Of a stretch of 64,000 nucleotides of DNA, positions 1-64,000 are shown one piece after another. The DNA comes from an uncultured Dokdonia sp. (GTDB taxonomy: Bacteria > Bacteroidota > Bacteroidia > Flavobacteriales > Flavobacteriaceae): positions 310,001 through 374,000 of the forward strand of contig NZ_CANLNH010000003.1 in the NCBI RefSeq assembly GCF_947492535.1, read 5' to 3'. The notes beneath the pieces are model-generated. The model saw only the letters and a program-made list of their open reading frames with translations, was not told the DNA's origin and did no database searches. The number at the start of each line of letters is the position of its first letter. The stretch's first letter is position 1. The position numbers were made by a program, and so were the translations under genes.

Positions 1-1
1 A

Positions 2-1132
2 GTAAGTAAACTAGGAGGCGCTGGTGGTGGTGCGCCTATAGAAATTAAAGTATCTGGAGATGATCCTGATAAGCTTGCTGAAATTTCATCAGAAATTAAA
101 GCCAAGCTATTTGCAATGGATGGTACTAAAAACATCAAAGATGATTGGGGGCCTAAAGGGAAAAAATTCCTCATTGAAATAGATCAAAATAGAGCACAAA
201 GTGCTGGGGTTACCAATCAAGATGTCGCAGTGTCTTTACAAACAGTGCTAGACGGCTTTAGAGCTGGAGAATATCGAGAAGGTGACAAAAATATTCCTAT
301 CGTCATGAAAGGAGGAAATAGTAATGCGTTAACGCTCTCCTCATTAGAAAGTTTAAATATTTATGCGCAAGGTTCAGGTAAAAGTGTTCCTTTTTTACAA
401 GTCGCAAAAGTAGTTCCTCAATGGCAATACTCTAAAATTAAACGTCTCAATCTAGATAGAACCATTGTAGTTTCTAGCCAACTAACGGCTGATGGCAATG
501 CCTCTGAAATTATGGCAATTGTAAACCCGTGGCTTGCTGAAAATTCTCAAAATTGGGGTGATGGCTATGCTTATAATGTAGGTGGTGAAGCAGAACAAAC
601 AGCAGAAAATATGGGAGCTGTTGGAAAATATTTACCATTATCTGCTTTTATTATTGTGATGCTTTTAATCATCCAGTTCAATTCCTTTAGAAAAATGGTT
701 ATGATTGTATGTACGATTCCTCTGGGGATTATTGGAATGGTACTAGGATTACTTGTTTTTAATGTGCCTTTTGGATTTATGGCATTTCTAGGAGTTATTT
801 CGCTGGCAGGGATTGTAATTAATAATGCTATTGTATTAGTAGATCGTATCGAAATAGAACAAAGCGAAATGAAACGTAAAGATCAAGATGCTGTAATCGC
901 TGCTTGTTTACAGCGTTTTAGGCCTATTATTTTAGCCACATTTACAACTGTTCTCGGATTAATACCGCTGTATCTTGGAGGAGGAGAGATGTGGGAACCC
1001 ATGGCAGTAACGATCATGATAGGATTGTTGTTTGGAACAGTGATCACCTTACTTTTCATCCCAGCATTTTATGCAGTGATGTATAAAGTAAATTACGATG
1101 CGTATGAATTTGATGAGACGTTATTAGAATAA
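2..1132 (+). CDS. RND-family efflux transporter, C-terminal part (5' end outside window)
   Basis: The frame is open from base 2, so this is the last 376 residues of a roughly 1000-residue pump and the ATG at 116 is an internal methionine. The first 200 residues resemble the periplasmic porter region of AcrB/CusA-type permeases. From about base 620 there are four to five strongly hydrophobic segments, with family signatures such as QFNSFRKM and SLAGIVINNAIVLVDRIE, which belong to the second transmembrane half. RND pumps work in the inner membrane with a periplasmic adaptor and an outer-membrane channel, driven by the proton gradient. The substrate cannot be told from this fragment. The next gene begins 2 bases after the stop, so the two are probably co-transcribed. 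Confidence 0.93.
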   Translation, partial: VSKLGGAGGGAPIEIKVSGDDPDKLAEISSEIKAKLFAMDGTKNIKDDWGPKGKKFLIEIDQNRAQSAGVTNQDVAVSLQTVLDGFRAGEYREGDKNIPIVMKGGNSNALTLSSLESLNIYAQGSGKSVPFLQVAKVVPQWQYSKIKRLNLDRTIVVSSQLTADGNASEIMAIVNPWLAENSQNWGDGYAYNVGGEAEQTAENMGAVGKYLPLSAFIIVMLLIIQFNSFRKMVMIVCTIPLGIIGMVLGLLVFNVPFGFMAFLGVISLAGIVINNAIVLVDRIEIEQSEMKRKDQDAVIAACLQRFRPIILATFTTVLGLIPLYLGGGEMWEPMAVTIMIGLLFGTVITLLFIPAFYAVMYKVNYDAYEFDETLLE

Positions 1133-1134
1133 GA

Positions 1135-1797
1135 ATGTTATCAAAACTATATCCATATCGTTTTGAGTTATTCTTCTTTAGTCAGATAGTGATACTCTTT
1201 GGTTCTTTATTAGTGCCTGCATCACTTTTTGAAGTTGTTTTAGCACCTATTTTATTTCAGGTAAATGTGATCTCAGGAATACTATTAGTATCAAAAAAGA
1301 AAAAACTAATGTGGTTTCTTATTGTACTTTTAATCATTGTTGGTGTTCTTTATGGAATTAATCAAGCAAATGAGAATGGTCTCGCTATCATTGATTTTAT
1401 TCAAATGGGAGGATATTTCTTATTTTATTTGATCATAACATGCGAACTTATTTTTCAAGTTTGGAAAACAAAAAAAGTAAATATAAAAGTCATCTTCGGA
1501 TTGATAAGTGGTTACATTTCATTGGGACTCATTGGGTTCTTTATTTGTATGAGTATAGAGTTATCACATGCAAATTCATTTACAAATTTGGTTGTTGAAA
1601 ATGGGATGAGCTTAACAGAGCGATTGATGTATTTTAGTTATGTAACACTATCTACATTAGGGTATGGAGATATTGTTCCTAAAACCATATTAGCACAAAA
1701 AGCAGCGATCTTAATTAGTCTTTTAGGGCAATTTTATCTAGTCATTCTTACAGCAGTAATTGTAGGAAAATATATTAATCAAAAAAATGAAAACTAA
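1135..1797 (+). CDS. Two-pore-type potassium channel family membrane protein
   Basis: This 220-residue protein has about six hydrophobic segments and a pore loop near residues 163-180 containing TLGYGDIVP, the potassium selectivity filter (TxGYGD) of the Ion_trans_2 family. A final transmembrane helix follows the filter. No RCK/TrkA-N domain is attached, so it is probably a simple ungated or voltage-independent channel. The ATG lies 2 bases after the RND stop, with no room for a promoter, so expression is probably coupled to the pump. The first four helices are not a recognisable voltage sensor, because no regularly spaced arginines are seen. Family assignment is firm; ion specificity is inferred from the filter only. 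Confidence 0.85.
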   Translation: MLSKLYPYRFELFFFSQIVILFGSLLVPASLFEVVLAPILFQVNVISGILLVSKKKKLMWFLIVLLIIVGVLYGINQANENGLAIIDFIQMGGYFLFYLIITCELIFQVWKTKKVNIKVIFGLISGYISLGLIGFFICMSIELSHANSFTNLVVENGMSLTERLMYFSYVTLSTLGYGDIVPKTILAQKAAILISLLGQFYLVILTAVIVGKYINQKNEN

Positions 1798-1801
1798 TAC
1801 A

Positions 1802-1821
1802 TACGCTTTCGCGAAAGCGTA
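1802..1821. repeat. Dispersed palindrome, exact 20-bp copy (intergenic)
   Basis: Perfect TACGCTTTCGCGAAAGCGTA, extended by one more paired base on each side, 4 bases after the channel gene stop and 17 bases before the TerB-like gene. There is no T-tract, so it does not look like an intrinsic terminator. Confidence 0.95.
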
Positions 1822-1838
1822 TATAAACATATCTAATT

Positions 1839-2255
1839 ATGAGTACTAATTCAAACAGTCAGTATTATACGGCATATGCAGCCATCGTAAAAATTACATT
1901 GAGAGATGGTATGGTTTCTGAAGAAGAAAATGAATTTTTAAAGCACCTTTCAGCTAAACTACATATTCGTTTAGATGAGTATCAAGATATCATGGAAAAT
2001 TATACGTATCAGGAAATTGTAGCCCCATATACCTATAATGAACGATTAAAAAGTTTGTATGAATTAACTAAAATTATTCATGAAGATACTACGATTATTG
2101 GCGAAAAACAAGCTAAATGGTTACAGCGTATAGGTACGGCAATAGGTTTTAATCCAAGTAATGTAAAATATATAACAGCAAAGGGATTAGATCTTATAAA
2201 AGAAGAAGCAGATGTTGAAGCTTTTTCTAATGGAATTAGAGGTATTAATAAATAA
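1839..2255 (+). CDS. TerB-like (TerB/DjlA N-terminal fold) protein
   Basis: This 138-residue soluble, all-helical protein has no signal peptide. The pattern ITLRDGMVSEEENEFLKHL (residues about 18-37), with an acidic EF-hand-like stretch, and a later second helical half resemble TerB domains, which are associated with tellurite-resistance and membrane-stress loci. No other ter genes are nearby, so tellurite resistance should not be assumed. It lies in a five-gene same-strand run between the K+ channel-like gene and the PagL-like gene, 16 bases before the latter. Confidence 0.6.
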   Translation: MSTNSNSQYYTAYAAIVKITLRDGMVSEEENEFLKHLSAKLHIRLDEYQDIMENYTYQEIVAPYTYNERLKSLYELTKIIHEDTTIIGEKQAKWLQRIGTAIGFNPSNVKYITAKGLDLIKEEADVEAFSNGIRGINK

Positions 2256-2271
2256 CTGATCTTTTATTAAA

Positions 2272-3414
2272 ATGAGAAACACTATTTGTATGCTTATAGT
2301 GCTTATGAGTTTTATAAGCGCCTATGCTCAAGAAACAAAAGAGCAAGAAGGTCGGTATCGTTTTGTAGAAATTAAATCTCATTTTGGCGCTTTTTTAAAA
2401 TCTGATAACCCATTAGGGAATAGTGGTATTTTAGATAATGGATATGGGGGTATTACCGTAAAATATGGATGGCAACCCATAGATCCTGATAGCTGGGCAG
2501 CACGTTATGGATATCCTTCGTATGGGATAGGCGTGTATACTGGATTTTTAAGTGATGCTCAAGTTTTTGGGAATCCTAATGCACTATTCGCATTTATGAA
2601 TTTTCCTATTTCAAATTCAGATAAACGAAATGTATTTAGTATTGAACCGTCCGTAGGTATCACCTATAACCTGAATCCTTTTGATAGTGATGAGAACCCA
2701 TTAAATGAGGCAATTGGTGCTCGTGCCGCCGTCTATTTTAATATAGATCTTGGATTTACTTATAAGTGGACGCGTGAAGTAGATCTATTATATGGATTTG
2801 ATTTTAGTCATTTTAGTAATGGTTCTACATTCAAACCTAATAACGGTCTTAATCTATATGGAATCAATCTAGGCCTGCGTTATAACTATAATGCAGATCA
2901 ATTTGAACTAGATGATGATCCTTATACAAATACCACCGTGCCAGCTCGATTTAAAAGACCCCGTAGAGCTCCTAGAGATATTACTTCTGGTAAATCTATA
3001 AGTGTTTACATTGCAGGAGGTGTATCTCAAAGTGATGCGCTTATAGGAACAAGTACGGTTTTAGGAGTAGGCTCTATTGTTGTAGATTATGAACATAGTT
3101 TTAATGAAATGCACTCTGTGACAGGGGGAGTAGATGTGTTTTATGATAATAGATTACAAGATTTAGAAGCTTCAGATCGCTTGCATTATGGAATACATGC
3201 TGGCTATGATTTTAGCTTTTATAAATTTGACGTAAAATTTCAATTAGGAACCTATATAGGAGACGATAAAGATAAAGGAGCTTTCTTTATGCGACCTGCA
3301 TTACGTTATAATTTTACAGATCGATTTTTTGCTCAGATAGGCCTTAAAACACTTGCAGGGGGTAGTGCAGATTTTATTGAATACGGCATAGGTTTTAGAC
3401 CTTTTAATTTTTAA
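2272..3414 (+). CDS. Acyloxyacyl hydrolase / PagL-like outer-membrane protein, long form
   Basis: This 380-residue protein has a signal peptide (about residues 1-19, ending AYAQ) and alternating beta-strand character throughout. The stretch around residue 180, SHFSNGSTFKPNNGLN, carries the His-x-Ser-Asn-Gly motif of the lipid A 3-O-deacylase PagL family, whose His and Ser are catalytic in the outer-membrane barrel. It is more than twice the usual PagL length: residues about 225-380 form a second barrel-like half without the motif. A paralogue with the same layout lies at 31362-32459. Membership is supported by motif and context; that it actually deacylates lipid A is inference. Confidence 0.65.
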   Translation: MRNTICMLIVLMSFISAYAQETKEQEGRYRFVEIKSHFGAFLKSDNPLGNSGILDNGYGGITVKYGWQPIDPDSWAARYGYPSYGIGVYTGFLSDAQVFGNPNALFAFMNFPISNSDKRNVFSIEPSVGITYNLNPFDSDENPLNEAIGARAAVYFNIDLGFTYKWTREVDLLYGFDFSHFSNGSTFKPNNGLNLYGINLGLRYNYNADQFELDDDPYTNTTVPARFKRPRRAPRDITSGKSISVYIAGGVSQSDALIGTSTVLGVGSIVVDYEHSFNEMHSVTGGVDVFYDNRLQDLEASDRLHYGIHAGYDFSFYKFDVKFQLGTYIGDDKDKGAFFMRPALRYNFTDRFFAQIGLKTLAGGSADFIEYGIGFRPFNF

Positions 3415-3432
3415 TTACCTAAAATAAACATC

Positions 3433-4092
3433 ATGAAACATCTCACTATTTTGTATGTAGCATTCATGGGTCTTTGTGTATTTGCAGTATCCTGTTCTCC
3501 AAAACTAGGGACTAGCTGGAAAGAACCTAATTACCAAGGTAAAAGTTATGAAAAAGTAGTCGTTGTAGGTATAGGTGGAGACCTTACTGGGCAAAGACTT
3601 TTTGAAAATAATGCTGTTCAATTACTTAGAAATAATGGAGTATATGCTGTTTCAGGAACTACTATTTTTCCTCCTAATTTATCACCTAAAAAAGATGATG
3701 ATAGTGAAATTATTGAAATTCTAAAGGAAAATAAGATTGATGCAGTGATTACTATGAGCTTGATTAATGAGAATCAATCACAGCGTTATGTGCAAGGGCA
3801 AACTCGCGCAATACCTACTGGATATGTGCGCTTTGGTAAATATTATTATAGGACATACACTCATGTAAGAGAACCAGGATATTACGTAGATCAAAACTCG
3901 TATCTCATAGAAGCTGTACTGTATGACGTTTCAGGTGAACTTAAAGAAGGTGATAATACAATGGTTTGGACAGGACAATCCTCTTTGATAAATCCGTCTT
4001 CAGTACAGGGTGCAGCGGTTACTTTTACAGAAAGAATGGTGGGTACTCTTATGAATGATCAAATTATAGTGACTAACATAACTAAAGATTGA
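3433..4092 (+). CDS. Uncharacterised lipoprotein
   Basis: This 219-residue protein has a lipoprotein signal (lipobox AVSC, Cys21) and is probably anchored to the outer or inner membrane after Lol sorting. The mature part has an alpha/beta start (KVVVVGIGGD) and a central Tyr/Arg-rich stretch around residues 120-160, then an extended C-terminus. It is of the type seen in DUF4136-like lipoproteins, but I cannot assign a family with confidence. It follows the PagL-like gene by 18 bases and ends the plus-strand run; the next gene converges on it with 3 bases between the stops. Confidence 0.75.
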   Translation: MKHLTILYVAFMGLCVFAVSCSPKLGTSWKEPNYQGKSYEKVVVVGIGGDLTGQRLFENNAVQLLRNNGVYAVSGTTIFPPNLSPKKDDDSEIIEILKENKIDAVITMSLINENQSQRYVQGQTRAIPTGYVRFGKYYYRTYTHVREPGYYVDQNSYLIEAVLYDVSGELKEGDNTMVWTGQSSLINPSSVQGAAVTFTERMVGTLMNDQIIVTNITKD

Positions 4093-4095
4093 ATA

Positions 4096-4932
4096 TTACT
4101 TTAATCTAAATGTGATTACAGGAATTGAAGCATGGTTTGCTAGTTTTTCACTGACACTATGATTAAAGAAATGATCAAGACCTTTTCTTCCTTCAGTAGC
4201 AATACTTATGGCATCTATCTTTAGTTGCTCACATGCATAGGTAACACCAGCTTCTACAGAGTATTCATTTATAATTTCTATAGAAAAATCAATAGTTTGT
4301 GCCTCTTTAGTAAGTGCTTTTTTGAAGTTTGTGATTTTCTCCTTTAATCCAGCGGTACTCATAAATTGATTAGGATAATTTACATAGACAGCCGTTATAG
4401 GGATATGTAGTTGTTTGAAAAACACAATAGCCTTTTGAAAAGCTTCTACGCTATATAAAGAGAAATCTGTAGCAAAAGCAACAGAGGAGAGTGTAAAGTT
4501 TTCTATTTTCTCTTTAATAACCATCACAGGAATCGTAGAGTGGCGTATTACTTTTTCTGTATTAGAGCCTATAAAAAGCTCTTTTATACCACTTGCTCCT
4601 TTAGAGCCCATAATGATAAGATCTATTGTTACATCCTTTATAAGTGTATGTAATTGTTCAAAGTCAATAGCTTTTGTAATCGTTGTATTGTATTCAAGAT
4701 CTTTAAGGTATTCTTTGTCTACAAACGTTGAAAGTTCTTTTTGGGCTGCTTCCATTTTATAAATAACTTCTTGGGAAGTTTTATCTTCTTCTCGATCTAA
4801 AATGGCTCCCATAACCCCAATCATGTGTATAATGTGAAGTGTTGCATTTTGTTGTCTTGCTATATGGCTAGCCATTAACAAAGCATTTTCTGAAAAAACA
4901 GAAAAGTCTACGGGAATCAAAATATGTTTCAT
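4096..4932 (-). CDS. Tandem universal stress protein (UspA family)
   Basis: This 278-residue cytoplasmic protein consists of two Usp folds (about 1-145 and 150-278). The first keeps the ATP-binding pattern G-2x-G-9x-G-S (Gly109, Gly112, Gly122, Ser123). In the second, the matching loop GRKGLDHFFNHS lacks the last glycine, so only the first half probably binds nucleotide. Tandem Usp proteins are typical of Bacteroidota and respond to stress or starvation. It lies 12 bases downstream of the D15-type barrel gene on the same strand, and its stop nearly touches that of the convergent lipoprotein gene. Confidence 0.93.
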   Translation of the reverse strand: MKHILIPVDFSVFSENALLMASHIARQQNATLHIIHMIGVMGAILDREEDKTSQEVIYKMEAAQKELSTFVDKEYLKDLEYNTTITKAIDFEQLHTLIKDVTIDLIIMGSKGASGIKELFIGSNTEKVIRHSTIPVMVIKEKIENFTLSSVAFATDFSLYSVEAFQKAIVFFKQLHIPITAVYVNYPNQFMSTAGLKEKITNFKKALTKEAQTIDFSIEIINEYSVEAGVTYACEQLKIDAISIATEGRKGLDHFFNHSVSEKLANHASIPVITFRLK

Positions 4933-4944
4933 CTTATCTATTTA

Positions 4945-6060
4945 TTAAAACGCTTCATTAACTCCAAAATAAATACCACTGTTACCATCTATCCCAGAAC
5001 CTATATCAAAGCGTAAATACGTGTTTTGATCTTTAAATAATTTATAGCGAACACCTGCACCAAAACTAGGTTTAAAGGTATCTGCATTGAAAAATGTTTC
5101 AGGACGTTCTGCAACTTCTCCAATAAGACCAAAGGCAGCAGCAGTCCATCTAGGTTTAAATCTGTATCTGTACTCTGCTTGTACAACGTACATATGATTA
5201 TCTATAAAACGCCCAAAGAAATAGCCTCTGGCACGTGTGCCTCCTCCATAGCTCGCTAATGCTTGAAAAGGAATATCTCCATAGTTACTTTCAGCATAAA
5301 TTTGTGTAGCTAATGTGCTTTTATCATTTACGACACTATACGTTCTTAAATCTATTACATATTTATTAAATGCACTAGTAGCACCTATAAGCTCTGAAGA
5401 AAATTGTGCTTTGGCTTGTAAATACTGTCCTTTTGTAGGCGATCCTGTATTATCACGTGTATCCAAATTAAATATAGCGCCAAGTGCAGATACAACAGCG
5501 CGATCACTCCCAGGAACAGTTCCCGAAGCTAATATACCGCCTTCTTGTATTTCTGTAACCTGATGGTTCTTAAACGTATATTCAAATCCAAAATTCAAAT
5601 CTGGCGGCAATCTTTTTAAAAATGCAAACCTAAGAGCATGTGTCGTTTGTTTATAAATTTCAAGATTAGTATCTAGTGTTTTAGGGCCAATACCCCAAAA
5701 TTGATTAGGATAAATTTCTAATTGGTACGAAGCATCTATAAAATAGTTTCCTTTTCCTAAATAAATTTGAGGCTTCACCTCAAAAATAAGCTGTTCATTC
5801 AAGGTGTAAATTCCAGAAAATAAGATATTAGAAAGTCGTTCATTATAGGTATTTGTGTTTTTTAACAAAAAGATTTGACCACCACCACCAAATGCAAATT
5901 CTGTTTCTGGAGTATAAAAAGCAATAGGGATTCCTATAAATTTAATAGACTTATCACTCACTAAAGTATCTGTCCTAAATGCATTTTCTCTTGTGTTGCG
6001 TTCTTCTTGTGCCATCAGTACAAGAGGAAAGAGATATAGAAGTAAAAATATTTTTTTCAT
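4945..6060 (-). CDS. BamA/TamA-family (D15 surface antigen) outer-membrane protein
   Basis: This 371-residue protein has a signal peptide (residues 1-17, ending LMAQ). It is almost entirely amphipathic beta-strand and ends in an aromatic residue, as expected for a 16-strand barrel. The segment GGGTRARGYFFGRF near residue 275 matches the conserved RGY-type loop of the Omp85 superfamily, which folds back into the barrel. It carries no POTRA domains (full BamA has five), so it is a barrel-only member whose role is unknown. Its ATG overlaps the stop of the upstream gene by one base (TAATG), which indicates translational coupling. Confidence 0.8.
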   Translation of the reverse strand: MKKIFLLLYLFPLVLMAQEERNTRENAFRTDTLVSDKSIKFIGIPIAFYTPETEFAFGGGGQIFLLKNTNTYNERLSNILFSGIYTLNEQLIFEVKPQIYLGKGNYFIDASYQLEIYPNQFWGIGPKTLDTNLEIYKQTTHALRFAFLKRLPPDLNFGFEYTFKNHQVTEIQEGGILASGTVPGSDRAVVSALGAIFNLDTRDNTGSPTKGQYLQAKAQFSSELIGATSAFNKYVIDLRTYSVVNDKSTLATQIYAESNYGDIPFQALASYGGGTRARGYFFGRFIDNHMYVVQAEYRYRFKPRWTAAAFGLIGEVAERPETFFNADTFKPSFGAGVRYKLFKDQNTYLRFDIGSGIDGNSGIYFGVNEAF

Positions 6061-6728
6061 TAGAAAAAGAAGTCATCAAGTAAAACATTAAAACCAAAAG
6101 AGAATAGCGTGTCGCTTACAGTAATCGTGTCACTAATCGTGCCTGTAGTTGATACTGTATCTACTGTAATCCAAAAATTATTTACATTGAAAGCAAGATC
6201 AAAAGCAATTCTATCATTTATAACATAACTATATCCCACGCCTATGATGGCGCCAAAACCATTTCCTTCACTATTTATTTGAGTTGTTTGTGAAACTTGA
6301 TTGATCGCAGCTTCATCCAAATAGCGGACGTAGCCAGGTGCTAATTGTATAAATAAAGCGCCTTTTTTATTATTTGATAAGTAATAATTGCCTAGCGGAC
6401 CTACAAAAAGTGTTTCGGTAGCGCGTTCAACTATTCCAGAACTACTTGAGCGTTGTGCTTGTAAAGTACCCCCAAAAAGCAATCTATTTTTTATGAATTT
6501 TCCTGTCGTCAGGTTAAGCCCATATTGATTTGTAGTAGTACGCCCCTCAATCCCTGCAACTTCTGATGTGCTGGAACTTATAATACCATCAAGTCCCGTA
6601 AGCCATCTCCCTTTTTTAAAAGGAGTGTCTATAGAGTCTAGAAACTTTGTATCTGTATGCTGTGCTTTGATGCTTTCTATATTCAGTAGAAAAAGAAAAC
6701 AAAAGCTGATTAAGAATGTTATTTTCAA
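6060..6728 (-). CDS. Small outer-membrane beta-barrel protein, TTG start
   Basis: This 222-residue protein has a signal peptide (residues about 1-23, ending IKAQ) followed by repeated short amphipathic strands of the OmpA/OmpW-like 8-strand kind and a C-terminal phenylalanine. No ATG or GTG exists between the upstream in-frame stop at 6744-6746 and the signal peptide, so translation very probably starts at the TTG at 6728. It is coupled to the D15-type gene by a one-base overlap. The function is unknown. Confidence 0.75.
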   Translation of the reverse strand: MKITFLISFCFLFLLNIESIKAQHTDTKFLDSIDTPFKKGRWLTGLDGIISSSTSEVAGIEGRTTTNQYGLNLTTGKFIKNRLLFGGTLQAQRSSSSGIVERATETLFVGPLGNYYLSNNKKGALFIQLAPGYVRYLDEAAINQVSQTTQINSEGNGFGAIIGVGYSYVINDRIAFDLAFNVNNFWITVDTVSTTGTISDTITVSDTLFSFGFNVLLDDFFF

Positions 6729-6778
6729 AAGTCTTTTCTGATTTTAAAGTTAATTTTTAAAGATATTTAATTTATGTA

Positions 6779-6798
6779 TACGCTTTCGCGAAAGCGTA
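6779..6798. repeat. Dispersed palindrome, exact 20-bp copy (intergenic)
   Basis: Perfect TACGCTTTCGCGAAAGCGTA with TA-rich flanks, 8 bases after the HtrA-like gene stop (read on the minus strand) and about 50 bases before the small barrel gene. Confidence 0.95.
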
Positions 6799-6806
6799 TA
6801 TTAAAA

Positions 6807-7823
6807 TCACCTTTTTAGTGTTATTATTTTTCCACGTCGTAAGATTTTGAATTCTAATGTATTATTTGGACCAATATCCTGTGCAACACTCCCTAGTTTT
6901 ACAAGCCCTTCATCAGTAAAATTTATGGGGACATTATTAACGGCTAAAATGATATCACCGCCTGCAATAATCGTTAGTTTATTTATTGAAAGCTCTATAG
7001 TACCATCTCTTAATCCAATATCACGCAAAGGAGAATTACTCGTTAGTTTTTCTACTAATAAACCACTCTCTTGAGGAACGTTAAATAAAGCAGCAAGATC
7101 TCCAGATAAAGGAAGGGAATCCATACCATTCCACAACACTGTTTTTTGAGAAAGTAACTCTTTTGTGATGTTGGAAGAAGCAGCAAAACCTATGCCTTCA
7201 AATCCTCCAGATTGCGTTTTAATATGACTTACTACACCCACAACTTCTCCTTTTAGATTAAACATGGGACCTCCTGAATTTCCTTTGTTTATAGCTGCAT
7301 CTGTTTGGATGAATTCTGAACGAGAAAATGGATTTTGCCCTTGTATATTTTTAAGTTTTCCACTCACATATCCAGAGGATAGCGAATGTTCTAATCCTAG
7401 TGGTGCGCCTACAACAAAGATCCGTTCTCCTATGTTAAGAGCGTCTGAATCTCCCCAAGGAACAGTTACAGGGTCAAATCTTGGAATGATTAATTTGATG
7501 AGTGCAATATCTGCTGTTTCGTGAACCGTAATGACCTTTGCAGGAGAGGATGTACCATCAGAAAAAGAAATTGTCACACGTTCTGCAAGATTTACGACAT
7601 GTGCGGCGGTTACAATCTCTCTATCGGAAATCATAAAACCAGATCCAAGGCTTTTTCCAGAAATCTTCTGTAATTGTACCCCATCAGATACGCGATTACT
7701 TTGCTCTGTATAAATGGTGACTACCGCTGGGTTTACTTGTTTGTATATTTCAGAAAGGTCTTGCGCGCTTAACGATACTGAAAACAATAGACATATTATA
7801 GTTGTAAGAAAAAGGTTTTTCAT
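6807..7823 (-). CDS. HtrA/Deg-like secreted serine protease with PDZ domain
   Basis: This 338-residue protein has a signal peptide (1-20, ending LSAQ) and a trypsin-like domain with the complete triad: His75 (TAAHVV), Asp105 (TADIALIK) and Ser183 (NKGNSGGP). A single PDZ-like domain occupies about 250-338. It is shorter than DegP (about 470 residues, two PDZ), and so closer to DegS in layout, but it has a cleavable leader rather than an obvious anchor. Such proteases degrade or sense misfolded periplasmic proteins. The gene sits 15 bases downstream of the CoA-transferase gene, though no functional link is evident. Confidence 0.9.
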   Translation of the reverse strand: MKNLFLTTIICLLFSVSLSAQDLSEIYKQVNPAVVTIYTEQSNRVSDGVQLQKISGKSLGSGFMISDREIVTAAHVVNLAERVTISFSDGTSSPAKVITVHETADIALIKLIIPRFDPVTVPWGDSDALNIGERIFVVGAPLGLEHSLSSGYVSGKLKNIQGQNPFSRSEFIQTDAAINKGNSGGPMFNLKGEVVGVVSHIKTQSGGFEGIGFAASSNITKELLSQKTVLWNGMDSLPLSGDLAALFNVPQESGLLVEKLTSNSPLRDIGLRDGTIELSINKLTIIAGGDIILAVNNVPINFTDEGLVKLGSVAQDIGPNNTLEFKILRRGKIITLKR

Positions 7824-7838
7824 TCTTAAAGGTAGTTA

Positions 7839-9110
7839 TTATATTAATTTAAATCTCGTATGCATTTCACGGTCTAATGTTTCTTGATGTTCAGGATGTG
7901 CAATACCTACAAGTGCTTTGGCACGTTGTTTTAAACTTTTTCCAAATAAATCTACAATACCATATTCGGTAGCAACATAATGTACATGAGCTCGTGTGGT
8001 TGTGACTCCAGCTCCATGCTTTAAATAGGGGACTATTTTAGAATCTCCTCGTTTTGTAGTAGAAGGCATTGCTATAATTGCTTTGCCTCCTTTTGAAAGT
8101 GCTGCTCCTCGTATAAAGTCCATTTGTCCACCTACGCCAGAATATTGATACGAACCAATAGTGTCTGCACAGATTTGACCTGTAAAATCAATCTCTATAG
8201 CGCTGTTTATAGCTGTTACTTTAGGGTTTAATTTTATAATTGAAGTGTCATTTGTATGGGATGCTTCTTTAAAATGTACGACAGGGTTATCGTCTATATA
8301 ATCGTATAGTTTTTGAGAACCTACAGCAAATGTGGTCAGGATTTTTCCGGGTTTTACTTTTTTGTCTTCCCCCGTAATGACACCATTTTCTATAAGAGGA
8401 AGTACTCCATCTGAAAACATTTCGGTATGAATACCTAATCGTTTATGATGTGTAAGATTATTCAATACAGCATTGGGAATATTCCCAATACCCATTTGTA
8501 ATGTGGCTCCATCTTCGATCAAACCAGCGACATGTTTTCCAATTTGAGTTTCTATTTCTGAAGGCTTGGTTACTATAGATTGGTGTATAGGTGTATCCAT
8601 TTCTACGGCATAATTTATCTCATTCATGTGAATAATACCATCGCCATGTGTTCTAGGTACTTGTTTATTGATCAAAGCGACAACTGTTTTTGCTTTTTCA
8701 ATAGCAGGAATCGTAATATCTACCGAAACACCTAATGAGCAATATCCGTGTTTATCTGGCGGAGAGACCTGAATAAAAGCAACATCTAAGGGAAGTATGT
8801 CTCGTCTAAACAACCAATGAATCTCACTTAAAAAAATAGGAATATAATCCCCATTATTTGAATTAACCCCTTTCCGTACATTCCCACCTACAAAACAACT
8901 TGAAAGCCTAAAAGAGTCACTGTATGGATCTTCCATATATTTTGCTTCGCCATCAGTATGTATCTGGATAATTTCTACGTTATTTAATTCTTTATAGCGA
9001 TCACATAGCGCATCTATTAAAGCATTTGGTGTCATGGCAGCACCTTGAAAAAATATGCGATTATCTGATCTTACAACGGACACAGCTTCTTGAAGGTCTA
9101 CTATTTTCAT
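7839..9110 (-). CDS. Acetyl-CoA hydrolase / CoA-transferase family protein
   Basis: This 423-residue cytoplasmic enzyme spans both domains of the Cat1/4-hydroxybutyrate CoA-transferase family. GIHTEMFSDG (about residues 226-235) carries the glutamate that forms the glutamyl-CoA intermediate, and GVGGQMDFIRGA is the CoA-binding loop near residue 328. Family members move CoA between acetate and succinate, butyrate or 4-hydroxybutyrate, or hydrolyse acetyl-CoA; the substrate is not readable here. It follows the SLC13 carrier gene by 25 bases on the same strand, consistent with uptake and activation of a small carboxylate, but this is inference. Confidence 0.87.
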   Translation of the reverse strand: MKIVDLQEAVSVVRSDNRIFFQGAAMTPNALIDALCDRYKELNNVEIIQIHTDGEAKYMEDPYSDSFRLSSCFVGGNVRKGVNSNNGDYIPIFLSEIHWLFRRDILPLDVAFIQVSPPDKHGYCSLGVSVDITIPAIEKAKTVVALINKQVPRTHGDGIIHMNEINYAVEMDTPIHQSIVTKPSEIETQIGKHVAGLIEDGATLQMGIGNIPNAVLNNLTHHKRLGIHTEMFSDGVLPLIENGVITGEDKKVKPGKILTTFAVGSQKLYDYIDDNPVVHFKEASHTNDTSIIKLNPKVTAINSAIEIDFTGQICADTIGSYQYSGVGGQMDFIRGAALSKGGKAIIAMPSTTKRGDSKIVPYLKHGAGVTTTRAHVHYVATEYGIVDLFGKSLKQRAKALVGIAHPEHQETLDREMHTRFKLI

Positions 9111-9135
9111 AGGATACTTTTTTTGTATTATTTTT

Positions 9136-10974
9136 TTAAAAAGGCCATATAATGGGTACTAAAACAATGGATATACTAAAAAATAGTAGCAGTAATGGAG
9201 CGCCTACTTTTAAATAATCTATAAACTTATAATCGCCTGCTGCCATTACCATTGCATTTGTAGTGGTCCCTACAGGAGTTAAAAAAGCCGTTGAGGCACT
9301 TATAGCTACAACAATCATAAAAGGTTCTGGTGATACGTTTAAAGAAGTAGCCGCTATAATAGCTATAGGGGCCATCAATACTGCTGTTGCCGAATTATTT
9401 ATGGCTTGACTAAATCCTGTAGTTAATAGGAAAATCCCACCTAGTAATGCTATAGGATGAATACTACCTAAACTAGAAACTAAACTATTAGCCGCAAGTT
9501 CGGCTACACCAGTTTTTTGTAATGCTAATCCCATAGGAATCATAGCTGCAATCATAATTACACTAATCCAACTAATACCTTTGTAGGCTTTAGCCATAGG
9601 AACACATCCTGTTAAGAGTATAACTCCCGCTGCGATCATAGCAGCAATAGCTCCAGGAACTATTTTAAATACGAGCAGTACAATCATCACTAATAACATG
9701 GTTAACGATATATATGATTTATACGTTAGTGTATCAACGTTTTTAGCCATACTTTCAGGACTACCTGAAATCACTAGGTTTTTATAAACATTTTTTAAAG
9801 CTTCAATACGCTCCCAAGTACCTCTAATAATAAATGCATCTCCAGCCTTTACTGCAACATTCGTATCAATGAGAGGTTTATTGTTTCTTGAAGCTGCTAG
9901 TAATTGGATACCCGCTTGTTCTAAATATAAACCCATAGGAATACTGTGTCCTAAAAATAAAGATTTAGGTGTGATAATCATTTCTGCCATACCTACTTCT
10001 TGATTGATAAACTCTTCTTTTAACTCATCATTGTCCTTTTTGAATGGGATAACAGCTAATTGGAATGCAATGATAAACTTATCTATTGCTTCAGTTTTCC
10101 CTTTTACAGTTATGATATCGTGATAACGTAATTCTGTGTCTGGGGTAGGAAATTCAACAAATGCTTTTATACCCTTTAAACGATTTGTTGATTTTCGCTT
10201 TAAGCGAATGACAGACACTTGATATTTTTCTTCAAAATTCCATGTACTCATTAGTGTATCTACTAGAGGAGACATAGAGCGGATACGTAGTCGATATATG
10301 TTTTTATCTATACTATAATTTTCAATCCATTGATGCATTTCAGAATCAATATTTATAGGTTGATTCTCAGTGGTATTTTTAGGTAATAATTTTGAGCCAA
10401 TAAACCGAAAATATAAAATAGAAATTAGTAATAAGGGTACTCCTATAAGTGCAAATTCAAAGAAAGAAAATGCTTCAAACCCTTTCTCTACAAGAGCATT
10501 ACTTGCAATGATGTTTGGAGGTGTTCCTGTAAGTGTTAGTAGTCCTCCTGTATTAGAACCAAAAGCAACAGGCATTAATACTTTTGAAGGCACTGTCCCT
10601 ATATTCCAAGCGGCAGAAACAGTTACGGGTAATAATGTTGCTACTGTTCCTGTATTACTTACAAATCCTGACAACACTCCAGAGCCAAAAGTGACTAATA
10701 CCAACAACTTAGGAATACTCTTTCCTGCCCATTGTACGAACTTTTGACCAGCTAAGGCAGTCCATCCTGTTTGTGACAAACCTTCGCCAACAATAAATAG
10801 AGAAGCAATCATGATTACTGTTGGATTACTAAAACCACTAAGGGTCTCTGGGAGATCTAAAATTCCAGTTAAAAATAAACTTAACATTGACATCAATGCA
10901 ACAATATCTGGAGTGAATTTTCCCCAAATGAAAAGTATAATGGTAATCGCTAGAATGATTAATAAAACAGTCAT
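9136..10974 (-). CDS. SLC13/DASS-family permease with two TrkA-C (RCK-C) domains
   Basis: This 612-residue inner-membrane protein has about eleven hydrophobic helices in two halves, separated by a soluble insert (about residues 210-400) with two RCK-C-like domains. Motifs GFSNPTVIMI and NTGTVATLLPV in the N-half, and AINNSATAVLMAPIA in the C-half, are the repeated SNT-like signatures of divalent-anion:Na+ symporters. Relatives carry dicarboxylates or sulfate. It starts 5 bases after the ccsBA stop, so it may be read from the nrf transcript, and it is followed by the CoA-transferase gene. The substrate is unknown. Confidence 0.88.
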   Translation of the reverse strand: MTVLLIILAITIILFIWGKFTPDIVALMSMLSLFLTGILDLPETLSGFSNPTVIMIASLFIVGEGLSQTGWTALAGQKFVQWAGKSIPKLLVLVTFGSGVLSGFVSNTGTVATLLPVTVSAAWNIGTVPSKVLMPVAFGSNTGGLLTLTGTPPNIIASNALVEKGFEAFSFFEFALIGVPLLLISILYFRFIGSKLLPKNTTENQPINIDSEMHQWIENYSIDKNIYRLRIRSMSPLVDTLMSTWNFEEKYQVSVIRLKRKSTNRLKGIKAFVEFPTPDTELRYHDIITVKGKTEAIDKFIIAFQLAVIPFKKDNDELKEEFINQEVGMAEMIITPKSLFLGHSIPMGLYLEQAGIQLLAASRNNKPLIDTNVAVKAGDAFIIRGTWERIEALKNVYKNLVISGSPESMAKNVDTLTYKSYISLTMLLVMIVLLVFKIVPGAIAAMIAAGVILLTGCVPMAKAYKGISWISVIMIAAMIPMGLALQKTGVAELAANSLVSSLGSIHPIALLGGIFLLTTGFSQAINNSATAVLMAPIAIIAATSLNVSPEPFMIVVAISASTAFLTPVGTTTNAMVMAAGDYKFIDYLKVGAPLLLLFFSISIVLVPIIWPF

Positions 10975-10979
10975 AGTAA

Positions 10980-13900
10980 TTACGTTTTTTTAGCTTCAAA
11001 TACTTTATTTCTATAGTACGCTATTAATGATACTAGCACTACAATAGCAATTAACACATAAATAAATGTAGGAATTGGAATCGGATCTCCTGCAGCATAA
11101 CTATGTAACCCTGATAAATAGTAATTTACGCCAAAGGATGTCATAATGATAGAGCCAAAAGCAAATACACTAACCATATTCAATATAAAATTACTTTTTA
11201 AAGCAGGTATCAAACGTAGATGTAGTACAATTGCATAAACGATAATACTTATTAGTGCCCAAGTTTCTTTAGGGTCCCATGCCCAATAACGTCCCCAAGA
11301 CTCATTAGCCCAAATACCGCCTAAAAAGGTGCCTACTGCTAGTACAAATAAACCCATTGTCATGGCAATTTCATTAATATAGGTAAGCTCCTTAATCTTA
11401 ATATTGATAACATCTTTGGTTTTATCTGTTCTTATGATGATAAGAAGCAATGCCATAAAACCTAATACAGCAGATAGTGCTAGTGGCGCATAACTACTTA
11501 CAATAGTGGCAACGTGTACTTTTAGCCAAAACGATTTAAGTACAGGCATTAAATTTGTGATTTCAGGACTTAACCAGTCTAGGTAACTTACAAATAACAG
11601 CGCTCCAGTAAATAAGGTGGCAAGTGGTAACGCAAAGTCAGATTTTCTAAATGTAATCAAGCCACACAGTAGTAAAACCCATGCGACAAAAACAAGCATT
11701 TCATACCCATTACTCCAAGGTGCATGCTGCGCTACATACCAACGTAGGATAATATTTCCTGTAAAAAGCAAGAAACTGATAAGTGTTATGATGATGGTGA
11801 GATTCCATACAATGGTAACCCCTTTTGCTTGTTTGAATATTTTAATGATGGCTATTAATAGCAGCACAAATCCAAGTGTAAAGAATACTTGAAACAACCA
11901 GAAATTTAGATTGAGTTCGTTATACCATAGCTCTGCAGCAATGCGTTCTTCACTTGGGATAATTTCTTTACCCAAGACATCTTGAAACTTCTTAATATAC
12001 GTTAGATCCTCAAAGGCTTTCTCATAATCCTTTTTAATTAAAGATGTAAAATATTGAGGAATAATTCCCTGAGCAAAGCGCCCGTCTTCTGGAGGGAAAT
12101 CCTTGAAATCATGAGAATAGCTATGCCATTTATTGGTTGCATCAAGACTATTCGGAAATACTTTCAAGTAATTACCTGAAAACACATTGTATAAAATATT
12201 AAAACGTTCATCTACTTTAAGCACTTCTTTATCAAATTCAGAACGTTCAGCAGGTTTTTTCTTATTTACTTTTTCTACTTCTTCAGCGAGGAGATATACT
12301 TCGTCATCATCCAAGAAACTAGAGAAAGGGACAAGTCCGTTATCACTTACGGATAGCTCTTTAAAAAGCGCTCCACCTTTCTCTAAGTCGACTTTAATGA
12401 CAGGAATGTCTTGCCAAATATTTGGATTTACATGCATTGATAGGAATGCTTGATTTGCATCCATTTCAATGGTTTCTCCATCTTGTATAAGTTTATAATA
12501 TGGCTTTCGCGAAAGCTTTCTCAGAAACTCTGACGCTAGCGTATTTACTGGTTTTATACGTCCGTCGAGATCTTGAACCATCAAACGACCAAACAATTCG
12601 GCGTGATTTTTATCAATACGTTGTTGCTCTATGACTGCCTTTGTAATACCCGACCAAGGAGCCGTTTGTGCATTCGTATAAGAGGAAAAAGATAGACTCA
12701 AAAATGCAACAATTGCTGTTTTTGTTTTTAATTTCTTTAGTTTTTTATTGATGGTGGCATAGCGAGATTTCTTGCCAAATAATGTAAAAAACATTCCTAG
12801 CCCCATAAACAAATATCCAAGATAGGTGATAGCAGTACCAAGCACATCGTGATTTACAGCGAGGACCGTACCTTTCTCATCGGTATCATAACTAGCCTGA
12901 TAAAACCTATAACCCCCATAATCGAGTACATTATTCATAAAGATGCGATAAGGCATTTCTACATGTTCAGTTTTGTCTAGAACAGTAACCTCACTGGCAT
13001 ATGCAGAGGGACTTGTAGATCCTGGATAACGCTCTAATTGGAAATCGTTTAAATGTACCTCAAAAGGAGTTTCTATAGCTTCAGCACCATACGAAAGGTT
13101 GATCTCTAAATTACCCATTTTTGCCGTGTGTTCACTAGGTAAGAAACCATCTCTGTATAACATCGTGATGGTTTCAGTAATATCACCTATAGTGACATCT
13201 ACTTTGACAGCATCGTCCTTTATCTCATCGTTATCTTTAGGTTTATCGGCAAGACTTACTAGTTCTAATTCGCCTTTTGGGTAATAGATCATAGGCACAA
13301 AAGAAGCATCTCCATCACGATACAAAGTTCTAATCACAAGAGGATATACACTATCTTTTTTAATGGTACTTGCTGTTTGTGTTGCCATGACGAAGTTGCC
13401 TAGCTCACGAGGTGTTTTGATAAAGAGTTCACCATTATTCTCAGAAATAGTAATAATATCATCCCTATTTACGTCAAACCCTATTAGATGTTGATGTTCA
13501 CCAATAGCTTCGATTTCACCTTTTTCTAGAAATACATTTTGACGGCCATTACCAGCGGTAACAACCATTTCGATCATAGGTTTTCCATTAGGGCTGTTTT
13601 CTTTTACTTGAGGAATGGCATCTGCAATAAAATCATTATGCGTGATGGTTACGGCAGTATTATTAATATCTGTAGTAATTGTAAAGTCATTATTACTAAT
13701 AGGGGAGTATTCTATTTTTTTACGAACCGTACGTGTATTTGTTCCATCAGAGATTTTTGCTGTTAGATAATTTGCATCAGATATAATCACGTTAGAACTG
13801 GCACCTTCTCGTATACGCATAATTCCGCCGTATGAGCTGTATCTAGTAATTCCTGCGCCTAATAAAATGACAATAAATGCTAAGTGAAACATCAATAAAG

Positions 13901-14129
13901 GCCATTTTTCTTTACGCCATAAGCTGTATTTAAAAGTGTTTAAGAAAAATGAAATTCCTAACCCTACCATCACCATTTCAAACCACCATGCATCGTAAAT
14001 AACTTTCCAAGCGGTGGCTGTACCATAATCATTCTCTACAAAAGTGGCGACAGCCATGGATGAGCCAAAAACGAATAAGAGCAAAACAGCAAGACTCGGA
14101 GAAGAAAGAAAACGGTATAGTTTATTCAT
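10980..14129 (-). CDS. ccsBA: CcsBA (ResB-ResC fusion), system II cytochrome c synthase
   Basis: This 1049-residue protein fuses the CcsB/ResB part (N-terminal membrane helices, large periplasmic region) to CcsA/ResC. The heme-handling tryptophan-rich WWD-type signature WGRYWAWDPKETW lies at about residues 945-957, between C-terminal membrane helices. CcsBA exports heme and attaches it to CxxCH motifs of apocytochromes in the periplasm. It lies downstream of nrfA and nrfH, which encode multiheme cytochromes, so it is probably their dedicated or shared maturation enzyme; CXXCK-type hemes often need a specialised synthase. A copy of the dispersed palindrome encodes residues Leu-Ser-Arg-Lys near 540 in the periplasmic part. 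Confidence 0.93.
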   Translation of the reverse strand: MNKLYRFLSSPSLAVLLLFVFGSSMAVATFVENDYGTATAWKVIYDAWWFEMVMVGLGISFFLNTFKYSLWRKEKWPLLMFHLAFIVILLGAGITRYSSYGGIMRIREGASSNVIISDANYLTAKISDGTNTRTVRKKIEYSPISNNDFTITTDINNTAVTITHNDFIADAIPQVKENSPNGKPMIEMVVTAGNGRQNVFLEKGEIEAIGEHQHLIGFDVNRDDIITISENNGELFIKTPRELGNFVMATQTASTIKKDSVYPLVIRTLYRDGDASFVPMIYYPKGELELVSLADKPKDNDEIKDDAVKVDVTIGDITETITMLYRDGFLPSEHTAKMGNLEINLSYGAEAIETPFEVHLNDFQLERYPGSTSPSAYASEVTVLDKTEHVEMPYRIFMNNVLDYGGYRFYQASYDTDEKGTVLAVNHDVLGTAITYLGYLFMGLGMFFTLFGKKSRYATINKKLKKLKTKTAIVAFLSLSFSSYTNAQTAPWSGITKAVIEQQRIDKNHAELFGRLMVQDLDGRIKPVNTLASEFLRKLSRKPYYKLIQDGETIEMDANQAFLSMHVNPNIWQDIPVIKVDLEKGGALFKELSVSDNGLVPFSSFLDDDEVYLLAEEVEKVNKKKPAERSEFDKEVLKVDERFNILYNVFSGNYLKVFPNSLDATNKWHSYSHDFKDFPPEDGRFAQGIIPQYFTSLIKKDYEKAFEDLTYIKKFQDVLGKEIIPSEERIAAELWYNELNLNFWLFQVFFTLGFVLLLIAIIKIFKQAKGVTIVWNLTIIITLISFLLFTGNIILRWYVAQHAPWSNGYEMLVFVAWVLLLCGLITFRKSDFALPLATLFTGALLFVSYLDWLSPEITNLMPVLKSFWLKVHVATIVSSYAPLALSAVLGFMALLLIIIRTDKTKDVINIKIKELTYINEIAMTMGLFVLAVGTFLGGIWANESWGRYWAWDPKETWALISIIVYAIVLHLRLIPALKSNFILNMVSVFAFGSIIMTSFGVNYYLSGLHSYAAGDPIPIPTFIYVLIAIVVLVSLIAYYRNKVFEAKKT
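12503..12516. repeat. Dispersed palindrome core inside ccsBA
   Basis: Exact 14-base core GCTTTCGCGAAAGC within the coding sequence, read as Leu-Ser-Arg-Lys on the minus strand, in the variable periplasmic part of CcsBA. Confidence 0.95.
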
Positions 14130-14146
14130 AATTCAGTTTAAAATAA

Positions 14147-14178
14147 AAGATACCATCCTATATAAAAGACGGTATCTT
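14147..14178 (-). terminator. Hairpin between nrfA and ccsBA (possible attenuator)
   Basis: An 8-bp stem (AAGATACC/GGTATCTT) with a 16-base loop. On the minus strand it is followed by TTTATTTT. It ends 18 bases before the ccsBA start, so it may partly stop nrfA transcripts before ccsBA. Confidence 0.45.
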
Positions 14179-14241
14179 AATGCTATGAAGTTACATATTC
14201 AATAGGTGAACCATGTAACCCAAGGGTATTATGTTTTTTAT

Positions 14242-14255
14242 GCTTTCGCGAAAGC
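14242..14255. repeat. Dispersed palindrome core (intergenic, nrfA-ccsBA)
   Basis: Exact GCTTTCGCGAAAGC in the gap between nrfA and ccsBA. The outer pairs are imperfect (TAT on the left, GTA on the right). Confidence 0.95.
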
Positions 14256-14318
14256 GTACTAAAAAAATAAAATACTGTCGCGAGATGATCAATGTAATGG
14301 TACTATATATAATTGTAA

Positions 14319-15842
14319 TTATTTCTGTTCTGAAGAAGCAGAGGTTGCATTAATATCTGATGCCTTAGCATCTGGATATGTTGCTTCTCTGGCAGCAGCT
14401 TCTTCCAACCATTTTGGTAATAATGTTTCCTTAAACTCGGCTTTTTCAGCACGTAATTTTTCCATATCTAAACCAACATAGTGTTGTGCTTTTTCTTTGG
14501 TAGAAATATCTGGCATCTCAACCTCTTGGTTATATCCTAGTGTGGCTAGCATACGAGCTAACTTGACACGTGCTTCTTGAGCAATCACTAATCCACTAGC
14601 CAATACTCTTACGTTTTCTACTGGAGAATGGAAAGAGGCGCCATGCGAAGCAGCACCATAATCCCAACGCCATTGCGCATGACGAATATCTTGTAAGATA
14701 GGAGCCATTTGATCTTTGGTTGCGCCTAATTCCCAACATTTGCCTGCTTCTATGTGTGCTTTTACTAGCAATTCTTCTAGTTTTAATCGCGTTTGACTTG
14801 CTTTAGCTTGGCGTTCATATACATTTTGGACCAAATTACCTTCTTCTTCACGATGACATACCTGACACGCATTTTGCATATTATTTAGTGGAGATTGCAA
14901 ATGATGATCTGTAAATTTCTGTCCGCCTTCACTTTTATAAGGCATATGGCAATCTGCACAGGAAACACCTCTTTGTGCATGAATACCCGTTACAAATGTT
15001 TCATATCCAGGATGCTGTGCTTTAAGCATAGGTGTTTTAGATATTTTATGTTCCCAATCTGCAAAGGCAATATCATCATAATACTTTTCCATATCCTCAA
15101 CTGTCATTCCATTTTGCCAAGGAAATTTAAGGTAAGGGACTCCTTCTTTTCCAGGGATTTTCTTGTCAAAATAATATTCTACGTGACATTGAGCGCATAC
15201 TAAGGAGCGCATTTCATTATGTGTTGCTTGATTAATATCTTTTCCCATGGCATCAAATGCTTCTACAAGAGCAGGGCGAGTGATACGTAATTTCATGCTG
15301 TTTGGGTCATGACAATCTGCACAGCCTATTGGGTTTACAATTTCAGCTCCTTTATCTGCCCATTTTCCTTCGTAAAACTCTGCAATGCCTATTTCGTTCA
15401 TTAAACGAGGTACATCTGGACTTTTACACGTCCAACAAGTTGCAGGCATAGGACCGTCACCTTTTCCTTTTGGTCCTCCTGTTCTTAGTGTATTATGTAT
15501 ATCTTCAATAGCATAGCCATGACCACGGCCTTGATTATAATCTTTAGAGAACCCATAACCTGCAAATAAAACGACTAGATTGGGATCTTCTTCTAAAACA
15601 TCTCTCATATGTGACCCTCCTTGAAAGGATGCAAAACTAGTGTCAAGTGTTTGTAAGGATGATTGATACTCTTTCGGATAGTTTAAACCCCAAACCTCAT
15701 TTCTTGGTTCGTTTTCTGTAATACTTACCTGAGGAGTAAATGCATACTTTGCTTCACTCTTTCTATTGATAATACTAGAGGCAAGAAGACCTAATAAAAA
15801 GACAACGATAATTGTAACGATAAATAACACTTTGTTTTTCAT
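14319..15842 (-). CDS. nrfA: Ammonia-forming cytochrome c nitrite reductase
   Basis: This 507-residue periplasmic pentaheme enzyme reduces nitrite to ammonium with six electrons. The five heme sites are CWTCK (136-140, the lysine-ligated catalytic heme), CADCH (174-178), CAQCH (216-220), CADCH (295-299) and CQVCH (326-330). The N-terminus is a hydrophobic leader or anchor (residues about 3-24). I chose the ATG at 15842: the longer frame begins with a TTG at 15866 that overlaps nrfH. It follows nrfH by 10 bases, and the pair forms the NrfHA quinol-nitrite oxidoreductase. Confidence 0.96.
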   Translation of the reverse strand: MKNKVLFIVTIIVVFLLGLLASSIINRKSEAKYAFTPQVSITENEPRNEVWGLNYPKEYQSSLQTLDTSFASFQGGSHMRDVLEEDPNLVVLFAGYGFSKDYNQGRGHGYAIEDIHNTLRTGGPKGKGDGPMPATCWTCKSPDVPRLMNEIGIAEFYEGKWADKGAEIVNPIGCADCHDPNSMKLRITRPALVEAFDAMGKDINQATHNEMRSLVCAQCHVEYYFDKKIPGKEGVPYLKFPWQNGMTVEDMEKYYDDIAFADWEHKISKTPMLKAQHPGYETFVTGIHAQRGVSCADCHMPYKSEGGQKFTDHHLQSPLNNMQNACQVCHREEEGNLVQNVYERQAKASQTRLKLEELLVKAHIEAGKCWELGATKDQMAPILQDIRHAQWRWDYGAASHGASFHSPVENVRVLASGLVIAQEARVKLARMLATLGYNQEVEMPDISTKEKAQHYVGLDMEKLRAEKAEFKETLLPKWLEEAAAREATYPDAKASDINATSASSEQK

Positions 15843-15852
15843 AATGTTGTAT

Positions 15853-16452
15853 TTAATTTTGGTCAATTTCTTTTTGAAGCCATTCTGGAACCACAGATGC
15901 TGCTTGATCTGTAGGAATAGGTGCTAGATTATATCTTATGGTAGAGATTCCTTGTTTTTTACCATGTGGAATTTCTATATGACAACTCCAACATTGCCTC
16001 CCCGTTCTATTTTCTTTATGATCGTCTAGCCAGCCTACATATTTAGTTTGTGTTACTTGCTGTACATGACAGCGTATACAGTTAGCTTGTACTACTTTTT
16101 GTGAAGCCTCCTTCATTTGTATTACATCAGGTTCAGCCCTCATAGTAAATACAGATGCATGATATAAGCCGTCTTTGGCTTTAAAATAATATTTATTTAC
16201 GATGTTATCATGAGGAACATGACACGCATTACAGTTTGCGACCTCTCTATGTGAACTATGCATCCAACTGTTATAAACAGGTGTCATTACATGGCAATTT
16301 ACACAGGTTTGGGGGTCATCACCAAGATAGGAAGTGATTTCAGACTCTTTAGCCATAAATAAACCTAGTCCAATAAGACAAGCTATAAAGAATACTGCAA
16401 GCGTACGCCATTGAGTTCCTTTCTTAGGTAATATGGTATATTTAAATTTCAA
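15853..16452 (-). CDS. nrfH: NrfH, membrane tetraheme quinol dehydrogenase
   Basis: This 199-residue NapC/NirT-family protein has one N-terminal membrane anchor (about residues 16-35) and four CxxCH sites: CVNCH (50-54), CNACH (74-78), CIRCH (125-129) and CWSCH (154-158). It takes electrons from menaquinol and passes them to NrfA on the outer face of the inner membrane. It starts 3 bases after the upstream porin gene stop and is followed directly by nrfA, so the three are one transcription unit. Confidence 0.95.
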   Translation of the reverse strand: MKFKYTILPKKGTQWRTLAVFFIACLIGLGLFMAKESEITSYLGDDPQTCVNCHVMTPVYNSWMHSSHREVANCNACHVPHDNIVNKYYFKAKDGLYHASVFTMRAEPDVIQMKEASQKVVQANCIRCHVQQVTQTKYVGWLDDHKENRTGRQCWSCHIEIPHGKKQGISTIRYNLAPIPTDQAASVVPEWLQKEIDQN

Positions 16453-16455
16453 TCC

Positions 16456-17733
16456 TTATTGTTTAAAATTTGTAAAGAGCGTAGGGTTTATTATAAGTCT
16501 TGCCCATGCCCAGTTATTCGTATTATCATTTGGTCTATTATCCCTAATTAAACTCATACTTTCTGAAGCAAAAAGATGTGAGTACCCGATGTTTAAAGTT
16601 ACGTCTTTTATTAGTTTTTGAGTAAAAACTACGTCTATTTCTGTACCTAAATAGGTGTCAGCATTATTTAATAATTCAGCATTAGAAGAGAAATAGTGAA
16701 TTTTAGTCAATAGACTAGACTTTTCAGAAGTTTTAAATACCGCTTTCGCGAAAATATCATTAAGACCAACGTTATTTGCATGATTACCTACAAAAAAATA
16801 ATCCATATACCCATTGAATTTGTGATTGGTACCATAAAGAGGGAAAAAGGATTTGTTTCTTGAATCTCCCGCTTGATCTGTACCACTTAGCAATTCTAAT
16901 CCTAGACCATATAAATGTTTAGTAGGTTTATATGTAGCTTCTAGCATTGCTTGATATGCGTTTAATTTAGTGTTGTTGTTATCTCTACCAAATTGATAAT
17001 AGGCACTTCCTGAAATTTGTAGCGATTTTAGTGGAAACTTAAAGTATGTTCCCGTAGTCTGTCTGTAAAGAACACCATCGGGTGTTTCTTGTCCATCTAC
17101 AATTTTAAAATCTTGAAAACCTGAATTTAAGAATAAGAAACTTGCTTGTATGTTATTCCATTCTTTATGGAGGTGAGCAAATTGCATTGTTTTATATGTA
17201 AATGCGTCTTGAAGAAAAAAGCCGTTTCCTTCGTTTGAAGGACGTTCTTGATTAAAAGCAAAGCCTATATCTGTCTTGAATGTTTCATTTTTGTATTTTA
17301 TAAGAGCTACGTCATGAGAGCGTCCTTGCATTGCCCAGTCTAATCCACCTAAAATACGTTGATCGTCATAAGAGAGTACTTGTCTTCCTAATTTTGTAGA
17401 CCACTTTGAATCAATTTGATACGCTACCCATGCTTGGAAAAGTGAAAAAGAATCATTACCATCTATAGGTGATATTTGTGGAGTATCTCCCCAAATACTG
17501 ACATCTTGAACACTCACCATGAGTTGTAATTTTTCTAATCCGTAGCTAATATTGAGTCGTGTACGTTGTTGCACAAAAACGCCTGGTTCACCATTATCAG
17601 GAAAAAGATTTCCAAAACCATGGCGATATTCAAATCGAGGTCTAATATCTGCATCTATTGTTAGTTGTCCGTACGTTGATACTACTGAGAATAGTATACA
17701 GATTAATGTTAGGAGTAGTCGATGGTTAGTCAT
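16456..17733 (-). CDS. Alginate-export/porin-like outer-membrane barrel, first gene of nrf unit
   Basis: This 425-residue protein has a signal peptide (1-22, ending TYGQ). It opens with DADIRPRFEYRHGFGN, a typical start of alginate_exp-family barrels, and shows amphipathic strands throughout. It does not end in an aromatic residue (FTNFKQ). The family makes 18-strand monomeric porins. Being first in the operon with nrfH and nrfA, it may admit nitrite or another anion to the periplasm, but this is inference. A degenerate copy of the dispersed palindrome encodes Phe-Ala-Lys-Ala near residue 328. An inverted repeat lies 8 bases upstream of the ATG. Confidence 0.8.
   Translation of the reverse strand: MTNHRLLLTLICILFSVVSTYGQLTIDADIRPRFEYRHGFGNLFPDNGEPGVFVQQRTRLNISYGLEKLQLMVSVQDVSIWGDTPQISPIDGNDSFSLFQAWVAYQIDSKWSTKLGRQVLSYDDQRILGGLDWAMQGRSHDVALIKYKNETFKTDIGFAFNQERPSNEGNGFFLQDAFTYKTMQFAHLHKEWNNIQASFLFLNSGFQDFKIVDGQETPDGVLYRQTTGTYFKFPLKSLQISGSAYYQFGRDNNNTKLNAYQAMLEATYKPTKHLYGLGLELLSGTDQAGDSRNKSFFPLYGTNHKFNGYMDYFFVGNHANNVGLNDIFAKAVFKTSEKSSLLTKIHYFSSNAELLNNADTYLGTEIDVVFTQKLIKDVTLNIGYSHLFASESMSLIRDNRPNDNTNNWAWARLIINPTLFTNFKQ
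16742..16753. repeat. Dispersed palindrome, partial copy inside the nrf porin gene
   Basis: GCTTTCGCGAAA matches 12 of the 14 core bases; the last two are changed (AT for GC). It is read as Phe-Ala-Lys-Ala in the porin. Confidence 0.75.
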
Positions 17734-17740
17734 AACTATT

Positions 17741-17762
17741 TAGTTTCCTGCTTAGGAAACTA
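17741..17762 (-). promoter_or_regulatory. Inverted repeat upstream of the porin-nrfHA unit
   Basis: TAGTTTCCT-GCTT-AGGAAACTA has perfect 9-bp arms, 8 bases before the first start codon of the nrf unit. A related but shorter repeat (TTTAGT-AA-ACTAAA) lies at 17909-17922. It could be a repressor/activator site or an mRNA hairpin that hides the ribosome site. It does not fit the classic FNR box. Confidence 0.5.
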
Positions 17763-17961
17763 AAGTTAGTGAATATTCGAAACGTAACAAAACTTTATGA
17801 AAAGCTTTTTACTGAAAATACATTAGATAATTGTAATGAGTGAAAGAAATGAATGCTTTTTACACAAGGACTTACTATTTCAGTACGATTCATAGATGAA
17901 TCTATCTATTTAGTAAACTAAAAAATATCATAAAAGTGTTTTAGGTATGTTTTAGGAGAAT

Positions 17962-17995
17962 AAAAAAAGACAATTACAAATAAATGTAACTGTCT
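17962..17995 (-). terminator. Terminator of tRNA-Met
   Basis: An 11-bp stem with one A-C mismatch (AGACAATTACA/TGTAACTGTCT). On the minus strand it is followed by seven T, 11 bases beyond the tRNA 3' end. Confidence 0.75.
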
Positions 17996-18005
17996 GATTT
18001 TTAAG

Positions 18006-18079
18006 TAGCGAGAACGAGAATTGAACTCGTGACCTCCGGGTTATGAATCCGACGCTCTAACCAACTGAGCTACCTCGCC
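18006..18079 (-). tRNA. tRNA-Met (anticodon CAT)
   Basis: A 74-base cloverleaf: acceptor GGCGAGG/TCTCGCT with G-T pairs at both ends, D arm GCTC...GAGC, anticodon loop TTCATAA, T arm ACGAG/CTCGT, discriminator A, and no encoded CCA. The anticodon stem has an A-C opposition at 31:39. It is most likely elongator Met; a CAT tRNA-Ile modified by lysidine cannot be excluded. Confidence 0.92.
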
Positions 18080-18246
18080 ATGATATGCTTTTTGAGATAC
18101 TATGATATAGACTATCCCGTAAGCGGATGCAAATATAAAAACAATTCATCTTACTACAAACACATATTTTAAAATAAAATCAAAACTATTTTTTTGTTCT
18201 CGCGATTTCTTTCAATATATTGGGCTATACTAACAACAACAAACCT

Positions 18247-18639
18247 ATGAGCGATAAAATTAAATATGAAATGGAGTTTGTGATTCGCGCATCACCAAAT
18301 CTATTATACCAATATATGGCAACACCTTCAGGGATGAGTGAGTGGTTTGCTGATAACGTAAATTCTCGTGGTGAATTATACACCTTTATATGGGATGGCA
18401 CCGAAGAACAAGCTAAACTAGTCAATAAGAAAAGTAATGAACGTATTAGATTCAGGTGGCTAGAAGATGAAGAAGATGGAGAAGACTACTATTTTGAACT
18501 CCGCATTCAAGTAGATGAAATCACAAAAGATGTATCTCTTATTATTACAGATTATGCAGAAGATGATGAAGTAGAGGAAGGGAAGATGTTTTGGGAAAAT
18601 CAAATTTCAGAATTAAAACATGTGATAGGGTCTGTTTAA
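18247..18639 (+). CDS. START-like / SRPBCC-fold protein
   Basis: This 130-residue cytoplasmic protein of the helix-grip (AHSA1/START-like) fold has PSGMSEWFADNV (about residues 26-37) and WDGTEEQAKL as family-like landmarks, plus an acidic stretch (residues about 70-80). I use the ATG at 18247; the longer frame from 18220 starts with TTG and adds nine residues in low-complexity sequence. No ligand or enzyme activity is readable. A strong terminator follows 25 bases after the stop. Confidence 0.8.
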   Translation: MSDKIKYEMEFVIRASPNLLYQYMATPSGMSEWFADNVNSRGELYTFIWDGTEEQAKLVNKKSNERIRFRWLEDEEDGEDYYFELRIQVDEITKDVSLIITDYAEDDEVEEGKMFWENQISELKHVIGSV

Positions 18640-18663
18640 ATCCTATGCTAAATAGTATATTTG

Positions 18664-18694
18664 TCCCGCCCTTAAAAGAGAGGCGGGATTTTTT
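18664..18694 (+). terminator. Terminator whose T-tract touches the next start codon
   Basis: A 7-bp GC-rich stem TCCCGCC/GGCGGGA with an 11-base loop and six T. The T run ends at the base just before the ATG of the aminotransferase gene at 18695. Confidence 0.85.
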
Positions 18695-19540
18695 ATGATT
18701 AATGATAACGGAACCTTAGTCCAAAGCAAAGAAACACATCTTAGTCCTATGAATAGAGGACTGTTATATGGAGATGGAGTTTTTGAAACCCTAAAAGTAG
18801 TAAACTCCAAAATACTGTTTTGGGAAGATCATTATTTTAGATTGATGGCATCTATGCGTATCCTGCGTATGGAGATTCCAATGGAGTTTACTCCAGAATA
18901 TCTTGAAAAACAATTACTAGACACTATAAATGCATGTGGCTTATCTGATGCACCTGCGCGCATTAGAATAACGGTCTATCGTAAAGATGGTGGGACGTAT
19001 TTGCCTGAGCATAGAGGTGTAGGGTATTATATATATGCCAAAGAAATTTCAACTCCATTTTATACGCTTTCGGATGCACCTTACGAGGTCGAGTTATATA
19101 AAGATCATTATGTGAATGCTGATATCTTATCTACCCTTAAAACAACGAATAAAGTGCTTCATGTAACGGGAAGTATTTTTGCAGAAGAAAATGGATATGA
19201 TAATTGCTTATTGCTTAATAATAAAAAGAATATTGTAGAAGCATTACAAGGAAATTTATTTCTAGTAAAAGGAACACATATCAAGACACCTCCACTAGAA
19301 GATGGTTGTCTCCGTGGAATTATTCGTAAACAATTATTAACAATACTTCCTTTACTAGAAGAGTATACGTTTGAGGAAGCTTCTATATCTCCTTTTGAGT
19401 TACAAAAAGCTGATGAACTCTTTATCACAAATGCGATAAAAGGAATTCAACCTATAACAAAGTATAGAAAGAAAGTCTATACATCAGAAGTTGCTAGTGT
19501 ACTATTACAAAAATTGAACGTAAAAGCTAGATTAGGTTAG
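18695..19540 (+). CDS. Class IV aminotransferase (PabC/IlvE fold)
   Basis: This 281-residue PLP enzyme opens MINDNGTLV and has NRGLLYGDGVFETLK (about residues 20-34) of the class IV family. Catalytic-lysine context LKTTNKVLH lies near residue 150 and EALQGNLFLV near 186. In Flavobacteria such proteins are usually annotated as aminodeoxychorismate lyase (folate) or branched-chain aminotransferase; length and isolation do not settle this. Its ATG follows a terminator T-tract with no leader, and its 3' end overlaps the convergent yqgE gene by 4 bases. Confidence 0.85.
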   Translation: MINDNGTLVQSKETHLSPMNRGLLYGDGVFETLKVVNSKILFWEDHYFRLMASMRILRMEIPMEFTPEYLEKQLLDTINACGLSDAPARIRITVYRKDGGTYLPEHRGVGYYIYAKEISTPFYTLSDAPYEVELYKDHYVNADILSTLKTTNKVLHVTGSIFAEENGYDNCLLLNNKKNIVEALQGNLFLVKGTHIKTPPLEDGCLRGIIRKQLLTILPLLEEYTFEEASISPFELQKADELFITNAIKGIQPITKYRKKVYTSEVASVLLQKLNVKARLG

Positions 19541-20097
19541 TTGTAGTGAGGATGCTCAGGAGAATTTGACCATATAAGATAATCTCCACCTAATTCTATG
19601 ATCTTTTCTCTCCAAAGTTTTTGACAACACTTGGTAAGTATATTTTCTTTATAATTATTTTCAACCACAACCCAAGATTTTTCGAGTAGCTCTTGATTAA
19701 GTTGTTCTGAATCCCATCCAGTATACCCTAAGAAAAATTGAATTTCTTCAGTTTTTATTTTATTTTCTTCTATAAGTTTGATCACTACATCAAAATCGCC
19801 GCCCCAAAAGATTCCAGAAGCTATTTCTGTACTATCTTTTATAAGATCAGGAACCGTATGTATAAAATAAATATTGTCTTGTTCTACAGGTCCTCCGTTA
19901 AAAATGGGCAAATCACTATGTGTAAGAAACGGAATAAAATCTTTAAGTTTCTGTTCGAGAGGTTTGTTCATTATAAAACCCACAGTGCCATGATCATTAT
20001 GATCGGCAAGTAAGATAACGGATCTATTAAATGACACATCACCTATAATAGATGGTTCTGCGATTAATAAATACCCTTTATTTGGAGGTAGTTTCAT
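19537..20097 (-). CDS. YqgE/AlgH family protein (UPF0301)
   Basis: This 186-residue protein opens MKLPPNKGYLLIAEPSI and continues with SFNRSVILLADHNDHGTVGFIMNKPL (split here by context, about residues 20-45). These are hallmarks of YqgE/AlgH, which are conserved proteins of unclear function linked to transcription in some bacteria. The frame is open to an upstream ATG at 20193, adding 32 residues. I prefer 20097 because it gives the usual family length of about 185 residues. The stop overlaps the convergent aminotransferase stop by 4 bases. Confidence 0.88.
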   Translation of the reverse strand: MKLPPNKGYLLIAEPSIIGDVSFNRSVILLADHNDHGTVGFIMNKPLEQKLKDFIPFLTHSDLPIFNGGPVEQDNIYFIHTVPDLIKDSTEIASGIFWGGDFDVVIKLIEENKIKTEEIQFFLGYTGWDSEQLNQELLEKSWVVVENNYKENILTKCCQKLWREKIIELGGDYLIWSNSPEHPHYN

Positions 20098-20470
20098 GGC
20101 ATTTTTAATTACATAAATAAACCTAGTCATTTTTTTTACCATATCAAAATAAAGTGACTTATGTTTAATGTTATCTTTTTTTGTTTCAGGCATTTAAATA
20201 TATATATTCCTAGGTTTATTTTGAAATAAATACTTTTGAGTGAAGTAAACGACTGTTTTATAGGGACTTATTTTTTATTGATTCTATTCTACAGCTTTGA
20301 TTTATAGAAAATATCTTTGTTTTTGATTTTAAATATTTGTTAAACAAGTTTTTATAACTAAAAATCATTATTAGAGTTTCCAGTGGTTTTTTAATTATTT
20401 AGAAAAACACTGTAACAAAACACTCACTTCATTTACTTATGATATACTATTTATTATTTATACAAACACG
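20098..20470. other. AT-rich gap between divergent yqgE and AIM24-like genes
   Basis: Apart from the possible N-terminal extension of yqgE (to 20193), I see no gene, hairpin or RNA. It presumably holds both promoters; no clean TAnnTTTG box stands out. Confidence 0.6.
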
Positions 20471-21271
20471 ATGAAAGCACACGAAATAGATTACGAGATT
20501 ATTGGAGAAGAAATGCAATATGTAGAGATAGAGTTAGATCCACAAGAAGGAGTGATTGCAGAAGCTGGGAGTTTTATGATGATGGAAGAAGGAATTAGAA
20601 TGGACACTATATTTGGCGATGGTTCTCAGAAAGATAACTCGGTATTAAGAAAAATTTTTGGAGCAGGTAAACGATTACTCACAGGAGAAAGTCTTTTTAT
20701 GACTGCTTTTTATAATGATGTAGTAGGAAAGAAGAAGGTAAGTTTTGCGTCTCCATACCCAGGGAAAATAATACCTATTGATCTTGCAGACATAGGAGGG
20801 AAGTTTATCTGTCAAAAAGATGCATTTCTTTGTGCAGCCAAGGGAGTTTCTGTAGGTATTGAATTTTCTAAAAAATTAGGAAGAGGTCTTTTTGGAGGAG
20901 AGGGATTTATTATGCAAAAACTTGAAGGTGATGGCGTCGCTTTTGTACATGCTGGCGGTACTACATTAAAGCGAGAGCTAGCTCCTGGCGAAAAACTAAA
21001 AGTTGATACGGGATGTATTATTGGTTTTGACCATACCGTAAACTATGATATTGAATTTGTAGGAGGGATTAAAAATACCATTTTTGGAGGTGAAGGATTA
21101 TTTTTTGCAACCTTATCTGGTCCAGGTACTGTATATATTCAATCATTACCATTTAGCAGATTAGCAAATAGAGTACTTGCATTGGCACCTTCAGGAGGAG
21201 GAAAGTCTAGAGGAGAAGGTTCTATCTTAGGAGGAATAGGAGATTTATTAGACGGCGATAATAGCTTTTAG
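20471..21271 (+). CDS. AIM24 / TIGR00266 family protein
   Basis: This 266-residue soluble protein with glycine-rich beta-structure is recognised by MEEGIRMDT near residue 36, [12 protein letters not shown] near 140 and [14 protein letters not shown] near 215. The family (AIM24-like, TRAP-like beta fold) is widespread, and its biochemical role is unknown in bacteria. The C-terminal 30 residues are Gly/Ser-rich. It is monocistronic, with gaps of more than 150 bases on both sides. Confidence 0.88.
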
Positions 21272-21442
21272 TAAGTGTCTGTAAACGAATAAAATATATT
21301 TTAACACGATCAAAAATTGTTGTTAAAGTGTAAGGATTGGTTTAAAAAGTAGAACAAAAGGTGTATATTTAAGATATAATAAAAATACCTGCCTATACAG
21401 AAAACTACTTTTATTAGATCTAACCTAAACCTAATTTCGAAT

Positions 21443-21640
21443 ATGGCGAGAGCAATGTTTGAATACACAAAAACTATCCTTAACAAGGTGAGTTTTGACA
21501 GTGTATTATTTTGTAAAGAGCTACAAAAAGCAGTTAAACGATTACTTCCTTATGAAATTGAGGAACTTCGTATTTGGATCGACATCCTTGTAAAGGAGAA
21601 GCCAAATCTTAATCAATGTCTCATTTATTTAAACCCATAA
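21443..21640 (+). CDS. Small conserved-looking flavobacterial protein (65 aa)
   Basis: This 65-residue protein starts MARAMFEYTKTIL and has two predicted amphipathic helices around KELQKAVKRLLPYEIEELR and ending CLIYLNP. It has no signal peptide or membrane helix. A convincing bidirectional terminator begins at its stop codon, which supports a real transcription unit. I recall similar short proteins in other Flavobacteria but know no function. Confidence 0.78.
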   Translation: MARAMFEYTKTILNKVSFDSVLFCKELQKAVKRLLPYEIEELRIWIDILVKEKPNLNQCLIYLNP

Positions 21641-21669
21641 AAAAGAGCCTTGGAAACAAGGCTCTTTTT
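21640..21669. terminator. Bidirectional terminator
   Basis: Perfect 13-bp stem AAAAAGAGCCTTG / CAAGGCTCTTTTT with a GAAA tetraloop, between the convergent 65-aa gene and oxyR. Confidence 0.93.
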
Positions 21670-21690
21670 AGTTGTGCAATGTTCTTTTAA

Positions 21691-22632
21691 TCATTTATGA
21701 TTAATAGGACTAATGATTTGAACATTCTGAAATGCAATGGCTCCTTTTACAACACTGGCGATTGTAGTACGTAAGGCTTCTATAATTTGCATTTTGAGTT
21801 CACTTCTATGATAAATAAGACTCACCTCTCTAGCGGGTGATGGTTCCTTAAAATTCTTTAAGGAGTCTATGTCTTTTCCTTTATAATCTATAGTATGTAA
21901 ATAAGGTAATAACGTCATTCCTAAATCTTCATTGGCAAGTTTTACTAAAGTTTCAAAACTACCACTCTCTAACGAAAAATGATCATCTTCTTGATTGCCC
22001 ACTGCTTTGCATAAATTAATAACGCCATCTCTAAAACAATGTCCATCTTCTAGTAATAACATATCTGTTAAATCTAAATCTGAAACTTCTAAGCTCTTCT
22101 TTTTAGCTAAACGATGGTTTTGTGTGACATAGGCAATAAAGGGTTCGTAATACAAAGGACGTTCCTTAATATTTTCATTTTCCAAAGGTGTAGCAGCAAT
22201 AGCAGCATCTAAATGTCCTTCTTCAAGTTTTTCTATAATAGTCTCTGTATTTAACTCCTCTATCTTAAGTTTTACTTTTGGATACTTATTAATAAAGTTA
22301 CGTAAGAACATAGGTAATAGTGTAGGCATAATTGTAGGGATAATACCCAACTTGAATTCTCCTCCTATAAATCCTTTTTCTTGATCGACAATATCAGAAA
22401 TGCGATTTGCTTCATTTACGATATTTTTTGCCTGGATAACTATTTTGGTTCCTATCTCCGTAAGTTCAATAGGTTTTTTTGTGCGATCAAAAATTAAAAC
22501 ATCAAGTTCTTCTTCTATCTTTTGTATTTGCATACTTAAGGTAGGTTGTGTCACAAATGTTTTTTCAGCTGCTTTTGTAAAGTTTTTATGCTCTGCAACA
22601 GCGAGTACATATTTTAATTGAGTAATAGTCAT
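21691..22632 (-). CDS. oxyR: OxyR, peroxide-sensing LysR-family regulator
   Basis: This 313-residue protein has an N-terminal LysR winged helix (MTITQLKYVLAVAEHKNFTK) and a substrate-binding-like C-domain. It carries DGHCFRDGVINLC, with cysteines at 199 and 208 when counted from the ATG at 22632. These are the same positions and spacing as the redox disulfide of E. coli OxyR. The longer frame begins with a TTG at 22656 and is not preferred. It probably activates catalase and peroxidase genes upon H2O2. A perfect 13-bp inverted repeat lies 52 bases upstream and may be its own operator. Confidence 0.95.
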   Translation of the reverse strand: MTITQLKYVLAVAEHKNFTKAAEKTFVTQPTLSMQIQKIEEELDVLIFDRTKKPIELTEIGTKIVIQAKNIVNEANRISDIVDQEKGFIGGEFKLGIIPTIMPTLLPMFLRNFINKYPKVKLKIEELNTETIIEKLEEGHLDAAIAATPLENENIKERPLYYEPFIAYVTQNHRLAKKKSLEVSDLDLTDMLLLEDGHCFRDGVINLCKAVGNQEDDHFSLESGSFETLVKLANEDLGMTLLPYLHTIDYKGKDIDSLKNFKEPSPAREVSLIYHRSELKMQIIEALRTTIASVVKGAIAFQNVQIISPINHK

Positions 22633-22683
22633 AAGATGGTATCTAGATCGTTGCAAAAATACAAAGCTATTAGCAAAAACTAT

Positions 22684-22717
22684 ACATATAAGAAAACAAT
22701 TAGTTTTTCTTATATGT
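22684..22717. promoter_or_regulatory. Perfect inverted repeat upstream of oxyR
   Basis: ACATATAAGAAAA and TTTTCTTATATGT (13-bp arms) are separated by 8 bases, at 52 to 85 bases upstream of the oxyR ATG. It is a good candidate for an OxyR autoregulatory site or promoter operator; there is no T-tract context for a terminator. Confidence 0.6.
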
Positions 22718-22746
22718 AAATACGCTCTTATGCCTATCAGTATAAC

Positions 22747-22790
22747 GCATTAAAAAAGGCTTCATAATTATATGAAGCCTTTTTTAATGC
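22747..22790 (-). terminator. Very long perfect hairpin terminator after DUF2141 gene
   Basis: 20-bp perfect arms (GCATTAAAAAAGGCTTCATA and its complement) around an ATTA loop, 18 bases after the DUF2141 stop on the minus strand. The A/T runs flank a GGCTTC stem, giving T-tracts on both strands. Confidence 0.85.
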
Positions 22791-22808
22791 TATATACTAT
22801 TGTAGTGA

Positions 22809-23225
22809 TTACATGTTTATTTTGATGGTAATATCTTTATCTTCTACTGTAAATTTAGCATCTCCCCAGTTTGGAGGTCCAAAACCAGCACCTGCACCAG
22901 AAACTCCATAAGGCTCTTTAGGCATCCCGCTTGGTTCAAAATCCATACGTCCATTTGAATTAAAATCGTGTAGGGTGATAATTCCATAAGTTCCTGGTTG
23001 AACGTTTTCAAATGTTAATGTAACCGATTTGTTTTCAGGAGTCGTTTCGGCAGCATCTAATGGTGCCGCTTTCATAAATGTTGCTTCGTCATATAACGCA
23101 GCAGATACTTTTCCATCATTATTTAAAAGGTTTGGAATTTCAATAGTAACGGTAACACCTTTATTTTCTTGAGCGAATGTTAAGGTTGAGAATAAAAATG
23201 CGATTAAGTAGATACAAGTTTTCAT
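22809..23225 (-). CDS. DUF2141 secreted protein
   Basis: This 138-residue protein has a signal peptide (1-18, ending TFAQ). The C-terminal half shows the DUF2141 pattern: PGTYGIITLHDFNSNGRMDF (about residues 79-98) and then EPYGVSGAGAGFGPPNW. The fold is probably a beta-sandwich like transthyretin/CNA-B, and it is exported to the periplasm or surface. Its role is unknown. It is monocistronic with a strong terminator; a palindrome copy lies 52 bases upstream of its start. Confidence 0.9.
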   Translation of the reverse strand: MKTCIYLIAFLFSTLTFAQENKGVTVTIEIPNLLNNDGKVSAALYDEATFMKAAPLDAAETTPENKSVTLTFENVQPGTYGIITLHDFNSNGRMDFEPSGMPKEPYGVSGAGAGFGPPNWGDAKFTVEDKDITIKINM

Positions 23226-23276
23226 AATGTGTTGTTTTTATAGTGTTAATTTTGATTGACAGGGTAAAAGTATGTG

Positions 23277-23296
23277 TACGCTTTCGCGAAAGCGAA
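23277..23296. repeat. Dispersed palindrome (intergenic)
   Basis: Exact 14-base core at 23280-23293. The 20-mer has one outer mismatch (GCGAA for GCGTA). It lies between the divergent DUF2141 and TPR genes, in a 273-base gap that otherwise shows nothing clear. Confidence 0.93.
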
Positions 23297-23498
23297 CAAA
23301 ACCTTCTGAACTGTCAAAAATTAGGATTGAACTGTAGTAGTACCCTTATTTCTGCCAAAAACTGAAATCTGCTGCCGTCTGTTCGCATTTTTTCCTTTCG
23401 GCTTGATTGTTGAATGTTCATTACTATGTTGACAACTCTTAGTATGAAGAATAGCATAACACTAAAACATTGTTAAATTTATACTAATACATAAATGA

Positions 23499-24896
23499 AT
23501 GTGTATGAACTATAATCCAGAAGAAGAAAATAACCTTTCCCTTACGCGTTTTGAGTCTATGTTGAAGACGAATAACGTTTCGTTTTTTGACTCTGAAGAG
23601 TTTGAAAGTATAACAAATTACTATATAGAAGAAGGTAAAATAGCTTTGGCTAGGAAAGCTGTAAAATTGGGATTAGAACAACACCCAACTTCCATAAACC
23701 TTAGGTTATACAAGGCAGAGATTTTTATTTTTGAAAATAAATTTGAAGAAGCTAATGTCATTTTAAATGAACTCTATGAATTAGAGCCTAAAAATGAAGA
23801 GATTTATATTCAAAAAGCAAACATATATAGTAAACAAGATAAGCATCAAGAGGCCATTAACTTATTAGAAATGGCAATAGACCTTACTGAAGATCCTTCA
23901 GATGTGTATTCTTTGATTGGCATGGAATACCTCTTTATAGATGATTTTCAGAATGCGAAGTATAACTTTATGAAGTGTCTTGAAATAGATGATACAGACT
24001 ATAGTGCGCTTTATAATATTATTTATTGTTTTGATTTTCTAGAGCAACGCGAAGAAGCTATAGAATATCTAAATATGTTTTTAAACAAAAACCCATATTG
24101 TGAAGTCGCTTGGCATCAAGTGGGAAAACAATACTTTGATTTAAAACACTATGAAAAAGCACTTTCTGCATTTGATTTTGCAGTGATCAGTGATGATCGT
24201 TTTATTGGTGCATATCTAGAAAAAGGAAAAGTACTTGAAAAGCTTGGAAGATACCATGAAGCGCTTGAAAACTATCAAATTACATTAGAGCTTGATGATC
24301 CTACTTCATTTGCGTTATTACGTATGGGGAAGTGCTATGACCAGTTAGGAAATGATGAATTGGCCATCAAACATTACAAAAGATGTGTGCATGAGGATCC
24401 GCTATTAGATAATGGCTGGATTGCCATTACAGATTATTACGCAAAAAGGTTAGATTTCCAAAAAGCGCTTTACTATATAAATAAAGCCATTCATATTGAT
24501 TCTGAAAATGTATTGTATTGGAAACGATATGCAAGAATTAATCACCGCTTAAAGTTTTATGAAGAAGCAGAGCACGGATATAGACGTACATTAGAGCTTG
24601 GTAATTATGAGTTAGAGACTTGGCTTACGCATGCAGATATATTGCTATACTTAGAAGAAACAGATGCCGCTATCACCATTCTTTCACAAGCATTAGAGTT
24701 TTATCCTGAAAATGTAGAAATTATGTTTCGTTTATCTGGATTGAATTATACAAAAGGGGATGATATTCAAGGACGTTTTTTCCTTAAAACAGCCTTAATG
24801 ATAGATCCAGATTTTTCTATTATACTAGAAGAATTGTTCCCATATGCACATTCTAAAAAAGAGGTAAAAGAACTATTAGCCAAATATAACGTCTAA
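23499..24896 (+). CDS. Tetratricopeptide-repeat protein
   Basis: This 465-residue soluble protein is built almost wholly of 34-residue TPR units. Typical unit cores are ALARKAVKLGLEQHP, HQEAINLLEMAIDL, YEKALSAFDFAV and YHEALENYQITLEL. It has an acidic N-terminus and no signal peptide or catalytic domain, so it is a cytoplasmic scaffold. ATG at 23499 or 23505 (Met3) are both possible. It is followed 71 bases later by the DUF368 pair, aroE and the DUF349 gene on the same strand, an arrangement I associate with Flavobacteriaceae. The partner is unknown. Confidence 0.9.
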   Translation: MCMNYNPEEENNLSLTRFESMLKTNNVSFFDSEEFESITNYYIEEGKIALARKAVKLGLEQHPTSINLRLYKAEIFIFENKFEEANVILNELYELEPKNEEIYIQKANIYSKQDKHQEAINLLEMAIDLTEDPSDVYSLIGMEYLFIDDFQNAKYNFMKCLEIDDTDYSALYNIIYCFDFLEQREEAIEYLNMFLNKNPYCEVAWHQVGKQYFDLKHYEKALSAFDFAVISDDRFIGAYLEKGKVLEKLGRYHEALENYQITLELDDPTSFALLRMGKCYDQLGNDELAIKHYKRCVHEDPLLDNGWIAITDYYAKRLDFQKALYYINKAIHIDSENVLYWKRYARINHRLKFYEEAEHGYRRTLELGNYELETWLTHADILLYLEETDAAITILSQALEFYPENVEIMFRLSGLNYTKGDDIQGRFFLKTALMIDPDFSIILEELFPYAHSKKEVKELLAKYNV

Positions 24897-24967
24897 AGAT
24901 GTTGTTATTTTTTGGGTTTCTGTAGGTCTTCTTAATCAAACCTACTATTTTAGCATATACTAACTAT

Positions 24968-25948
24968 ATGCTGATGTCAAAATCTATATTCTCTTACTTT
25001 ATAATACTTTTAAAAGGAATGGCAATGGGCGCTGCCGATGTAGTGCCGGGAGTTTCAGGAGGAACCATTGCGTTTATATCAGGTATTTATCAAGAACTTA
25101 TAGAAACTATAGATAGACTAGATTTTGGGATTATTAAAGTATGGAAGAAGGAAGGTTTTAAAAAAATGTTCATTCATTATAACCTTGGCTTTCTGGTTAG
25201 TTTATTCTTAGGCGTATTTATTAGTATTTTATCACTCGCCAATTTAATTTCTTATTTATTAGAAAATCACCCTGTGATTGTATGGTCCTTTTTCTTTGGG
25301 CTTGTGGTTGCAAGTATTATCTATATAGGAAAGCAAATTAAAAAGTGGAGTCCTATAATTATTATAACAGCTATTATAGGTGTCGCTGTTGCGTATTATA
25401 TTACTATAGCCACACCAGCTCAGGCTCCAGATGCACTATACTTTTTCTTTCTATCAGGATGTATCGCTATTATAGCGATGATCTTGCCAGGGGTTTCAGG
25501 ATCATTTATTCTTGTGTTATTAGGCTCTTATGGTATTGTATTATCTTCATTGACAGATTTTATAGATGGGGTTACTTCTGGTAATTGGGAAGTTGTTAAA
25601 ACAAGCTTTTTAAAAGTACTGCTTTTTATTATTGGCTGTGTGATTGGCTTAAAGCTTTTTTCGAAAGCATTAAAATGGATGTTTGCTCATAAACAAGAGA
25701 TTACCTCAGCCATACTAACGGGCTTTATGATAGGATCGCTCAATAAAATATGGCCATGGAAAAATGTGCTTTCTACGAGGACAGATAGACATGGTGATGA
25801 AGTGCCTTTATTAGAAAAAAGTGTGTTACCTTCTTCTTTTGAAGGTGAACCCTTAGTGATGTATGCTATTGTTTTTTCAATTATAGGGTTTTTAGCAATA
25901 TTCTTACTTGAACGATTAGCTGTACGAAAAAAAATAAATGCAAACTAA
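24968..25948 (+). CDS. DUF368 membrane protein, first of a tandem pair
   Basis: This 326-residue protein has about ten membrane helices and the DUF368 signature GMAMGAADVVPGVSGGT near residue 17. The inverted-repeat counterpart MILPGVSGSFILVLLGSYG lies near residue 172. DUF368 proteins have been linked to recycling of undecaprenyl phosphate across the membrane (PopT) in other bacteria, giving a likely but untested role here in cell-wall lipid carrier return. It overlaps the second DUF368 gene by 11 bases. Confidence 0.9.
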   Translation: MLMSKSIFSYFIILLKGMAMGAADVVPGVSGGTIAFISGIYQELIETIDRLDFGIIKVWKKEGFKKMFIHYNLGFLVSLFLGVFISILSLANLISYLLENHPVIVWSFFFGLVVASIIYIGKQIKKWSPIIIITAIIGVAVAYYITIATPAQAPDALYFFFLSGCIAIIAMILPGVSGSFILVLLGSYGIVLSSLTDFIDGVTSGNWEVVKTSFLKVLLFIIGCVIGLKLFSKALKWMFAHKQEITSAILTGFMIGSLNKIWPWKNVLSTRTDRHGDEVPLLEKSVLPSSFEGEPLVMYAIVFSIIGFLAIFLLERLAVRKKINAN

Positions 25949-26957
25949 AACACGCACTTTTGTTGATAAAATCTGGCTTATCCTTAAAGGGTTAGCAATG
26001 GGAGCGGCCAATAAAGTACCAGGTGTTTCAGGAGGAGTTGTTGCGTTTGTAGCTGGTTTTTATGAAGAATTTATAGCTTCTCTTCAAAAATTTAATGGAA
26101 AAGCATTGCGATTATTGCTCAATGGCCGGTTTAAAAGTTTCTGGGCATATGTTAATGGTAAATTTTTAGGTTTGCTTATTCTTGGGATGCTAATCAGTTA
26201 CTTTAGTGTCTCTTTGCTTTTGGATGTTGCATTACAGCATTATCCTTTATTGGTTTGGAGCGCTTTTTTTGGAATGATTATAGGTTCCATTTATTATATA
26301 GGGAAGGATTTTGAAAATTGGAATAGACAAATCGTACTGTATACAATATTGGGAGTAATAGGAGGAGTGAGTATAAGTCTTTTAGAACCAGCACAAGAGA
26401 ATGATCATTTAGTATTTGTTTTCTTTTGTGGTATTATAGGGGTTTCGGGTATGACACTTCCTGGCTTATCAGGGTCGTTTATTTTGATCCTATTAGGCAA
26501 CTATGTGTTATTATTGGTCGACTCTGTTAATGCTTTATATACGACCTTATTAGATATTGTTACGTTAGATTTTAGTTTTACTGACGATCCTGAGCAAATG
26601 CGATTGCTAAAAGTATTACTTGTTTTTGCAGCAGGCTCTCTTACAGGATTAATAACTCTTTCTCACTTTTTGGGGTATTTGCTAAAGAAATTTAAGAATA
26701 ACACAAATGCTACTATCTTAGGATTTATTGCAGGCTCATTAGGAGTTGTCTGGCCTTGGAAGAAAGAAGTCTACAAGATGATTGATGGTAATGTCCTATT
26801 GGATATTAATGGCAATCCTATTTTAGATAATTACAATCGCTTCTTTCCATCAGAAGTTACCTTAGAAAATACATTAGCTATATTCTTTATTGGAGTTGGT
26901 ATATTACTGGTGGTCGCATTAGGGAAGTATGGAGATAAAACTAGAGCACATGGGTAG
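25938..26957 (+). CDS. DUF368 membrane protein, second of a tandem pair
   Basis: This 339-residue protein shares the DUF368 layout: GLAMGAANKVPGVSGGVV near residue 17 and MTLPGLSGSFILILLGNY near 172. It differs from its neighbour in about half of the residues, so the duplication is old. Asp-Val in the first signature of the upstream copy is replaced by Asn-Lys. The overlaps with the upstream paralogue (11 bases) and with aroE (8 bases) indicate a translationally coupled operon. Two copies may act as a pair or on different lipid carriers, which is inference. Confidence 0.9.
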   Translation: MQTKTRTFVDKIWLILKGLAMGAANKVPGVSGGVVAFVAGFYEEFIASLQKFNGKALRLLLNGRFKSFWAYVNGKFLGLLILGMLISYFSVSLLLDVALQHYPLLVWSAFFGMIIGSIYYIGKDFENWNRQIVLYTILGVIGGVSISLLEPAQENDHLVFVFFCGIIGVSGMTLPGLSGSFILILLGNYVLLLVDSVNALYTTLLDIVTLDFSFTDDPEQMRLLKVLLVFAAGSLTGLITLSHFLGYLLKKFKNNTNATILGFIAGSLGVVWPWKKEVYKMIDGNVLLDINGNPILDNYNRFFPSEVTLENTLAIFFIGVGILLVVALGKYGDKTRAHG

Positions 26958-27699
26958 TTATGGACTTATAGGTAAGAATATATCCTATTCTTTTTCTAGA
27001 CGTTATTTTGCTTCAAAATTTGAAAAGGAAAATATAGCTAATGCCAGTTATGTAAACTTTGATAGCCAGACGATAAAAGAGGTTGAGGAACACCTTTCTA
27101 ATACTGCTATTCAAGGTTTTAATGTAACGATTCCTTATAAAGAAGAAATCATACCCTATCTTGATTATGTAGATGTGAATGCGCATAGCATAGGAGCTGT
27201 AAACACTATAAAACGTACTGATTCTGGAAAACTAATAGGATACAATACAGACTACATAGGATTTAAACAATCGTTTTTAGAATATTGTGGAGATTTCTTT
27301 TCTAACACCTCTAGAACTAAAAAAGCGCTAATACTTGGTACAGGAGGCGCTTCAAAAGGAGTGATCTATGCATTACAACAACTAGGAGTTCATTGTACAT
27401 ATGTATCTAGAAATACATCGGAAAATATATTGTCATACACTAATTTGTCTGAAGCGGTACTACGTGAGCATACACTTATTGTAAATTGTACACCTTTAGG
27501 TACGTCACCAGATATAGATGCGTTTCCTGATATCCCATATGAGTACGTAAATGAATCTCATATTCTTTATGACCTTATCTATAATCCAGAAAAAACACGG
27601 TTTTTAGAAAAAGGAGAACGTCGTGGAGCTACTATCATTTCAGGATTACGTATGCTAGAATTACAGGCAGAAGCCTCTTGGGAAATTTGGCAAGAGTAA
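26950..27699 (+). CDS. aroE: Shikimate dehydrogenase
   Basis: This 249-residue NADP enzyme reduces 3-dehydroshikimate to shikimate. It has SYSFSRRYF near residue 10 (substrate Ser pair), NVTIPYKE near 58 with the catalytic lysine, LGTGGASKG near 130 (nucleotide loop) and YDLIYNPEKTRFL near 205. I prefer the ATG at 26950, which opens MGSYGLIGKN; a frame from 26929 would add seven residues deep in the upstream gene. It is at the end of the DUF368 cluster and followed by a 114-base gap. Confidence 0.95.
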   Translation: MGSYGLIGKNISYSFSRRYFASKFEKENIANASYVNFDSQTIKEVEEHLSNTAIQGFNVTIPYKEEIIPYLDYVDVNAHSIGAVNTIKRTDSGKLIGYNTDYIGFKQSFLEYCGDFFSNTSRTKKALILGTGGASKGVIYALQQLGVHCTYVSRNTSENILSYTNLSEAVLREHTLIVNCTPLGTSPDIDAFPDIPYEYVNESHILYDLIYNPEKTRFLEKGERRGATIISGLRMLELQAEASWEIWQE

Positions 27700-27813
27700 C
27701 TCTCTTTTCTAGTTTTTTAACAGATATTCCTATAATCCTTATAGGATATTATAATTATATGAGCGGTATTAGTATCTTTAGCTCTTTAAAGATGAACCTT
27801 AACATTGAAACAA

Positions 27814-29871
27814 ATGTCAGAAGAAAAACAATCTCAAGAAACCGAAGGGAAAATTAATGATGCTGAATCTGTAGAAGAGACGACACCTCAACCAGAAAAA
27901 GGTATTGAAGAAGAAATCGAAGCATTAGCAGCAGAAGCAGAAGCCACTGAACTGCCTACAGAAGAAACTGTAGAGGCCGAAATAGACAAAGACGAAGTCA
28001 CAGAGGCTACTGTGGTAGAAGAAAAAGAAGCTGAAAAACCGGAAGTTGAAAGCGAAACAGCAGTAGAAGTGCCAGCAACAACAGAAGAAGAAGTTTCTAG
28101 CAAAGAGATTGTACATGAACCAAAAGAGATTCCTAAAAAAGAATATACTACTTTAACGAATGAAGAATTATTAGAAGAGTTTAAAACATTACTCGCTAAT
28201 GAGAAGGTGCAGCTGATCAAAGATCATGTAGATGGTATCAAAAATGCTATCGATGCTAAATTTAATGAAGAACAAGAAGTCGCAAAGGCAGCATTTATAG
28301 AAGAAGGCGGAAACCTTATTGATTTTAGATATTTTTCTCCACTTAAGAAAGATTTTAATGAGACGTATTATGCGTATCGTCATAAACGTGCAGGCTATTA
28401 TCAAAATAAGCAAAAAGATCAAAAAGCGAATCTAGCATATAGACAAGAGCTCATAGAAGAAGTAAAGAAGCTTAGAGAAGAACTGGGAGGTGTTGAGAGC
28501 ATACAGTCTACATTCAATAAGTTTAAAGACATTCAGGAACGTTGGCATAATGCAGGAGATATCCCTAGAGATCGTTACAATTTAGTTTGGAATAATTATT
28601 ATCATCATATTGATAATTTTTACGAACTTTTACATTTAAATAGAGAGTTTAGAGATAAACACTTTCAAGATAACTTAGCAAAAAAGTTACAACTCATAGA
28701 GCGAGCAGAAGAATTAGCTTCAGAACCTAAAGTAAGTAAGGCATTTAAAGAACTTCAGCTACTACACCGTATGTGGAAAGAGGAAATAGGCCCTGTAGCA
28801 AAGGAGTATAGTGATGAAATATGGGATAAGTTTAGTGCTGCTACTAAGAAAATACATGATGCTAGAGATGCACAACAAAAAGAAATAGAAGCATCGTGGG
28901 GTCAAAATTTAGAGGTTAAACGTGCAATCATTGAAAAATTAGAAGTGATTAAGTCTAAGGATGTGGTTTCTCATCAAGATGTACAAACAAAAGTAAAAGA
29001 AGTTGAGACTTTACGAGAAGCATTCTTTAAATCTGGACGTGTACCTACAGATGTAAATGAAGAAGTATGGTCTACATTTAAAAATGTAGTACGAGAATTT
29101 AACCATAAAAAGAACGCATTCTATAAGTCTCAGAAAAAAGAACAGTTTGAAAATCTAAATAAGAAACTAGAACTAATCAAGATTGCTGAAGACAATAAGG
29201 ATAATGATGATTTTTCTACCACGATAGACCTTATGAAGAAAATACAGTCCGATTGGAAGAAGATTGGACATGTACCAAGAAAAGATAGTGATAAGATCTG
29301 GAAACAGTTTAAAAATGCCTGTAATCACTTCTTTGATCGTTTGCATGATTCAAAGAAAAAAGCAAATGCTGGAGAAGAAGAAGCTTATGTGAAGAAAGAA
29401 GCATTACTGAAAACGGTAAAAGGATTAAAGCTAGAAGGAAATCACCAAGAAAACTTAGCCTTGATTAAAGAGCATATTTCAAATTGGAAAACAATAGGTA
29501 GAGTTCCTTATAGTAAACGAAAGATAGACGATCTTTTTAATAAAGAATTAGATACTCTTTTTGGTCAATTAGATATTGATAAAAAAGAATCTGAAATGAT
29601 TCGATATGAAAATCGTATGCAATCTATGGTAGGGGATAATGATACAAGTGCCCTAGAAAAAGAACGATTTTTTATTACCAAAAAAATACAAGAGGTTAAG
29701 GCAGAAATTAATCAATTGGAAAATAATTTAGGATTTTTTCAACATGTTGCAGATGATAATCCACTAGTGAAAGAAGTGCATAATAATATCAATAAACACA
29801 AAGAGTCACTGGCAGTTTGGACTTCAAAACTAAGAAAAGTGAAACAAATGATATCAGAAATCAATAGCTAA
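27814..29871 (+). CDS. DUF349-repeat protein
   Basis: This 685-residue cytoplasmic protein has a very acidic, low-complexity N-terminus (residues 1-110, rich in Glu/Thr/Val), then about five charged helical DUF349 repeats. The repeats recur with W-K-x-I-G-x-V-P-R/Y-style motifs (WHNAGDIPRDR, WKKIGHVPRKD, WKTIGRVPYSK). The frame begins with TTG at 27805, but the ATG at 27814 is the better start. The function of DUF349 proteins is unsettled. It ends in a coiled-coil-like segment and a bidirectional terminator. Confidence 0.88.
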   Translation: MSEEKQSQETEGKINDAESVEETTPQPEKGIEEEIEALAAEAEATELPTEETVEAEIDKDEVTEATVVEEKEAEKPEVESETAVEVPATTEEEVSSKEIVHEPKEIPKKEYTTLTNEELLEEFKTLLANEKVQLIKDHVDGIKNAIDAKFNEEQEVAKAAFIEEGGNLIDFRYFSPLKKDFNETYYAYRHKRAGYYQNKQKDQKANLAYRQELIEEVKKLREELGGVESIQSTFNKFKDIQERWHNAGDIPRDRYNLVWNNYYHHIDNFYELLHLNREFRDKHFQDNLAKKLQLIERAEELASEPKVSKAFKELQLLHRMWKEEIGPVAKEYSDEIWDKFSAATKKIHDARDAQQKEIEASWGQNLEVKRAIIEKLEVIKSKDVVSHQDVQTKVKEVETLREAFFKSGRVPTDVNEEVWSTFKNVVREFNHKKNAFYKSQKKEQFENLNKKLELIKIAEDNKDNDDFSTTIDLMKKIQSDWKKIGHVPRKDSDKIWKQFKNACNHFFDRLHDSKKKANAGEEEAYVKKEALLKTVKGLKLEGNHQENLALIKEHISNWKTIGRVPYSKRKIDDLFNKELDTLFGQLDIDKKESEMIRYENRMQSMVGDNDTSALEKERFFITKKIQEVKAEINQLENNLGFFQHVADDNPLVKEVHNNINKHKESLAVWTSKLRKVKQMISEINS

Positions 29872-29945
29872 ACTTTTAATTTAGATAAATAGTTTTAAGT
29901 GTCTGATTAAATTAATATTAAGTTATATTTTTAGATAAGACTAAA

Positions 29946-29980
29946 AAATAAAAAATCCCCAATTAGGGGATTTTTTATTT
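29946..29980. terminator. Bidirectional terminator
   Basis: Perfect 15-bp stem AAATAAAAAATCCCC / GGGGATTTTTTATTT with an AATTA loop, between the convergent DUF349 and LysM genes. Confidence 0.92.
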
Positions 29981-30003
29981 CAAAAAAGAATGTAATTTCT
30001 TAA

Positions 30004-30381
30004 TTATAAATGTGGGATAATTAATTCTTGATCTGGATGAATTACATCTGGATTTTTAAGAATATCGGTATTTGCTTCAAAGATTTTTGTGTACTTCATT
30101 GCATCTCCATAATAGTGTTTTGCGATCTTTCCTAACGTATCTCCACTTGCCACTGTATGACGCGCATAAACAGTCGTATCTTCAACTTTAATATCTGCTA
30201 CGATATCTGCAGGGTTTTCTCCTCCAGCTTCTTTAATAGCATCCCATAGTTGATTTTTATGATATTGATTTACTGCTGTTCCATTAATGTGTAAAACACC
30301 ATTTTCTTCCTTTACATCACCATCCTTTACACCTAGCTTTTCTCCTAAGTCAAGAACTCCTTGATATTTTGCTTTTACCAT
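30004..30381 (-). CDS. BON-LysM protein (YgaU/Kbp-like)
   Basis: This 125-residue protein has no signal peptide. A BON-like domain occupies residues about 20-70 (DGDVKEENGVLHINGTAV), and a LysM domain about 76-123 (HTVASGDTLGKIAKHYYGDA, ending QELIIP). This is the architecture of YgaU/Kbp, a small cytoplasmic K+-binding protein in E. coli, and the length is near its usual 149. It stands alone between terminators. The K+ role is by family only. Confidence 0.92.
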   Translation of the reverse strand: MVKAKYQGVLDLGEKLGVKDGDVKEENGVLHINGTAVNQYHKNQLWDAIKEAGGENPADIVADIKVEDTTVYARHTVASGDTLGKIAKHYYGDAMKYTKIFEANTDILKNPDVIHPDQELIIPHL

Positions 30382-30561
30382 GATTGTTTGAATTTTAAAT
30401 ATTAATACTCGTAAATATACAAATACCCATTATAAATTAACAGTAATACATAGGGTGAATTACAAGTTTTATCGATAAAAAGTTGTTTTAGAACGCTATA
30501 TCGCACTCTTTTCTTAAAAGATAGCCATGGAGCAACATAATTTTAAATGAATATTTTAGTA

Positions 30562-31365
30562 CTATTCAAACAGTAATCTTCCTGTAAATAACTCTGCTAC
30601 ATTAACAATTGGAGGTTCATTTTTTGCTATTACATCACCAGTAGCTCTTATCTCACCAGTAATACTCGCTTGTGGATTTACGATCATTGGTGCAGCTCCT
30701 ACATGTCTTACAACAACATCTTGTGCTATTAGATCTTCTCCATACAACGTAGGAAACTCATCAGAAAAGTTGATACTTAGGTCTTCGGTAGTTCCTGAAA
30801 TATGAAAATCACTCATTCCGTTTGCGACAATTACAATTCTTTCTGATTGAAAGTCTAAAAAGAAATCACCTGTTTTATTGGGACTATCTAGTCCTGGAGT
30901 CGTAACACTTTCTAAGAGTACATTAGGAAATTCAAGTGTTCCATTACTTCGTATCTCATAGGTAGCACTATTTTTTATAAACGTTAAGTTAGGCACTGTG
31001 ATGCGTACTAAGGTGCGACCAAAATCTCTAAATAGATTGCATCCATTTTTATTTTGCATGATAAACGTGTCATCTTCCACTTTAAATACAAGATCATTAA
31101 ATAGATTTTCTCTGGTTTCTACAATAATCTGTTGTGTCTCTCCCTGAGTGATCTCAAGGCGCATATCATTTTCAGTACGCACTTTATCAAAAAATGGTAA
31201 TTCTATTGTTCTTGTAATGGCATCTCCATCTGTTTGAAGGCAATCTGTGGCATCTTCAGAGTCACAACTACAGATGAGTGTTAGTATGAGAAGGGAGGAA
31301 GTTAGTATACGCTTTCGCGAAAGCGTACCCAGTATCCATCCTTTTATGTTTAAAATATATTTCAT
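30562..31365 (-). CDS. GIN-domain (DUF2807) lipoprotein with a palindrome in its leader
   Basis: This 267-residue protein has a lipoprotein signal with Cys34 in LICSC. The mature part (about 60-265) has the repeated beta pattern of the head-GIN/DUF2807 family, which is putatively an autotransporter-adhesin-like beta-helix. The signal's n-region is unusually long: residues 13-20 (GTLSRKRI) are encoded by the exact 20-bp dispersed palindrome at 31308-31327. No other ATG precedes the lipobox, so the palindrome is translated. Its ATG overlaps the upstream stop as ATGA, so it is coupled to the PagL-like gene. Confidence 0.82.
   Translation of the reverse strand: MKYILNIKGWILGTLSRKRILTSSLLILTLICSCDSEDATDCLQTDGDAITRTIELPFFDKVRTENDMRLEITQGETQQIIVETRENLFNDLVFKVEDDTFIMQNKNGCNLFRDFGRTLVRITVPNLTFIKNSATYEIRSNGTLEFPNVLLESVTTPGLDSPNKTGDFFLDFQSERIVIVANGMSDFHISGTTEDLSINFSDEFPTLYGEDLIAQDVVVRHVGAAPMIVNPQASITGEIRATGDVIAKNEPPIVNVAELFTGRLLFE
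31308..31327. repeat. Dispersed palindrome, exact 20-bp copy in lipoprotein signal peptide
   Basis: Perfect TACGCTTTCGCGAAAGCGTA; core 31311-31324. It is read as Thr-Leu-Ser-Arg-Lys-Arg in the positively charged leader. Confidence 0.95.
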
Positions 31366-32459
31366 AATCGATATCCTATTCCAAATTCAACAGCTTCTGC
31401 CTTGGCGCCATGTGCTTTTACAGTCACAGTTCCAAAGAAGTGATCGCCAAAATAGCGTTTAAGTCCAATCCTTTCATATATTCGGCCTTCAAAATCATAA
31501 GGGTAGTATACATAATACCCTAACTGACTGACAAAAGCAACGCGACCAAAACGGAGTTCGTGCCCTATAAAGACCCCAACACGTTTCCAGTCTTCATCTC
31601 CTTGTGTACCAAATTGTGGAAATGCAACCGCCTCAAATTCAATTTGTTCTTTTAAAAAGCGTGCAAAAAACACATCTACACCTGCTTGTAAGGTGCTTTT
31701 ATAGGAAATACGTTTGTCTACAAATGCAGAAGCAACAAAAAAGGGATGCTGACCTAATCCGAGTCTGTCACTTTCATTTGCACCGCCTCTTATAGCAAAG
31801 TTAAACGTAATGGGTTCTTTGTATTTTTTGTTGTCTAAGGCGATATATGAAGGTATTTCCTGGTCTTTTGGAGTATACACAAGACCAATATTAGCCGCTA
31901 AAGTATTAAGACTAGAATTAGGTGCACGCACATTTCCATTAGAATAATGCGTGAGCGTGAGTCCGCCTTGTAGATGTATTTGATTGGTTAATGCTTGTTT
32001 GTAATTGAGTAGGAGGTAGGTAGCGCTTAACAGATGTGATCCAAAGGCATTGTTCTTTTTATTGGTTTCTATATCAAACGGATTGGTATTATATGCAATT
32101 CCCTGTCCTATCCTGAATTGTAATTTTCTGTTTAGAAAATAAAAAGAATAATGACCAAACAAACTATAGTTCTTCCCCACAAATTCATTTCCGAAGTCTT
32201 GGTATATAAAAGAGAATCCCCAATCTGGGTAATTGTATCGACGCTCCCATTCGTTTAGACCGTAGGTTTTGCGATTATAACTTAGAATAAGCCCTTTTGG
32301 ATGCTCTGTGATAAGATGCGCAATATCTTTACTATGTGCTGCGATATTGCCATAAAAATACTGTACATCTACATCAAAAGGCTTTTTGATAGATTCTTGT
32401 GCATGTATAAAAAGGCTACTACATACAACAATCAATAGGGGAAGTACTCTTCTGAGCAT
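31362..32459 (-). CDS. Acyloxyacyl hydrolase / PagL-like outer-membrane protein, second copy
   Basis: This 365-residue protein has a signal peptide (1-20, ending IHAQ) and dense beta-strand pattern. The catalytic-type motif THYSNGN sits near residue 171 (His171). Layout and length match the protein at 2272-3414: an N-terminal PagL-like half, then a second barrel-like half, here from about residue 200. FDVDVQYFYG opens the mature protein. It probably modifies lipid A or another acylated surface lipid (family inference). It forms a coupled pair with the GIN lipoprotein through an ATGA overlap. Confidence 0.62.
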   Translation of the reverse strand: MLRRVLPLLIVVCSSLFIHAQESIKKPFDVDVQYFYGNIAAHSKDIAHLITEHPKGLILSYNRKTYGLNEWERRYNYPDWGFSFIYQDFGNEFVGKNYSLFGHYSFYFLNRKLQFRIGQGIAYNTNPFDIETNKKNNAFGSHLLSATYLLLNYKQALTNQIHLQGGLTLTHYSNGNVRAPNSSLNTLAANIGLVYTPKDQEIPSYIALDNKKYKEPITFNFAIRGGANESDRLGLGQHPFFVASAFVDKRISYKSTLQAGVDVFFARFLKEQIEFEAVAFPQFGTQGDEDWKRVGVFIGHELRFGRVAFVSQLGYYVYYPYDFEGRIYERIGLKRYFGDHFFGTVTVKAHGAKAEAVEFGIGYRL

Positions 32460-32610
32460 AAATGGTGTTTATAAAAAGCGAAAATATAAAAATAGAAAGG
32501 TTTTTTAAGGATTGTATGTAAATTATAATATAGACGATATATATATGATCTATTTGTTACTATAAAACAATAGTATATCTTGCATTTCTAACTAATCCTA
32601 TTTCTTTAAT

Positions 32611-34068
32611 ATGCTGTATACAATCAAAAATCGCGTATATCATAGGTGTGCCTTGGGCATATTGCTATTAAGTTGTTTGTTTTCAATGGGAATAAGTAAT
32701 GCGCAGTCTGCATTACCTTCCATGGCAATAGATGATTCTTTATCGATTGCTGTAATCCATTCTAGTGTGCTTAAAGATCTGCGAGGGAATGTTGCGTTTT
32801 CTTACAAAAATGAAAAATACACGGTTGAGTTGTCTAAAGAGGGGGTAAATACCAATACAACGTACCATCTTATCAATTCAAAAGGGAAATCCTATACGTT
32901 ATATATTATAAAACATCCGTTATTTCAATTTTATATTGATGATCCTATTATCAATGAACCAAAACGTATGGCAACTCTTACCTATACCGATAAAGATACT
33001 GTTCTACAAACGTATACGGGTATTGAGTTACGCGGTAGTAGTTCGTTGGTATTTCCAAAAAAAACCTATGATATTAATCTGCACACATCGGCAGATGGGA
33101 CCTCTAATCAAGATCTCAAAATAGATACGATGCGTAGTGATGATGATTGGATTTTGGATGCGATTCATAACGAACCGCTTAGAATGCGGTCACATCTATC
33201 GTATCAACTATGGAAAGATATACATACCCCATATTACCTTGCAAAAGAACCAGGCGCCAAAGCCGGTGTAGAAACGCGTTATTGTGAGGTATTCATCAAT
33301 GATCACTATAAGGGAATGTACTTGGTAAGCGAACAAGTGGATCGTAAATTACTCCAGCTTAAAAAGCAAAAAGGAGATACCACACGCGGCGAACTCTTTC
33401 AAGGTGCTCGATATCTTGGAGCGTCGTCTTTTGACTCTATTCCTCAGAAAAAGAATTACCTGCTCTCTTGGGGTGGTTATGATATAAAATATCCCGTACC
33501 TACAAATACCCCGTGGGATAATTTATATGAATTCACCGATTTTGTATTGCATAGTGATGATTCCGCTTTCGCGAAAGACATCTCGTCACGGTTCCAAATG
33601 GAGAATGTGATTGACTATTTCTTATTTATCAATGCTTTACGCGCACCAGATAATATGGGAAAGAATATTTATGTAGCACGTTATACCGAAGGCGAGCCTT
33701 ACTTTTATGTTCCCTGGGATCTCGATGGTACATTTGGTACCATCTTTAACGGAAAACGAGTCTCAACCACAGATGATTTTCTTGCAAATGGTCTCCTACG
33801 GCGTTTAATTGCAGTCAATCCCGATAACTTTATACAGCGCTTTCAAAAACGATGGTTCGAACTTCGAAAAGGCATTTTTGAAACTACAGCATTACAACAG
33901 CGACAAACTGAAACCTATACCTCCCTTAAAAAAGATTTATTTTACGAACGCGAACAAAAACGATGGCCTGCCTTTATCTATGATGAGGAAGGATTAGAGT
34001 ATATGCATGCTTGGACTGAAAAACGGTTACTGTTTTTGGATGAGTTTATAGGCAAGATGGGGGAATGA
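32611..34068 (+). CDS. CotH-family secreted kinase-like protein
   Basis: This 485-residue protein has a signal peptide (residues about 1-31, ending SNAQ). It shows CotH landmarks: ELRGSSSLVFPKKTYDINL near residue 150 (nucleotide/lysine region), GMYLVSEQVDRKLL near 235, and YVPWDLDGTFGTIF near 370 (metal-binding Asp-Leu-Asp). CotH proteins are atypical kinases that phosphorylate spore-coat or secreted proteins. This one is probably exported, and its substrate is unknown. A palindrome variant (33565) encodes Ala-Phe-Ala-Lys near residue 319 and is tolerated in a loop region. Confidence 0.88.
   Translation: MLYTIKNRVYHRCALGILLLSCLFSMGISNAQSALPSMAIDDSLSIAVIHSSVLKDLRGNVAFSYKNEKYTVELSKEGVNTNTTYHLINSKGKSYTLYIIKHPLFQFYIDDPIINEPKRMATLTYTDKDTVLQTYTGIELRGSSSLVFPKKTYDINLHTSADGTSNQDLKIDTMRSDDDWILDAIHNEPLRMRSHLSYQLWKDIHTPYYLAKEPGAKAGVETRYCEVFINDHYKGMYLVSEQVDRKLLQLKKQKGDTTRGELFQGARYLGASSFDSIPQKKNYLLSWGGYDIKYPVPTNTPWDNLYEFTDFVLHSDDSAFAKDISSRFQMENVIDYFLFINALRAPDNMGKNIYVARYTEGEPYFYVPWDLDGTFGTIFNGKRVSTTDDFLANGLLRRLIAVNPDNFIQRFQKRWFELRKGIFETTALQQRQTETYTSLKKDLFYEREQKRWPAFIYDEEGLEYMHAWTEKRLLFLDEFIGKMGE
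33565..33577. repeat. Dispersed palindrome, 13 of 14 core bases, inside the CotH gene
   Basis: GCTTTCGCGAAAG followed by A instead of C. It is read as Ala-Phe-Ala-Lys. Confidence 0.88.
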
Positions 34069-34123
34069 TAGAAAGTGTTTTCTCTTGATTGTTACACAGT
34101 ATACGTGTACCTCAGTAGTATTG

Positions 34124-34783
34124 TTACACCAATCCCAAATAAACACAAATTAATGCAATGGTGTCAAAAAAACCATGTACAGCAATAATAAACCACAAAT
34201 CGTATTTACGCAAGTAGAATATTAAGGCTAATAGTGCTCCGACAGTCCCTGCAACAATTTGACCAGTAATTCCTTGGTAACTATGCATAAAACCAAAAAA
34301 GCTAGCAAGTAATACAATATTAAGAACAATACTGATGTTGCTTTCACCGAAGAATTTTACAAATTGACGCATAAAATAACCACGAAAGATGATTTCTTCT
34401 CCAAAACCCGCAGTAGCCCACACGACTAATAAAGCAATTAAACAGGCTGGAAGATTTCCTTTCAATTCATCAAAACTTGAATAATCTATAGGGACTCCCG
34501 TAAGTATTGTAATTCCAGGAACCAATATAAAGACATAAAAAACAAAGAGTCCTAAGGCAAGCAATGGAGCAAGTACGAAGATGTTTTTGGTTGTAAATTT
34601 TTCCCGTTGAAATCCAAGGGCTAAAAATGGTTTCCCTTTGTATTCTATATAATTCGCTATAATAATGATTATAGAAATAATGATATTTTCTATCATTATA
34701 GAGGGTGATTCAAACCATATAATGTAGATGATTGTAAAGGTGATTAATGGAATTAATACATTTTGTAAAGTGATTTTGTTCAT
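34124..34783 (-). CDS. CPBP-family intramembrane metalloprotease
   Basis: This 219-residue polytopic protein has about six to seven helices. The family catalytic motifs are present: FGEEIIFRGYFMRQF (EExxxR) near residue 127, FGFMHSYQG near 163, and HGFFDTIA near 202. CPBP (Abi/CAAX-like) proteases process prenylated or short peptides in eukaryotes and give bacteriocin immunity in some bacteria. No bacteriocin gene is adjacent, so no role is assigned here. Confidence 0.92.
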   Translation of the reverse strand: MNKITLQNVLIPLITFTIIYIIWFESPSIMIENIIISIIIIIANYIEYKGKPFLALGFQREKFTTKNIFVLAPLLALGLFVFYVFILVPGITILTGVPIDYSSFDELKGNLPACLIALLVVWATAGFGEEIIFRGYFMRQFVKFFGESNISIVLNIVLLASFFGFMHSYQGITGQIVAGTVGALLALIFYLRKYDLWFIIAVHGFFDTIALICVYLGLV

Positions 34784-34909
34784 CGTTTTTTGATTTTAAA
34801 TTCTAAACGAAATAAGGAACAAAATCCCGCAAAACCTCTTTAAATAAGTTTGTTTTTACTGAATGGTCGTGTATTTATAACTGAATAGTTGATAGTCTTT
34901 TTACATCTA

Positions 34910-35746
34910 TTATTGAAACCAATCCATAAAGGCTTTTCGTTTGTAACGACTAATATTGATTTCTGAAATAGCATCGTTTTTGATAAAAGCTTTTAACCGA
35001 ATACGCAACTTGCCATTTTCAATCTTTTCAATTGATTCTACAGTATCTTTATGAATGATGATTTGTCGATTAGCTCTAAAAAATAATTGATCATTTACTT
35101 TTTCTTCGAGTTCGTTCAATGTAAAGTCAGTGTTAATAGTAGTACCGTTATTTTGAACTGTATATACAATCTTGTTTTCGCTATAAAAACATGCAATATT
35201 TTCATAAGTAAGCTTTGTTATTTTTGCACCGCTTTCAATAGTAATCTCTGCATCCTTTGTAGATAATTTATATAAATTGTATATATCTTGAGCATACAAT
35301 AAACCTATGAGAATAAAACATAATAACAAGGTGATTAGTAAACCAATTAACATATAGTAGAATTCTATCTCTCCATCTAAAACTATTTCTACAATAGTAT
35401 TTGCAGGAATATAGATGATGGTAATATATCCTAAAGTAGAAATCATAAACCTTGCGATCGTAGCAATCTCTACCTTTCTAGTAAAATACTTTTTTTTGTG
35501 AAATTTAAAATTAAGATCCGCTATGATTCCAACGAGAATAGATAAAATAATAGTAAACAGAAAACCTTCTAAGGGAAATCTATACGATGTATTATCTAGA
35601 AAGTTATCACTTGCAGCTATATGATTTGCGACTAAAGAGAAAATAACCAATACAATTGCTTTTTGCAACCAAGGCCATATAGAACTACTGGTATATGTAG
35701 TTCCTACTGATTTGATTATATTCTTAGTAGAACGTGATGTACTCAT
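34910..35746 (-). CDS. Membrane-bound LytTR-domain transcription regulator
   Basis: This 278-residue protein has four hydrophobic segments in the N-terminal half (about 30-155) and a LytTR DNA-binding domain at the C-terminus (about 185-278: FFRANRQIIIHKDTVESI, with LRIRLK following). There is no receiver domain, so it is a membrane sensor directly joined to a DNA-binding domain. The frame opens with a TTG at 35776; I prefer the ATG at 35746. The 269-base gap upstream contains tRNA-His. Its target is unknown; it is near, but not in an operon with, the CPBP protease gene. Confidence 0.85.
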   Translation of the reverse strand: MSTSRSTKNIIKSVGTTYTSSSIWPWLQKAIVLVIFSLVANHIAASDNFLDNTSYRFPLEGFLFTIILSILVGIIADLNFKFHKKKYFTRKVEIATIARFMISTLGYITIIYIPANTIVEIVLDGEIEFYYMLIGLLITLLLCFILIGLLYAQDIYNLYKLSTKDAEITIESGAKITKLTYENIACFYSENKIVYTVQNNGTTINTDFTLNELEEKVNDQLFFRANRQIIIHKDTVESIEKIENGKLRIRLKAFIKNDAISEINISRYKRKAFMDWFQ

Positions 35747-35974
35747 AAATGAGAAACTCTTTTTAGTCAGATTCAAAAGTAAAGAATAATTTTTCTATAA
35801 AAATTTTATCAAAAAAGTATTTGTTAATGATATGTTTCTTTTATTAAATCTAATCAAATTTTGGTTTGAAATTCTAAAAAAGAATTACGAATTAGAACGT
35901 ATATAATACGCTTTAAGTAGGAGAGAGGCACGCCATCATTTCGAGTGCAGTCAAGCACTCAGGAAAGTGTATAA

Positions 35975-36006
35975 ACAAAAAAAGCCTTTCATTTCTGAAA
36001 GGCTTT
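35975..36006 (-). terminator. Terminator of tRNA-His
   Basis: 10-bp stem AAAGCCTTTC / GAAAGGCTTT with a six-base loop. On the minus strand it is followed by TTTTTTG, 10 bases beyond the tRNA. Confidence 0.9.
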
Positions 36007-36015
36007 GCTATTTTG

Positions 36016-36090
36016 GGTGAAAGACCGGTCTCGAACCGGCGACCTCCTGAACCACAATCAGGCGCTCTAACCAACTGAGCTACAATCACC
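36016..36090 (-). tRNA. tRNA-His (anticodon GTG)
   Basis: A 75-base cloverleaf including the His-specific extra G at -1 and C73. Anticodon loop TTGTGGT with stem CCTGA/TCAGG, D arm GCTC...GAGC, T arm GCCGG/CCGGT. The acceptor stem GTGATTG/CTTTCAC has T-T oppositions at positions 5:68 and 6:67. A short frame across it encoding VAQLVRAPDCG is a tRNA-shadow, not a gene. Confidence 0.93.
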
Positions 36091-36142
36091 ATTTTAATTA
36101 GCGACTGCAAAGATAAACAATATCATCACAATGACAATAGTT

Positions 36143-36178
36143 TTATAAAAAAAAGCTCCATAAAATTTATGAAGCTTT
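36143..36178 (-). terminator. Terminator after the M28 peptidase gene
   Basis: Stem AAAGCT-C-CATAAA / TTTATG-A-AGCTTT with one mismatch. On the minus strand it is followed by eight T, about 22 bases after the peptidase stop. Confidence 0.75.
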
Positions 36179-36200
36179 ATATTATATATGAGCTAGTGTT

Positions 36201-37274
36201 TTATGGTTTTGGCACTGCTTTATCTACGACTGGACGTTCTTTTCTATTTGCTAATTCCCAGGCAGTTGCAAAAATAAGTTGTACACGTCTATGGTATAAA
36301 GGATAATTAATTTTATCTGCCGTATCTGTTATTTTATGGTAATCTTCATGCACCCCATTAAAGTAAAAGATGATAGGTACATTATGCTTTGCAAAATTAT
36401 AATGATCAGAACGGTAGTAAAAACGATTTGGTTCGTTTTCTGCATTATAGCGATAGTCCAAATTCATATTGAAATACTTCATGTTTACAGCAGCAGAAAT
36501 TTGGTGTAGTTCTGTACTTAACTTATCAGATCCGATGAGGTATACATAATCATTATCATTAGGATGTTCAAAATCATTACGACCAATCATGTCTATATTA
36601 AGATCTGCAATGGTGTTTTCAAGAGGGTATACTGGATTTTCAGCATAATACTTAGAACCATACAGTCCTTTTTCTTCACCTGTTACGTGCAAGAAGAGGA
36701 TAGAACGTTTAGGAGGATATCCATCTTTAATCGCTTGTTTAAAGGCCTCTGCTATTTCTAAAAGTGCAATCGTACCAGATCCATCATCATCTGCGCCATT
36801 GTAAACATTTCCTTTAGAGTCCATTCCTACATGATCTAGATGTGCAGATATCACAAGTACTTCTTCTGGTTTTTCTGATCCCTTGATAAATGCAAGTACA
36901 TTTTCTGAATCATTTAAACCGCTATTTCTTCTAAAAAACTCTTTGGGTACTTTTTGAAAGTAATTTCCATCAGGTGTACCAGATGCTATCTCAATTTCTT
37001 TATAATAATTGCGTAAATATTCAACAGCCTTTTTTTGACCTGGATCTCCTGTATTTCTTCCTTCCATTTCATCACCCGCATACACATAGAGCATTTCTTT
37101 CAGTTCTTCTTCTGTAATGGTTTCCATATAGGTTGGAAGTACTTTGTCGCCATCGCCTTCAAGTGAGGTAACATCTATATATACAGGTTTTTCTGGAGTA
37201 GTAACTGTTTTTTTTGATTCTTTACACGAAATCACAATAGCACTACATGCGAGTATAAGAAATATTCTTTTCAT
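36201..37274 (-). CDS. M28-family zinc aminopeptidase, lipoprotein
   Basis: This 357-residue protein has a lipobox (Cys17 in AIVISCKE). The M28 zinc-ligand set is visible: SAHLDHVG near residue 144, NGADDDGSG near 159, TGEEKGLYGSKYY near 203 (catalytic Glu and ligand Glu), DMIGRND near 227, and VHEDYHKITDT near 318. It releases N-terminal amino acids from peptides and is probably surface- or periplasm-anchored. It is monocistronic, with terminators on both sides. Confidence 0.93.
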   Translation of the reverse strand: MKRIFLILACSAIVISCKESKKTVTTPEKPVYIDVTSLEGDGDKVLPTYMETITEEELKEMLYVYAGDEMEGRNTGDPGQKKAVEYLRNYYKEIEIASGTPDGNYFQKVPKEFFRRNSGLNDSENVLAFIKGSEKPEEVLVISAHLDHVGMDSKGNVYNGADDDGSGTIALLEIAEAFKQAIKDGYPPKRSILFLHVTGEEKGLYGSKYYAENPVYPLENTIADLNIDMIGRNDFEHPNDNDYVYLIGSDKLSTELHQISAAVNMKYFNMNLDYRYNAENEPNRFYYRSDHYNFAKHNVPIIFYFNGVHEDYHKITDTADKINYPLYHRRVQLIFATAWELANRKERPVVDKAVPKP

Positions 37275-37346
37275 TAAAATCTAATTATTAAAGCAGCTAA
37301 AGTACTCAAAATTAATGGGAAAATACTATGGAAATACCAATCAAAA

Positions 37347-37379
37347 AAAGAGCGACTTCCTTTTGTGAAGTCGCTCTTT
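37347..37379 (-). terminator. Terminator after dnaN
   Basis: 13-bp perfect stem AAAGAGCGACTTC / GAAGTCGCTCTTT with a seven-base loop, followed by a T-run on the minus strand, 18 bases beyond the dnaN stop. Confidence 0.9.
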
Positions 37380-37396
37380 AGTAATTAACACTTAAT

Positions 37397-38515
37397 CTAG
37401 TTATTGAGCATTACAGGCATTACAAGCATCGTAACACTTTCTCCTTCGTCTAAGCCGTCTATAGGAGTTAAAATACCAGCTCTGTTGGGTAATGACATTT
37501 CTAAAGAAACATCATTGGCATTCATATTATTAAGCATTTCTGTTAAGAAACGCGAGTTAAATCCGATTTGCATATCGTCGCCTTGATAATCACACGTAAG
37601 ACGTTCTTCTGCTTTATTGCTATAATCGATATCTTCTGCAGAAATATTAAGCTCTGCACCAGCAATTTTTAAACGTATTTGGTGTGTTGTCTTATTTGAA
37701 AAGATAGACACACGACGCACAGAATTTAAAAACTGATTACGATCTATGGTCAGTCTATTAGGGTTTTCTTTAGGAATTACAGCTTCGTAGTTAGGATATT
37801 TCCCATCAATAAGACGGCAAATAAGCTCTACGTTATCAAATGTATACCTAGCATTAGAATCATTATAGGCAACCGTTACGTCATCATCATTAGCTCCAAG
37901 GATACTCTTTAATAAATTAAGAGGTTTCTTTGGCATTATAAATTCAGCAGTTTGTGAAGCGGTTACATCGGTACGATTGTACTTTACAAGCTTGTGTGCG
38001 TCTGTTGCGACAAAGGTAAGTCCGTCTGTGGCAAATTGAAAGAAAACACCACTCATTACAGGACGTAAATCATCATTACCACTTGCAAAAATTGTGTTGC
38101 TTATCGCTGTGGCTAATACGCTACTAGGGATTTTTACAACACTTGGATCTTCAAGAGATACAGCATTTGGAAATTCAGCACCATCTGCATATGCTAATGC
38201 ATACTTACCATGATTTGAGCTTATCTCTACAGTGTTATTTTCTTCCTGTGTAAAGGTAAGTGGTTGCTCAGGGAATGTCTTTAAGGTATCTAGAAGTAAT
38301 CTTGCTGGTAATGCAATAGTTCCTTGATCTTCAGACTCCACTTCTAGTTTAGACATCATTGTAGTTTCTAGATCTGACGCAGAAACTGTAAGTGAATTAC
38401 CATCCAATTCAAATAAGAAATTATCTAAAATGGGAAGTGTATTGCTATTATTGATGACCCCTCCTAAAACCTGTAATTGTTTGAGTAAGTATGAACTAGA
38501 GACTATAAATTTCAT
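37397..38515 (-). CDS. dnaN: DNA polymerase III beta sliding clamp
   Basis: This 372-residue protein has the three-domain ring-clamp layout; family length is about 366. Landmarks are MKFIVSSSYLLKQLQVLGGVI at the start, VATDAHKLVKYNR near residue 172 (domain boundary region), FNSRFLTEMLNNM near 314 and the C-terminal MLVMPVMLNN, corresponding to the peptide-binding end. It holds the replicase on DNA. dnaA and recF are not beside it, so this is not the classical dnaA-dnaN origin locus. Upstream are a tandem repeat, a small hairpin and a -7 box. Confidence 0.97.
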   Translation of the reverse strand: MKFIVSSSYLLKQLQVLGGVINNSNTLPILDNFLFELDGNSLTVSASDLETTMMSKLEVESEDQGTIALPARLLLDTLKTFPEQPLTFTQEENNTVEISSNHGKYALAYADGAEFPNAVSLEDPSVVKIPSSVLATAISNTIFASGNDDLRPVMSGVFFQFATDGLTFVATDAHKLVKYNRTDVTASQTAEFIMPKKPLNLLKSILGANDDDVTVAYNDSNARYTFDNVELICRLIDGKYPNYEAVIPKENPNRLTIDRNQFLNSVRRVSIFSNKTTHQIRLKIAGAELNISAEDIDYSNKAEERLTCDYQGDDMQIGFNSRFLTEMLNNMNANDVSLEMSLPNRAGILTPIDGLDEGESVTMLVMPVMLNN

Positions 38516-38542
38516 AGTAAATATTGGATTGCTATTGCAAAA

Positions 38543-38562
38543 TTTGAAATTGTTTGAAATTG
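38543..38562. repeat. Tandem 10-bp repeat upstream of dnaN
   Basis: TTTGAAATTG occurs twice in perfect tandem, followed directly by a hairpin with 8-bp arms at 38562-38582 (GTATTTCT / AGAAATAC). Both lie between the predicted -7 box and the dnaN ATG, so within the 5' leader. Confidence 0.7.
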
Positions 38563-38589
38563 TATTTCTGATATAGAAATACCTACTTA

Positions 38590-38597
38590 CAAATATA
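38590..38597 (-). promoter_or_regulatory. Predicted -7 box of dnaN promoter
   Basis: TATATTTG on the minus strand fits the Bacteroidota TAnnTTTG box, 75 bases upstream of the dnaN ATG. No clear -33 TTTG/TTG partner is seen. Confidence 0.5.
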
Positions 38598-38636
38598 TTT
38601 TAAATGCGACGGTCTAAGAAAGAAACTTATCAACAG

Positions 38637-40331
38637 CTATCTTGCGTACTTACGTTTTCGAATGGTGAAAAATAGTACGCCAAAAATGAAAATAAAAATC
38701 AACGGAAGCCCTATGGTTAAGGCTTGCCACTTGTTTATAGTATCAGCAACTTTTGGAGTATCTAAAAATGGGAGTGCAATCTCTTTGCTTCGTATGTTAA
38801 TAAGACCATTATCGTCGAGAAGATAATTGACTGTGTTTAGCAAAAACTCTTTATTTCCGTATTGTTTTCTAGTAAAATAATCAAAACCTAATTCTAAAGG
38901 ATTCCCTTTACTGTCAACATCATTTGCGATAAGATCACCATCTGCAATCACTACCATTTTAGATGGGTTAATTGCGCTTTCGCGAAAGCGTATACTATCC
39001 ATTTTAAAGGGTAGAACTCGATTTTTAAATGCAGATTCAAAACTCCCTTCTAAGAGAACCGCAAGCGGTTGTGGTCCTGCTTGATAATCTTGCTCATTTG
39101 GTTCAATAGATATTTCGTCTAGGGATATTTCTTTGGGAGTCCCTTCAAGTTTAGTAAGGATACTGGATGATAATAAAACCGTCTTCTCTAGAGAAGAGGT
39201 ATTATTGAGCAGTTCTATCTGATTGGCATAATTAAAACGTACAGGGCGTTCTATATTAGTATTGATAGGATGTGTGTTAAAAGAAGGAGTAACCGGCTGA
39301 TAAAACCAAGGAAGTTGTTGGTACTTTGATTGGCTTCCATCACCTGAAGCAAGACTTAAAGGTGCGGAATATAAGTCTTTAACTAACACAGGGTTAATGC
39401 GAATGCCATATTTAAAAAACTGATCATTTAAATTCAAGTCCCTAGGAAAGGCCAATGCTTTTCCATCTGGATTTCGCAAGCTGTCGTTTTCCATGGCTAC
39501 TGCATCAATAAGCCATAAAGAATTACCACCGCTAAGGGTGTATTGGTCTAAAACAAATTTTTGTGCATCTGTAAATGCTTTGGTTGGTTTTGCTACAACA
39601 ACTAGATCAAAAGTATTTTGTAATGCTCGTAAGGCTCTTTCAGGGTTTTCAGATACCGCACTCATTGGAAACGGAGCGATACTATAGGTCTCACCTAGTT
39701 TGCGAAACATATCTGCAATCTTAGCATCTGGTAATTCGCCATTATCTTTTAATACGGCAATGCGCTTGGTTTTTGCATTTAATATGCGATTGAAGCCATC
39801 TATAAATGCATATTCTAGATTTTGAATAGAAGCATACACAAATTGTTCAGGAGAAGCGCCTGCAATATTTTTTATAAGTGATATGGGGATGGCTTTTCCA
39901 TTATGGTTTGCTGTTGCCCATGGATACAGTGTCTGCGTTTTTTTTTCGCCATTACGTTTTACAGTAAGTGGGAGCGGAGCCATACCAAAACTAGCAAATT
40001 GTTGCGCAACGATACTCGCATCAGCGCCATCTTCAACTGGGTTTGAAATCGCAAAGGATACATTAGGATTATAATTTGAAATCTCTTCCAGTAAATAACG
40101 TGTTTCGTTTTGAAGTTTTCTAAACTCTGGCTGAAGGTCTCCTTCTAAAAATACATCTACAATAAGCGGACTTTGAATTTGATCTATCACAGCTTTTGCA
40201 GGATCGCTTAAGGTGTATCTTTTATCTTGAGTGAGATCATACCGCTTGTGAAAAAAAGACGCTGCATAATTAATGCCTATCAGAATAATGATAGCAGGAA
40301 TAAGAGCGGGTATTTTTTTAAACGTTTTCAC
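38637..40331 (-). CDS. gldG: GldG, gliding-associated ABC transporter component
   Basis: This 564-residue protein has an N-terminal anchor and the family opening INYAASFFHKRYDLTQDKRYTLSD (about residues 20-43). A large extracytoplasmic region follows, with a C-terminal membrane helix and basic tail. GldG works with GldF and the ATPase GldA in the gliding/type IX secretion-linked ABC transporter. The start is GTG at 40331, which lies inside a degenerate palindrome copy. An intact palindrome core at 38976 encodes Arg-Phe-Arg-Glu-Ser. It follows gldF by 9 bases. Confidence 0.93.
   Translation of the reverse strand: MKTFKKIPALIPAIIILIGINYAASFFHKRYDLTQDKRYTLSDPAKAVIDQIQSPLIVDVFLEGDLQPEFRKLQNETRYLLEEISNYNPNVSFAISNPVEDGADASIVAQQFASFGMAPLPLTVKRNGEKKTQTLYPWATANHNGKAIPISLIKNIAGASPEQFVYASIQNLEYAFIDGFNRILNAKTKRIAVLKDNGELPDAKIADMFRKLGETYSIAPFPMSAVSENPERALRALQNTFDLVVVAKPTKAFTDAQKFVLDQYTLSGGNSLWLIDAVAMENDSLRNPDGKALAFPRDLNLNDQFFKYGIRINPVLVKDLYSAPLSLASGDGSQSKYQQLPWFYQPVTPSFNTHPINTNIERPVRFNYANQIELLNNTSSLEKTVLLSSSILTKLEGTPKEISLDEISIEPNEQDYQAGPQPLAVLLEGSFESAFKNRVLPFKMDSIRFRESAINPSKMVVIADGDLIANDVDSKGNPLELGFDYFTRKQYGNKEFLLNTVNYLLDDNGLINIRSKEIALPFLDTPKVADTINKWQALTIGLPLIFIFIFGVLFFTIRKRKYAR
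38976..38989. repeat. Dispersed palindrome core inside gldG
   Basis: Exact GCTTTCGCGAAAGC (CGCTTTCGCGAAAGCG with one extra pair), read in the third possible frame as Arg-Phe-Arg-Glu-Ser. Confidence 0.95.
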
Positions 40332-40337
40332 GAAAGT
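40322..40337. repeat. Degenerate palindrome copy containing the gldG start codon
   Basis: On the plus strand the sequence resembles CGCTTTCGCGAAAGCG with three changes (CGTTTTCACGAAAGTG, from 40323). The GTG start codon of gldG lies within it. Kinship to the family is inferred from sequence only. Confidence 0.5.
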
Positions 40338-40340
40338 GGA

Positions 40341-41066
40341 CTATCTAGTTTTTTGAAGTTTATTTTTAGTTAGGTATATGAAAAAGGCAATAATACTTAT
40401 AAAATATATACAGTCTCTAGTATCTATAACACCTCTGCTAATGCTGTCATAATGTGTTTGCATACCAAAATTAGTAATCCATGTTCTAAAATTTCCTGGT
40501 AGGTAACTGGCAATACCTTCTATTCCGAAATAGAAAATAAAGCAGAACATAACAGCAAGTATAAAAGCTACAATCTGATTATCTGATAGGGTAGAGGCAT
40601 ATATTCCCATCGAACAAAAACTTGCCGCAAGAAGCACTAATCCTAGATATGACCCTATGGTGACTCCTACATCTAAATTCCCTACAGGATTTCCTAATTG
40701 ATAGATGGCTACTACATATATTAGTGTTGGGAGTAATGTAATGATAAGTAGGAGTAAAGCTCCAAAATACTTGCCTAAAACAAGTTGTAGTGTTGAAATA
40801 GGTTTTGTTAAAAGCAGCTCTAAAGTTCCTGTTTTTTGCTCATCACTAAAACTACGCATGGTAATTGCTGGGATGAGGAATATGAAAATCCAAGGGGCTA
40901 ATTGAAAAAAAGGCGCTAAATCTGCAAATCCAGTACTAGGGATATTAAATTCACCTTCAAATACCCATAAGAACAATCCAGTTACAACAAGAAATAAGCT
41001 AATTACTAAGTACCCAACAGGGGAAGCAAAAAATGAATTGATTTCTTTTTTTAATATCGCTAACAA
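40341..41066 (-). CDS. gldF: GldF, gliding-associated ABC transporter permease
   Basis: This 241-residue protein has six hydrophobic helices and opens MLAILKKEINSFFASPVGYL, characteristic of GldF. It has TMRSFSDEQKTGTLELLLTKP near residue 65, a common ABC-2 permease motif. No ATG or GTG lies between the preceding in-frame stop and this sequence, so the start is the TTG at 41066. gldF and gldG form a two-gene unit; gldA is not in the window. Confidence 0.93.
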   Translation of the reverse strand: MLAILKKEINSFFASPVGYLVISLFLVVTGLFLWVFEGEFNIPSTGFADLAPFFQLAPWIFIFLIPAITMRSFSDEQKTGTLELLLTKPISTLQLVLGKYFGALLLLIITLLPTLIYVVAIYQLGNPVGNLDVGVTIGSYLGLVLLAASFCSMGIYASTLSDNQIVAFILAVMFCFIFYFGIEGIASYLPGNFRTWITNFGMQTHYDSISRGVIDTRDCIYFISIIAFFIYLTKNKLQKTR

Positions 41067-41206
41067 AGGCTCTATTTTATAAGGGGTTATTCAATTTGTA
41101 AATCTAGTGTAGTTTTTTTAAACTGTAAAAGTTTTATTCATAAATAGTGATACTGGTATAACTTATATGTATTGTAAATATTTTATGATATGTTTAAAAA
41201 GAGTGT

Positions 41207-41346
41207 AAAAGAGGCTGTCTAAAAAGCAACTTAATACGTCATTCTGAATTCATTTCAGAATCTTATCACATTAATTATCAATTTAATGAGAAACTGAAAC
41301 AAGTTCAGTTTGACGATGATTACATCTTTTTTAGACAGCCTCTTTT
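41207..41346. mobile_element. MITE-like hairpin element
   Basis: About 140 bases bounded by near-perfect 20-base terminal inverted repeats (AAAAGAGGCTGTCTAAAAAG; the right arm has one extra A). Inside are two further inverted repeats: ATTCTGAA-TTCAT-TTCAGAAT and AAACTGAA-ACAAG-TTCAGTTT. It has no coding frame. Ends of the GAGGCTGTCTAAAA kind are common in insertion-sequence remnants of Bacteroidota. No clear target duplication is seen; it fills the 339-base gap between gldF and the small lipoprotein gene. Confidence 0.65.
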
Positions 41347-41405
41347 GTTTTATTACTGAATTATCGTATTAACCCCTAATGATAACTAGTAATACATCAT
41401 TGATT

Positions 41406-41858
41406 TTAGTTTCCACCACTACAACTTGTATAGTAAGAGTAATGTACATCACCAACAGAACCCATTGAAACAGGTGCTAAACCTGTACCCCAGCATACAT
41501 AAGTAACACAATTTGCTCCATCGTCAGAAGTATATGGTTCGCCTTGTTCACACTGTGTGTCAGATACTCTGTTTTGAGAACTAGAAGTATTAATGTCAAT
41601 TTTGGGGTCATTCACTTCTAAAACATCATAGATGTCATTTATTTTAGAAATAAAACTTTCTGAATTTTTAAAGCCAACTGTTATAACTTTATCTTCATCA
41701 GTTAGTATGGCTTCATACCCATCGGTGTTAAGTTGATCTACGATTTTTTGGTTTAAAGAGATCGTTTCTAATGTTTCAACTTCGTTAATTTCAACTTCTT
41801 CTGTTGAACATGCAATTGCTAAAAAAATACATAAAATGCTTGTGATTCTTAATTTCAT
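41406..41858 (-). CDS. Small cysteine-containing lipoprotein
   Basis: This 150-residue protein opens MKLRITSILCIFLAIACSTEE with lipobox Cys17. The C-terminal 50 residues carry cysteines in CEQGEPYTSDDGANC, VCWGTG and a terminal CSGGN, probably disulfide-linked. The frame extends upstream only to a TTG (41894), so I take the ATG at 41858. It shows no recognisable family. Possible roles such as a secreted toxin or immunity-like protein are not supported by the sequence. A MITE-like element lies downstream. Confidence 0.65.
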   Translation of the reverse strand: MKLRITSILCIFLAIACSTEEVEINEVETLETISLNQKIVDQLNTDGYEAILTDEDKVITVGFKNSESFISKINDIYDVLEVNDPKIDINTSSSQNRVSDTQCEQGEPYTSDDGANCVTYVCWGTGLAPVSMGSVGDVHYSYYTSCSGGN

Positions 41859-42042
41859 AATTAATAGTTTTAGAATTATTATTTGATACCCCAAAACTAG
41901 TATGAGTATATAAGTGCTACAATCTATCTATTCCAATATTCATGAATAAAGAAATCGAAATTCATGAAAATTAATAATTGATATATAAAAGTGACAAAAT
42001 AGGACTGTTTGATACTAAGTATTTTACATTTTGTAAAAGAGA

Positions 42043-44478
42043 TTATCCTTCAAAATCTTCTCCGTCGCCGTTAAAACCTCTACCAGAACCGTTTCGTTTT
42101 TTCTTTTGATTGAAACGATATGTAAATGATAAATTGATAGAACGTTCTCTAAACTGAAATTCACTTTCTCCTGGGAAAGGAAAATTGATAGTAGATCTAC
42201 GAACTCTAGAGTTAAAAATATCTCTAATATTAAGTGCTAAAGAAGCTTTTTCTTTGAATAAATCTTTACTAAATGCAAAGTCTGCAGAGAAAATACCTTC
42301 ATTTTCACTTTGGGCATTTACAGAGGGACCGCGATAATTGATACGTGTTTGCCAATCAATACGCCATGGCAATGTATACTTATTATTAAGTCTGGCTGTC
42401 CAAGTAAAGTTACTTGCCCCAAAATCAATACCATCAAACTCACCAGCAGTTTCAGAGTTAAATACATTTACGTTGGCATTTACTCTCCATTTTTTTGTAG
42501 GTGAGTAGGTGAGTGTTGCTTCAGCTCCAATCCTATCATTTCTTGAAAGATTAACTGGCGTTCTCGTTAAAACATCTTCTTCTTCGCCATTAACTACCGT
42601 AGTTTCTCCTGTCTCTAAGAAAACAAATTGGAAAGTATCTTCCGTACGTCTAAAAAATATAGAACCATTAAGGGTAAGTGATTTGCTTATCTTATTAAGG
42701 TACCCCAGATCAACTCCATTTGATAAACTTGGATTAAGGTTTGGGTTTCCTTGGAAGAAGGTAGTAGCACTCGTCCTAGATGGGAATGGATTTAAGAAGA
42801 AACCACGAGGCCTCCTAATACGTCTATTATATCCAAAACTAACTGTTTCCTTTTCGTTTAACTCATAATTTAAATTTACCGTAGGAAAAAAATTAGTAAA
42901 ATCTCTACTATTAAAGTCGCTTACAGTTTGTTGGTCAATTTCAATATCAGTATACTCCATACGTAAGCCTAATAAGAAATTGAACTTATTTATCTTACTT
43001 CCGTATTGAGTGTATAGTGCATGAATATTTTCTTTAAAGATGAGACTGTTGGTAAGATCTGTATTTAATAATAAGTCACCATTTTCATTATCCTCATCAA
43101 TACTATTATCAAACACAATAAAATCAGTATCTAAATCTCTTATGTTTCCTCGATATCCAGCTTCAAAACGAGCATTGTCTCCTAAAGGCTGTACAAAATC
43201 TACTTGTGCAAAAAAACGTTTTTGATCTTCTATAGTCTCATTGGTCTCTAGTTCCGTTGGAGTACCTGTATTTAGAGAACTATTTCTAATATCTACAAAT
43301 TCTGTTTCTTCTGAATTTTCATATTGAAACTCTATAGAGAGATTTCCATCATTCTCCCATTTTTTATCAAAATTTAAACTGAATTGGGAGGTGAGATCTT
43401 CTTCTGTTTCTGGAGCAAAGCGTTGTGATAAAAAGATATCGTCTCCGCTAGTCTGAGTAATATTATTTAGCGATTCATTCTCATTATCACTATCTCTAAC
43501 TACCGCAGCAGCAGTAATACTTGTGTTGTCATCTATATAATATTCAACGCCAAAATTAGCTGTAAGGCCTCCACGTTCTCTAGTAAATTCTCTATCTTCA
43601 ATCAAAGAACCACCTTCCTGTATACGACTTGTAAACGTATTGCCTTCAGAACCTCTAATATTATATCCTCCAGTAGCAAAAATATTGAAATCTCCAGTTC
43701 TATAGTTTACATTTCCAGAAATCCCTCTAGTATCAAAGTTACCAATGTTTGCAGTAACGGCTCCATTTAACCCTTGTAATTTGCTACGTCTAAGAATGAT
43801 ATTCAATATTCCTGCACTTCCTTCGGCATCATATCTCGCAGAAGGAGATGTAATCACTTCTACACGCTCTATAGATTCTGCTGGCAGTTGTCTCAAGGCA
43901 TCGGTTCCACTTAGTCCTATAAGTCCAGACGGTTTTCCATTAATTAAGATACGAACATCACCATTACCTCTCAAAGCAACATTACCTTCAACATCGACTG
44001 TTACAGATGGGACATTATCTAATACATCAGACACAGAGGCTCCTCGTACAGTAAGATCTTTACCAATATTATAAATTTGCTTGTCTAGTTTGTATTCTAC
44101 AGTGGTTTTTTCTGCAATGACAGTAACTTCTTCTAGTGTGGCTGCATCAATCTCTAAATTAATCGTACCTAAAGAAGTATTCTTAAATAGTTTTTGATCT
44201 TTTAATACTACAGGTTGAAAAGAGATATATTCGATTTTGATATCGTATAGTCCTGCCGGTGTTTTAATAGAAAATGTACCATTAGTAGTTGTTATTCCTC
44301 CATTTACAGCTTCTGGATTACGTTTGTTTATAAGAGTAATAGTTGCATATTCTAAAGGAATAGCCCCTTCTTTATCTTGAACTTTACCAGAAAGTGTAAT
44401 TTCTTTTCCTTGTGGCGATTGTGCCTGAAGAGAAAAAACGAAAAGTAGAAGTAATACAAAAATGATGGTCGATTTCAT
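42043..44478 (-). CDS. TonB-dependent-receptor-like outer-membrane protein
   Basis: This 811-residue protein has a signal peptide (1-19, ending LQAQ). A carboxypeptidase-like regulatory fold (about 28-110: LSGKVQDKEGAIPLEYATIT) precedes a plug (about 140-225: GASVSDVLDNVPSVTVD, LINGKPSGLIG). A large OMP_b-brl_3-type barrel follows, with a Gly/Arg-rich tail instead of a clean aromatic end. This subfamily in Bacteroidota often lacks the TonB box and may not import a known substrate. It is monocistronic and starts 91 bases after the Spy-like gene stop, with a terminator between them. Confidence 0.88.
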   Translation of the reverse strand: MKSTIIFVLLLLFVFSLQAQSPQGKEITLSGKVQDKEGAIPLEYATITLINKRNPEAVNGGITTTNGTFSIKTPAGLYDIKIEYISFQPVVLKDQKLFKNTSLGTINLEIDAATLEEVTVIAEKTTVEYKLDKQIYNIGKDLTVRGASVSDVLDNVPSVTVDVEGNVALRGNGDVRILINGKPSGLIGLSGTDALRQLPAESIERVEVITSPSARYDAEGSAGILNIILRRSKLQGLNGAVTANIGNFDTRGISGNVNYRTGDFNIFATGGYNIRGSEGNTFTSRIQEGGSLIEDREFTRERGGLTANFGVEYYIDDNTSITAAAVVRDSDNENESLNNITQTSGDDIFLSQRFAPETEEDLTSQFSLNFDKKWENDGNLSIEFQYENSEETEFVDIRNSSLNTGTPTELETNETIEDQKRFFAQVDFVQPLGDNARFEAGYRGNIRDLDTDFIVFDNSIDEDNENGDLLLNTDLTNSLIFKENIHALYTQYGSKINKFNFLLGLRMEYTDIEIDQQTVSDFNSRDFTNFFPTVNLNYELNEKETVSFGYNRRIRRPRGFFLNPFPSRTSATTFFQGNPNLNPSLSNGVDLGYLNKISKSLTLNGSIFFRRTEDTFQFVFLETGETTVVNGEEEDVLTRTPVNLSRNDRIGAEATLTYSPTKKWRVNANVNVFNSETAGEFDGIDFGASNFTWTARLNNKYTLPWRIDWQTRINYRGPSVNAQSENEGIFSADFAFSKDLFKEKASLALNIRDIFNSRVRRSTINFPFPGESEFQFRERSINLSFTYRFNQKKKRNGSGRGFNGDGEDFEG

Positions 44479-44508
44479 TATTTTGGTAATTTTCGTCGAA
44501 ATTACTCC

Positions 44509-44539
44509 ATAAAAAAACGCTAGTTGTTAAACTAGCGTT
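44509..44539 (-). terminator. Terminator after the Spy-like gene
   Basis: 10-bp stem AACGCTAGTT / AACTAGCGTT with a GTTA loop, followed by seven T on the minus strand. Confidence 0.88.
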
Positions 44540-44569
44540 AATCTGTATGTTAAACAGGAGTTAAAGAAA

Positions 44570-44923
44570 TTATCCTTTTCTAAGTTCTCCGGCTAATTCT
44601 TGGAATTTTGCATATTGAGTTTCATCAAGTATGTTCTTCATATTTAAATCTTCTCTGTCGTTTATTTTCTTAAGTTTTTCTGCTTTTAAATCTGCAGTCA
44701 TACCCGTAGATTCAGTAATTGTTTTTCTAGACTGAGCAAATACACCCATAATTTTAGTTATAGAAGAAACTTGTTGAGGAGATAAATTTAGTTTTTGAGT
44801 AAGCATCTCAACAACTCCAGTTTGTAATGCACTTTTTGCAGATGGTGTCTGAGTAGAAACCTGAGCTTGAGCAACGCCTAATCCTAGGAAACATAGCGCT
44901 ACTATTGCGATTATTTTTTTCAT
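44570..44923 (-). CDS. Small secreted helical protein (Spy/CpxP-like)
   Basis: This 117-residue protein has a signal peptide (1-20, ending AQAQ) and then two to three amphipathic helices. LNLSPQQVSSITKIM and a later KLKKINDREDLNMKNILDETQYAKF give the LTPEQ-type spacing of Spy/CpxP periplasmic chaperone-like proteins, though the match is loose. It has its own terminator and is followed by the outer-membrane receptor gene. The role is not established. Confidence 0.68.
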   Translation of the reverse strand: MKKIIAIVALCFLGLGVAQAQVSTQTPSAKSALQTGVVEMLTQKLNLSPQQVSSITKIMGVFAQSRKTITESTGMTADLKAEKLKKINDREDLNMKNILDETQYAKFQELAGELRKG

Positions 44924-44972
44924 AATGAATAAGTAATATTATTTAGATAGAATTTAATTTTATGGTGTGAAT

Positions 44973-45314
44973 TTACAAAATAGATTTAATATTTGAGGGT
45001 GGACGTCCAATAATTGCCTTTTTTCCATTAACAACGATAGGTCTTTGTATGAGTTTAGGATGCGTAGCAAGTGCTTTTATAATCTCATTATCAGTTAGTT
45101 TTTTACCCTTGTAGCTTTCTTTCCATATGGTTTCATCTGTACGAACCAATTCCATAGGTTTAATCCCTAAAGTGTCAATAAGTCGTTCTAGCGTAGGAAC
45201 AGGCAGTTGCTCGTCCATATATTTTATAATTTGGAAAGGTTTGCCAGAAGCTTCAACAATGGCTAATCCTTCTCGGCTTTTTGAACATTTTGGGTGGTGG
45301 TAGATTTTAATCAT
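44973..45314 (-). CDS. arsC: ArsC/Spx-family arsenate reductase-like protein
   Basis: This 113-residue thioredoxin-fold protein opens IYHHPKCSKSREGLAIVE, carrying the single catalytic-type Cys10, and includes QRPIVVNGKKAIIGRP near residue 90. These are the marks of the glutaredoxin-coupled ArsC family (reduces arsenate to arsenite). Some family members act on other substrates, and no ars transporter or ArsR regulator is nearby, so detoxification is unproven. A palindrome core lies just upstream (45324-45337), 10 bases before the start. Confidence 0.88.
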   Translation of the reverse strand: MIKIYHHPKCSKSREGLAIVEASGKPFQIIKYMDEQLPVPTLERLIDTLGIKPMELVRTDETIWKESYKGKKLTDNEIIKALATHPKLIQRPIVVNGKKAIIGRPPSNIKSIL

Positions 45315-45323
45315 AATGGGTTT

Positions 45324-45337
45324 GCTTTCGCGAAAGC
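45324..45337. repeat. Dispersed palindrome core (intergenic, arsC-HAD)
   Basis: Exact GCTTTCGCGAAAGC, 10 bases upstream of the arsC start and 25 bases beyond the HAD gene stop. Confidence 0.95.
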
Positions 45338-45361
45338 GTACTAAAATTAATGGGTTATTAT

Positions 45362-45979
45362 TTATATTATAATTCCTAAGGTTCTTAATTGTATTTCTAG
45401 AGTAGGCGCATTTTTAAAATGAATTCCCGTGATACCAACAGCTTCACAACCTTCTATATTTGCATAACTATCATCTATAAAAACAGCTTCTTCTGCATGT
45501 ATATTATAACGATCAAGCATGAGGTTGTAAATAGAAGCAAATGGTTTACGCATGTTCTCATCGCCAGAGACTAGAATTCCTTCAAACCATTGTAGCCAGG
45601 GAAATTTTGCAATGGCTTTAGGCCATGTTTCTCCACTCCAATTGGTTAATGCTAGTACTCTATAGTTTGGATTATCTACTAATTTTTTCAAAATCGCTAA
45701 GGTGCCTTCATGTACATAGCCCAACATTTCTTCCCAACGGCCATAATACATTTCTATGAGTTCTTTATACTCTGGAAATAATGCGATCCGTTCTTCGGTG
45801 GCTTTGGCTATAGGATAACCAGCATCCTGATTTACATTCCAATCCCAAGCACAAATATGTTGTAAAAACCAATCCATTTTTGCACGATTGCCTCTAAACT
45901 CTTTGAGATATACATATTCCGGACTCCAGTCTATTAAGACACCTCCTAAATCAAATATGATTGTTTTTATTTCTTTCAT
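45362..45979 (-). CDS. HAD-superfamily hydrolase
   Basis: This 205-residue protein shows HAD motif I as FDLGGVLIDWSPEY (nucleophile Asp near residue 10), motif II as LTNWSG near 117, motif III region KPFASIY near 143 and motif IV FIDDSYANIEG near 168. Members of this YihX-like subclass hydrolyse small phosphorylated sugars or nucleotides. It lies between arsC and prfB on the same strand with short gaps. Confidence 0.9.
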   Translation of the reverse strand: MKEIKTIIFDLGGVLIDWSPEYVYLKEFRGNRAKMDWFLQHICAWDWNVNQDAGYPIAKATEERIALFPEYKELIEMYYGRWEEMLGYVHEGTLAILKKLVDNPNYRVLALTNWSGETWPKAIAKFPWLQWFEGILVSGDENMRKPFASIYNLMLDRYNIHAEEAVFIDDSYANIEGCEAVGITGIHFKNAPTLEIQLRTLGIII

Positions 45980-45990
45980 AATTCTTTTCC

Positions 45991-46030
45991 ACTTTCCTGC
46001 CTACCAGCAGGCAGGCGCGAAAGCGTATAT
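45991..46030. repeat. Palindrome copy split by a second hairpin
   Basis: Left remnant ACTTTC (45991-45996) and right remnant CGCGAAAGCGTATA (from 46016) of the dispersed palindrome flank a separate 20-base hairpin at 45996-46015 (CCTGCCT-ACCAGC-AGGCAGG). The second element appears to have landed inside the first. Confidence 0.75.
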
Positions 46031-46037
46031 ACTTCGA

Positions 46038-47142
46038 TTATAATTGGTCACTTGCTTCTTCTTGCCCCATGGCCATAAGGTAACTCTTTAAAAAAGCATC
46101 AATTTCTCCGTCCAATACTTTTTCTGGCTGTCTGTATTCATAATTAGTACGGTGATCTTTCACACGTCTATCGTCTAATACATAGGATCTTATTTGAGAT
46201 CCCCATTCTATTTTCATCTTACTCGCTTCTATATCTTGGCGTGCTTCCATACGCTTACGCAACTCAATTTCATATAATTGCGATCGAAGCATTTGTAACG
46301 CTGTCGCTCTATTATCATGTTGAGATCTACTGTCAGAACAAGAAATTTTAATGCCACTCGGGAAGTGGGTAAGTTGTACTTTAGTTTCTACCTTATTTAC
46401 ATTTTGCCCACCAGCTCCTGAGGATCTTGCGGTCACAATTTCATAATCAGCAGGATTTAAATCAATCTCTATCGTATCATCTACAAGTGGATATACATAT
46501 ACAGAAGCAAAAGAGGTGTGACGCTTAGCGTTGCTATCAAAAGGAGAAATACGTACCAGTCTATGAACGCCATTTTCACTTTTAAGCCAACCAAAAGCAA
46601 ACTCTCCATCGATCTCTAATGTGACTGTATTAATACCTGCAACATCTCCTTCTTGAAAGTTGAGTTCTTTGACTTTATATCCTTTCTTTTCAGCCCACAT
46701 CAAATACATACGCATAAGCATACTTGCCCAGTCACAAGCTTCTGTTCCGCCAGCTCCTGCAGTAATTTGTAATACAGCACTCATTTCGTCACCTTCTTCA
46801 GAAAGCATGTTTCTAAATTCGATGTTTTCTAATAAATCTAAAGTAGTTTCGTATTGTTTTTGTACTTCTTCTTCAGAAGCATCTCCATCTTTTGCAAATT
46901 CATAAAGAACTTCGAGATCTTCTGTTTGAGATTTTACAGTCTCATAATCTTTCACCCATTTTTTCTTAGAACGGAGTAGTTTCATAAAAGCTTCCGCTTC
47001 TTTTGCGTTGTTCCAGAAATTTGGGTCAAATGTTTTTTCTTCTTCGTTTGCTATTTCAATAAGCTTTCGATCTATGTCAAAGATATCTCCTTAAGCTTTC
47101 TATACGCTCTTGGAGTGATTTTAATTGTTCTGCTGTAATCAT
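46038..47142 (-). CDS. prfB: Peptide chain release factor 2, programmed +1 frameshift
   Basis: The full gene starts at ATG 47142 with 21 codons ([21 protein letters not shown]), meets an in-frame TGA at 47077-47079 and continues in the +1 frame. Dropping the T gives CTT-GAC and 346 more residues to 46038 (367 in all, the normal RF2 length). Domain marks are SPF ([11 protein letters not shown], recognises UGA/UAA) and GGQ ([12 protein letters not shown]). The internal ATG at 46985 would lose 50 residues and is not a likely start. RF2 terminates translation at UGA and UAA. Confidence 0.95.
47076..47091 (-). promoter_or_regulatory. prfB +1 frameshift signal
   Basis: On the minus strand AGGAGATATCTTTGAC: an SD-like AGGAG three bases before the slippery CTT, then TGA in a TGAC context. 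This is the classic RF2 autoregulatory site: low RF2 lets ribosomes slip past the stop. Confidence 0.95.
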
Positions 47143-47281
47143 AATGGTTATAAAGTAGATATCAAAAATAAAAGATTACAATAGATTTTCAATGATTAAA
47201 TTGAGATACTTATAAAGTTCGTGATGTAATTTTTTTAAATTACATCGACATAGCTATGTATACACTTTAAAAACTACCGCT

Positions 47282-48373
47282 ATGTTACGTACCTCTTATG
47301 CTTTATTTTTACTGACACTATTTTTATTTTCTTGTAGTTCAGATACCGTAGAAGAAGAATTGCTTATTTCGAATGCAACAACGATTTCTCAAACAGTTGA
47401 CGACACACAAAATCAAGATAAAATTCAATTATCTGAAGGAGTTAGAGAAATACTTGGCGCCGATGGTTGTACAAATGTAGTTGTTGTTAATGGTCATGCA
47501 TATGCTACTTGCGGAAATACAATTCAAATTGCAGAGCTAGCGACAGATCAGCGTAGTTCTGTTGCCATTGCTGCCGATGATATAACGGTAGATCCCGTAA
47601 ATGAATTATTATTTATACAAAATGGAACGACCATTCAAATGCTTACCTATACAGATCCCTTAGTACCAGAAGTCGTAGCTACAGTATCTGCAAACTTTGC
47701 TATTTTTTCTGGACTATCTGCTGCCAATTGTGTCCTAGCAGTTTCTGGAGGTGCTGGTGGATCTAATACACAAATCTTTAATTATTCAGCTTCACAAGGA
47801 ACATTAGAACTTGCTACTAATGGAATTCCTATTGTTGATAATCGTACGGGAGCTCCAGACGTTTTTGTAAGACCCGTTTCTGGAGGTGCACAAGGCTTTT
47901 ATTCACAGGATTTAGGGAATGTAGCAAATTGGGGAATACAGATTGTAAATTTTAATGGGGCAGGCGCTGTGCTATCTACACCTGATGTAGTGGTATTAAC
48001 ATCAGGGCAATTTCAAGGACCATTTGGCGCTCCTTTTGGGCCAGCAAACTTCCCTGTAGAAAGTGAATATCTTAATGGAAGCCTATATGTAGCAAATTTT
48101 GCTGCAGAAGGTGTAGAAGTCATTGATCTTGATAATAACAATGCCGTATCTCAAATACCGCTAGGGTATGAACCTACAAATATTGGTACAGATGGAGAAT
48201 TCCTTTTTGTCGTAGGTGTTACTAATACTGAGGTAGATGTGATTGATCCATCATCTTCCAGTGTTGTTACTTCTTTAGGAACGTTAAATCAACCTACAGG
48301 TATTGCTGCAAATGAAACACATGTCGCTGTCGCAGATCAATCATTAGGTCTTGTTGTTATTCCAAGATCATAG
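47282..48373 (+). CDS. Beta-propeller-like lipoprotein
   Basis: This 363-residue protein has a lipobox (LFLFSCSSD, Cys18). The mature part consists of repeated four-strand-like units, such as EYLNGSLYVANFAAEGVEVI, FLFVVGVTNTEVDVI and HVAVADQSLGLVVI, of the YVTN/LVIVD type. It is surface- or periplasm-exposed by prediction. There is no catalytic motif; a role in ligand or protein binding is inferred only. It is monocistronic, with an intergenic palindrome copy 46 bases downstream. Confidence 0.75.
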   Translation: MLRTSYALFLLTLFLFSCSSDTVEEELLISNATTISQTVDDTQNQDKIQLSEGVREILGADGCTNVVVVNGHAYATCGNTIQIAELATDQRSSVAIAADDITVDPVNELLFIQNGTTIQMLTYTDPLVPEVVATVSANFAIFSGLSAANCVLAVSGGAGGSNTQIFNYSASQGTLELATNGIPIVDNRTGAPDVFVRPVSGGAQGFYSQDLGNVANWGIQIVNFNGAGAVLSTPDVVVLTSGQFQGPFGAPFGPANFPVESEYLNGSLYVANFAAEGVEVIDLDNNNAVSQIPLGYEPTNIGTDGEFLFVVGVTNTEVDVIDPSSSSVVTSLGTLNQPTGIAANETHVAVADQSLGLVVIPRS

Positions 48374-48418
48374 TTGTTTATAACTGTTTATATTTTGTAA
48401 GAGAGGATTTCTAATTCT

Positions 48419-48432
48419 GCTTTCGCGAAAGC
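48419..48432. repeat. Dispersed palindrome core (intergenic)
   Basis: Exact GCTTTCGCGAAAGC, 41 bases before the metalloprotease start. Confidence 0.95.
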
Positions 48433-48472
48433 GTACAAACCACTATCTTAGGTCTCTTCAAATTTAAGCGAT

Positions 48473-50872
48473 ATGAGAAAGACGTTACTAGTGTCAATGA
48501 TAGCTGTATTTTATGCTGTAATTGCTAATGCCCAATTCTTAGAAGGAAAAACAAATCTTCAAACACAAGAAGGATATTTTAAGATGCATTATGATGAAAG
48601 TGCAGATAAGTTATACCTAGAAGTAGATAGAATAGATCAAGAGTTTTTATATGTACATTCATTACGTACAGGGCTTGGATCTAATGACATCGGGCTTGAT
48701 AGAGGGCAACTAGGAGGTTCTGCGATTGTGTATTTTAAAAAAGCTGGTAATAAATTATTATTAGTACAGCCGAATCAAAATTATAGAGCTAATACGTCCA
48801 ACGAATTAGAACGTAGGTCTATACAAGAAGCATTTGCGACCTCTGTATTGTTTGGTTTTCCTATCAAAGAAACCAAAGGGAATACCTATATCATTGATTT
48901 TACCCCATTCCTAATGGAAGATACGCACGGTGTAGCCAATCGTTTAAAATTTCAAAAAGAAGGTGGATATAAAATAGATAAAAATAGAAGCGCTCTAGCG
49001 ATGGAACGCACAAAGAGCTTTCCAAAAAATACAGAGTTTGAAGCACTATTAACCTTTAAAGGACAGCCTACAGGTAGAAACCTTAGAACAGTAGCACCAG
49101 ATGCTTCTTCAGTATCACTTATACAACATTACTCTTTTGTCGAGTTACCTGATGATGGTTATACACCAAGAGCCTTTGATCCAAGAGCAGGAAATATCTC
49201 TACTAGCTTTTTAGATTATGCAACGCCTGTCCAAGAACCTATCCGTAAGCGATATGCCAATAGACACCGATTAATCAAAAAAGATGCAAATGCAGCAGTA
49301 AGTGAGGCTGTAGAGCCTATTATCTATTATTTAGATCCAGGAACCCCAGAGCCAGTACGCTCAGCCTTATTAGAAGGTGCTCGTTGGTGGAATCAAGCAT
49401 ATGAAGCTATTGGATTTAAAGATGCTTTTCAAGTAAAGATGTTACCAGAAAATGCAGATCCTATGGATTTACGTTATAACGTAATACAATGGGTGCATCG
49501 TAGTACCCGCGGATGGAGCTATGGCGCTAGTGTAACTGACCCTCGTACTGGAGAAATTATTAAAGGACATGTAAGTTTAGGAAGTTTGCGAATTCGACAA
49601 GACTTTTTAATTGCTCAGGCACTTATGAATAAACCTTTTGCGCAAAGCGACACAAACTATCAACCTATGTTAGAAATGGCACTAGCACGTATACGACAGT
49701 TAAGTGCTCATGAAGTGGGACATACGATTGGTTTTGCACATAACTTTGCGGCAAGTCCAAATGGGAGAGCCAGTGTGATGGATTATCCACATCCTACATT
49801 GCGTTTAAAGAATGGAGTGGTTGATTTTTCTGATGCATACGCCACAGGAATAGGTGCATGGGATAAAGTAACGGTTGCCTATAGTTATGGTATTGTTCCT
49901 ACGGGCATGACAGAAAGTGATTATTTAAATAATGTACTAGAAACAGCCGAGAAAAATGGCCTGCGTTATATTACTGATAGTGATGCACGACCACAAGGAG
50001 GCGCACATTACAAAGCACATCTTTGGGATAATGGAACGCAAGCAGATGAAGAACTAGAAAATGTACTAGAACTGCGTAATCATGCTATAACTAATTTCTC
50101 TGTAGATAATATTCGAACGAACGAACCGTATTCTGTGTTGGAAGATGTTTTTGTGCCTCTTTATTTTTATCACCGTTATCAAACAGAAGCTGCGGTAAAA
50201 ATGATAGGAGGATTAGATTATAATTATGCAGTAAAAGGAGATACCCAACTTAAAGTAACAGAAGTGCTAGATGCTAAAGCGCAAAAACAAGCGCTAGCAA
50301 GTGTGCTCAAGACACTAAAAGCAAGTACCCTTATGATCCCTAAAGATAAATTGACATTATTTCCGCCTAGAGCTCATGGGTATAACCGAACACGTGAAAG
50401 TTTTAAAAGTAATACGGGTGTTGCTTTTGATGCATTAGGGACTGCAGCAACAGCAAGTGATATGACGTTAGGGTTATTATTACATCCTGAACGTGCTAAC
50501 CGATTAGTGCAACAAAAAGCAGTAGATTCAAAACAAGTAGGCTTACAAGACATGTTGGAAATGCTTGTCAAAGAAACAATAATGGCAAATGAGAAAGATG
50601 CCTATAAAAAACAAGTTCAGACTACGGTTAATTATAATGTAGTGAAGCATCTTTTAAATTTATATGTGCATCCAAGAGCAATTCCTCAAACAAAGGCCAC
50701 TGTAAAATATGTATTACGATCTGTTATTGTACCATCGTTAAGTACTACAGATATTAATGATATAAACATAAAAGATCAAATCAAGAAAACACTAGATAAA
50801 CCAGAAACCTTTAAAGTATTGCCTTCTCCAAAAATTCCAGATGGTTCTCCTATTGGATGTTTTCAGGAGTAA
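48473..50872 (+). CDS. Zinc metalloprotease with DUF5117/DUF5118-type domains
   Basis: This 799-residue protein has a signal peptide (1-20, ending ANAQ). The active site LSAHEVGHTIGFAHNFAAS carries HExxHxxGxxH with His413, His417 and His423, and a Met-turn VMDYPHP follows. This is the metzincin-like pattern of the zinc-dependent metalloproteases annotated with DUF5117 and DUF4953 in Bacteroidota. It acts in the periplasm or outside the cell; the substrate is unknown. A short leader (upstream of the ATG) contains a palindrome copy. Confidence 0.9.
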   Translation: MRKTLLVSMIAVFYAVIANAQFLEGKTNLQTQEGYFKMHYDESADKLYLEVDRIDQEFLYVHSLRTGLGSNDIGLDRGQLGGSAIVYFKKAGNKLLLVQPNQNYRANTSNELERRSIQEAFATSVLFGFPIKETKGNTYIIDFTPFLMEDTHGVANRLKFQKEGGYKIDKNRSALAMERTKSFPKNTEFEALLTFKGQPTGRNLRTVAPDASSVSLIQHYSFVELPDDGYTPRAFDPRAGNISTSFLDYATPVQEPIRKRYANRHRLIKKDANAAVSEAVEPIIYYLDPGTPEPVRSALLEGARWWNQAYEAIGFKDAFQVKMLPENADPMDLRYNVIQWVHRSTRGWSYGASVTDPRTGEIIKGHVSLGSLRIRQDFLIAQALMNKPFAQSDTNYQPMLEMALARIRQLSAHEVGHTIGFAHNFAASPNGRASVMDYPHPTLRLKNGVVDFSDAYATGIGAWDKVTVAYSYGIVPTGMTESDYLNNVLETAEKNGLRYITDSDARPQGGAHYKAHLWDNGTQADEELENVLELRNHAITNFSVDNIRTNEPYSVLEDVFVPLYFYHRYQTEAAVKMIGGLDYNYAVKGDTQLKVTEVLDAKAQKQALASVLKTLKASTLMIPKDKLTLFPPRAHGYNRTRESFKSNTGVAFDALGTAATASDMTLGLLLHPERANRLVQQKAVDSKQVGLQDMLEMLVKETIMANEKDAYKKQVQTTVNYNVVKHLLNLYVHPRAIPQTKATVKYVLRSVIVPSLSTTDINDINIKDQIKKTLDKPETFKVLPSPKIPDGSPIGCFQE

Positions 50873-50920
50873 TGAGTATGTTTTATTAGGAATAGTCAAA
50901 TAATATATTGCTATAATTTT

Positions 50921-51943
50921 ATGAAAATAGATTTACGATCAGATACACTTACAAAACCAACTCCAGAAATGTTGGAGTTTATGATGAATGCAGAAGTAGG
51001 CGACGATGTATATAAAGAAGATCCGTCTGTAAATGAATTAGAACGTCGTATTGCCGAGATGTTTGGGATGGATAGTGCATTGTATTTCCCGACAGGGAGT
51101 ATGACCAACCAAGCAGCTATAAAAATTCATACACAACCTGGAGAACAATTAATAGCAGATGCGTACGCTCATGTCTATAATTATGAAGGAGGAGGTGTTT
51201 CTTTTAATAGTGGTGTTTCTTGTAAACTCCTTTCTGGAAATAGAGGAATGATTACTGCTTCTCAGGTTGAAGAGGCTATCAATCCTCCAGATTTTTATCA
51301 TAGCCCGTTGACGACCTTAGTTTGTTTAGAAAATACAACCAATAAAGGAGGAGGAGCTTGTTATGATTTTGAAGAGATTAAAAAAATTAAAAATGTATGT
51401 GATCATCATGAATTAGGTTTTCATCTAGATGGAGCGCGTTTATGGAATGCGATGGTAGCTAATAATGAAAATCCAAAACAGTACGGAGAAGTTTTTGATA
51501 CGATTTCTGTGTGTTTATCTAAAGGATTAGGAGCCCCTATGGGATCTGTATTAGTAGGGAAACAACAATTTATGGATAAAGCAATCCGAGTGCGTAAAAT
51601 ATTAGGCGGAGGAATGCGTCAGGTTGGGTATATGGCTGCAGCAGGTATTTATGCATTAGATCATCATATCGATAGGATGGAGATTGATCATACAAAAGCG
51701 AAAGAACTTGGAGCGCAATTAGAGAAATTAGATGTTGTGGCTTCTGTAGAGCCTATTGATACTAATATTGTCATTTTCAATCTTTTAGAAACGCCTTCAA
51801 AACACGATTTTATGAAGCAATTGTCTGAAAGACAAATAGCTATAAGCGATATGGGACAGGGGAAGTTACGTATTGTCACTCATTTTGATTATTCTAAAGC
51901 CCATCACGAACGTTTTCTGACGTTTTTAGCCGAATTTGAATAG
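50921..51943 (+). CDS. ltaE: Low-specificity L-threonine aldolase
   Basis: This 340-residue PLP enzyme opens MKIDLRSDTLTKPTPEM and has VGDDVYKEDPSVNELE near residue 26, LDGARLWNAMVA near 172 and CLSKGLGAPMGSVLVG near 200 with the PLP lysine. It cleaves L-threonine or allo-threonine into glycine and acetaldehyde. It follows the metalloprotease gene by 48 bases on the same strand. Length and motifs match family norms. Confidence 0.95.
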   Translation: MKIDLRSDTLTKPTPEMLEFMMNAEVGDDVYKEDPSVNELERRIAEMFGMDSALYFPTGSMTNQAAIKIHTQPGEQLIADAYAHVYNYEGGGVSFNSGVSCKLLSGNRGMITASQVEEAINPPDFYHSPLTTLVCLENTTNKGGGACYDFEEIKKIKNVCDHHELGFHLDGARLWNAMVANNENPKQYGEVFDTISVCLSKGLGAPMGSVLVGKQQFMDKAIRVRKILGGGMRQVGYMAAAGIYALDHHIDRMEIDHTKAKELGAQLEKLDVVASVEPIDTNIVIFNLLETPSKHDFMKQLSERQIAISDMGQGKLRIVTHFDYSKAHHERFLTFLAEFE

Positions 51944-52088
51944 ATGATTTTCTTTGAATTTTAGTAGTAAATGTAATTGTACTAGTTAAAAATGATGTGA
52001 TTTGTGTCATTTGACGATATTTTAGTGTATTTCATCCATGTTAAAGCTTTCTTAATTTATGTTAAAGCATGTGTTAAAATGAATCATA

Positions 52089-52096
52089 TATTTTTG
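52089..52096 (+). promoter_or_regulatory. Predicted -7 box of the OmpA-family gene
   Basis: TATTTTTG fits TAnnTTTG, 49 bases before the ATG at 52145. No clear -33 element is seen. The gene looks highly expressed from its codon choice (GCT, CGT, ACT). Confidence 0.5.
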
Positions 52097-52144
52097 TACT
52101 TTTAATATGATTTCCAACACATTAACTTTAAACTATCAATTATT

Positions 52145-53251
52145 ATGAAGAAAATTTTATTATTATGTTCTGTTTTTGGTCTTGTTTTCGCATCAGCGAA
52201 CGCTCAAGATTTACCAGCAAATCCAGAGCCTGGAAAATGTTATGTACGTTGTACTACTCCTGATATTTACGAAACTCAGACGGTACAGATTCAAAAGACT
52301 CCAGCTTATAAAGTATTAAAGACAGTTCCTGCTCAATACGAAACTCAAACAGAGAGAGTATTAGTTAAAGAAGCTTCAAAGCGTCTTAAAGTAATACCAG
52401 CTACGTATAAAACTGAAACAGTATCTTATGTAAAAAGTACATCGGGATCTTCTTTAAGAATTATTCCTGCTTCTTTTGCTAATGGATCTGAAACTATCGA
52501 AACGAAATCTGCATATGCTCAGTGGGAATTAGGTGCTCCAGCTCCTGATTGTGCTTCTAGTAATCCAGATGATTGTCGTTACTGGTGTTACAAAGGATAC
52601 CCAGCAGAATACCAAACGGTTTCTATCCGTACGTTAGCTGCTGATGCTTCTGTACAGTCTACTCCAGGTGGATCTAAAGATGCTACGTATACTAAAAGAG
52701 TAGTTGATCAACCAGCTCGTGTAGTAGAAGAAGAAATTCCTGCAGAGTATGCAAACATTACAAAAACTGTACTTACAAAAGATGCTACAACTACAGAAGA
52801 AGTAGTTCCTGCTACATATACTACAGTTTCTAAAGAAGTTCTTAAGCAAAAAGGAGGATTAACTACTTGGAGAGAAGTAGAATGTGCTCTTGTTGAGTAC
52901 CAAGCACTTCCTATCAACTGGAATACAAACAGCGCAACACTTACATCTGCAGCTAAAAACATAATCGATACTCGTTTATTACCTTTATTAGCTCAAAACC
53001 CAGGTGTAAAATTAGAGATTGCTTCTCATACTGATTCTAGAGGAAATGCATCTTCTAACCAAGATCTTTCTGAGCGTCGTGCACAATCAGTAGCTAACTA
53101 TTTAATTTCTAAAGGAATTAATAATAGTTTATTAGTTGCTAATGGATTTGGAGAGCGTAAGCTTAAAAACAGATGTGCTGATGGAGTTTCTTGTACTGAG
53201 CGTGAGCATGCTGCAAACAGAAGAACTGAATTCCGTTTAATAAATAACTAA
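52145..53251 (+). CDS. OmpA-family outer-membrane/peptidoglycan-binding protein with internal repeats
   Basis: This 368-residue protein has a signal peptide (1-20, ending ANAQ). Residues about 35-250 contain degenerate repeats with the pattern PAxYxTxTxxVLxKxA (VPAQYETQTERVLVKEA, IPATYKTETVSYVK, IPAEYANITKTVLTKDA, VPATYTTVSKEVLKQKG). The C-terminal OmpA domain (about 255-368) has EIASHTDSRGNASSNQDLSE and RRTEFRLI, the peptidoglycan-binding signature. Eight or more cysteines lie in the mature part. It probably anchors the outer membrane to the wall. It is monocistronic with a strong terminator. Confidence 0.92.
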   Translation: MKKILLLCSVFGLVFASANAQDLPANPEPGKCYVRCTTPDIYETQTVQIQKTPAYKVLKTVPAQYETQTERVLVKEASKRLKVIPATYKTETVSYVKSTSGSSLRIIPASFANGSETIETKSAYAQWELGAPAPDCASSNPDDCRYWCYKGYPAEYQTVSIRTLAADASVQSTPGGSKDATYTKRVVDQPARVVEEEIPAEYANITKTVLTKDATTTEEVVPATYTTVSKEVLKQKGGLTTWREVECALVEYQALPINWNTNSATLTSAAKNIIDTRLLPLLAQNPGVKLEIASHTDSRGNASSNQDLSERRAQSVANYLISKGINNSLLVANGFGERKLKNRCADGVSCTEREHAANRRTEFRLINN

Positions 53252-53280
53252 GATTATATTCTATATAATCAGCCAAATGA

Positions 53281-53311
53281 AAAGGCGTTTCTTCATTGAA
53301 ACGCCTTTTTT
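53281..53311. terminator. Terminator after the OmpA-family gene
   Basis: 11-bp stem AAAGGCGTTTC / GAAACGCCTTT with a TTCATT loop and a T-run on the plus strand. Confidence 0.92.
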
Positions 53312-53352
53312 ATATTTTAAGTTTATTATTTAAAAAGATTATTTCTTAGTAT

Positions 53353-53366
53353 GCTTTCGCGAAAGC
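53353..53366. repeat. Dispersed palindrome core (intergenic, convergent genes)
   Basis: Exact GCTTTCGCGAAAGC between the convergent ompA-like and aminotransferase genes, separate from the terminator hairpin 42 bases away. Confidence 0.95.
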
Positions 53367-53386
53367 GTATATAAGAGGATTAAAAG

Positions 53387-54565
53387 TTACTGAATTTCAT
53401 TAAGTACGTTAAGTAAAATGGCACAGCCTTCTCGAATTTCATCTTCAGATATTGTTAAGGGTGGTGTAATACGAATAGCTCTTTCTTCAAAAAGTAACCA
53501 GAATAAGATAAGACCTTCTTCTTGGCATCGTAAGATCACTTGTGTTGCTATTTCTGCTGTAGGTGTGAGTGCAGCAAGCATAAGACCTTTTCCTCGAATT
53601 TCAGTAAGTAATGGATGTACTAATAATGTTCTAAAAAGTTGTTCTTTTTTGAGGGTGTCTTCAATGAGTGTAGTTTCTGTAATTTCTTGTAATGTAGCCA
53701 GCGCGGCAGCAGCAATTACAGGATGCCCTCCAAACGTCGTAATGTGTCCTAATTTTGGATTGTCTGATAATAGTTGCATATGTTCATACGAAGCTGTAAA
53801 GGCTCCAATAGGCATTCCGCCACCCATGCCTTTTCCCATGACTAGAATATCAGGAACTACTTGATAATGTTCAAATCCAAAAAGCTTTCCTGTGCGTCCA
53901 AAACCTGGTTGAATTTCATCAAGAATTAATAATGCACCTACAGATTGACATCGCTCTTTAACTTTTTTTAAAAAATTGTGTTGAGGTTCAATAAAACCAG
54001 CACCACCTTGTATTGTTTCAAGAACGACAGCGGCCGTTTTTGTAGTAATACGTTCTAAGTATTTTTGACAATTAAACTTTATAAAAGAAACGCCACCTAT
54101 GACGGGTTTAAATGGGGCAACACGCTCTTCATGACTCATAAGGCTTAAAGCGCCATACGAATTACCGTGGTAGGCATCTAAAGCAGCAATAATCTCACTA
54201 CGACCTGTCACTCTTCGAGCTAACTTTATAGCACCATCTATAGCTTCTGTTCCACTATTTACAAGGTATGTGCTATTAAGCGTGTCGGGTAATAATGAAG
54301 CTAATAACTTTGATAATTGTATAGGTGCTTCTTGTGCATATTCCCCATATACCATTACATGAAGATAAGAGTCTAGTTGTTTATGAATAGCCTCTTTTAC
54401 TCTTGGGTGTTGGTGACCTAAACTACAGGCAGAAACTCCTGCAACAAAATCTAGGTATCTTTTTCCATTTTTATGATAAATATAACTCCCTTCGGCACGG
54501 TCTACCTCAAAACTTAATGGGTGTGGTGTTGTTTGTGCTTGATATTTTAGAAAATCAGATTTCAT
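53387..54565 (-). CDS. Class III (ArgD-like) aminotransferase
   Basis: This 392-residue PLP enzyme has family landmarks YLDFVAGVSACSLGHQHP near residue 38, LVNSGTEAIDGAIKLARR near 101, LILDEIQPGFGRTGKLF near 213 (PLP aspartate) and VMGKGMGGGMPIGAFTAS near 239 (lysine). It resembles acetylornithine or aspartate-family aminotransferases; no arg genes are adjacent, so the substrate is open. It starts 10 bases after the OstA-like gene stop on the same strand. Confidence 0.92.
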   Translation of the reverse strand: MKSDFLKYQAQTTPHPLSFEVDRAEGSYIYHKNGKRYLDFVAGVSACSLGHQHPRVKEAIHKQLDSYLHVMVYGEYAQEAPIQLSKLLASLLPDTLNSTYLVNSGTEAIDGAIKLARRVTGRSEIIAALDAYHGNSYGALSLMSHEERVAPFKPVIGGVSFIKFNCQKYLERITTKTAAVVLETIQGGAGFIEPQHNFLKKVKERCQSVGALLILDEIQPGFGRTGKLFGFEHYQVVPDILVMGKGMGGGMPIGAFTASYEHMQLLSDNPKLGHITTFGGHPVIAAAALATLQEITETTLIEDTLKKEQLFRTLLVHPLLTEIRGKGLMLAALTPTAEIATQVILRCQEEGLILFWLLFEERAIRITPPLTISEDEIREGCAILLNVLNEIQ

Positions 54566-54575
54566 ACGCTATAGG

Positions 54576-56393
54576 TTATCCATCTCCTTTTTTCTTCTTC
54601 TTTTTCGGGTTTAATTGGCTAGGAGAACTCTCTTCTTTGGAAGAGGAAGTCGCTTTATTCCGATTTATAAGATATTCTCTTTGGCGTTTTGTGATTTCAT
54701 CTTCTTCTTCCGTACCTATTTTGGGTTTATCTTCCTCTCTATTTGATAATTCATTTTCTGATAAATTGGAGGCGCTTGGTTTTTCTGGCCCATCTTCTTC
54801 AGATTCTTCAAAGAAGTCACTATCTATGACAGGCAAGGGAATACCTTGTATTTTTGTTAACGTAAATGGAGGTTCTCCTTTAAAAATATCCTCTTTACTA
54901 AGGAGGCGTTCGTCTCCTCGCCATTCAAAATTTTCAAAGGTTTGCTGTTGTAATATAAATTGAGATTCTGGCCAAATGTTACCGCCAGGGTTTTTATATT
55001 TTATAACTTCATCTATCGCTTTATCTACAAATAGAATAGTAATAGAAGCAGATTTGCTTTTGTCAATACCTTGTAGCTCTCCATTCTCTTCTCGCATATA
55101 TACAATACTCTCTGCATTATTCAGAATATTAACCGAGTCTAACTGATTTTCCTTATTGAAAAATCCATAGAGTTTTTGCCCTTTTACCTGATTAAACCCA
55201 TCTATAGAATCTTTTTGAATGATAAATGCATTATTAAACACTTTTAAAGAGTCTAGTTTTTCAGTAATCGCATCATTAATAAGATGTATACTATCTCCCG
55301 TAATTTGATTTTCATCACTCCATAAGATGGGCCTTCGTATCATTTGTGTAAGTCCTGTTTTTTGGTTGATATGAATAGAATCACATTTACCACTCATATC
55401 ACTTTTAAACATACGTACATTATAATAGCCTCTTACAATTCTATTTTCAGGTTTTCCAGTAACAATAAGCTTATCCCCATGTACATAAATAGAATCGCCT
55501 TCTTGCTCAGTAATTGCAACCGCTCGTTGCGTGATAAATACAGAGTCTTTGTCTCTAAATACTTCTGCATAATGCCCTTTAATAAGGCTTTTATTGAGCG
55601 TGTCTTTTACTCTAATATTATTAGTGGCACTAGCGTAATTTCGAGTCCTGTCAAAATAAAGACTATCTCCATAAACTTGCCGATTATCATAGTCTATTCG
55701 TGATTTTTTCACAAAATATCCATAATCGTTTTTAGTATCATAAAAGCCTCGTTCACAATATACTTTTGAAGCTTCACTAGTGATGGTGGTAGGACCGTAT
55801 AGGTACGCATGTTCAGTTTCACTATAAAAATCTAATTGCTCGCTATTGATCACATATTCAGGGTTTGTAACCTCTACATTACTGATAAATGATATTTTAT
55901 CTTCTTCAAGATAATAACGCCCTATACGACTTGTGATTTTGCTATTAGGAGAGGTTACTATACCTCCTGTGCGATAATAAGATTGCTGTTTATTACGATC
56001 AAAATACATGGTGTCTGTAGTAACGACTGTTGTGTCTTTTTTCAGCCATACATCACCCGCAGCAAATGCAAATTTGGTATCTCCACTGTATTCTGCATAC
56101 TTACTACGCATCGAAACAGAATCTCCCTGTTTCATTTTTACATTTCCTAAAGCTTTTACAAAGTTTTCTTCTTTGTAATGAAAGGCAATATCACACCACA
56201 TTTCAACACCTTCATGTGATATATATACTTGCTTTTTTCTCTTATATAAAATAACGGCACCAGGATATTCAACTTCATTTTTTTCTGTGACATCAGAAGT
56301 GATGTCAATCTCTTTACGTTCTTCTTGCGTATACGCTTTCGCGAAAGCAAAAACAGCAATAAGTAACGTAAGTATGTATTTTTTGATATGCAT
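54576..56393 (-). CDS. OstA/LptA-like protein whose signal-peptide end is encoded by the palindrome
   Basis: This 605-residue protein has a signal peptide and repeated short beta motifs of the OstA/LptA/LptD-N type (YAEYSGDTKFAFAAGDV, AEVFRDKDSVFITQRAVA). The C-terminus is low-complexity, acidic and Lys-rich. It is probably an envelope protein of lipopolysaccharide transport. I take the ATG at 56393 (MHIKKY); the longer frame starts at a TTG at 56411. Residues 16-20, AFAKA, give an Ala-x-Ala cleavage site exactly at the signal-peptide end (then YTQ), and are encoded by the exact palindrome core. Confidence 0.8.
   Translation of the reverse strand: MHIKKYILTLLIAVFAFAKAYTQEERKEIDITSDVTEKNEVEYPGAVILYKRKKQVYISHEGVEMWCDIAFHYKEENFVKALGNVKMKQGDSVSMRSKYAEYSGDTKFAFAAGDVWLKKDTTVVTTDTMYFDRNKQQSYYRTGGIVTSPNSKITSRIGRYYLEEDKISFISNVEVTNPEYVINSEQLDFYSETEHAYLYGPTTITSEASKVYCERGFYDTKNDYGYFVKKSRIDYDNRQVYGDSLYFDRTRNYASATNNIRVKDTLNKSLIKGHYAEVFRDKDSVFITQRAVAITEQEGDSIYVHGDKLIVTGKPENRIVRGYYNVRMFKSDMSGKCDSIHINQKTGLTQMIRRPILWSDENQITGDSIHLINDAITEKLDSLKVFNNAFIIQKDSIDGFNQVKGQKLYGFFNKENQLDSVNILNNAESIVYMREENGELQGIDKSKSASITILFVDKAIDEVIKYKNPGGNIWPESQFILQQQTFENFEWRGDERLLSKEDIFKGEPPFTLTKIQGIPLPVIDSDFFEESEEDGPEKPSASNLSENELSNREEDKPKIGTEEEDEITKRQREYLINRNKATSSSKEESSPSQLNPKKKKKKGDG
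56335..56348. repeat. Dispersed palindrome core at a signal-peptide cleavage site
   Basis: Exact GCTTTCGCGAAAGC, read on the minus strand as Ala-Phe-Ala-Lys-Ala at residues 16-20 of the OstA-like precursor. Confidence 0.95.
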
Positions 56394-56487
56394 TGTAGCA
56401 AAAATAAACAAATTGACTTCTGAAAGCGTTAATGTGGTCTCAAAAGGTAGTTAACAAAGTCTCAAAAGCGAGTTATATATTTATTAA

Positions 56488-56519
56488 AAAACCCGCAATG
56501 TACGATACTTGCGGGTTTT
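56488..56519 (-). terminator. Terminator after purA
   Basis: 11-bp stem AAAACCCGCAA / TTGCGGGTTTT with a ten-base loop, and a T-run on the minus strand, 21 bases beyond the purA stop. Confidence 0.9.
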
Positions 56520-56539
56520 ATATGATATTGAATAATACC

Positions 56540-57814
56540 TTATCTCATAATTGTTTGTGTACGATCTGGTCCTACAGAAACAATTTTGATAGGCGTTTCT
56601 AATTCTTTTTCTAGAAAATCTATGTATTCATTAAGCGCTTGTGGTAATTGAGAAGCTTCTGTCATACCAGTTAAGTCTTCTTTCCAACCTTTCATTTCTT
56701 TATAAATAACGTCTACATTTTCAGGTTCTATATTGTATGGTAAATGTTCAATAGTCTCTCCTTTGTATTTATAGGCTGTACATACTTTAAGCGTGTCAAA
56801 ACCAGAAAGAACATCGCCTTTCATCATCATTAGTTGTGTCACACCATTTACTTGTACGGCGTACTTAAGGGCAACAAGATCTAACCATCCACAACGACGT
56901 GGACGTCCTGTGGTTGCTCCAAACTCGTTACCTACGCGTCCCATTGTTTCTCCATCAGTATCAAATAACTCAGTAGGGAAGGGACCTGATCCTACACGTG
57001 TCGTATATGCTTTAAAGATACCAAACACATCTCCTATTTTATTAGGCGCAATCCCTAATCCAGTACATGCACCTGCGGCTGTCGTATTAGAAGAAGTAAC
57101 ATAAGGATACGTTCCAAAATCAATGTCTAATAAAGACCCTTGAGCACCTTCAGCAAGAATGGTCTTTCCTGATTTTTGTGCTTGATGTAAATATTCTTCA
57201 GAATCTATGAATGTAAGTTTCTTTAAAACGTCAACCGCATCAAAAAACTCAGCTTCTAACTCTTGTAAATCGTATTCAATTTTTGCATCATAGAAATCGA
57301 TCATAGAAATATGCTTCTTACGCAAATTTGTATATCTATCTTTCCAATCTGCCAATTCTAAATCACCTACACGTATTCCATTACGACCCGTTTTGTCCAT
57401 ATACGTAGGTCCAATTCCCTTAAGAGTAGACCCTATTTTGGCTTTTCCTTTTGAGGCCTCAGAGGCAGCATCTAAAAGACGATGCGTAGGAAGAATTAAA
57501 TGTGCTTTACGTGAAATCAATATTTTTGAAGTGTAATCTAATCCTTCAAACTTATCTAGGTTTTGTAATTCTTTTTGAAAAATTACAGGATCAATCACAA
57601 CGCCATTTCCTATGATATTCATCGCATTATCATGAAAAATCCCAGAAGGGATAGTATGTAATACATGTTTAATGCCATCAAATTCTAAGGTGTGCCCTGC
57701 ATTAGGACCTCCTTGGAATCTAGCAATGATATCATAATCTTTAGTAAGTACGTCTACAATTTTTCCTTTTCCTTCGTCGCCCCATTGGAGCCCTAGTAGT
57801 AAGTCTACTGCCAT
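56540..57814 (-). CDS. purA: Adenylosuccinate synthase
   Basis: This 424-residue enzyme has GLQWGDEGKGKIVD near residue 7 (GTP loop, catalytic Asp), GGPNAGHTL near 35 (catalytic His), GSTLKGIGPTYMDK near 127, EGAQGSLLDIDFGTYP near 221 and TTGRPRRCGWLDL near 295. It joins IMP and aspartate, driven by GTP, in AMP synthesis. It follows the Fur-family gene by 9 bases on the same strand. Confidence 0.97.
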   Translation of the reverse strand: MAVDLLLGLQWGDEGKGKIVDVLTKDYDIIARFQGGPNAGHTLEFDGIKHVLHTIPSGIFHDNAMNIIGNGVVIDPVIFQKELQNLDKFEGLDYTSKILISRKAHLILPTHRLLDAASEASKGKAKIGSTLKGIGPTYMDKTGRNGIRVGDLELADWKDRYTNLRKKHISMIDFYDAKIEYDLQELEAEFFDAVDVLKKLTFIDSEEYLHQAQKSGKTILAEGAQGSLLDIDFGTYPYVTSSNTTAAGACTGLGIAPNKIGDVFGIFKAYTTRVGSGPFPTELFDTDGETMGRVGNEFGATTGRPRRCGWLDLVALKYAVQVNGVTQLMMMKGDVLSGFDTLKVCTAYKYKGETIEHLPYNIEPENVDVIYKEMKGWKEDLTGMTEASQLPQALNEYIDFLEKELETPIKIVSVGPDRTQTIMR

Positions 57815-57823
57815 TCGTATATA

Positions 57824-58276
57824 TTAGTTAGAGGTGTTTTTCTTTCCGTAAAAATAAAGAGAGTGTTTATCTATTGTAATATCAAAAACTTCTTCGATTG
57901 TTTTTTTAATAGCCTGAATACGCGGATCACAAAACTCAATGACTTCACCATTTGATAAAATTACATGATCATGCTGTTTATCAAAATAAGACTTCTCATA
58001 TTGAGCTTGGGTATTTCCAAATTGATGCTTGCGTACCAATCCGCATTCTAATAAAAGTTCTATGGTATTGTAAAGTGTAGCACGACTTACACGATAATTT
58101 TTGTTTTTCATGTTGATATAAAGAGACTCTATATCGAAGTGCTCATCGTTGTTATAAATTTCCTGTAGTATCGCGTAGCGCTCAGGTGTTTTACGATGTC
58201 CTTTTTCTTCTAAGTATGTTGTAAAAACACTCTTTACAACCTCTTGATCTTTGTTTATGGTAGAATTTACACTCAT
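57824..58276 (-). CDS. Fur-family transcription regulator lacking the CxxC zinc motif
   Basis: This 150-residue protein has a winged-helix half ([40 protein letters not shown]) and a dimerisation half with [19 protein letters not shown]. The position that is CxxC in most Fur proteins reads LSNG here, and no second CxxC follows, so the structural zinc site is absent. The regulatory His/Asp/Glu ligand set is partly kept (HDH, EF-DPR). It could act as a Fur, PerR or Zur variant. It lies 29 bases downstream of relA/spoT and precedes purA. Confidence 0.85.
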
Positions 58277-58305
58277 AGTGCTATTAAAGATGTAAAGTTA
58301 CGGAA

Positions 58306-60516
58306 TTATAATCGAGTGACTTTGTCAATTCCGTTGATTTTTTTAAGATTATCCATTAACTTTTTAAGATGCTCCTTATTTTGAACTATTACCGTAATAT
58401 TTCCATTAAAAATACCTCCATTAGTTGTAAAACTTATGCTCTTGATATTTACGTGCATATGATCAGAAATCTCTTTTGTAACTTGATTTACAAGTCCTAA
58501 ATTATCAATTCCTGTAAGGCGAATATCTACCTTATGTCCTTGAGCACTTGAGTCTATCCATTTGGCAGGAATCACTCTGTATGCATATTTACTGCGCAAA
58601 GAAATAGCATTTGGGCAATTGTTTTTATGAACTTTAATGCCTTCATTAATGGTGGTGAAACCAAATACAGGATCTCCAGGTATTGGATTGCAGCAGTTTG
58701 AAAACTTATAATCTAATTTTTGTTCATCTACCCCAAAAACAAGATCATCATATTTATTGGTAATCTCATCACGGTCTACATTTTCTACAGTGGTAGGTTT
58801 TCTGATTTTATTTTTAAAGAAGCTCACAAATGCGTTACTGCGTTGGGCTGCAAATTCCTTAATCATTTTATTGTCAATAGTCCCAATGCCTACTCGATAA
58901 AAAAGATCTAAACTCGTATTTAGTTTAAAGTAAGAGACGAGTTCGTTAATAGTCTTTTCATTAAGTTGAATTTTTTGTGATTTTAGCTTTCGCGAAAGAA
59001 TAACTTTTCCGTCTGCCGCTGTTTCTTTTTTCTCATCTTTTAGAGATGATTTAATTTTGGCTCTAGCCCTAGCTGTTGTAGCGTAGTCTAACCAGTTATT
59101 TGTTGGTTTGGCTTGCTCTGAGGTAATGATTTCTACTTGATCGCCACTTTTTAACTCTTGACTTAATGGCACTAATTTACCATTCACGCGAGCTCCTCTA
59201 GTATGTAGCCCAACTTCTGTATGTACACTAAAGGCAAAATCCAATGGGGTAGCTCCTTTGGGTAGCGATTTAAGATCTCCTTGTGGAGTAAATACAAAAA
59301 TCTCTTTATTATATAAATTGAGCTTGAAATTTTCTACAAAATCGACGGCATTTGTATCTGGATTTTCAAGTGCTTCTTGGAGTCTATTAATCCATTCATC
59401 AAGTCCTTTATCACCATCATCGCCTTGTTTGTACTTGAAATGGGCTGCATACCCTTTTTCGGCAATTTCATTCATACGTTCAGAACGAATTTGCACTTCT
59501 ACCCATCTCCCTTTAAGTCCCATTACTGTAATATGTAATGCCTCATATCCTGTAGATTTAGGAGATGAAATCCAATCTCTTAAACGAGTAGGGTTGGGTC
59601 TAAAGTGATCTGTAACAATAGAATAAATCTTCCAAGCTAAGAATTTCTCATTGGCAACATCACTTTTGTAGATAATACGTATCGCAAACTTGTCATAAAT
59701 CTCATCAAAATTAATCCCTTGATTCAAGATTTTACGACGGATACTATAGATAGATTTAGGACGACCTTTAATTTCGTAATTAAGACCTTCAAGATTAAGG
59801 GAATCTTCAATTACTTTTTTAAAATCCTTTATGTATTTGTCTTGTTCTTCTTTACTTTCTTTGATCTTGTCTTTTATATCTTGATATACTTCTGGTTCTG
59901 TATATTTAAGACTTAAATCCTCAAGTTCCGTTTTGATGTTATAAAGCCCCATTCTATGAGCAAGAGGGGCATAGATATATAAGGTCTCACTAGAGATTTT
60001 TGTTTGTTTGTCTGGTCTCATGGCATCCATCGTTTGCATGTTGTGCAAACGATCTGCTATTTTAATAATGATAACCCGAGGGTCTTCATTAATAGTTAAT
60101 AGCATCTTTCTGAAATTTTCAGCTTGCAATGAGACATCTCTATCCTTTTTTAAGTTGGATATTTTAGTGAGCCCATCTACAATACGAGCAACAGTTTCTC
60201 CAAAAAGTTGTTCAAGATCCACCAGTGTATATTCAGTATCTTCTACAACATCATGTAGCAATGCAGATGCAATTGATGTAGCGTCTAATCCTATTTCACT
60301 AGCGACAATCTGTGCTACAGCAAGCGGATGAAATATATACGCTTCTCCAGACTTACGACGCTGGTCTTTATGCGCATCTACAGCAATATCAAAAGCCTTT
60401 CGGATCATTTTCTTATCCTCAGTAGTAAGCGTTTGATAACTGATGCGCAGTAATTTCTTATACTGGCGTGTAAGCTCTTTGTTTTCGGCTTCTATGTACT
60501 CTTGGGTCAGTTCCAT
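58306..60516 (-). CDS. Bifunctional (p)ppGpp synthetase/hydrolase (RelA/SpoT)
   Basis: This 736-residue protein has an HD hydrolase domain (HPLAVAQ, HDVVEDTEYT with His-Asp at 88-89), a synthetase domain (SPKSTGYEALHI near 320-330), TGS (FVFTPQGDLKSLPKGAT, about 405-466) and a C-terminal ACT domain (about 660-736). An intact HD suggests both synthesis and hydrolysis of the stringent alarmone. A palindrome variant at 58986 encodes Leu-Ser-Arg-Lys at residues 507-510, just after the TGS domain, in a linker. It leads the run relA/spoT, fur-like gene and purA. Confidence 0.95.
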   Translation of the reverse strand: MELTQEYIEAENKELTRQYKKLLRISYQTLTTEDKKMIRKAFDIAVDAHKDQRRKSGEAYIFHPLAVAQIVASEIGLDATSIASALLHDVVEDTEYTLVDLEQLFGETVARIVDGLTKISNLKKDRDVSLQAENFRKMLLTINEDPRVIIIKIADRLHNMQTMDAMRPDKQTKISSETLYIYAPLAHRMGLYNIKTELEDLSLKYTEPEVYQDIKDKIKESKEEQDKYIKDFKKVIEDSLNLEGLNYEIKGRPKSIYSIRRKILNQGINFDEIYDKFAIRIIYKSDVANEKFLAWKIYSIVTDHFRPNPTRLRDWISSPKSTGYEALHITVMGLKGRWVEVQIRSERMNEIAEKGYAAHFKYKQGDDGDKGLDEWINRLQEALENPDTNAVDFVENFKLNLYNKEIFVFTPQGDLKSLPKGATPLDFAFSVHTEVGLHTRGARVNGKLVPLSQELKSGDQVEIITSEQAKPTNNWLDYATTARARAKIKSSLKDEKKETAADGKVILSRKLKSQKIQLNEKTINELVSYFKLNTSLDLFYRVGIGTIDNKMIKEFAAQRSNAFVSFFKNKIRKPTTVENVDRDEITNKYDDLVFGVDEQKLDYKFSNCCNPIPGDPVFGFTTINEGIKVHKNNCPNAISLRSKYAYRVIPAKWIDSSAQGHKVDIRLTGIDNLGLVNQVTKEISDHMHVNIKSISFTTNGGIFNGNITVIVQNKEHLKKLMDNLKKINGIDKVTRL
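58986..58998. repeat. Dispersed palindrome, 13 of 14 core bases, inside relA/spoT
   Basis: GCTTTCGCGAAAG followed by A. It is read as Leu-Ser-Arg-Lys in the linker after the TGS domain. Confidence 0.88.
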
Positions 60517-60664
60517 ATCAATAACTAATGTACTGCTTTATATGTAATAGACAAAGCAAAAAGTATTCCCTTATTAACAATGTCATACATAAAGTGAAGA
60601 AAACATTAATTTTTGGTGTACGCGTGACGATTACTATTTGTTATCTTCGTCGAAAAGTTCATAC

Positions 60665-61609
60665 ATGAGTATATTTTATGTCCTAATTGGATTGTTGTTA
60701 TTAGTAGTAGGAGGGGAGTTTCTAGTACGCTCTTCTGTAGGATTGTCTTTTAAGCTTAATCTTTCTAAGATGGTAATTGGGCTTACCGTAGTTTCTTTTG
60801 CCACGTCTGCTCCAGAACTATTGGTAAGTTTACAAGCAGCTTATGACGGGCTCTCAGATATTTCACTTGGTAATGTAATAGGCTCTAATATTGCTAATAT
60901 AGGATTGGTATTAGGAATTACGGCAATCATATCTTCATTAACAGTAGATCGTGATTTTTATCGTTTTAATTGGCCGGTTATGTTGCTGTTTTCTATTGCG
61001 TTATATTTTTTATTGAAAAATGATGAGCAACTATCACAGACTGAAGGAATAGGCTTAGTGAGTTGCCTCATTATTTATCTTTTTGTATTGATACGAAGAG
61101 CACGTAAAAAGAAACAAGTAGATGAAGACGGTGTAGATGACGGGCTTGCTCAAAGTTCTTATTTTAAAATTTTCATTTGGCTAGCTATAGGAGGAACCGC
61201 ATTGTATTTTGGTTCTGAATGGCTTGTTAAGGGCGCTACAGAACTAGCTAAAGCTGTTGGAGTTAGTGATTATGTGATTTCTGTGACAGTTATTGCTATA
61301 GGGACGAGTGTCCCTGAATTAGCAGCTTCTGTTATTGCAGCGCTTAAGAAAGAAAAAGCTATCTCGTTAGGAAACCTTATTGGGTCTAATATTTTTAATA
61401 TTGCTTCAGTATTAGGACTTACCGCTATTATTAAACCGATTTCTGTAGTAGATGATGCCATTTTATCTACAAATATCTTCTGGATGATTGGGTTTGCGGT
61501 TATTCTCTTGCCTCTGGCATTTATACCAAAACGATTACAATTATCCCGATATAAGGGATTGATTCTTTTTGTTGCCTATGTTGTATTTGTAGGATTTACT
61601 TTCTTGTAG
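60665..61609 (+). CDS. Calcium/sodium antiporter (CaCA family, YrbG-like)
   Basis: This 314-residue protein has about ten helices in two inverted halves, each with the alpha-repeat motif: VSFATSAPELLVSL and NVIGSNIANIGLVLG, then AIGTSVPELAASVI and NLIGSNIFNIASVLG. These form the cation site of Na+/Ca2+ exchangers. I use the ATG at 60665 (MSIFYVLIG); the longer frame starts at a TTG at 60638. It exports Ca2+ or similar cations. An unknown gene begins 3 bases after its stop. Confidence 0.93.
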   Translation: MSIFYVLIGLLLLVVGGEFLVRSSVGLSFKLNLSKMVIGLTVVSFATSAPELLVSLQAAYDGLSDISLGNVIGSNIANIGLVLGITAIISSLTVDRDFYRFNWPVMLLFSIALYFLLKNDEQLSQTEGIGLVSCLIIYLFVLIRRARKKKQVDEDGVDDGLAQSSYFKIFIWLAIGGTALYFGSEWLVKGATELAKAVGVSDYVISVTVIAIGTSVPELAASVIAALKKEKAISLGNLIGSNIFNIASVLGLTAIIKPISVVDDAILSTNIFWMIGFAVILLPLAFIPKRLQLSRYKGLILFVAYVVFVGFTFL

Positions 61610-61612
61610 ATA

Positions 61613-62038
61613 TTGAGAAAAACCAAATACATAAAACTATTAGAATATTTTGGTATTCCTAATAGATGGAGTCGATTAAACGCCTCCTATATATTGGAAT
61701 CCAAAATAGTATTTTTTGAAAAGATTAAAGGGTATTATTCTAAGAGTGTAAATGGAGGTGTTCCAGATACTATTATTTATGAAATAGCTGAAATTATAGC
61801 TAATTATCAATACGATTCCTACCGAAACTTCTGGAAAAAATACCCGAAATCTAGAAAACGATACTCAATATTTGATACTAAAGATTTGAATAGTCCTTAT
61901 GTATATTGGAAGATCATGGATCATCTTAAAATAAAGTACCCTGATATGTATGAAAGGTATGCTTGTGCTATTCTAAATAGTAATAAGGAAGCATTAATAG
62001 AACTAGAAAAAAGAAGAGATTTATACGATACAAAGTGA
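61613..62038 (+). CDS. Unknown protein with TTG start, coupled to the antiporter
   Basis: This 141-residue basic, mostly helical protein (MRKTKYIKLLEYFGIPNRWSRL) has no signal peptide, membrane helix or recognisable motif. The only start between the antiporter stop (61607-61609) and the coding stretch is the TTG at 61613, and the next Met is residue 102. Translation from the TTG fits tight coupling to the antiporter gene. I do not recognise the family. If it is not translated, the frame would be an accidental 140-codon opening, which is less likely at this base composition. Confidence 0.6.
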   Translation: MRKTKYIKLLEYFGIPNRWSRLNASYILESKIVFFEKIKGYYSKSVNGGVPDTIIYEIAEIIANYQYDSYRNFWKKYPKSRKRYSIFDTKDLNSPYVYWKIMDHLKIKYPDMYERYACAILNSNKEALIELEKRRDLYDTK

Positions 62039-62075
62039 TATGATTAATTAAAATCCCTAGTGTGATATGCCTTTA

Positions 62076-62095
62076 TACGCTTTCGCGAAAGCGTA
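62076..62095. repeat. Dispersed palindrome, exact 20-bp copy (intergenic, convergent genes)
   Basis: Perfect TACGCTTTCGCGAAAGCGTA between the unknown gene and the GSII terminator; core 62079-62092. Confidence 0.95.
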
Positions 62096-62106
62096 TATAA
62101 CCACAA

Positions 62107-62140
62107 AAAAGCCTCATTAGAATATACTAATGAGGCTTTT
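62107..62140 (-). terminator. Terminator after the GSII gene
   Basis: Perfect 14-bp stem AAAAGCCTCATTAG / CTAATGAGGCTTTT with a six-base loop, followed by a T-run on the minus strand, 20 bases beyond the stop. Confidence 0.92.
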
Positions 62141-62160
62141 AGGAAATATATAATAATTAA

Positions 62161-63171
62161 TTAAATTTTTGCACTTTTTACAGTTGTAACAATACGACCT
62201 GCAATTTTATATGGATCACCATTAGATGCAGGACGACGATCTTCAAGCCATCCTTTCCATCCTTGCTCTACTGTAATAATTGGAATACGAATAGATGCAC
62301 CACGATCAGATACTCCGTAGCTGAAATCATGAATAGATGCAGTCTCATGTAGTCCCGTTAAACGTTGGTCATTATACGCTCCATATACAGCGATATGTTC
62401 TGCTGCTACTGGGCGAAATGCTTCACATATTTTCTCATAAACTTCTTGAGAACCACAAGTACGTAATGTTGTATTTGAGAAGTTAGCATGCATACCAGAT
62501 CCATTCCAATCTCCTTTTACTGGCTTAGGGTGGTATTCTATATACCATCCGTATTGCTCTGTAAGACGATCTAATAAATAACGAGCTACCCAGATTTCAT
62601 CACCAGCTTTCTTAGCTCCTTTTGCAAATAATTGAAATTCCCACTGTCCAGAAGCAACCTCTTGGTTAATTCCTTCAAAGTTAAGTCCAGCAGCAATACA
62701 TAAATCAGCATGTTCTTCTACAAAATCACGCCCATGTGTATTTCTACCACCTACAGAACAGTAATACATTCCTTGAGGTCCAGGGTATCCACCTACTGGA
62801 AATCCTAAAGGTAGCTGTGTAGCAGAATCCATAATAAAATATTCTTGCTCAAATCCAAACCAGAAATCATTGTCATCATCATCAATTTGAGCTCTATGGT
62901 TTGATTCATGCGGAGTTCCATCAGCATTTAAAACCTCAGTCATTACTAGAAATCCATTCTCACGTTGTGGATCTGGATAAATAGCTACAGGTTTTAATAA
63001 ACAATCTGATGCTCCACCAGATGCCTGCTTTGTTGATGATCCATCAAAAGACCATATTGGACAATCTTCTAATTTTCCACTAAAATCGTTTACAACTTTA
63101 GTTTTACTTCTCATGTTTTGAGTTGGCTTGTATCCATCTAACCAGATGTACTCTAATTTGGATTTGCTCAT
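62161..63171 (-). CDS. Glutamine synthetase, type II (eukaryotic-like)
   Basis: This 336-residue enzyme has WSFDGSSTKQA near residue 41, GFEQEYFIMD near 105 (metal glutamates), GINQEVASGQWEFQ near 167, NGSGMHANFS near 219 and GVSDRGASIRIPI near 287. This shorter form, about 340 residues, is GSII rather than the GSI of most bacteria. It makes glutamine from glutamate, ammonium and ATP. It is divergent from a type III gene across a 199-base gap with shared repeat motifs. Confidence 0.95.
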   Translation of the reverse strand: MSKSKLEYIWLDGYKPTQNMRSKTKVVNDFSGKLEDCPIWSFDGSSTKQASGGASDCLLKPVAIYPDPQRENGFLVMTEVLNADGTPHESNHRAQIDDDDNDFWFGFEQEYFIMDSATQLPLGFPVGGYPGPQGMYYCSVGGRNTHGRDFVEEHADLCIAAGLNFEGINQEVASGQWEFQLFAKGAKKAGDEIWVARYLLDRLTEQYGWYIEYHPKPVKGDWNGSGMHANFSNTTLRTCGSQEVYEKICEAFRPVAAEHIAVYGAYNDQRLTGLHETASIHDFSYGVSDRGASIRIPIITVEQGWKGWLEDRRPASNGDPYKIAGRIVTTVKSAKI

Positions 63172-63197
63172 AACGGCGTGTTTTTTTAATTACGATG

Positions 63198-63205
63198 CAA
63201 ATATA
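63198..63205 (-). promoter_or_regulatory. Predicted -7 box of the GSII gene
   Basis: TATATTTG on the minus strand fits TAnnTTTG, 27 bases before the GSII ATG at 63171. Confidence 0.55.
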
Positions 63206-63230
63206 TAATTATATATGTAATGTGTATTAA

Positions 63231-63295
63231 TTTTTAGGGGGTAATTATTAAAAATTTAATTTTAGTTATTAACACCCCCTATTTTTTAGGGGGTG
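63231..63295. promoter_or_regulatory. AGGGGGT repeats between the divergent glutamine synthetase genes
   Basis: TTTTTAGGGGGT occurs at 63231-63243 and again at 63283-63294 in the same orientation. The second is paired with a mirror copy, giving the hairpin CACCCCCTA-TTTTT-TAGGGGGTG at 63273-63295. They sit between the two predicted -7 boxes, so a shared nitrogen-responsive operator is a plausible reading. Confidence 0.55.
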
Positions 63296-63328
63296 ACTAA
63301 AAAATATCATATATTTTTGAAATACTCG

Positions 63329-63336
63329 TATATTTG
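63329..63336 (+). promoter_or_regulatory. Predicted -7 box of the GSIII gene
   Basis: TATATTTG fits TAnnTTTG, 35 bases before the GSIII ATG at 63371. A -33 TTTG is not obvious at the expected spacing. Confidence 0.55.
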
Positions 63337-63370
63337 CTACTATTAATCGATTATACATATATCTTATCCT

Positions 63371-64000
63371 ATGCCTATTCTTAGATTTCAAGCGCTTCAA
63401 GATGTTCAAAACCGATCTGTTCAAGTTCCAAAAGAAGAAGGAATTCGTTCCTTGTCCTATAATATGAATGTATTTGGAGAGCAGTCAATGCGACAACACT
63501 TACCGAAGTCTGCTTTTGAAAATGTAACTGAAGCTATATATAAAGGACGTAATATAGATCGCATTACTGCCGATGCAGTTGCTACAGGAATGAAGGCATG
63601 GGCATTAGCCAAAGGAGCAACACATTATACACATTGGTTTCAGCCACTTACAGGAGCTACTGCAGAGAAGCATGATGCCTTTTTTGAAATCACTACAGAA
63701 GGACACGTAATTGAAAAATTTGATGGAGCACAATTAGTACAACAAGAACCCGATGCTTCTAGTTTTCCTAATGGAGGGATACGTAATACGTTTGAAGCAA
63801 GAGGTTATACAGCATGGGATCCTACATCTCCTGCATTTATATATGATACAACACTATGTATTCCTACAGTTTTTGTGGCCTACACAGGAGAGGCATTGGA
63901 TTATAAGACCCCTTTATTAAAAGCATTACAAGAGATAGATGTTGCAGCAACAGATGTGGCTCGTTATTTTGATAAAAATGTAAGTAAGGTACATGCAACC
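63371..64000 (+). CDS. glnN: Glutamine synthetase type III, N-terminal part (runs off window)
   Basis: The first 210 residues of a protein usually about 730 long. It opens [20 protein letters not shown], then [17 protein letters not shown] near residue 30 and [20 protein letters not shown] near 77, all GSIII landmarks. This type is common in Bacteroidota and works as a large oligomer. The start is the ATG at 63371, with a TAnnTTTG box upstream. It is divergent from the GSII gene and shares its control region. Confidence 0.95.

Follow-up and report, generated by a model that had tools for sequence, protein, structure and literature searches.

A highly iterated palindrome of Dokdonia and related genera as a putative DNA uptake sequence

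The palindrome and its abundance

A palindrome of about 20 bp recurs along the 64,000-nt stretch of Dokdonia DNA whose first lines are given above (the window), and an earlier note made from that stretch alone left four explanations to be separated: a DNA uptake sequence, a chromosome-organising site, a modification target and a REP-like mobile repeat. Which of them best accounts for the repeat is the question addressed here. The exact 14-mer core, GCTTTCGCGAAAGC, was found at all 12 places where the note had put it and arose in none of 100 dinucleotide-preserving shuffles of the window, in agreement with the rarity by chance that had been proposed. The 20-bp unit fared less well: it was exact at 4 places (1802, 6779, 31308 and 62076) and inexact elsewhere, with 1 mismatch at 4 places, 2 mismatches at 3 and more than 3 in the copy at 12503. 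As the match to the 20-mer varied between copies, we conclude that the unit is the 14-mer with a softer TAC...GTA edge rather than a fixed 20-mer. Variants described at 16742, 33565 and 58986 were recovered, whereas for those at 40322 and 45991 the closest fits to the 14-mer, at 40324 and 46011, each differ from it at 3 bases. The suggested density of one copy per 4 kb holds only when variants are counted, the 12 exact copies amounting to 1 per 5.3 kb. Gene calls from a simple longest-ORF script placed 8 exact copies between ORFs and 4 inside them, both settings having been anticipated. In the following list, footprint denotes the 50-bp span of base preference described below.

1805–1818, unstranded: exact 14-mer, footprint 1787–1836; intergenic, co-directional genes
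6782–6795, unstranded: exact 14-mer, footprint 6764–6813; intergenic, co-directional genes
12503–12516, unstranded: exact 14-mer, footprint 12485–12534; inside ORF 10980–14129 (minus strand), frame LSRK
14242–14255, unstranded: exact 14-mer, footprint 14224–14273; intergenic, co-directional genes
23280–23293, unstranded: exact 14-mer, footprint 23262–23311; intergenic, divergent genes
31311–31324, unstranded: exact 14-mer, footprint 31293–31342; inside ORF 30562–31365 (minus strand) near its 5' end, frame TLSRKR
38976–38989, unstranded: exact 14-mer, footprint 38958–39007; inside ORF 38637–39983 (minus strand; an alternative call puts its start at 40331), frame RFRES
45324–45337, unstranded: exact 14-mer, footprint 45306–45355; intergenic, co-directional genes
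48419–48432, unstranded: exact 14-mer, footprint 48401–48450; intergenic, co-directional genes
53353–53366, unstranded: exact 14-mer, footprint 53335–53384; intergenic, convergent genes, past the classical terminator 53279–53310
56335–56348, unstranded: exact 14-mer, footprint 56317–56366; inside ORF 54576–56393 (minus strand) near its 5' end, frame AFAKA
62079–62092, unstranded: exact 14-mer, footprint 62061–62110; intergenic, convergent genes, just beyond the glnII terminator 62140–62107
33565–33578, unstranded: variant with 1 mismatch to the 14-mer
58986–58999, unstranded: variant with 1 mismatch to the 14-mer
16742–16755, unstranded: variant with 2 mismatches to the 14-mer (final two bases)

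The ORF carrying the copy at 12503 encodes a CcsB-type C-terminal part, and its ortholog in the motif-lacking genome G065 has KVSRK in place of KLSRK. The copy past glnII at 62079 has an exact counterpart in 14 of the 17 Dokdonia genomes having glnII.

The excess that the note had proposed to look for genome-wide is pronounced: the 4.86-Mb source genome (family Flavobacteriaceae) contains 827 exact copies, against 0 for a reversed control. Between 369 and 905 exact copies were counted in each of 18 Dokdonia genomes and 408–664 in three genomes from two other genera of the family; the remaining sampled family members had 0–19 each. Word and mismatch statistics were obtained from samples of 464 and 400 kb. 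Motif words were the top over-represented 10- and 12-mers in the source genome, G016 and G230 samples, and no 12-mer reached 10 counts in the samples from G065, G082 and G184. The G230 sample contains further repeated words besides. From zero to one mismatch over-representation fell 311-fold in the source genome and 494-fold in G016, and from one to two mismatches it fell 17- and 12-fold; for the uptake sequences of Haemophilus and Neisseria, drops of 92- and 82-fold followed by 9- and 7-fold are reported (PMC1939737). As in a DNA uptake sequence (DUS), the most over-represented word and a steep mismatch profile are found together.

Near-matches with at most 2 mismatches exceeded the control in G082 (69 versus 8) and G184 (86 versus 20), and the stretches fetched from these two genomes contained just 3 and 1. 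A survey of 80 glnII loci for family dialects gave no other repeated palindrome save A+T-rich, low-copy ones such as ATTTTGCAAAAT (10 copies across 9 loci). On RecA trees the bearers require 3 changes, a single origin still being compatible with the well-supported branches alone. Searching by title or abstract opening, we found no description of the motif in the open-licence literature.

Placement and conservation of the copies

Confinement to transcript ends, which the earlier note had named as evidence against a dispersed motif, was not observed, about half of the copies being genic. Called genes contained 44 of 80 copies in the source genome and 52 of 104 in G016, in all three reading frames; the other 36 and 52 copies were intergenic, non-genic DNA making up only 10–14% there. 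Position was kept between species in 80 of 92 directed comparisons of genic copies and 145 of 172 of intergenic copies, and all 14 bases were retained in 216 of 229 aligned directed comparisons, compared with 13% of other 14-mers. The encoded pentapeptide was kept in 38 of 44 aligned motif windows and the DNA word was identical in all 38, whereas other conserved pentapeptides kept their DNA word at 0.28, 0.075 and 0.064 in three identity classes (gene pairs for this background were drawn one in three). The motif is held letter for letter in place while the surrounding DNA changes.

Residues adjoining genic copies were conserved at 0.51 compared with 0.68 in the rest of the gene, and were less conserved in 40 of 49 pairs (26 genes; pairs of at least 97% identity left out). 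Genic copies occupy fast-evolving gene segments, and the same lower conservation beside copies is reported for neisserial DUS (PMC2397512). Like a DUS, the motif is itself conserved and lies in permissive gene parts and in gaps.

These placements bear on a mobile repeat of the REP or MITE type, or a transcription terminator or RNA hairpin, either of which would suit the palindromic form, the hundreds of copies and the intergenic excess. Of the 10 genic copies that could be aligned with motif-lacking orthologs, 3 fall within or next to stretches with gaps, as a mobile repeat might, and the other 7 are ungapped (10 of 139 genic copies qualified, with one match per protein of at least 35% identity spanning the motif). 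Positions conserved between species speak against mobility, and half of the copies being genic in all frames speaks against both. PF01797, the REP-transposase family, was unmatched in the source genome, 10 of 12 Dokdonia and G230, and was present in G012, G015 and both g11 genomes. Judged by the marks of REP/RAYT elements, a tyrosine transposase in the genome and an extragenic location, the motif showed neither. The REP-like repeat suggested at the outset is therefore disfavoured. As for terminators, none of the 5 copies in the part scanned (44–64 kb) was flagged as a hairpin with a T-tract, and separate classical terminators exist there; the claim that the copies avoid classical terminators has to be amended, those at 53353 and 62079 lying directly past one.

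Footprint and rival functions

Base preferences, calculated with G016c, G003 and G230 left out, reached ±25 bp and then stopped, alike for genic and intergenic copies. The flanks were symmetric and chiefly C-poor on the 5' side, the 5' flanks being G/T-rich. Arm pairing at positions 11–25 was not above independence (664 versus 645.4 and 554 versus 562.8), and this missing covariation speaks against a terminator or extended hairpin. Since the preferences end at ±25 bp and the arms lack pairing, the results suggest that a protein binds the duplex symmetrically over ~50 bp. The mobile-repeat and terminator reading is largely refuted, and we find it scarcely credible.

A HIP1-type iterated palindrome tied to a DNA methyltransferase would share the palindromic form, the genome-wide, genic and intergenic distribution and the restriction to one lineage, as known for HIP1 of cyanobacteria (PMC4390886). 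However, TCGCGA outside the 14-mer was only about twofold over expectation (47 versus 23.6 and 44 versus 19.8), on which ground a six-bp methylase site was rejected, and a 14-bp core with a 50-bp preference is too long for a methylase site. The same two observations disfavour the modification target with core TCGCGA considered in the note, and we judge a HIP1-type element to be very unlikely.

The copies are distributed more evenly than chance, with spacing CVs of 0.75, 0.63 and 0.69 against 0.97–0.98 for a Poisson process and few gaps below 1 kb. As a gap of 25.7 kb in the source-genome sample contains at least two arginine-biosynthesis genes, motif-free gaps are not confined to accessory DNA. 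One temperate-phage group bears the motif at host-like density, and it is also present on transferred islands. With regard to core enrichment and scarcity in acquired DNA, larger genomes had lower densities (rho −0.80 across 12 genomes, from rounded sizes), yet the phage group and the islands carry the motif. For the viral scan the extended pattern was used, since the bare 14-mer also hit by chance, for example on a contig with a G+C content of 55%. A 34-mer found no match in the plasmid collection; two Mycobacterium prophage records in the phage collection, with a 17-base match (E about 4), were taken as chance.

The main rival to an uptake sequence is a binding site for a nucleoid or segregation protein, which as a symmetric dimer would occupy ~400–900 evenly spread copies of the ~50-bp palindrome. 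Such a protein would explain a symmetric footprint on duplex DNA, even spacing and a copy number nearly free of genome size (r 0.26), and carriage by the temperate-phage group suits a function inside the cell no less well than uptake. On the other hand, two G016 regions separated by roughly half the chromosome are similar in density (56 and 48 per 200 kb), and a firm hold on hundreds of genic and intergenic sites would probably be easier under a uniform drive. One ParB_N gene was found in 12 of the 13 bearers searched and two in G011, so that a second ParB-domain gene is restricted to 1 of 13 and a Noc-like ParB paralog was rejected. Among the pieces scanned the canonical parS word turned up only in the motif-lacking G065 sample, and the Dokdonia parS was therefore not located. 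We consider a chromosome-organising site possible but not probable.

Alternatively, the palindrome could be a Chi-like, self-marking site that steers an intracellular nuclease or recombination enzyme, protects own and phage DNA and works from both sides. Its occurrence on phage contigs and transferred islands, the G/T-rich 5' flanks, recalling the GT-rich context of Chi, and the copy that all 11 Dokdonia examined have upstream of recA would agree with this. Known Chi sites, however, are short, biased towards one strand and not palindromic, and a symmetric footprint of 50 bp does not resemble that of a site read on a single strand; the recA copy is missing in G230. A Chi-like role thus appears unlikely.

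The uptake reading and known systems

Over-representation, in-place conservation, permissive sites, spacing and a steep mismatch profile are features of the Neisseria and Haemophilus DUS, and for this reason a putative palindromic DNA uptake sequence is our best reading of the motif, with about an even chance of being correct. From these comparative patterns we infer that the motif is bound by a protein, that the protein in question serves as an uptake receptor, and that the motif persists through biased uptake. The motif would be a self-DNA tag on double-stranded DNA, recognised by a receptor of the natural-transformation machinery that would itself be symmetric, either as a dimer or by having two heads. 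Each half-site would comprise the rigid GCTTTCG half and ~18 bp of C-poor flank, giving a whole tag of ~50 bp that would be identical read from either side. Tagged fragments would preferentially be taken up and recombined, and perfect-tag alleles would keep replacing decayed ones, such that the tag would accumulate and be held in permissive parts of the genome. Counting against the uptake reading, the density of ~1 per 4–6 kb is below that of Neisseria DUS, spaced at a reported ~1.1–1.5 kb. The 25.7-kb gap with its arginine-biosynthesis genes, the motif-bearing phage group, the near-match excess in G082 and G184 and the lack of the comEC copy in g11 weigh on the same side.

comEC was present in all 21 motif-bearing genomes searched, and equally in the 5 searched that lack the motif or have few copies. 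DUF5689, to which a Riemerella surface protein required for transformation belongs, was found in 14 of 14 bearers and in 15 of 16 genomes without the motif or with few copies. As both also occur in non-bearers, the transformation machinery does not discriminate the bearers. DUF5689 as a co-inherited receptor was likewise unsupported, its tree lacking a grouping of bearers (3 changes) and placing g11 with G025/G026 and G230 with one Dokdonia. The motif itself lies at one comEC codon in all 16 Dokdonia examined and in G230, and this copy is absent in both g11 genomes. Flavobacteria of the same class are reported to undergo transformation with no pilin known in them, and one favours its own DNA (PMC8459023, PMC7965970); among the transformation genes so far found in a relative there is no pilin (PMC8459023). 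No paper on competence in Dokdonia was found in the open-licence literature.

To our knowledge, Neisseriaceae and Pasteurellaceae are the only families in which uptake sequences specific for self DNA are established. The motif may represent a third family of such sequences that evolved independently; it would be the first from Bacteroidota and the first with an always ~50-bp palindromic unit. A pilin-less flavobacterial outer-membrane receptor acting as a symmetric dimer would read it, and it would serve as a mark of self across genera and temperate phages; we put this fuller proposal forward tentatively, at somewhat less than an even chance. Whether uptake sequences reflect selfish drive or adaptation is a stated doubt (PMC2397512), and an unrelated uptake sequence in marine Bacteroidota, if real, would permit an independent test. 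Should the motif prove to be something other than an uptake tag, the hundreds of sites preserved letter for letter, with their symmetric preference over 50 bp, would still indicate a DNA-binding system, one for which our searches of the open-licence literature gave no description.

Several known systems resemble the motif in part. REP elements with RAYT transposases are likewise palindromic and intergenic-enriched; the motif differs in being half genic and position-conserved, and PF01797 is lacking in most bearers searched. parS and Noc-binding palindromes are also of 14–16 bp and of the type TTTC..GAAA, whereas the motif has two fewer bases between its arms and hundreds of copies, in genomes of which 12 of 13 bearers have a single ParB-domain gene. 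The uptake signal sequences (USS) of Haemophilus and other Pasteurellaceae are not known to be palindromic. They share with the motif a rigid core and softer flanks, those of the USS being AT-tracts in a modelled full-length site of 31 bp (PMC7811141); the flank preference of the motif is instead symmetric and mainly a shortage of C on the 5' side. Cyanobacterial HIP1 is, like the motif, a highly iterated palindrome of one lineage, but it is 8 bp long and linked to GATC/CGATCG methylases (PMC4390886), in contrast to a 14-bp core with a 50-bp preference in which TCGCGA is hardly enriched alone. Compared with the Neisseriaceae DUS, the motif is unrelated in sequence, always palindromic and sparser, with a ~50-bp footprint. 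It nevertheless resembles the DUS in its hundreds to thousands of copies, permissive locations, high self-conservation and steep mismatch profile (PMC2397512, PMC1939737), and in Simonsiella some DUS are reported to overlap in pairs that have dyad symmetry (PMC3630211).

Copy number and distribution of the motif

All 12 exact copies of the 14-mer GCTTTCGCGAAAGC that an earlier note had placed in the window were found at precisely those positions. The genome-wide count that the note had proposed gave 827 exact 14-mers in 4.86 Mb and 0 for the reversed control. The window also contains two tRNA genes, at 18006–18079 and 36016–36089, both on the minus strand. Among 59 genomes scanned (our own and its relatives), the 14-mer occurred 369–905 times in each of the 18 Dokdonia genomes, 578 times in one genome of genus g11 and six times in one of genus g13, and was absent from 39. 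Matches were found in 61 of 299 family genomes scanned, of which five had hundreds of copies (two Dokdonia, two g11 and one of genus g210) and 56 had 1–19. When 395 phylum genomes were scanned for the 10-mer TTTCGCGAAA, our genome contained 1094 copies compared to 21 for the control, and every other genome contained at most 29. Exact copies far exceeded one-mismatch copies in the samples taken from our genome (80 versus 13) and from Dokdonia genome G016 (104 versus 10). Two few-copy genomes, G082 and G184, had excess near-matches with up to two mismatches (69 versus 8 and 86 versus 20 in controls) despite few exact copies (6 and 9), and the stretches fetched from these genomes did not account for the excess.

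Among the 12 Dokdonia genomes with a listed completeness of at least 99%, the number of copies was not significantly correlated with genome size (r 0.26), and motif density dropped as size, taken from rounded values, increased (rho −0.80, p 0.0016). Intervals between copies were more even than Poisson (CV 0.75, 0.63 and 0.69 compared to 0.97–0.98), with few shorter than 1 kb. G016 contained 56 copies in 1–200 kb and 48 in 1.6–1.8 Mb; as parB lies at 3.136 of 3.294 Mb, we infer that these regions are origin-side and terminus-side, respectively. A 13-kb stretch of our genome (L051, G000:C1 340907–354058) contained no exact copies; its genes are small and mostly co-directional, and include that for ribosomal protein L2.

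Conservation and structure of the site

In aligned DNA from different species, 216 of the 229 directed comparisons retained every one of the 14 motif bases, compared to 13% for other 14-mers; this background was mostly 3–7% in species pairs near 75% identity. Because alignments can favour conserved spots, conservation was retested by orthologous gene or gap. Of the directed comparisons, which are overlapping, non-independent pairs, 80 of 92 within genes and 145 of 172 between genes retained the motif; for our genome and G230, a member of another genus (~59% identical), one of three genic comparisons did so. The five encoded residues were conserved in 38 of 44 aligned genic motif windows, and the DNA word was identical in all 38. 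For conserved pentapeptides elsewhere, the corresponding fractions in the three classes of identity were 0.28, 0.075 and 0.064.

The 14-mer was found at one codon of comEC in all 15 Dokdonia fetched plus G016, as well as in G230, and was missing from comEC of both g11 genomes, the motif-lacking G065 and G018. A copy upstream of recA was present in 11 of 11 Dokdonia; both g11 genomes have one there at another location, and this region was without the motif in G230 and 15 others. The window lies in a Dokdonia genome (Flavobacteriaceae), as judged from its glnII protein, which is 99% identical to the Dokdonia pacifica counterpart. The motif followed glnII in 14 of the 17 Dokdonia genomes having this gene, 59–116 bases after the last matched codon and past the terminator; the site was decayed in G001 and not found in G012 and G010. 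In G005 (L089/L175) additional GCGAAAGC/GAAAGCGTATAC fragments follow the copy, and this region looks rearranged or duplicated.

Flanks were profiled on a pool of 247 copies, of which 126 were intergenic and 121 genic, from related and hence non-independent Dokdonia species. Outward from the core the preference was for C (0.88 and 0.76), then A and T, beyond which the 5' side was poor in C, mirrored by a G-poor 3' side. This depletion reached position ~25 and had vanished by 27, while position 15 was tolerant. Genic and intergenic copies had similar preferences. Complementarity of the arms (positions 11–25) was no higher than independence (664 versus 645.4; 554 versus 562.8). Given the lack of excess complementarity between the arms and the mirrored flank preferences, the motif behaves as two half-sites for a putative protein on duplex DNA rather than as a longer hairpin.

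Motif copies on mobile DNA

In six few-copy genomes checked, 12 of 13 fetched stretches had homologous DNA in common (70–97% identical). The four proteins examined were RND pumps, an outer-membrane efflux protein and a multicopper oxidase, a make-up known from metal-resistance islands. The stretches with exact copies in six family genera (L187–L194, L196–L199) are thus related islands, probably for metal resistance. The island copies mapped were mostly genic, often within pump genes; several were edged by TTTCC...GGAAA-like sequence.

The extended motif occurred on eight IMG/VR contigs (11 stretches). Several with common flanks (L441, L313, L271, L289, L440 and L442), originating from several metagenomes, look like one temperate tailed-phage group. 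One contig has an integrase match; another has portal, major head and tape-measure matches, and at least four motif copies in 29.6 kb. The phage-group motif keeps the flank preference at host-like density. A 34-mer query had no match in plasmid records and just two, chance-level matches in phage records.

Phage carriage has no simple account under an uptake reading. It would be better accommodated, as would the lack of a receptor tracking the motif, by binding of a chromosome-organising protein, which we consider rather unlikely, or by a Chi-like mark, which we consider improbable. The candidate receptor family DUF5689 does not follow the motif. The DUF5689 protein of Dokdonia G012 (L428) groups with that of G230 (L426; support 95/92), apart from other Dokdonia.

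A candidate DNA uptake sequence

On the present analysis, there is perhaps an even chance that the motif works as a palindromic DNA uptake sequence (DUS). An over-represented word whose counts fall steeply with mismatches, which is conserved at the DNA level, sits evenly spaced at permissive sites and has wide, soft flanks combines the features of a DUS. Flavobacteria of the same class are reported to have a transformation route without a known pilin, sometimes preferring their own DNA (PMC8459023, PMC7965970), and a dyad-symmetric DUS arrangement has been described (PMC3630211); both also argue for uptake. Our claim is that the motif most likely works like a DUS, not that it belongs to the DUS family.

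Ten genic copies could be aligned to motif-lacking orthologs. Seven aligned without gaps (e.g. EDPARFRESVQ versus EDPDRFREMVQ), and three were within or adjoining gapped stretches. Conservation of the residues adjoining genic copies was 0.51, compared to 0.68 over the remainder of the gene. It was the lower of the two in 40 of the 49 pairs, which came from 26 genes (p ~1e-7, the pairs being non-independent). The motif is like the Neisseria DUS, for which the same permissive-but-conserved pattern is reported (PMC2397512), in being itself conserved yet placed in permissive parts of genes.
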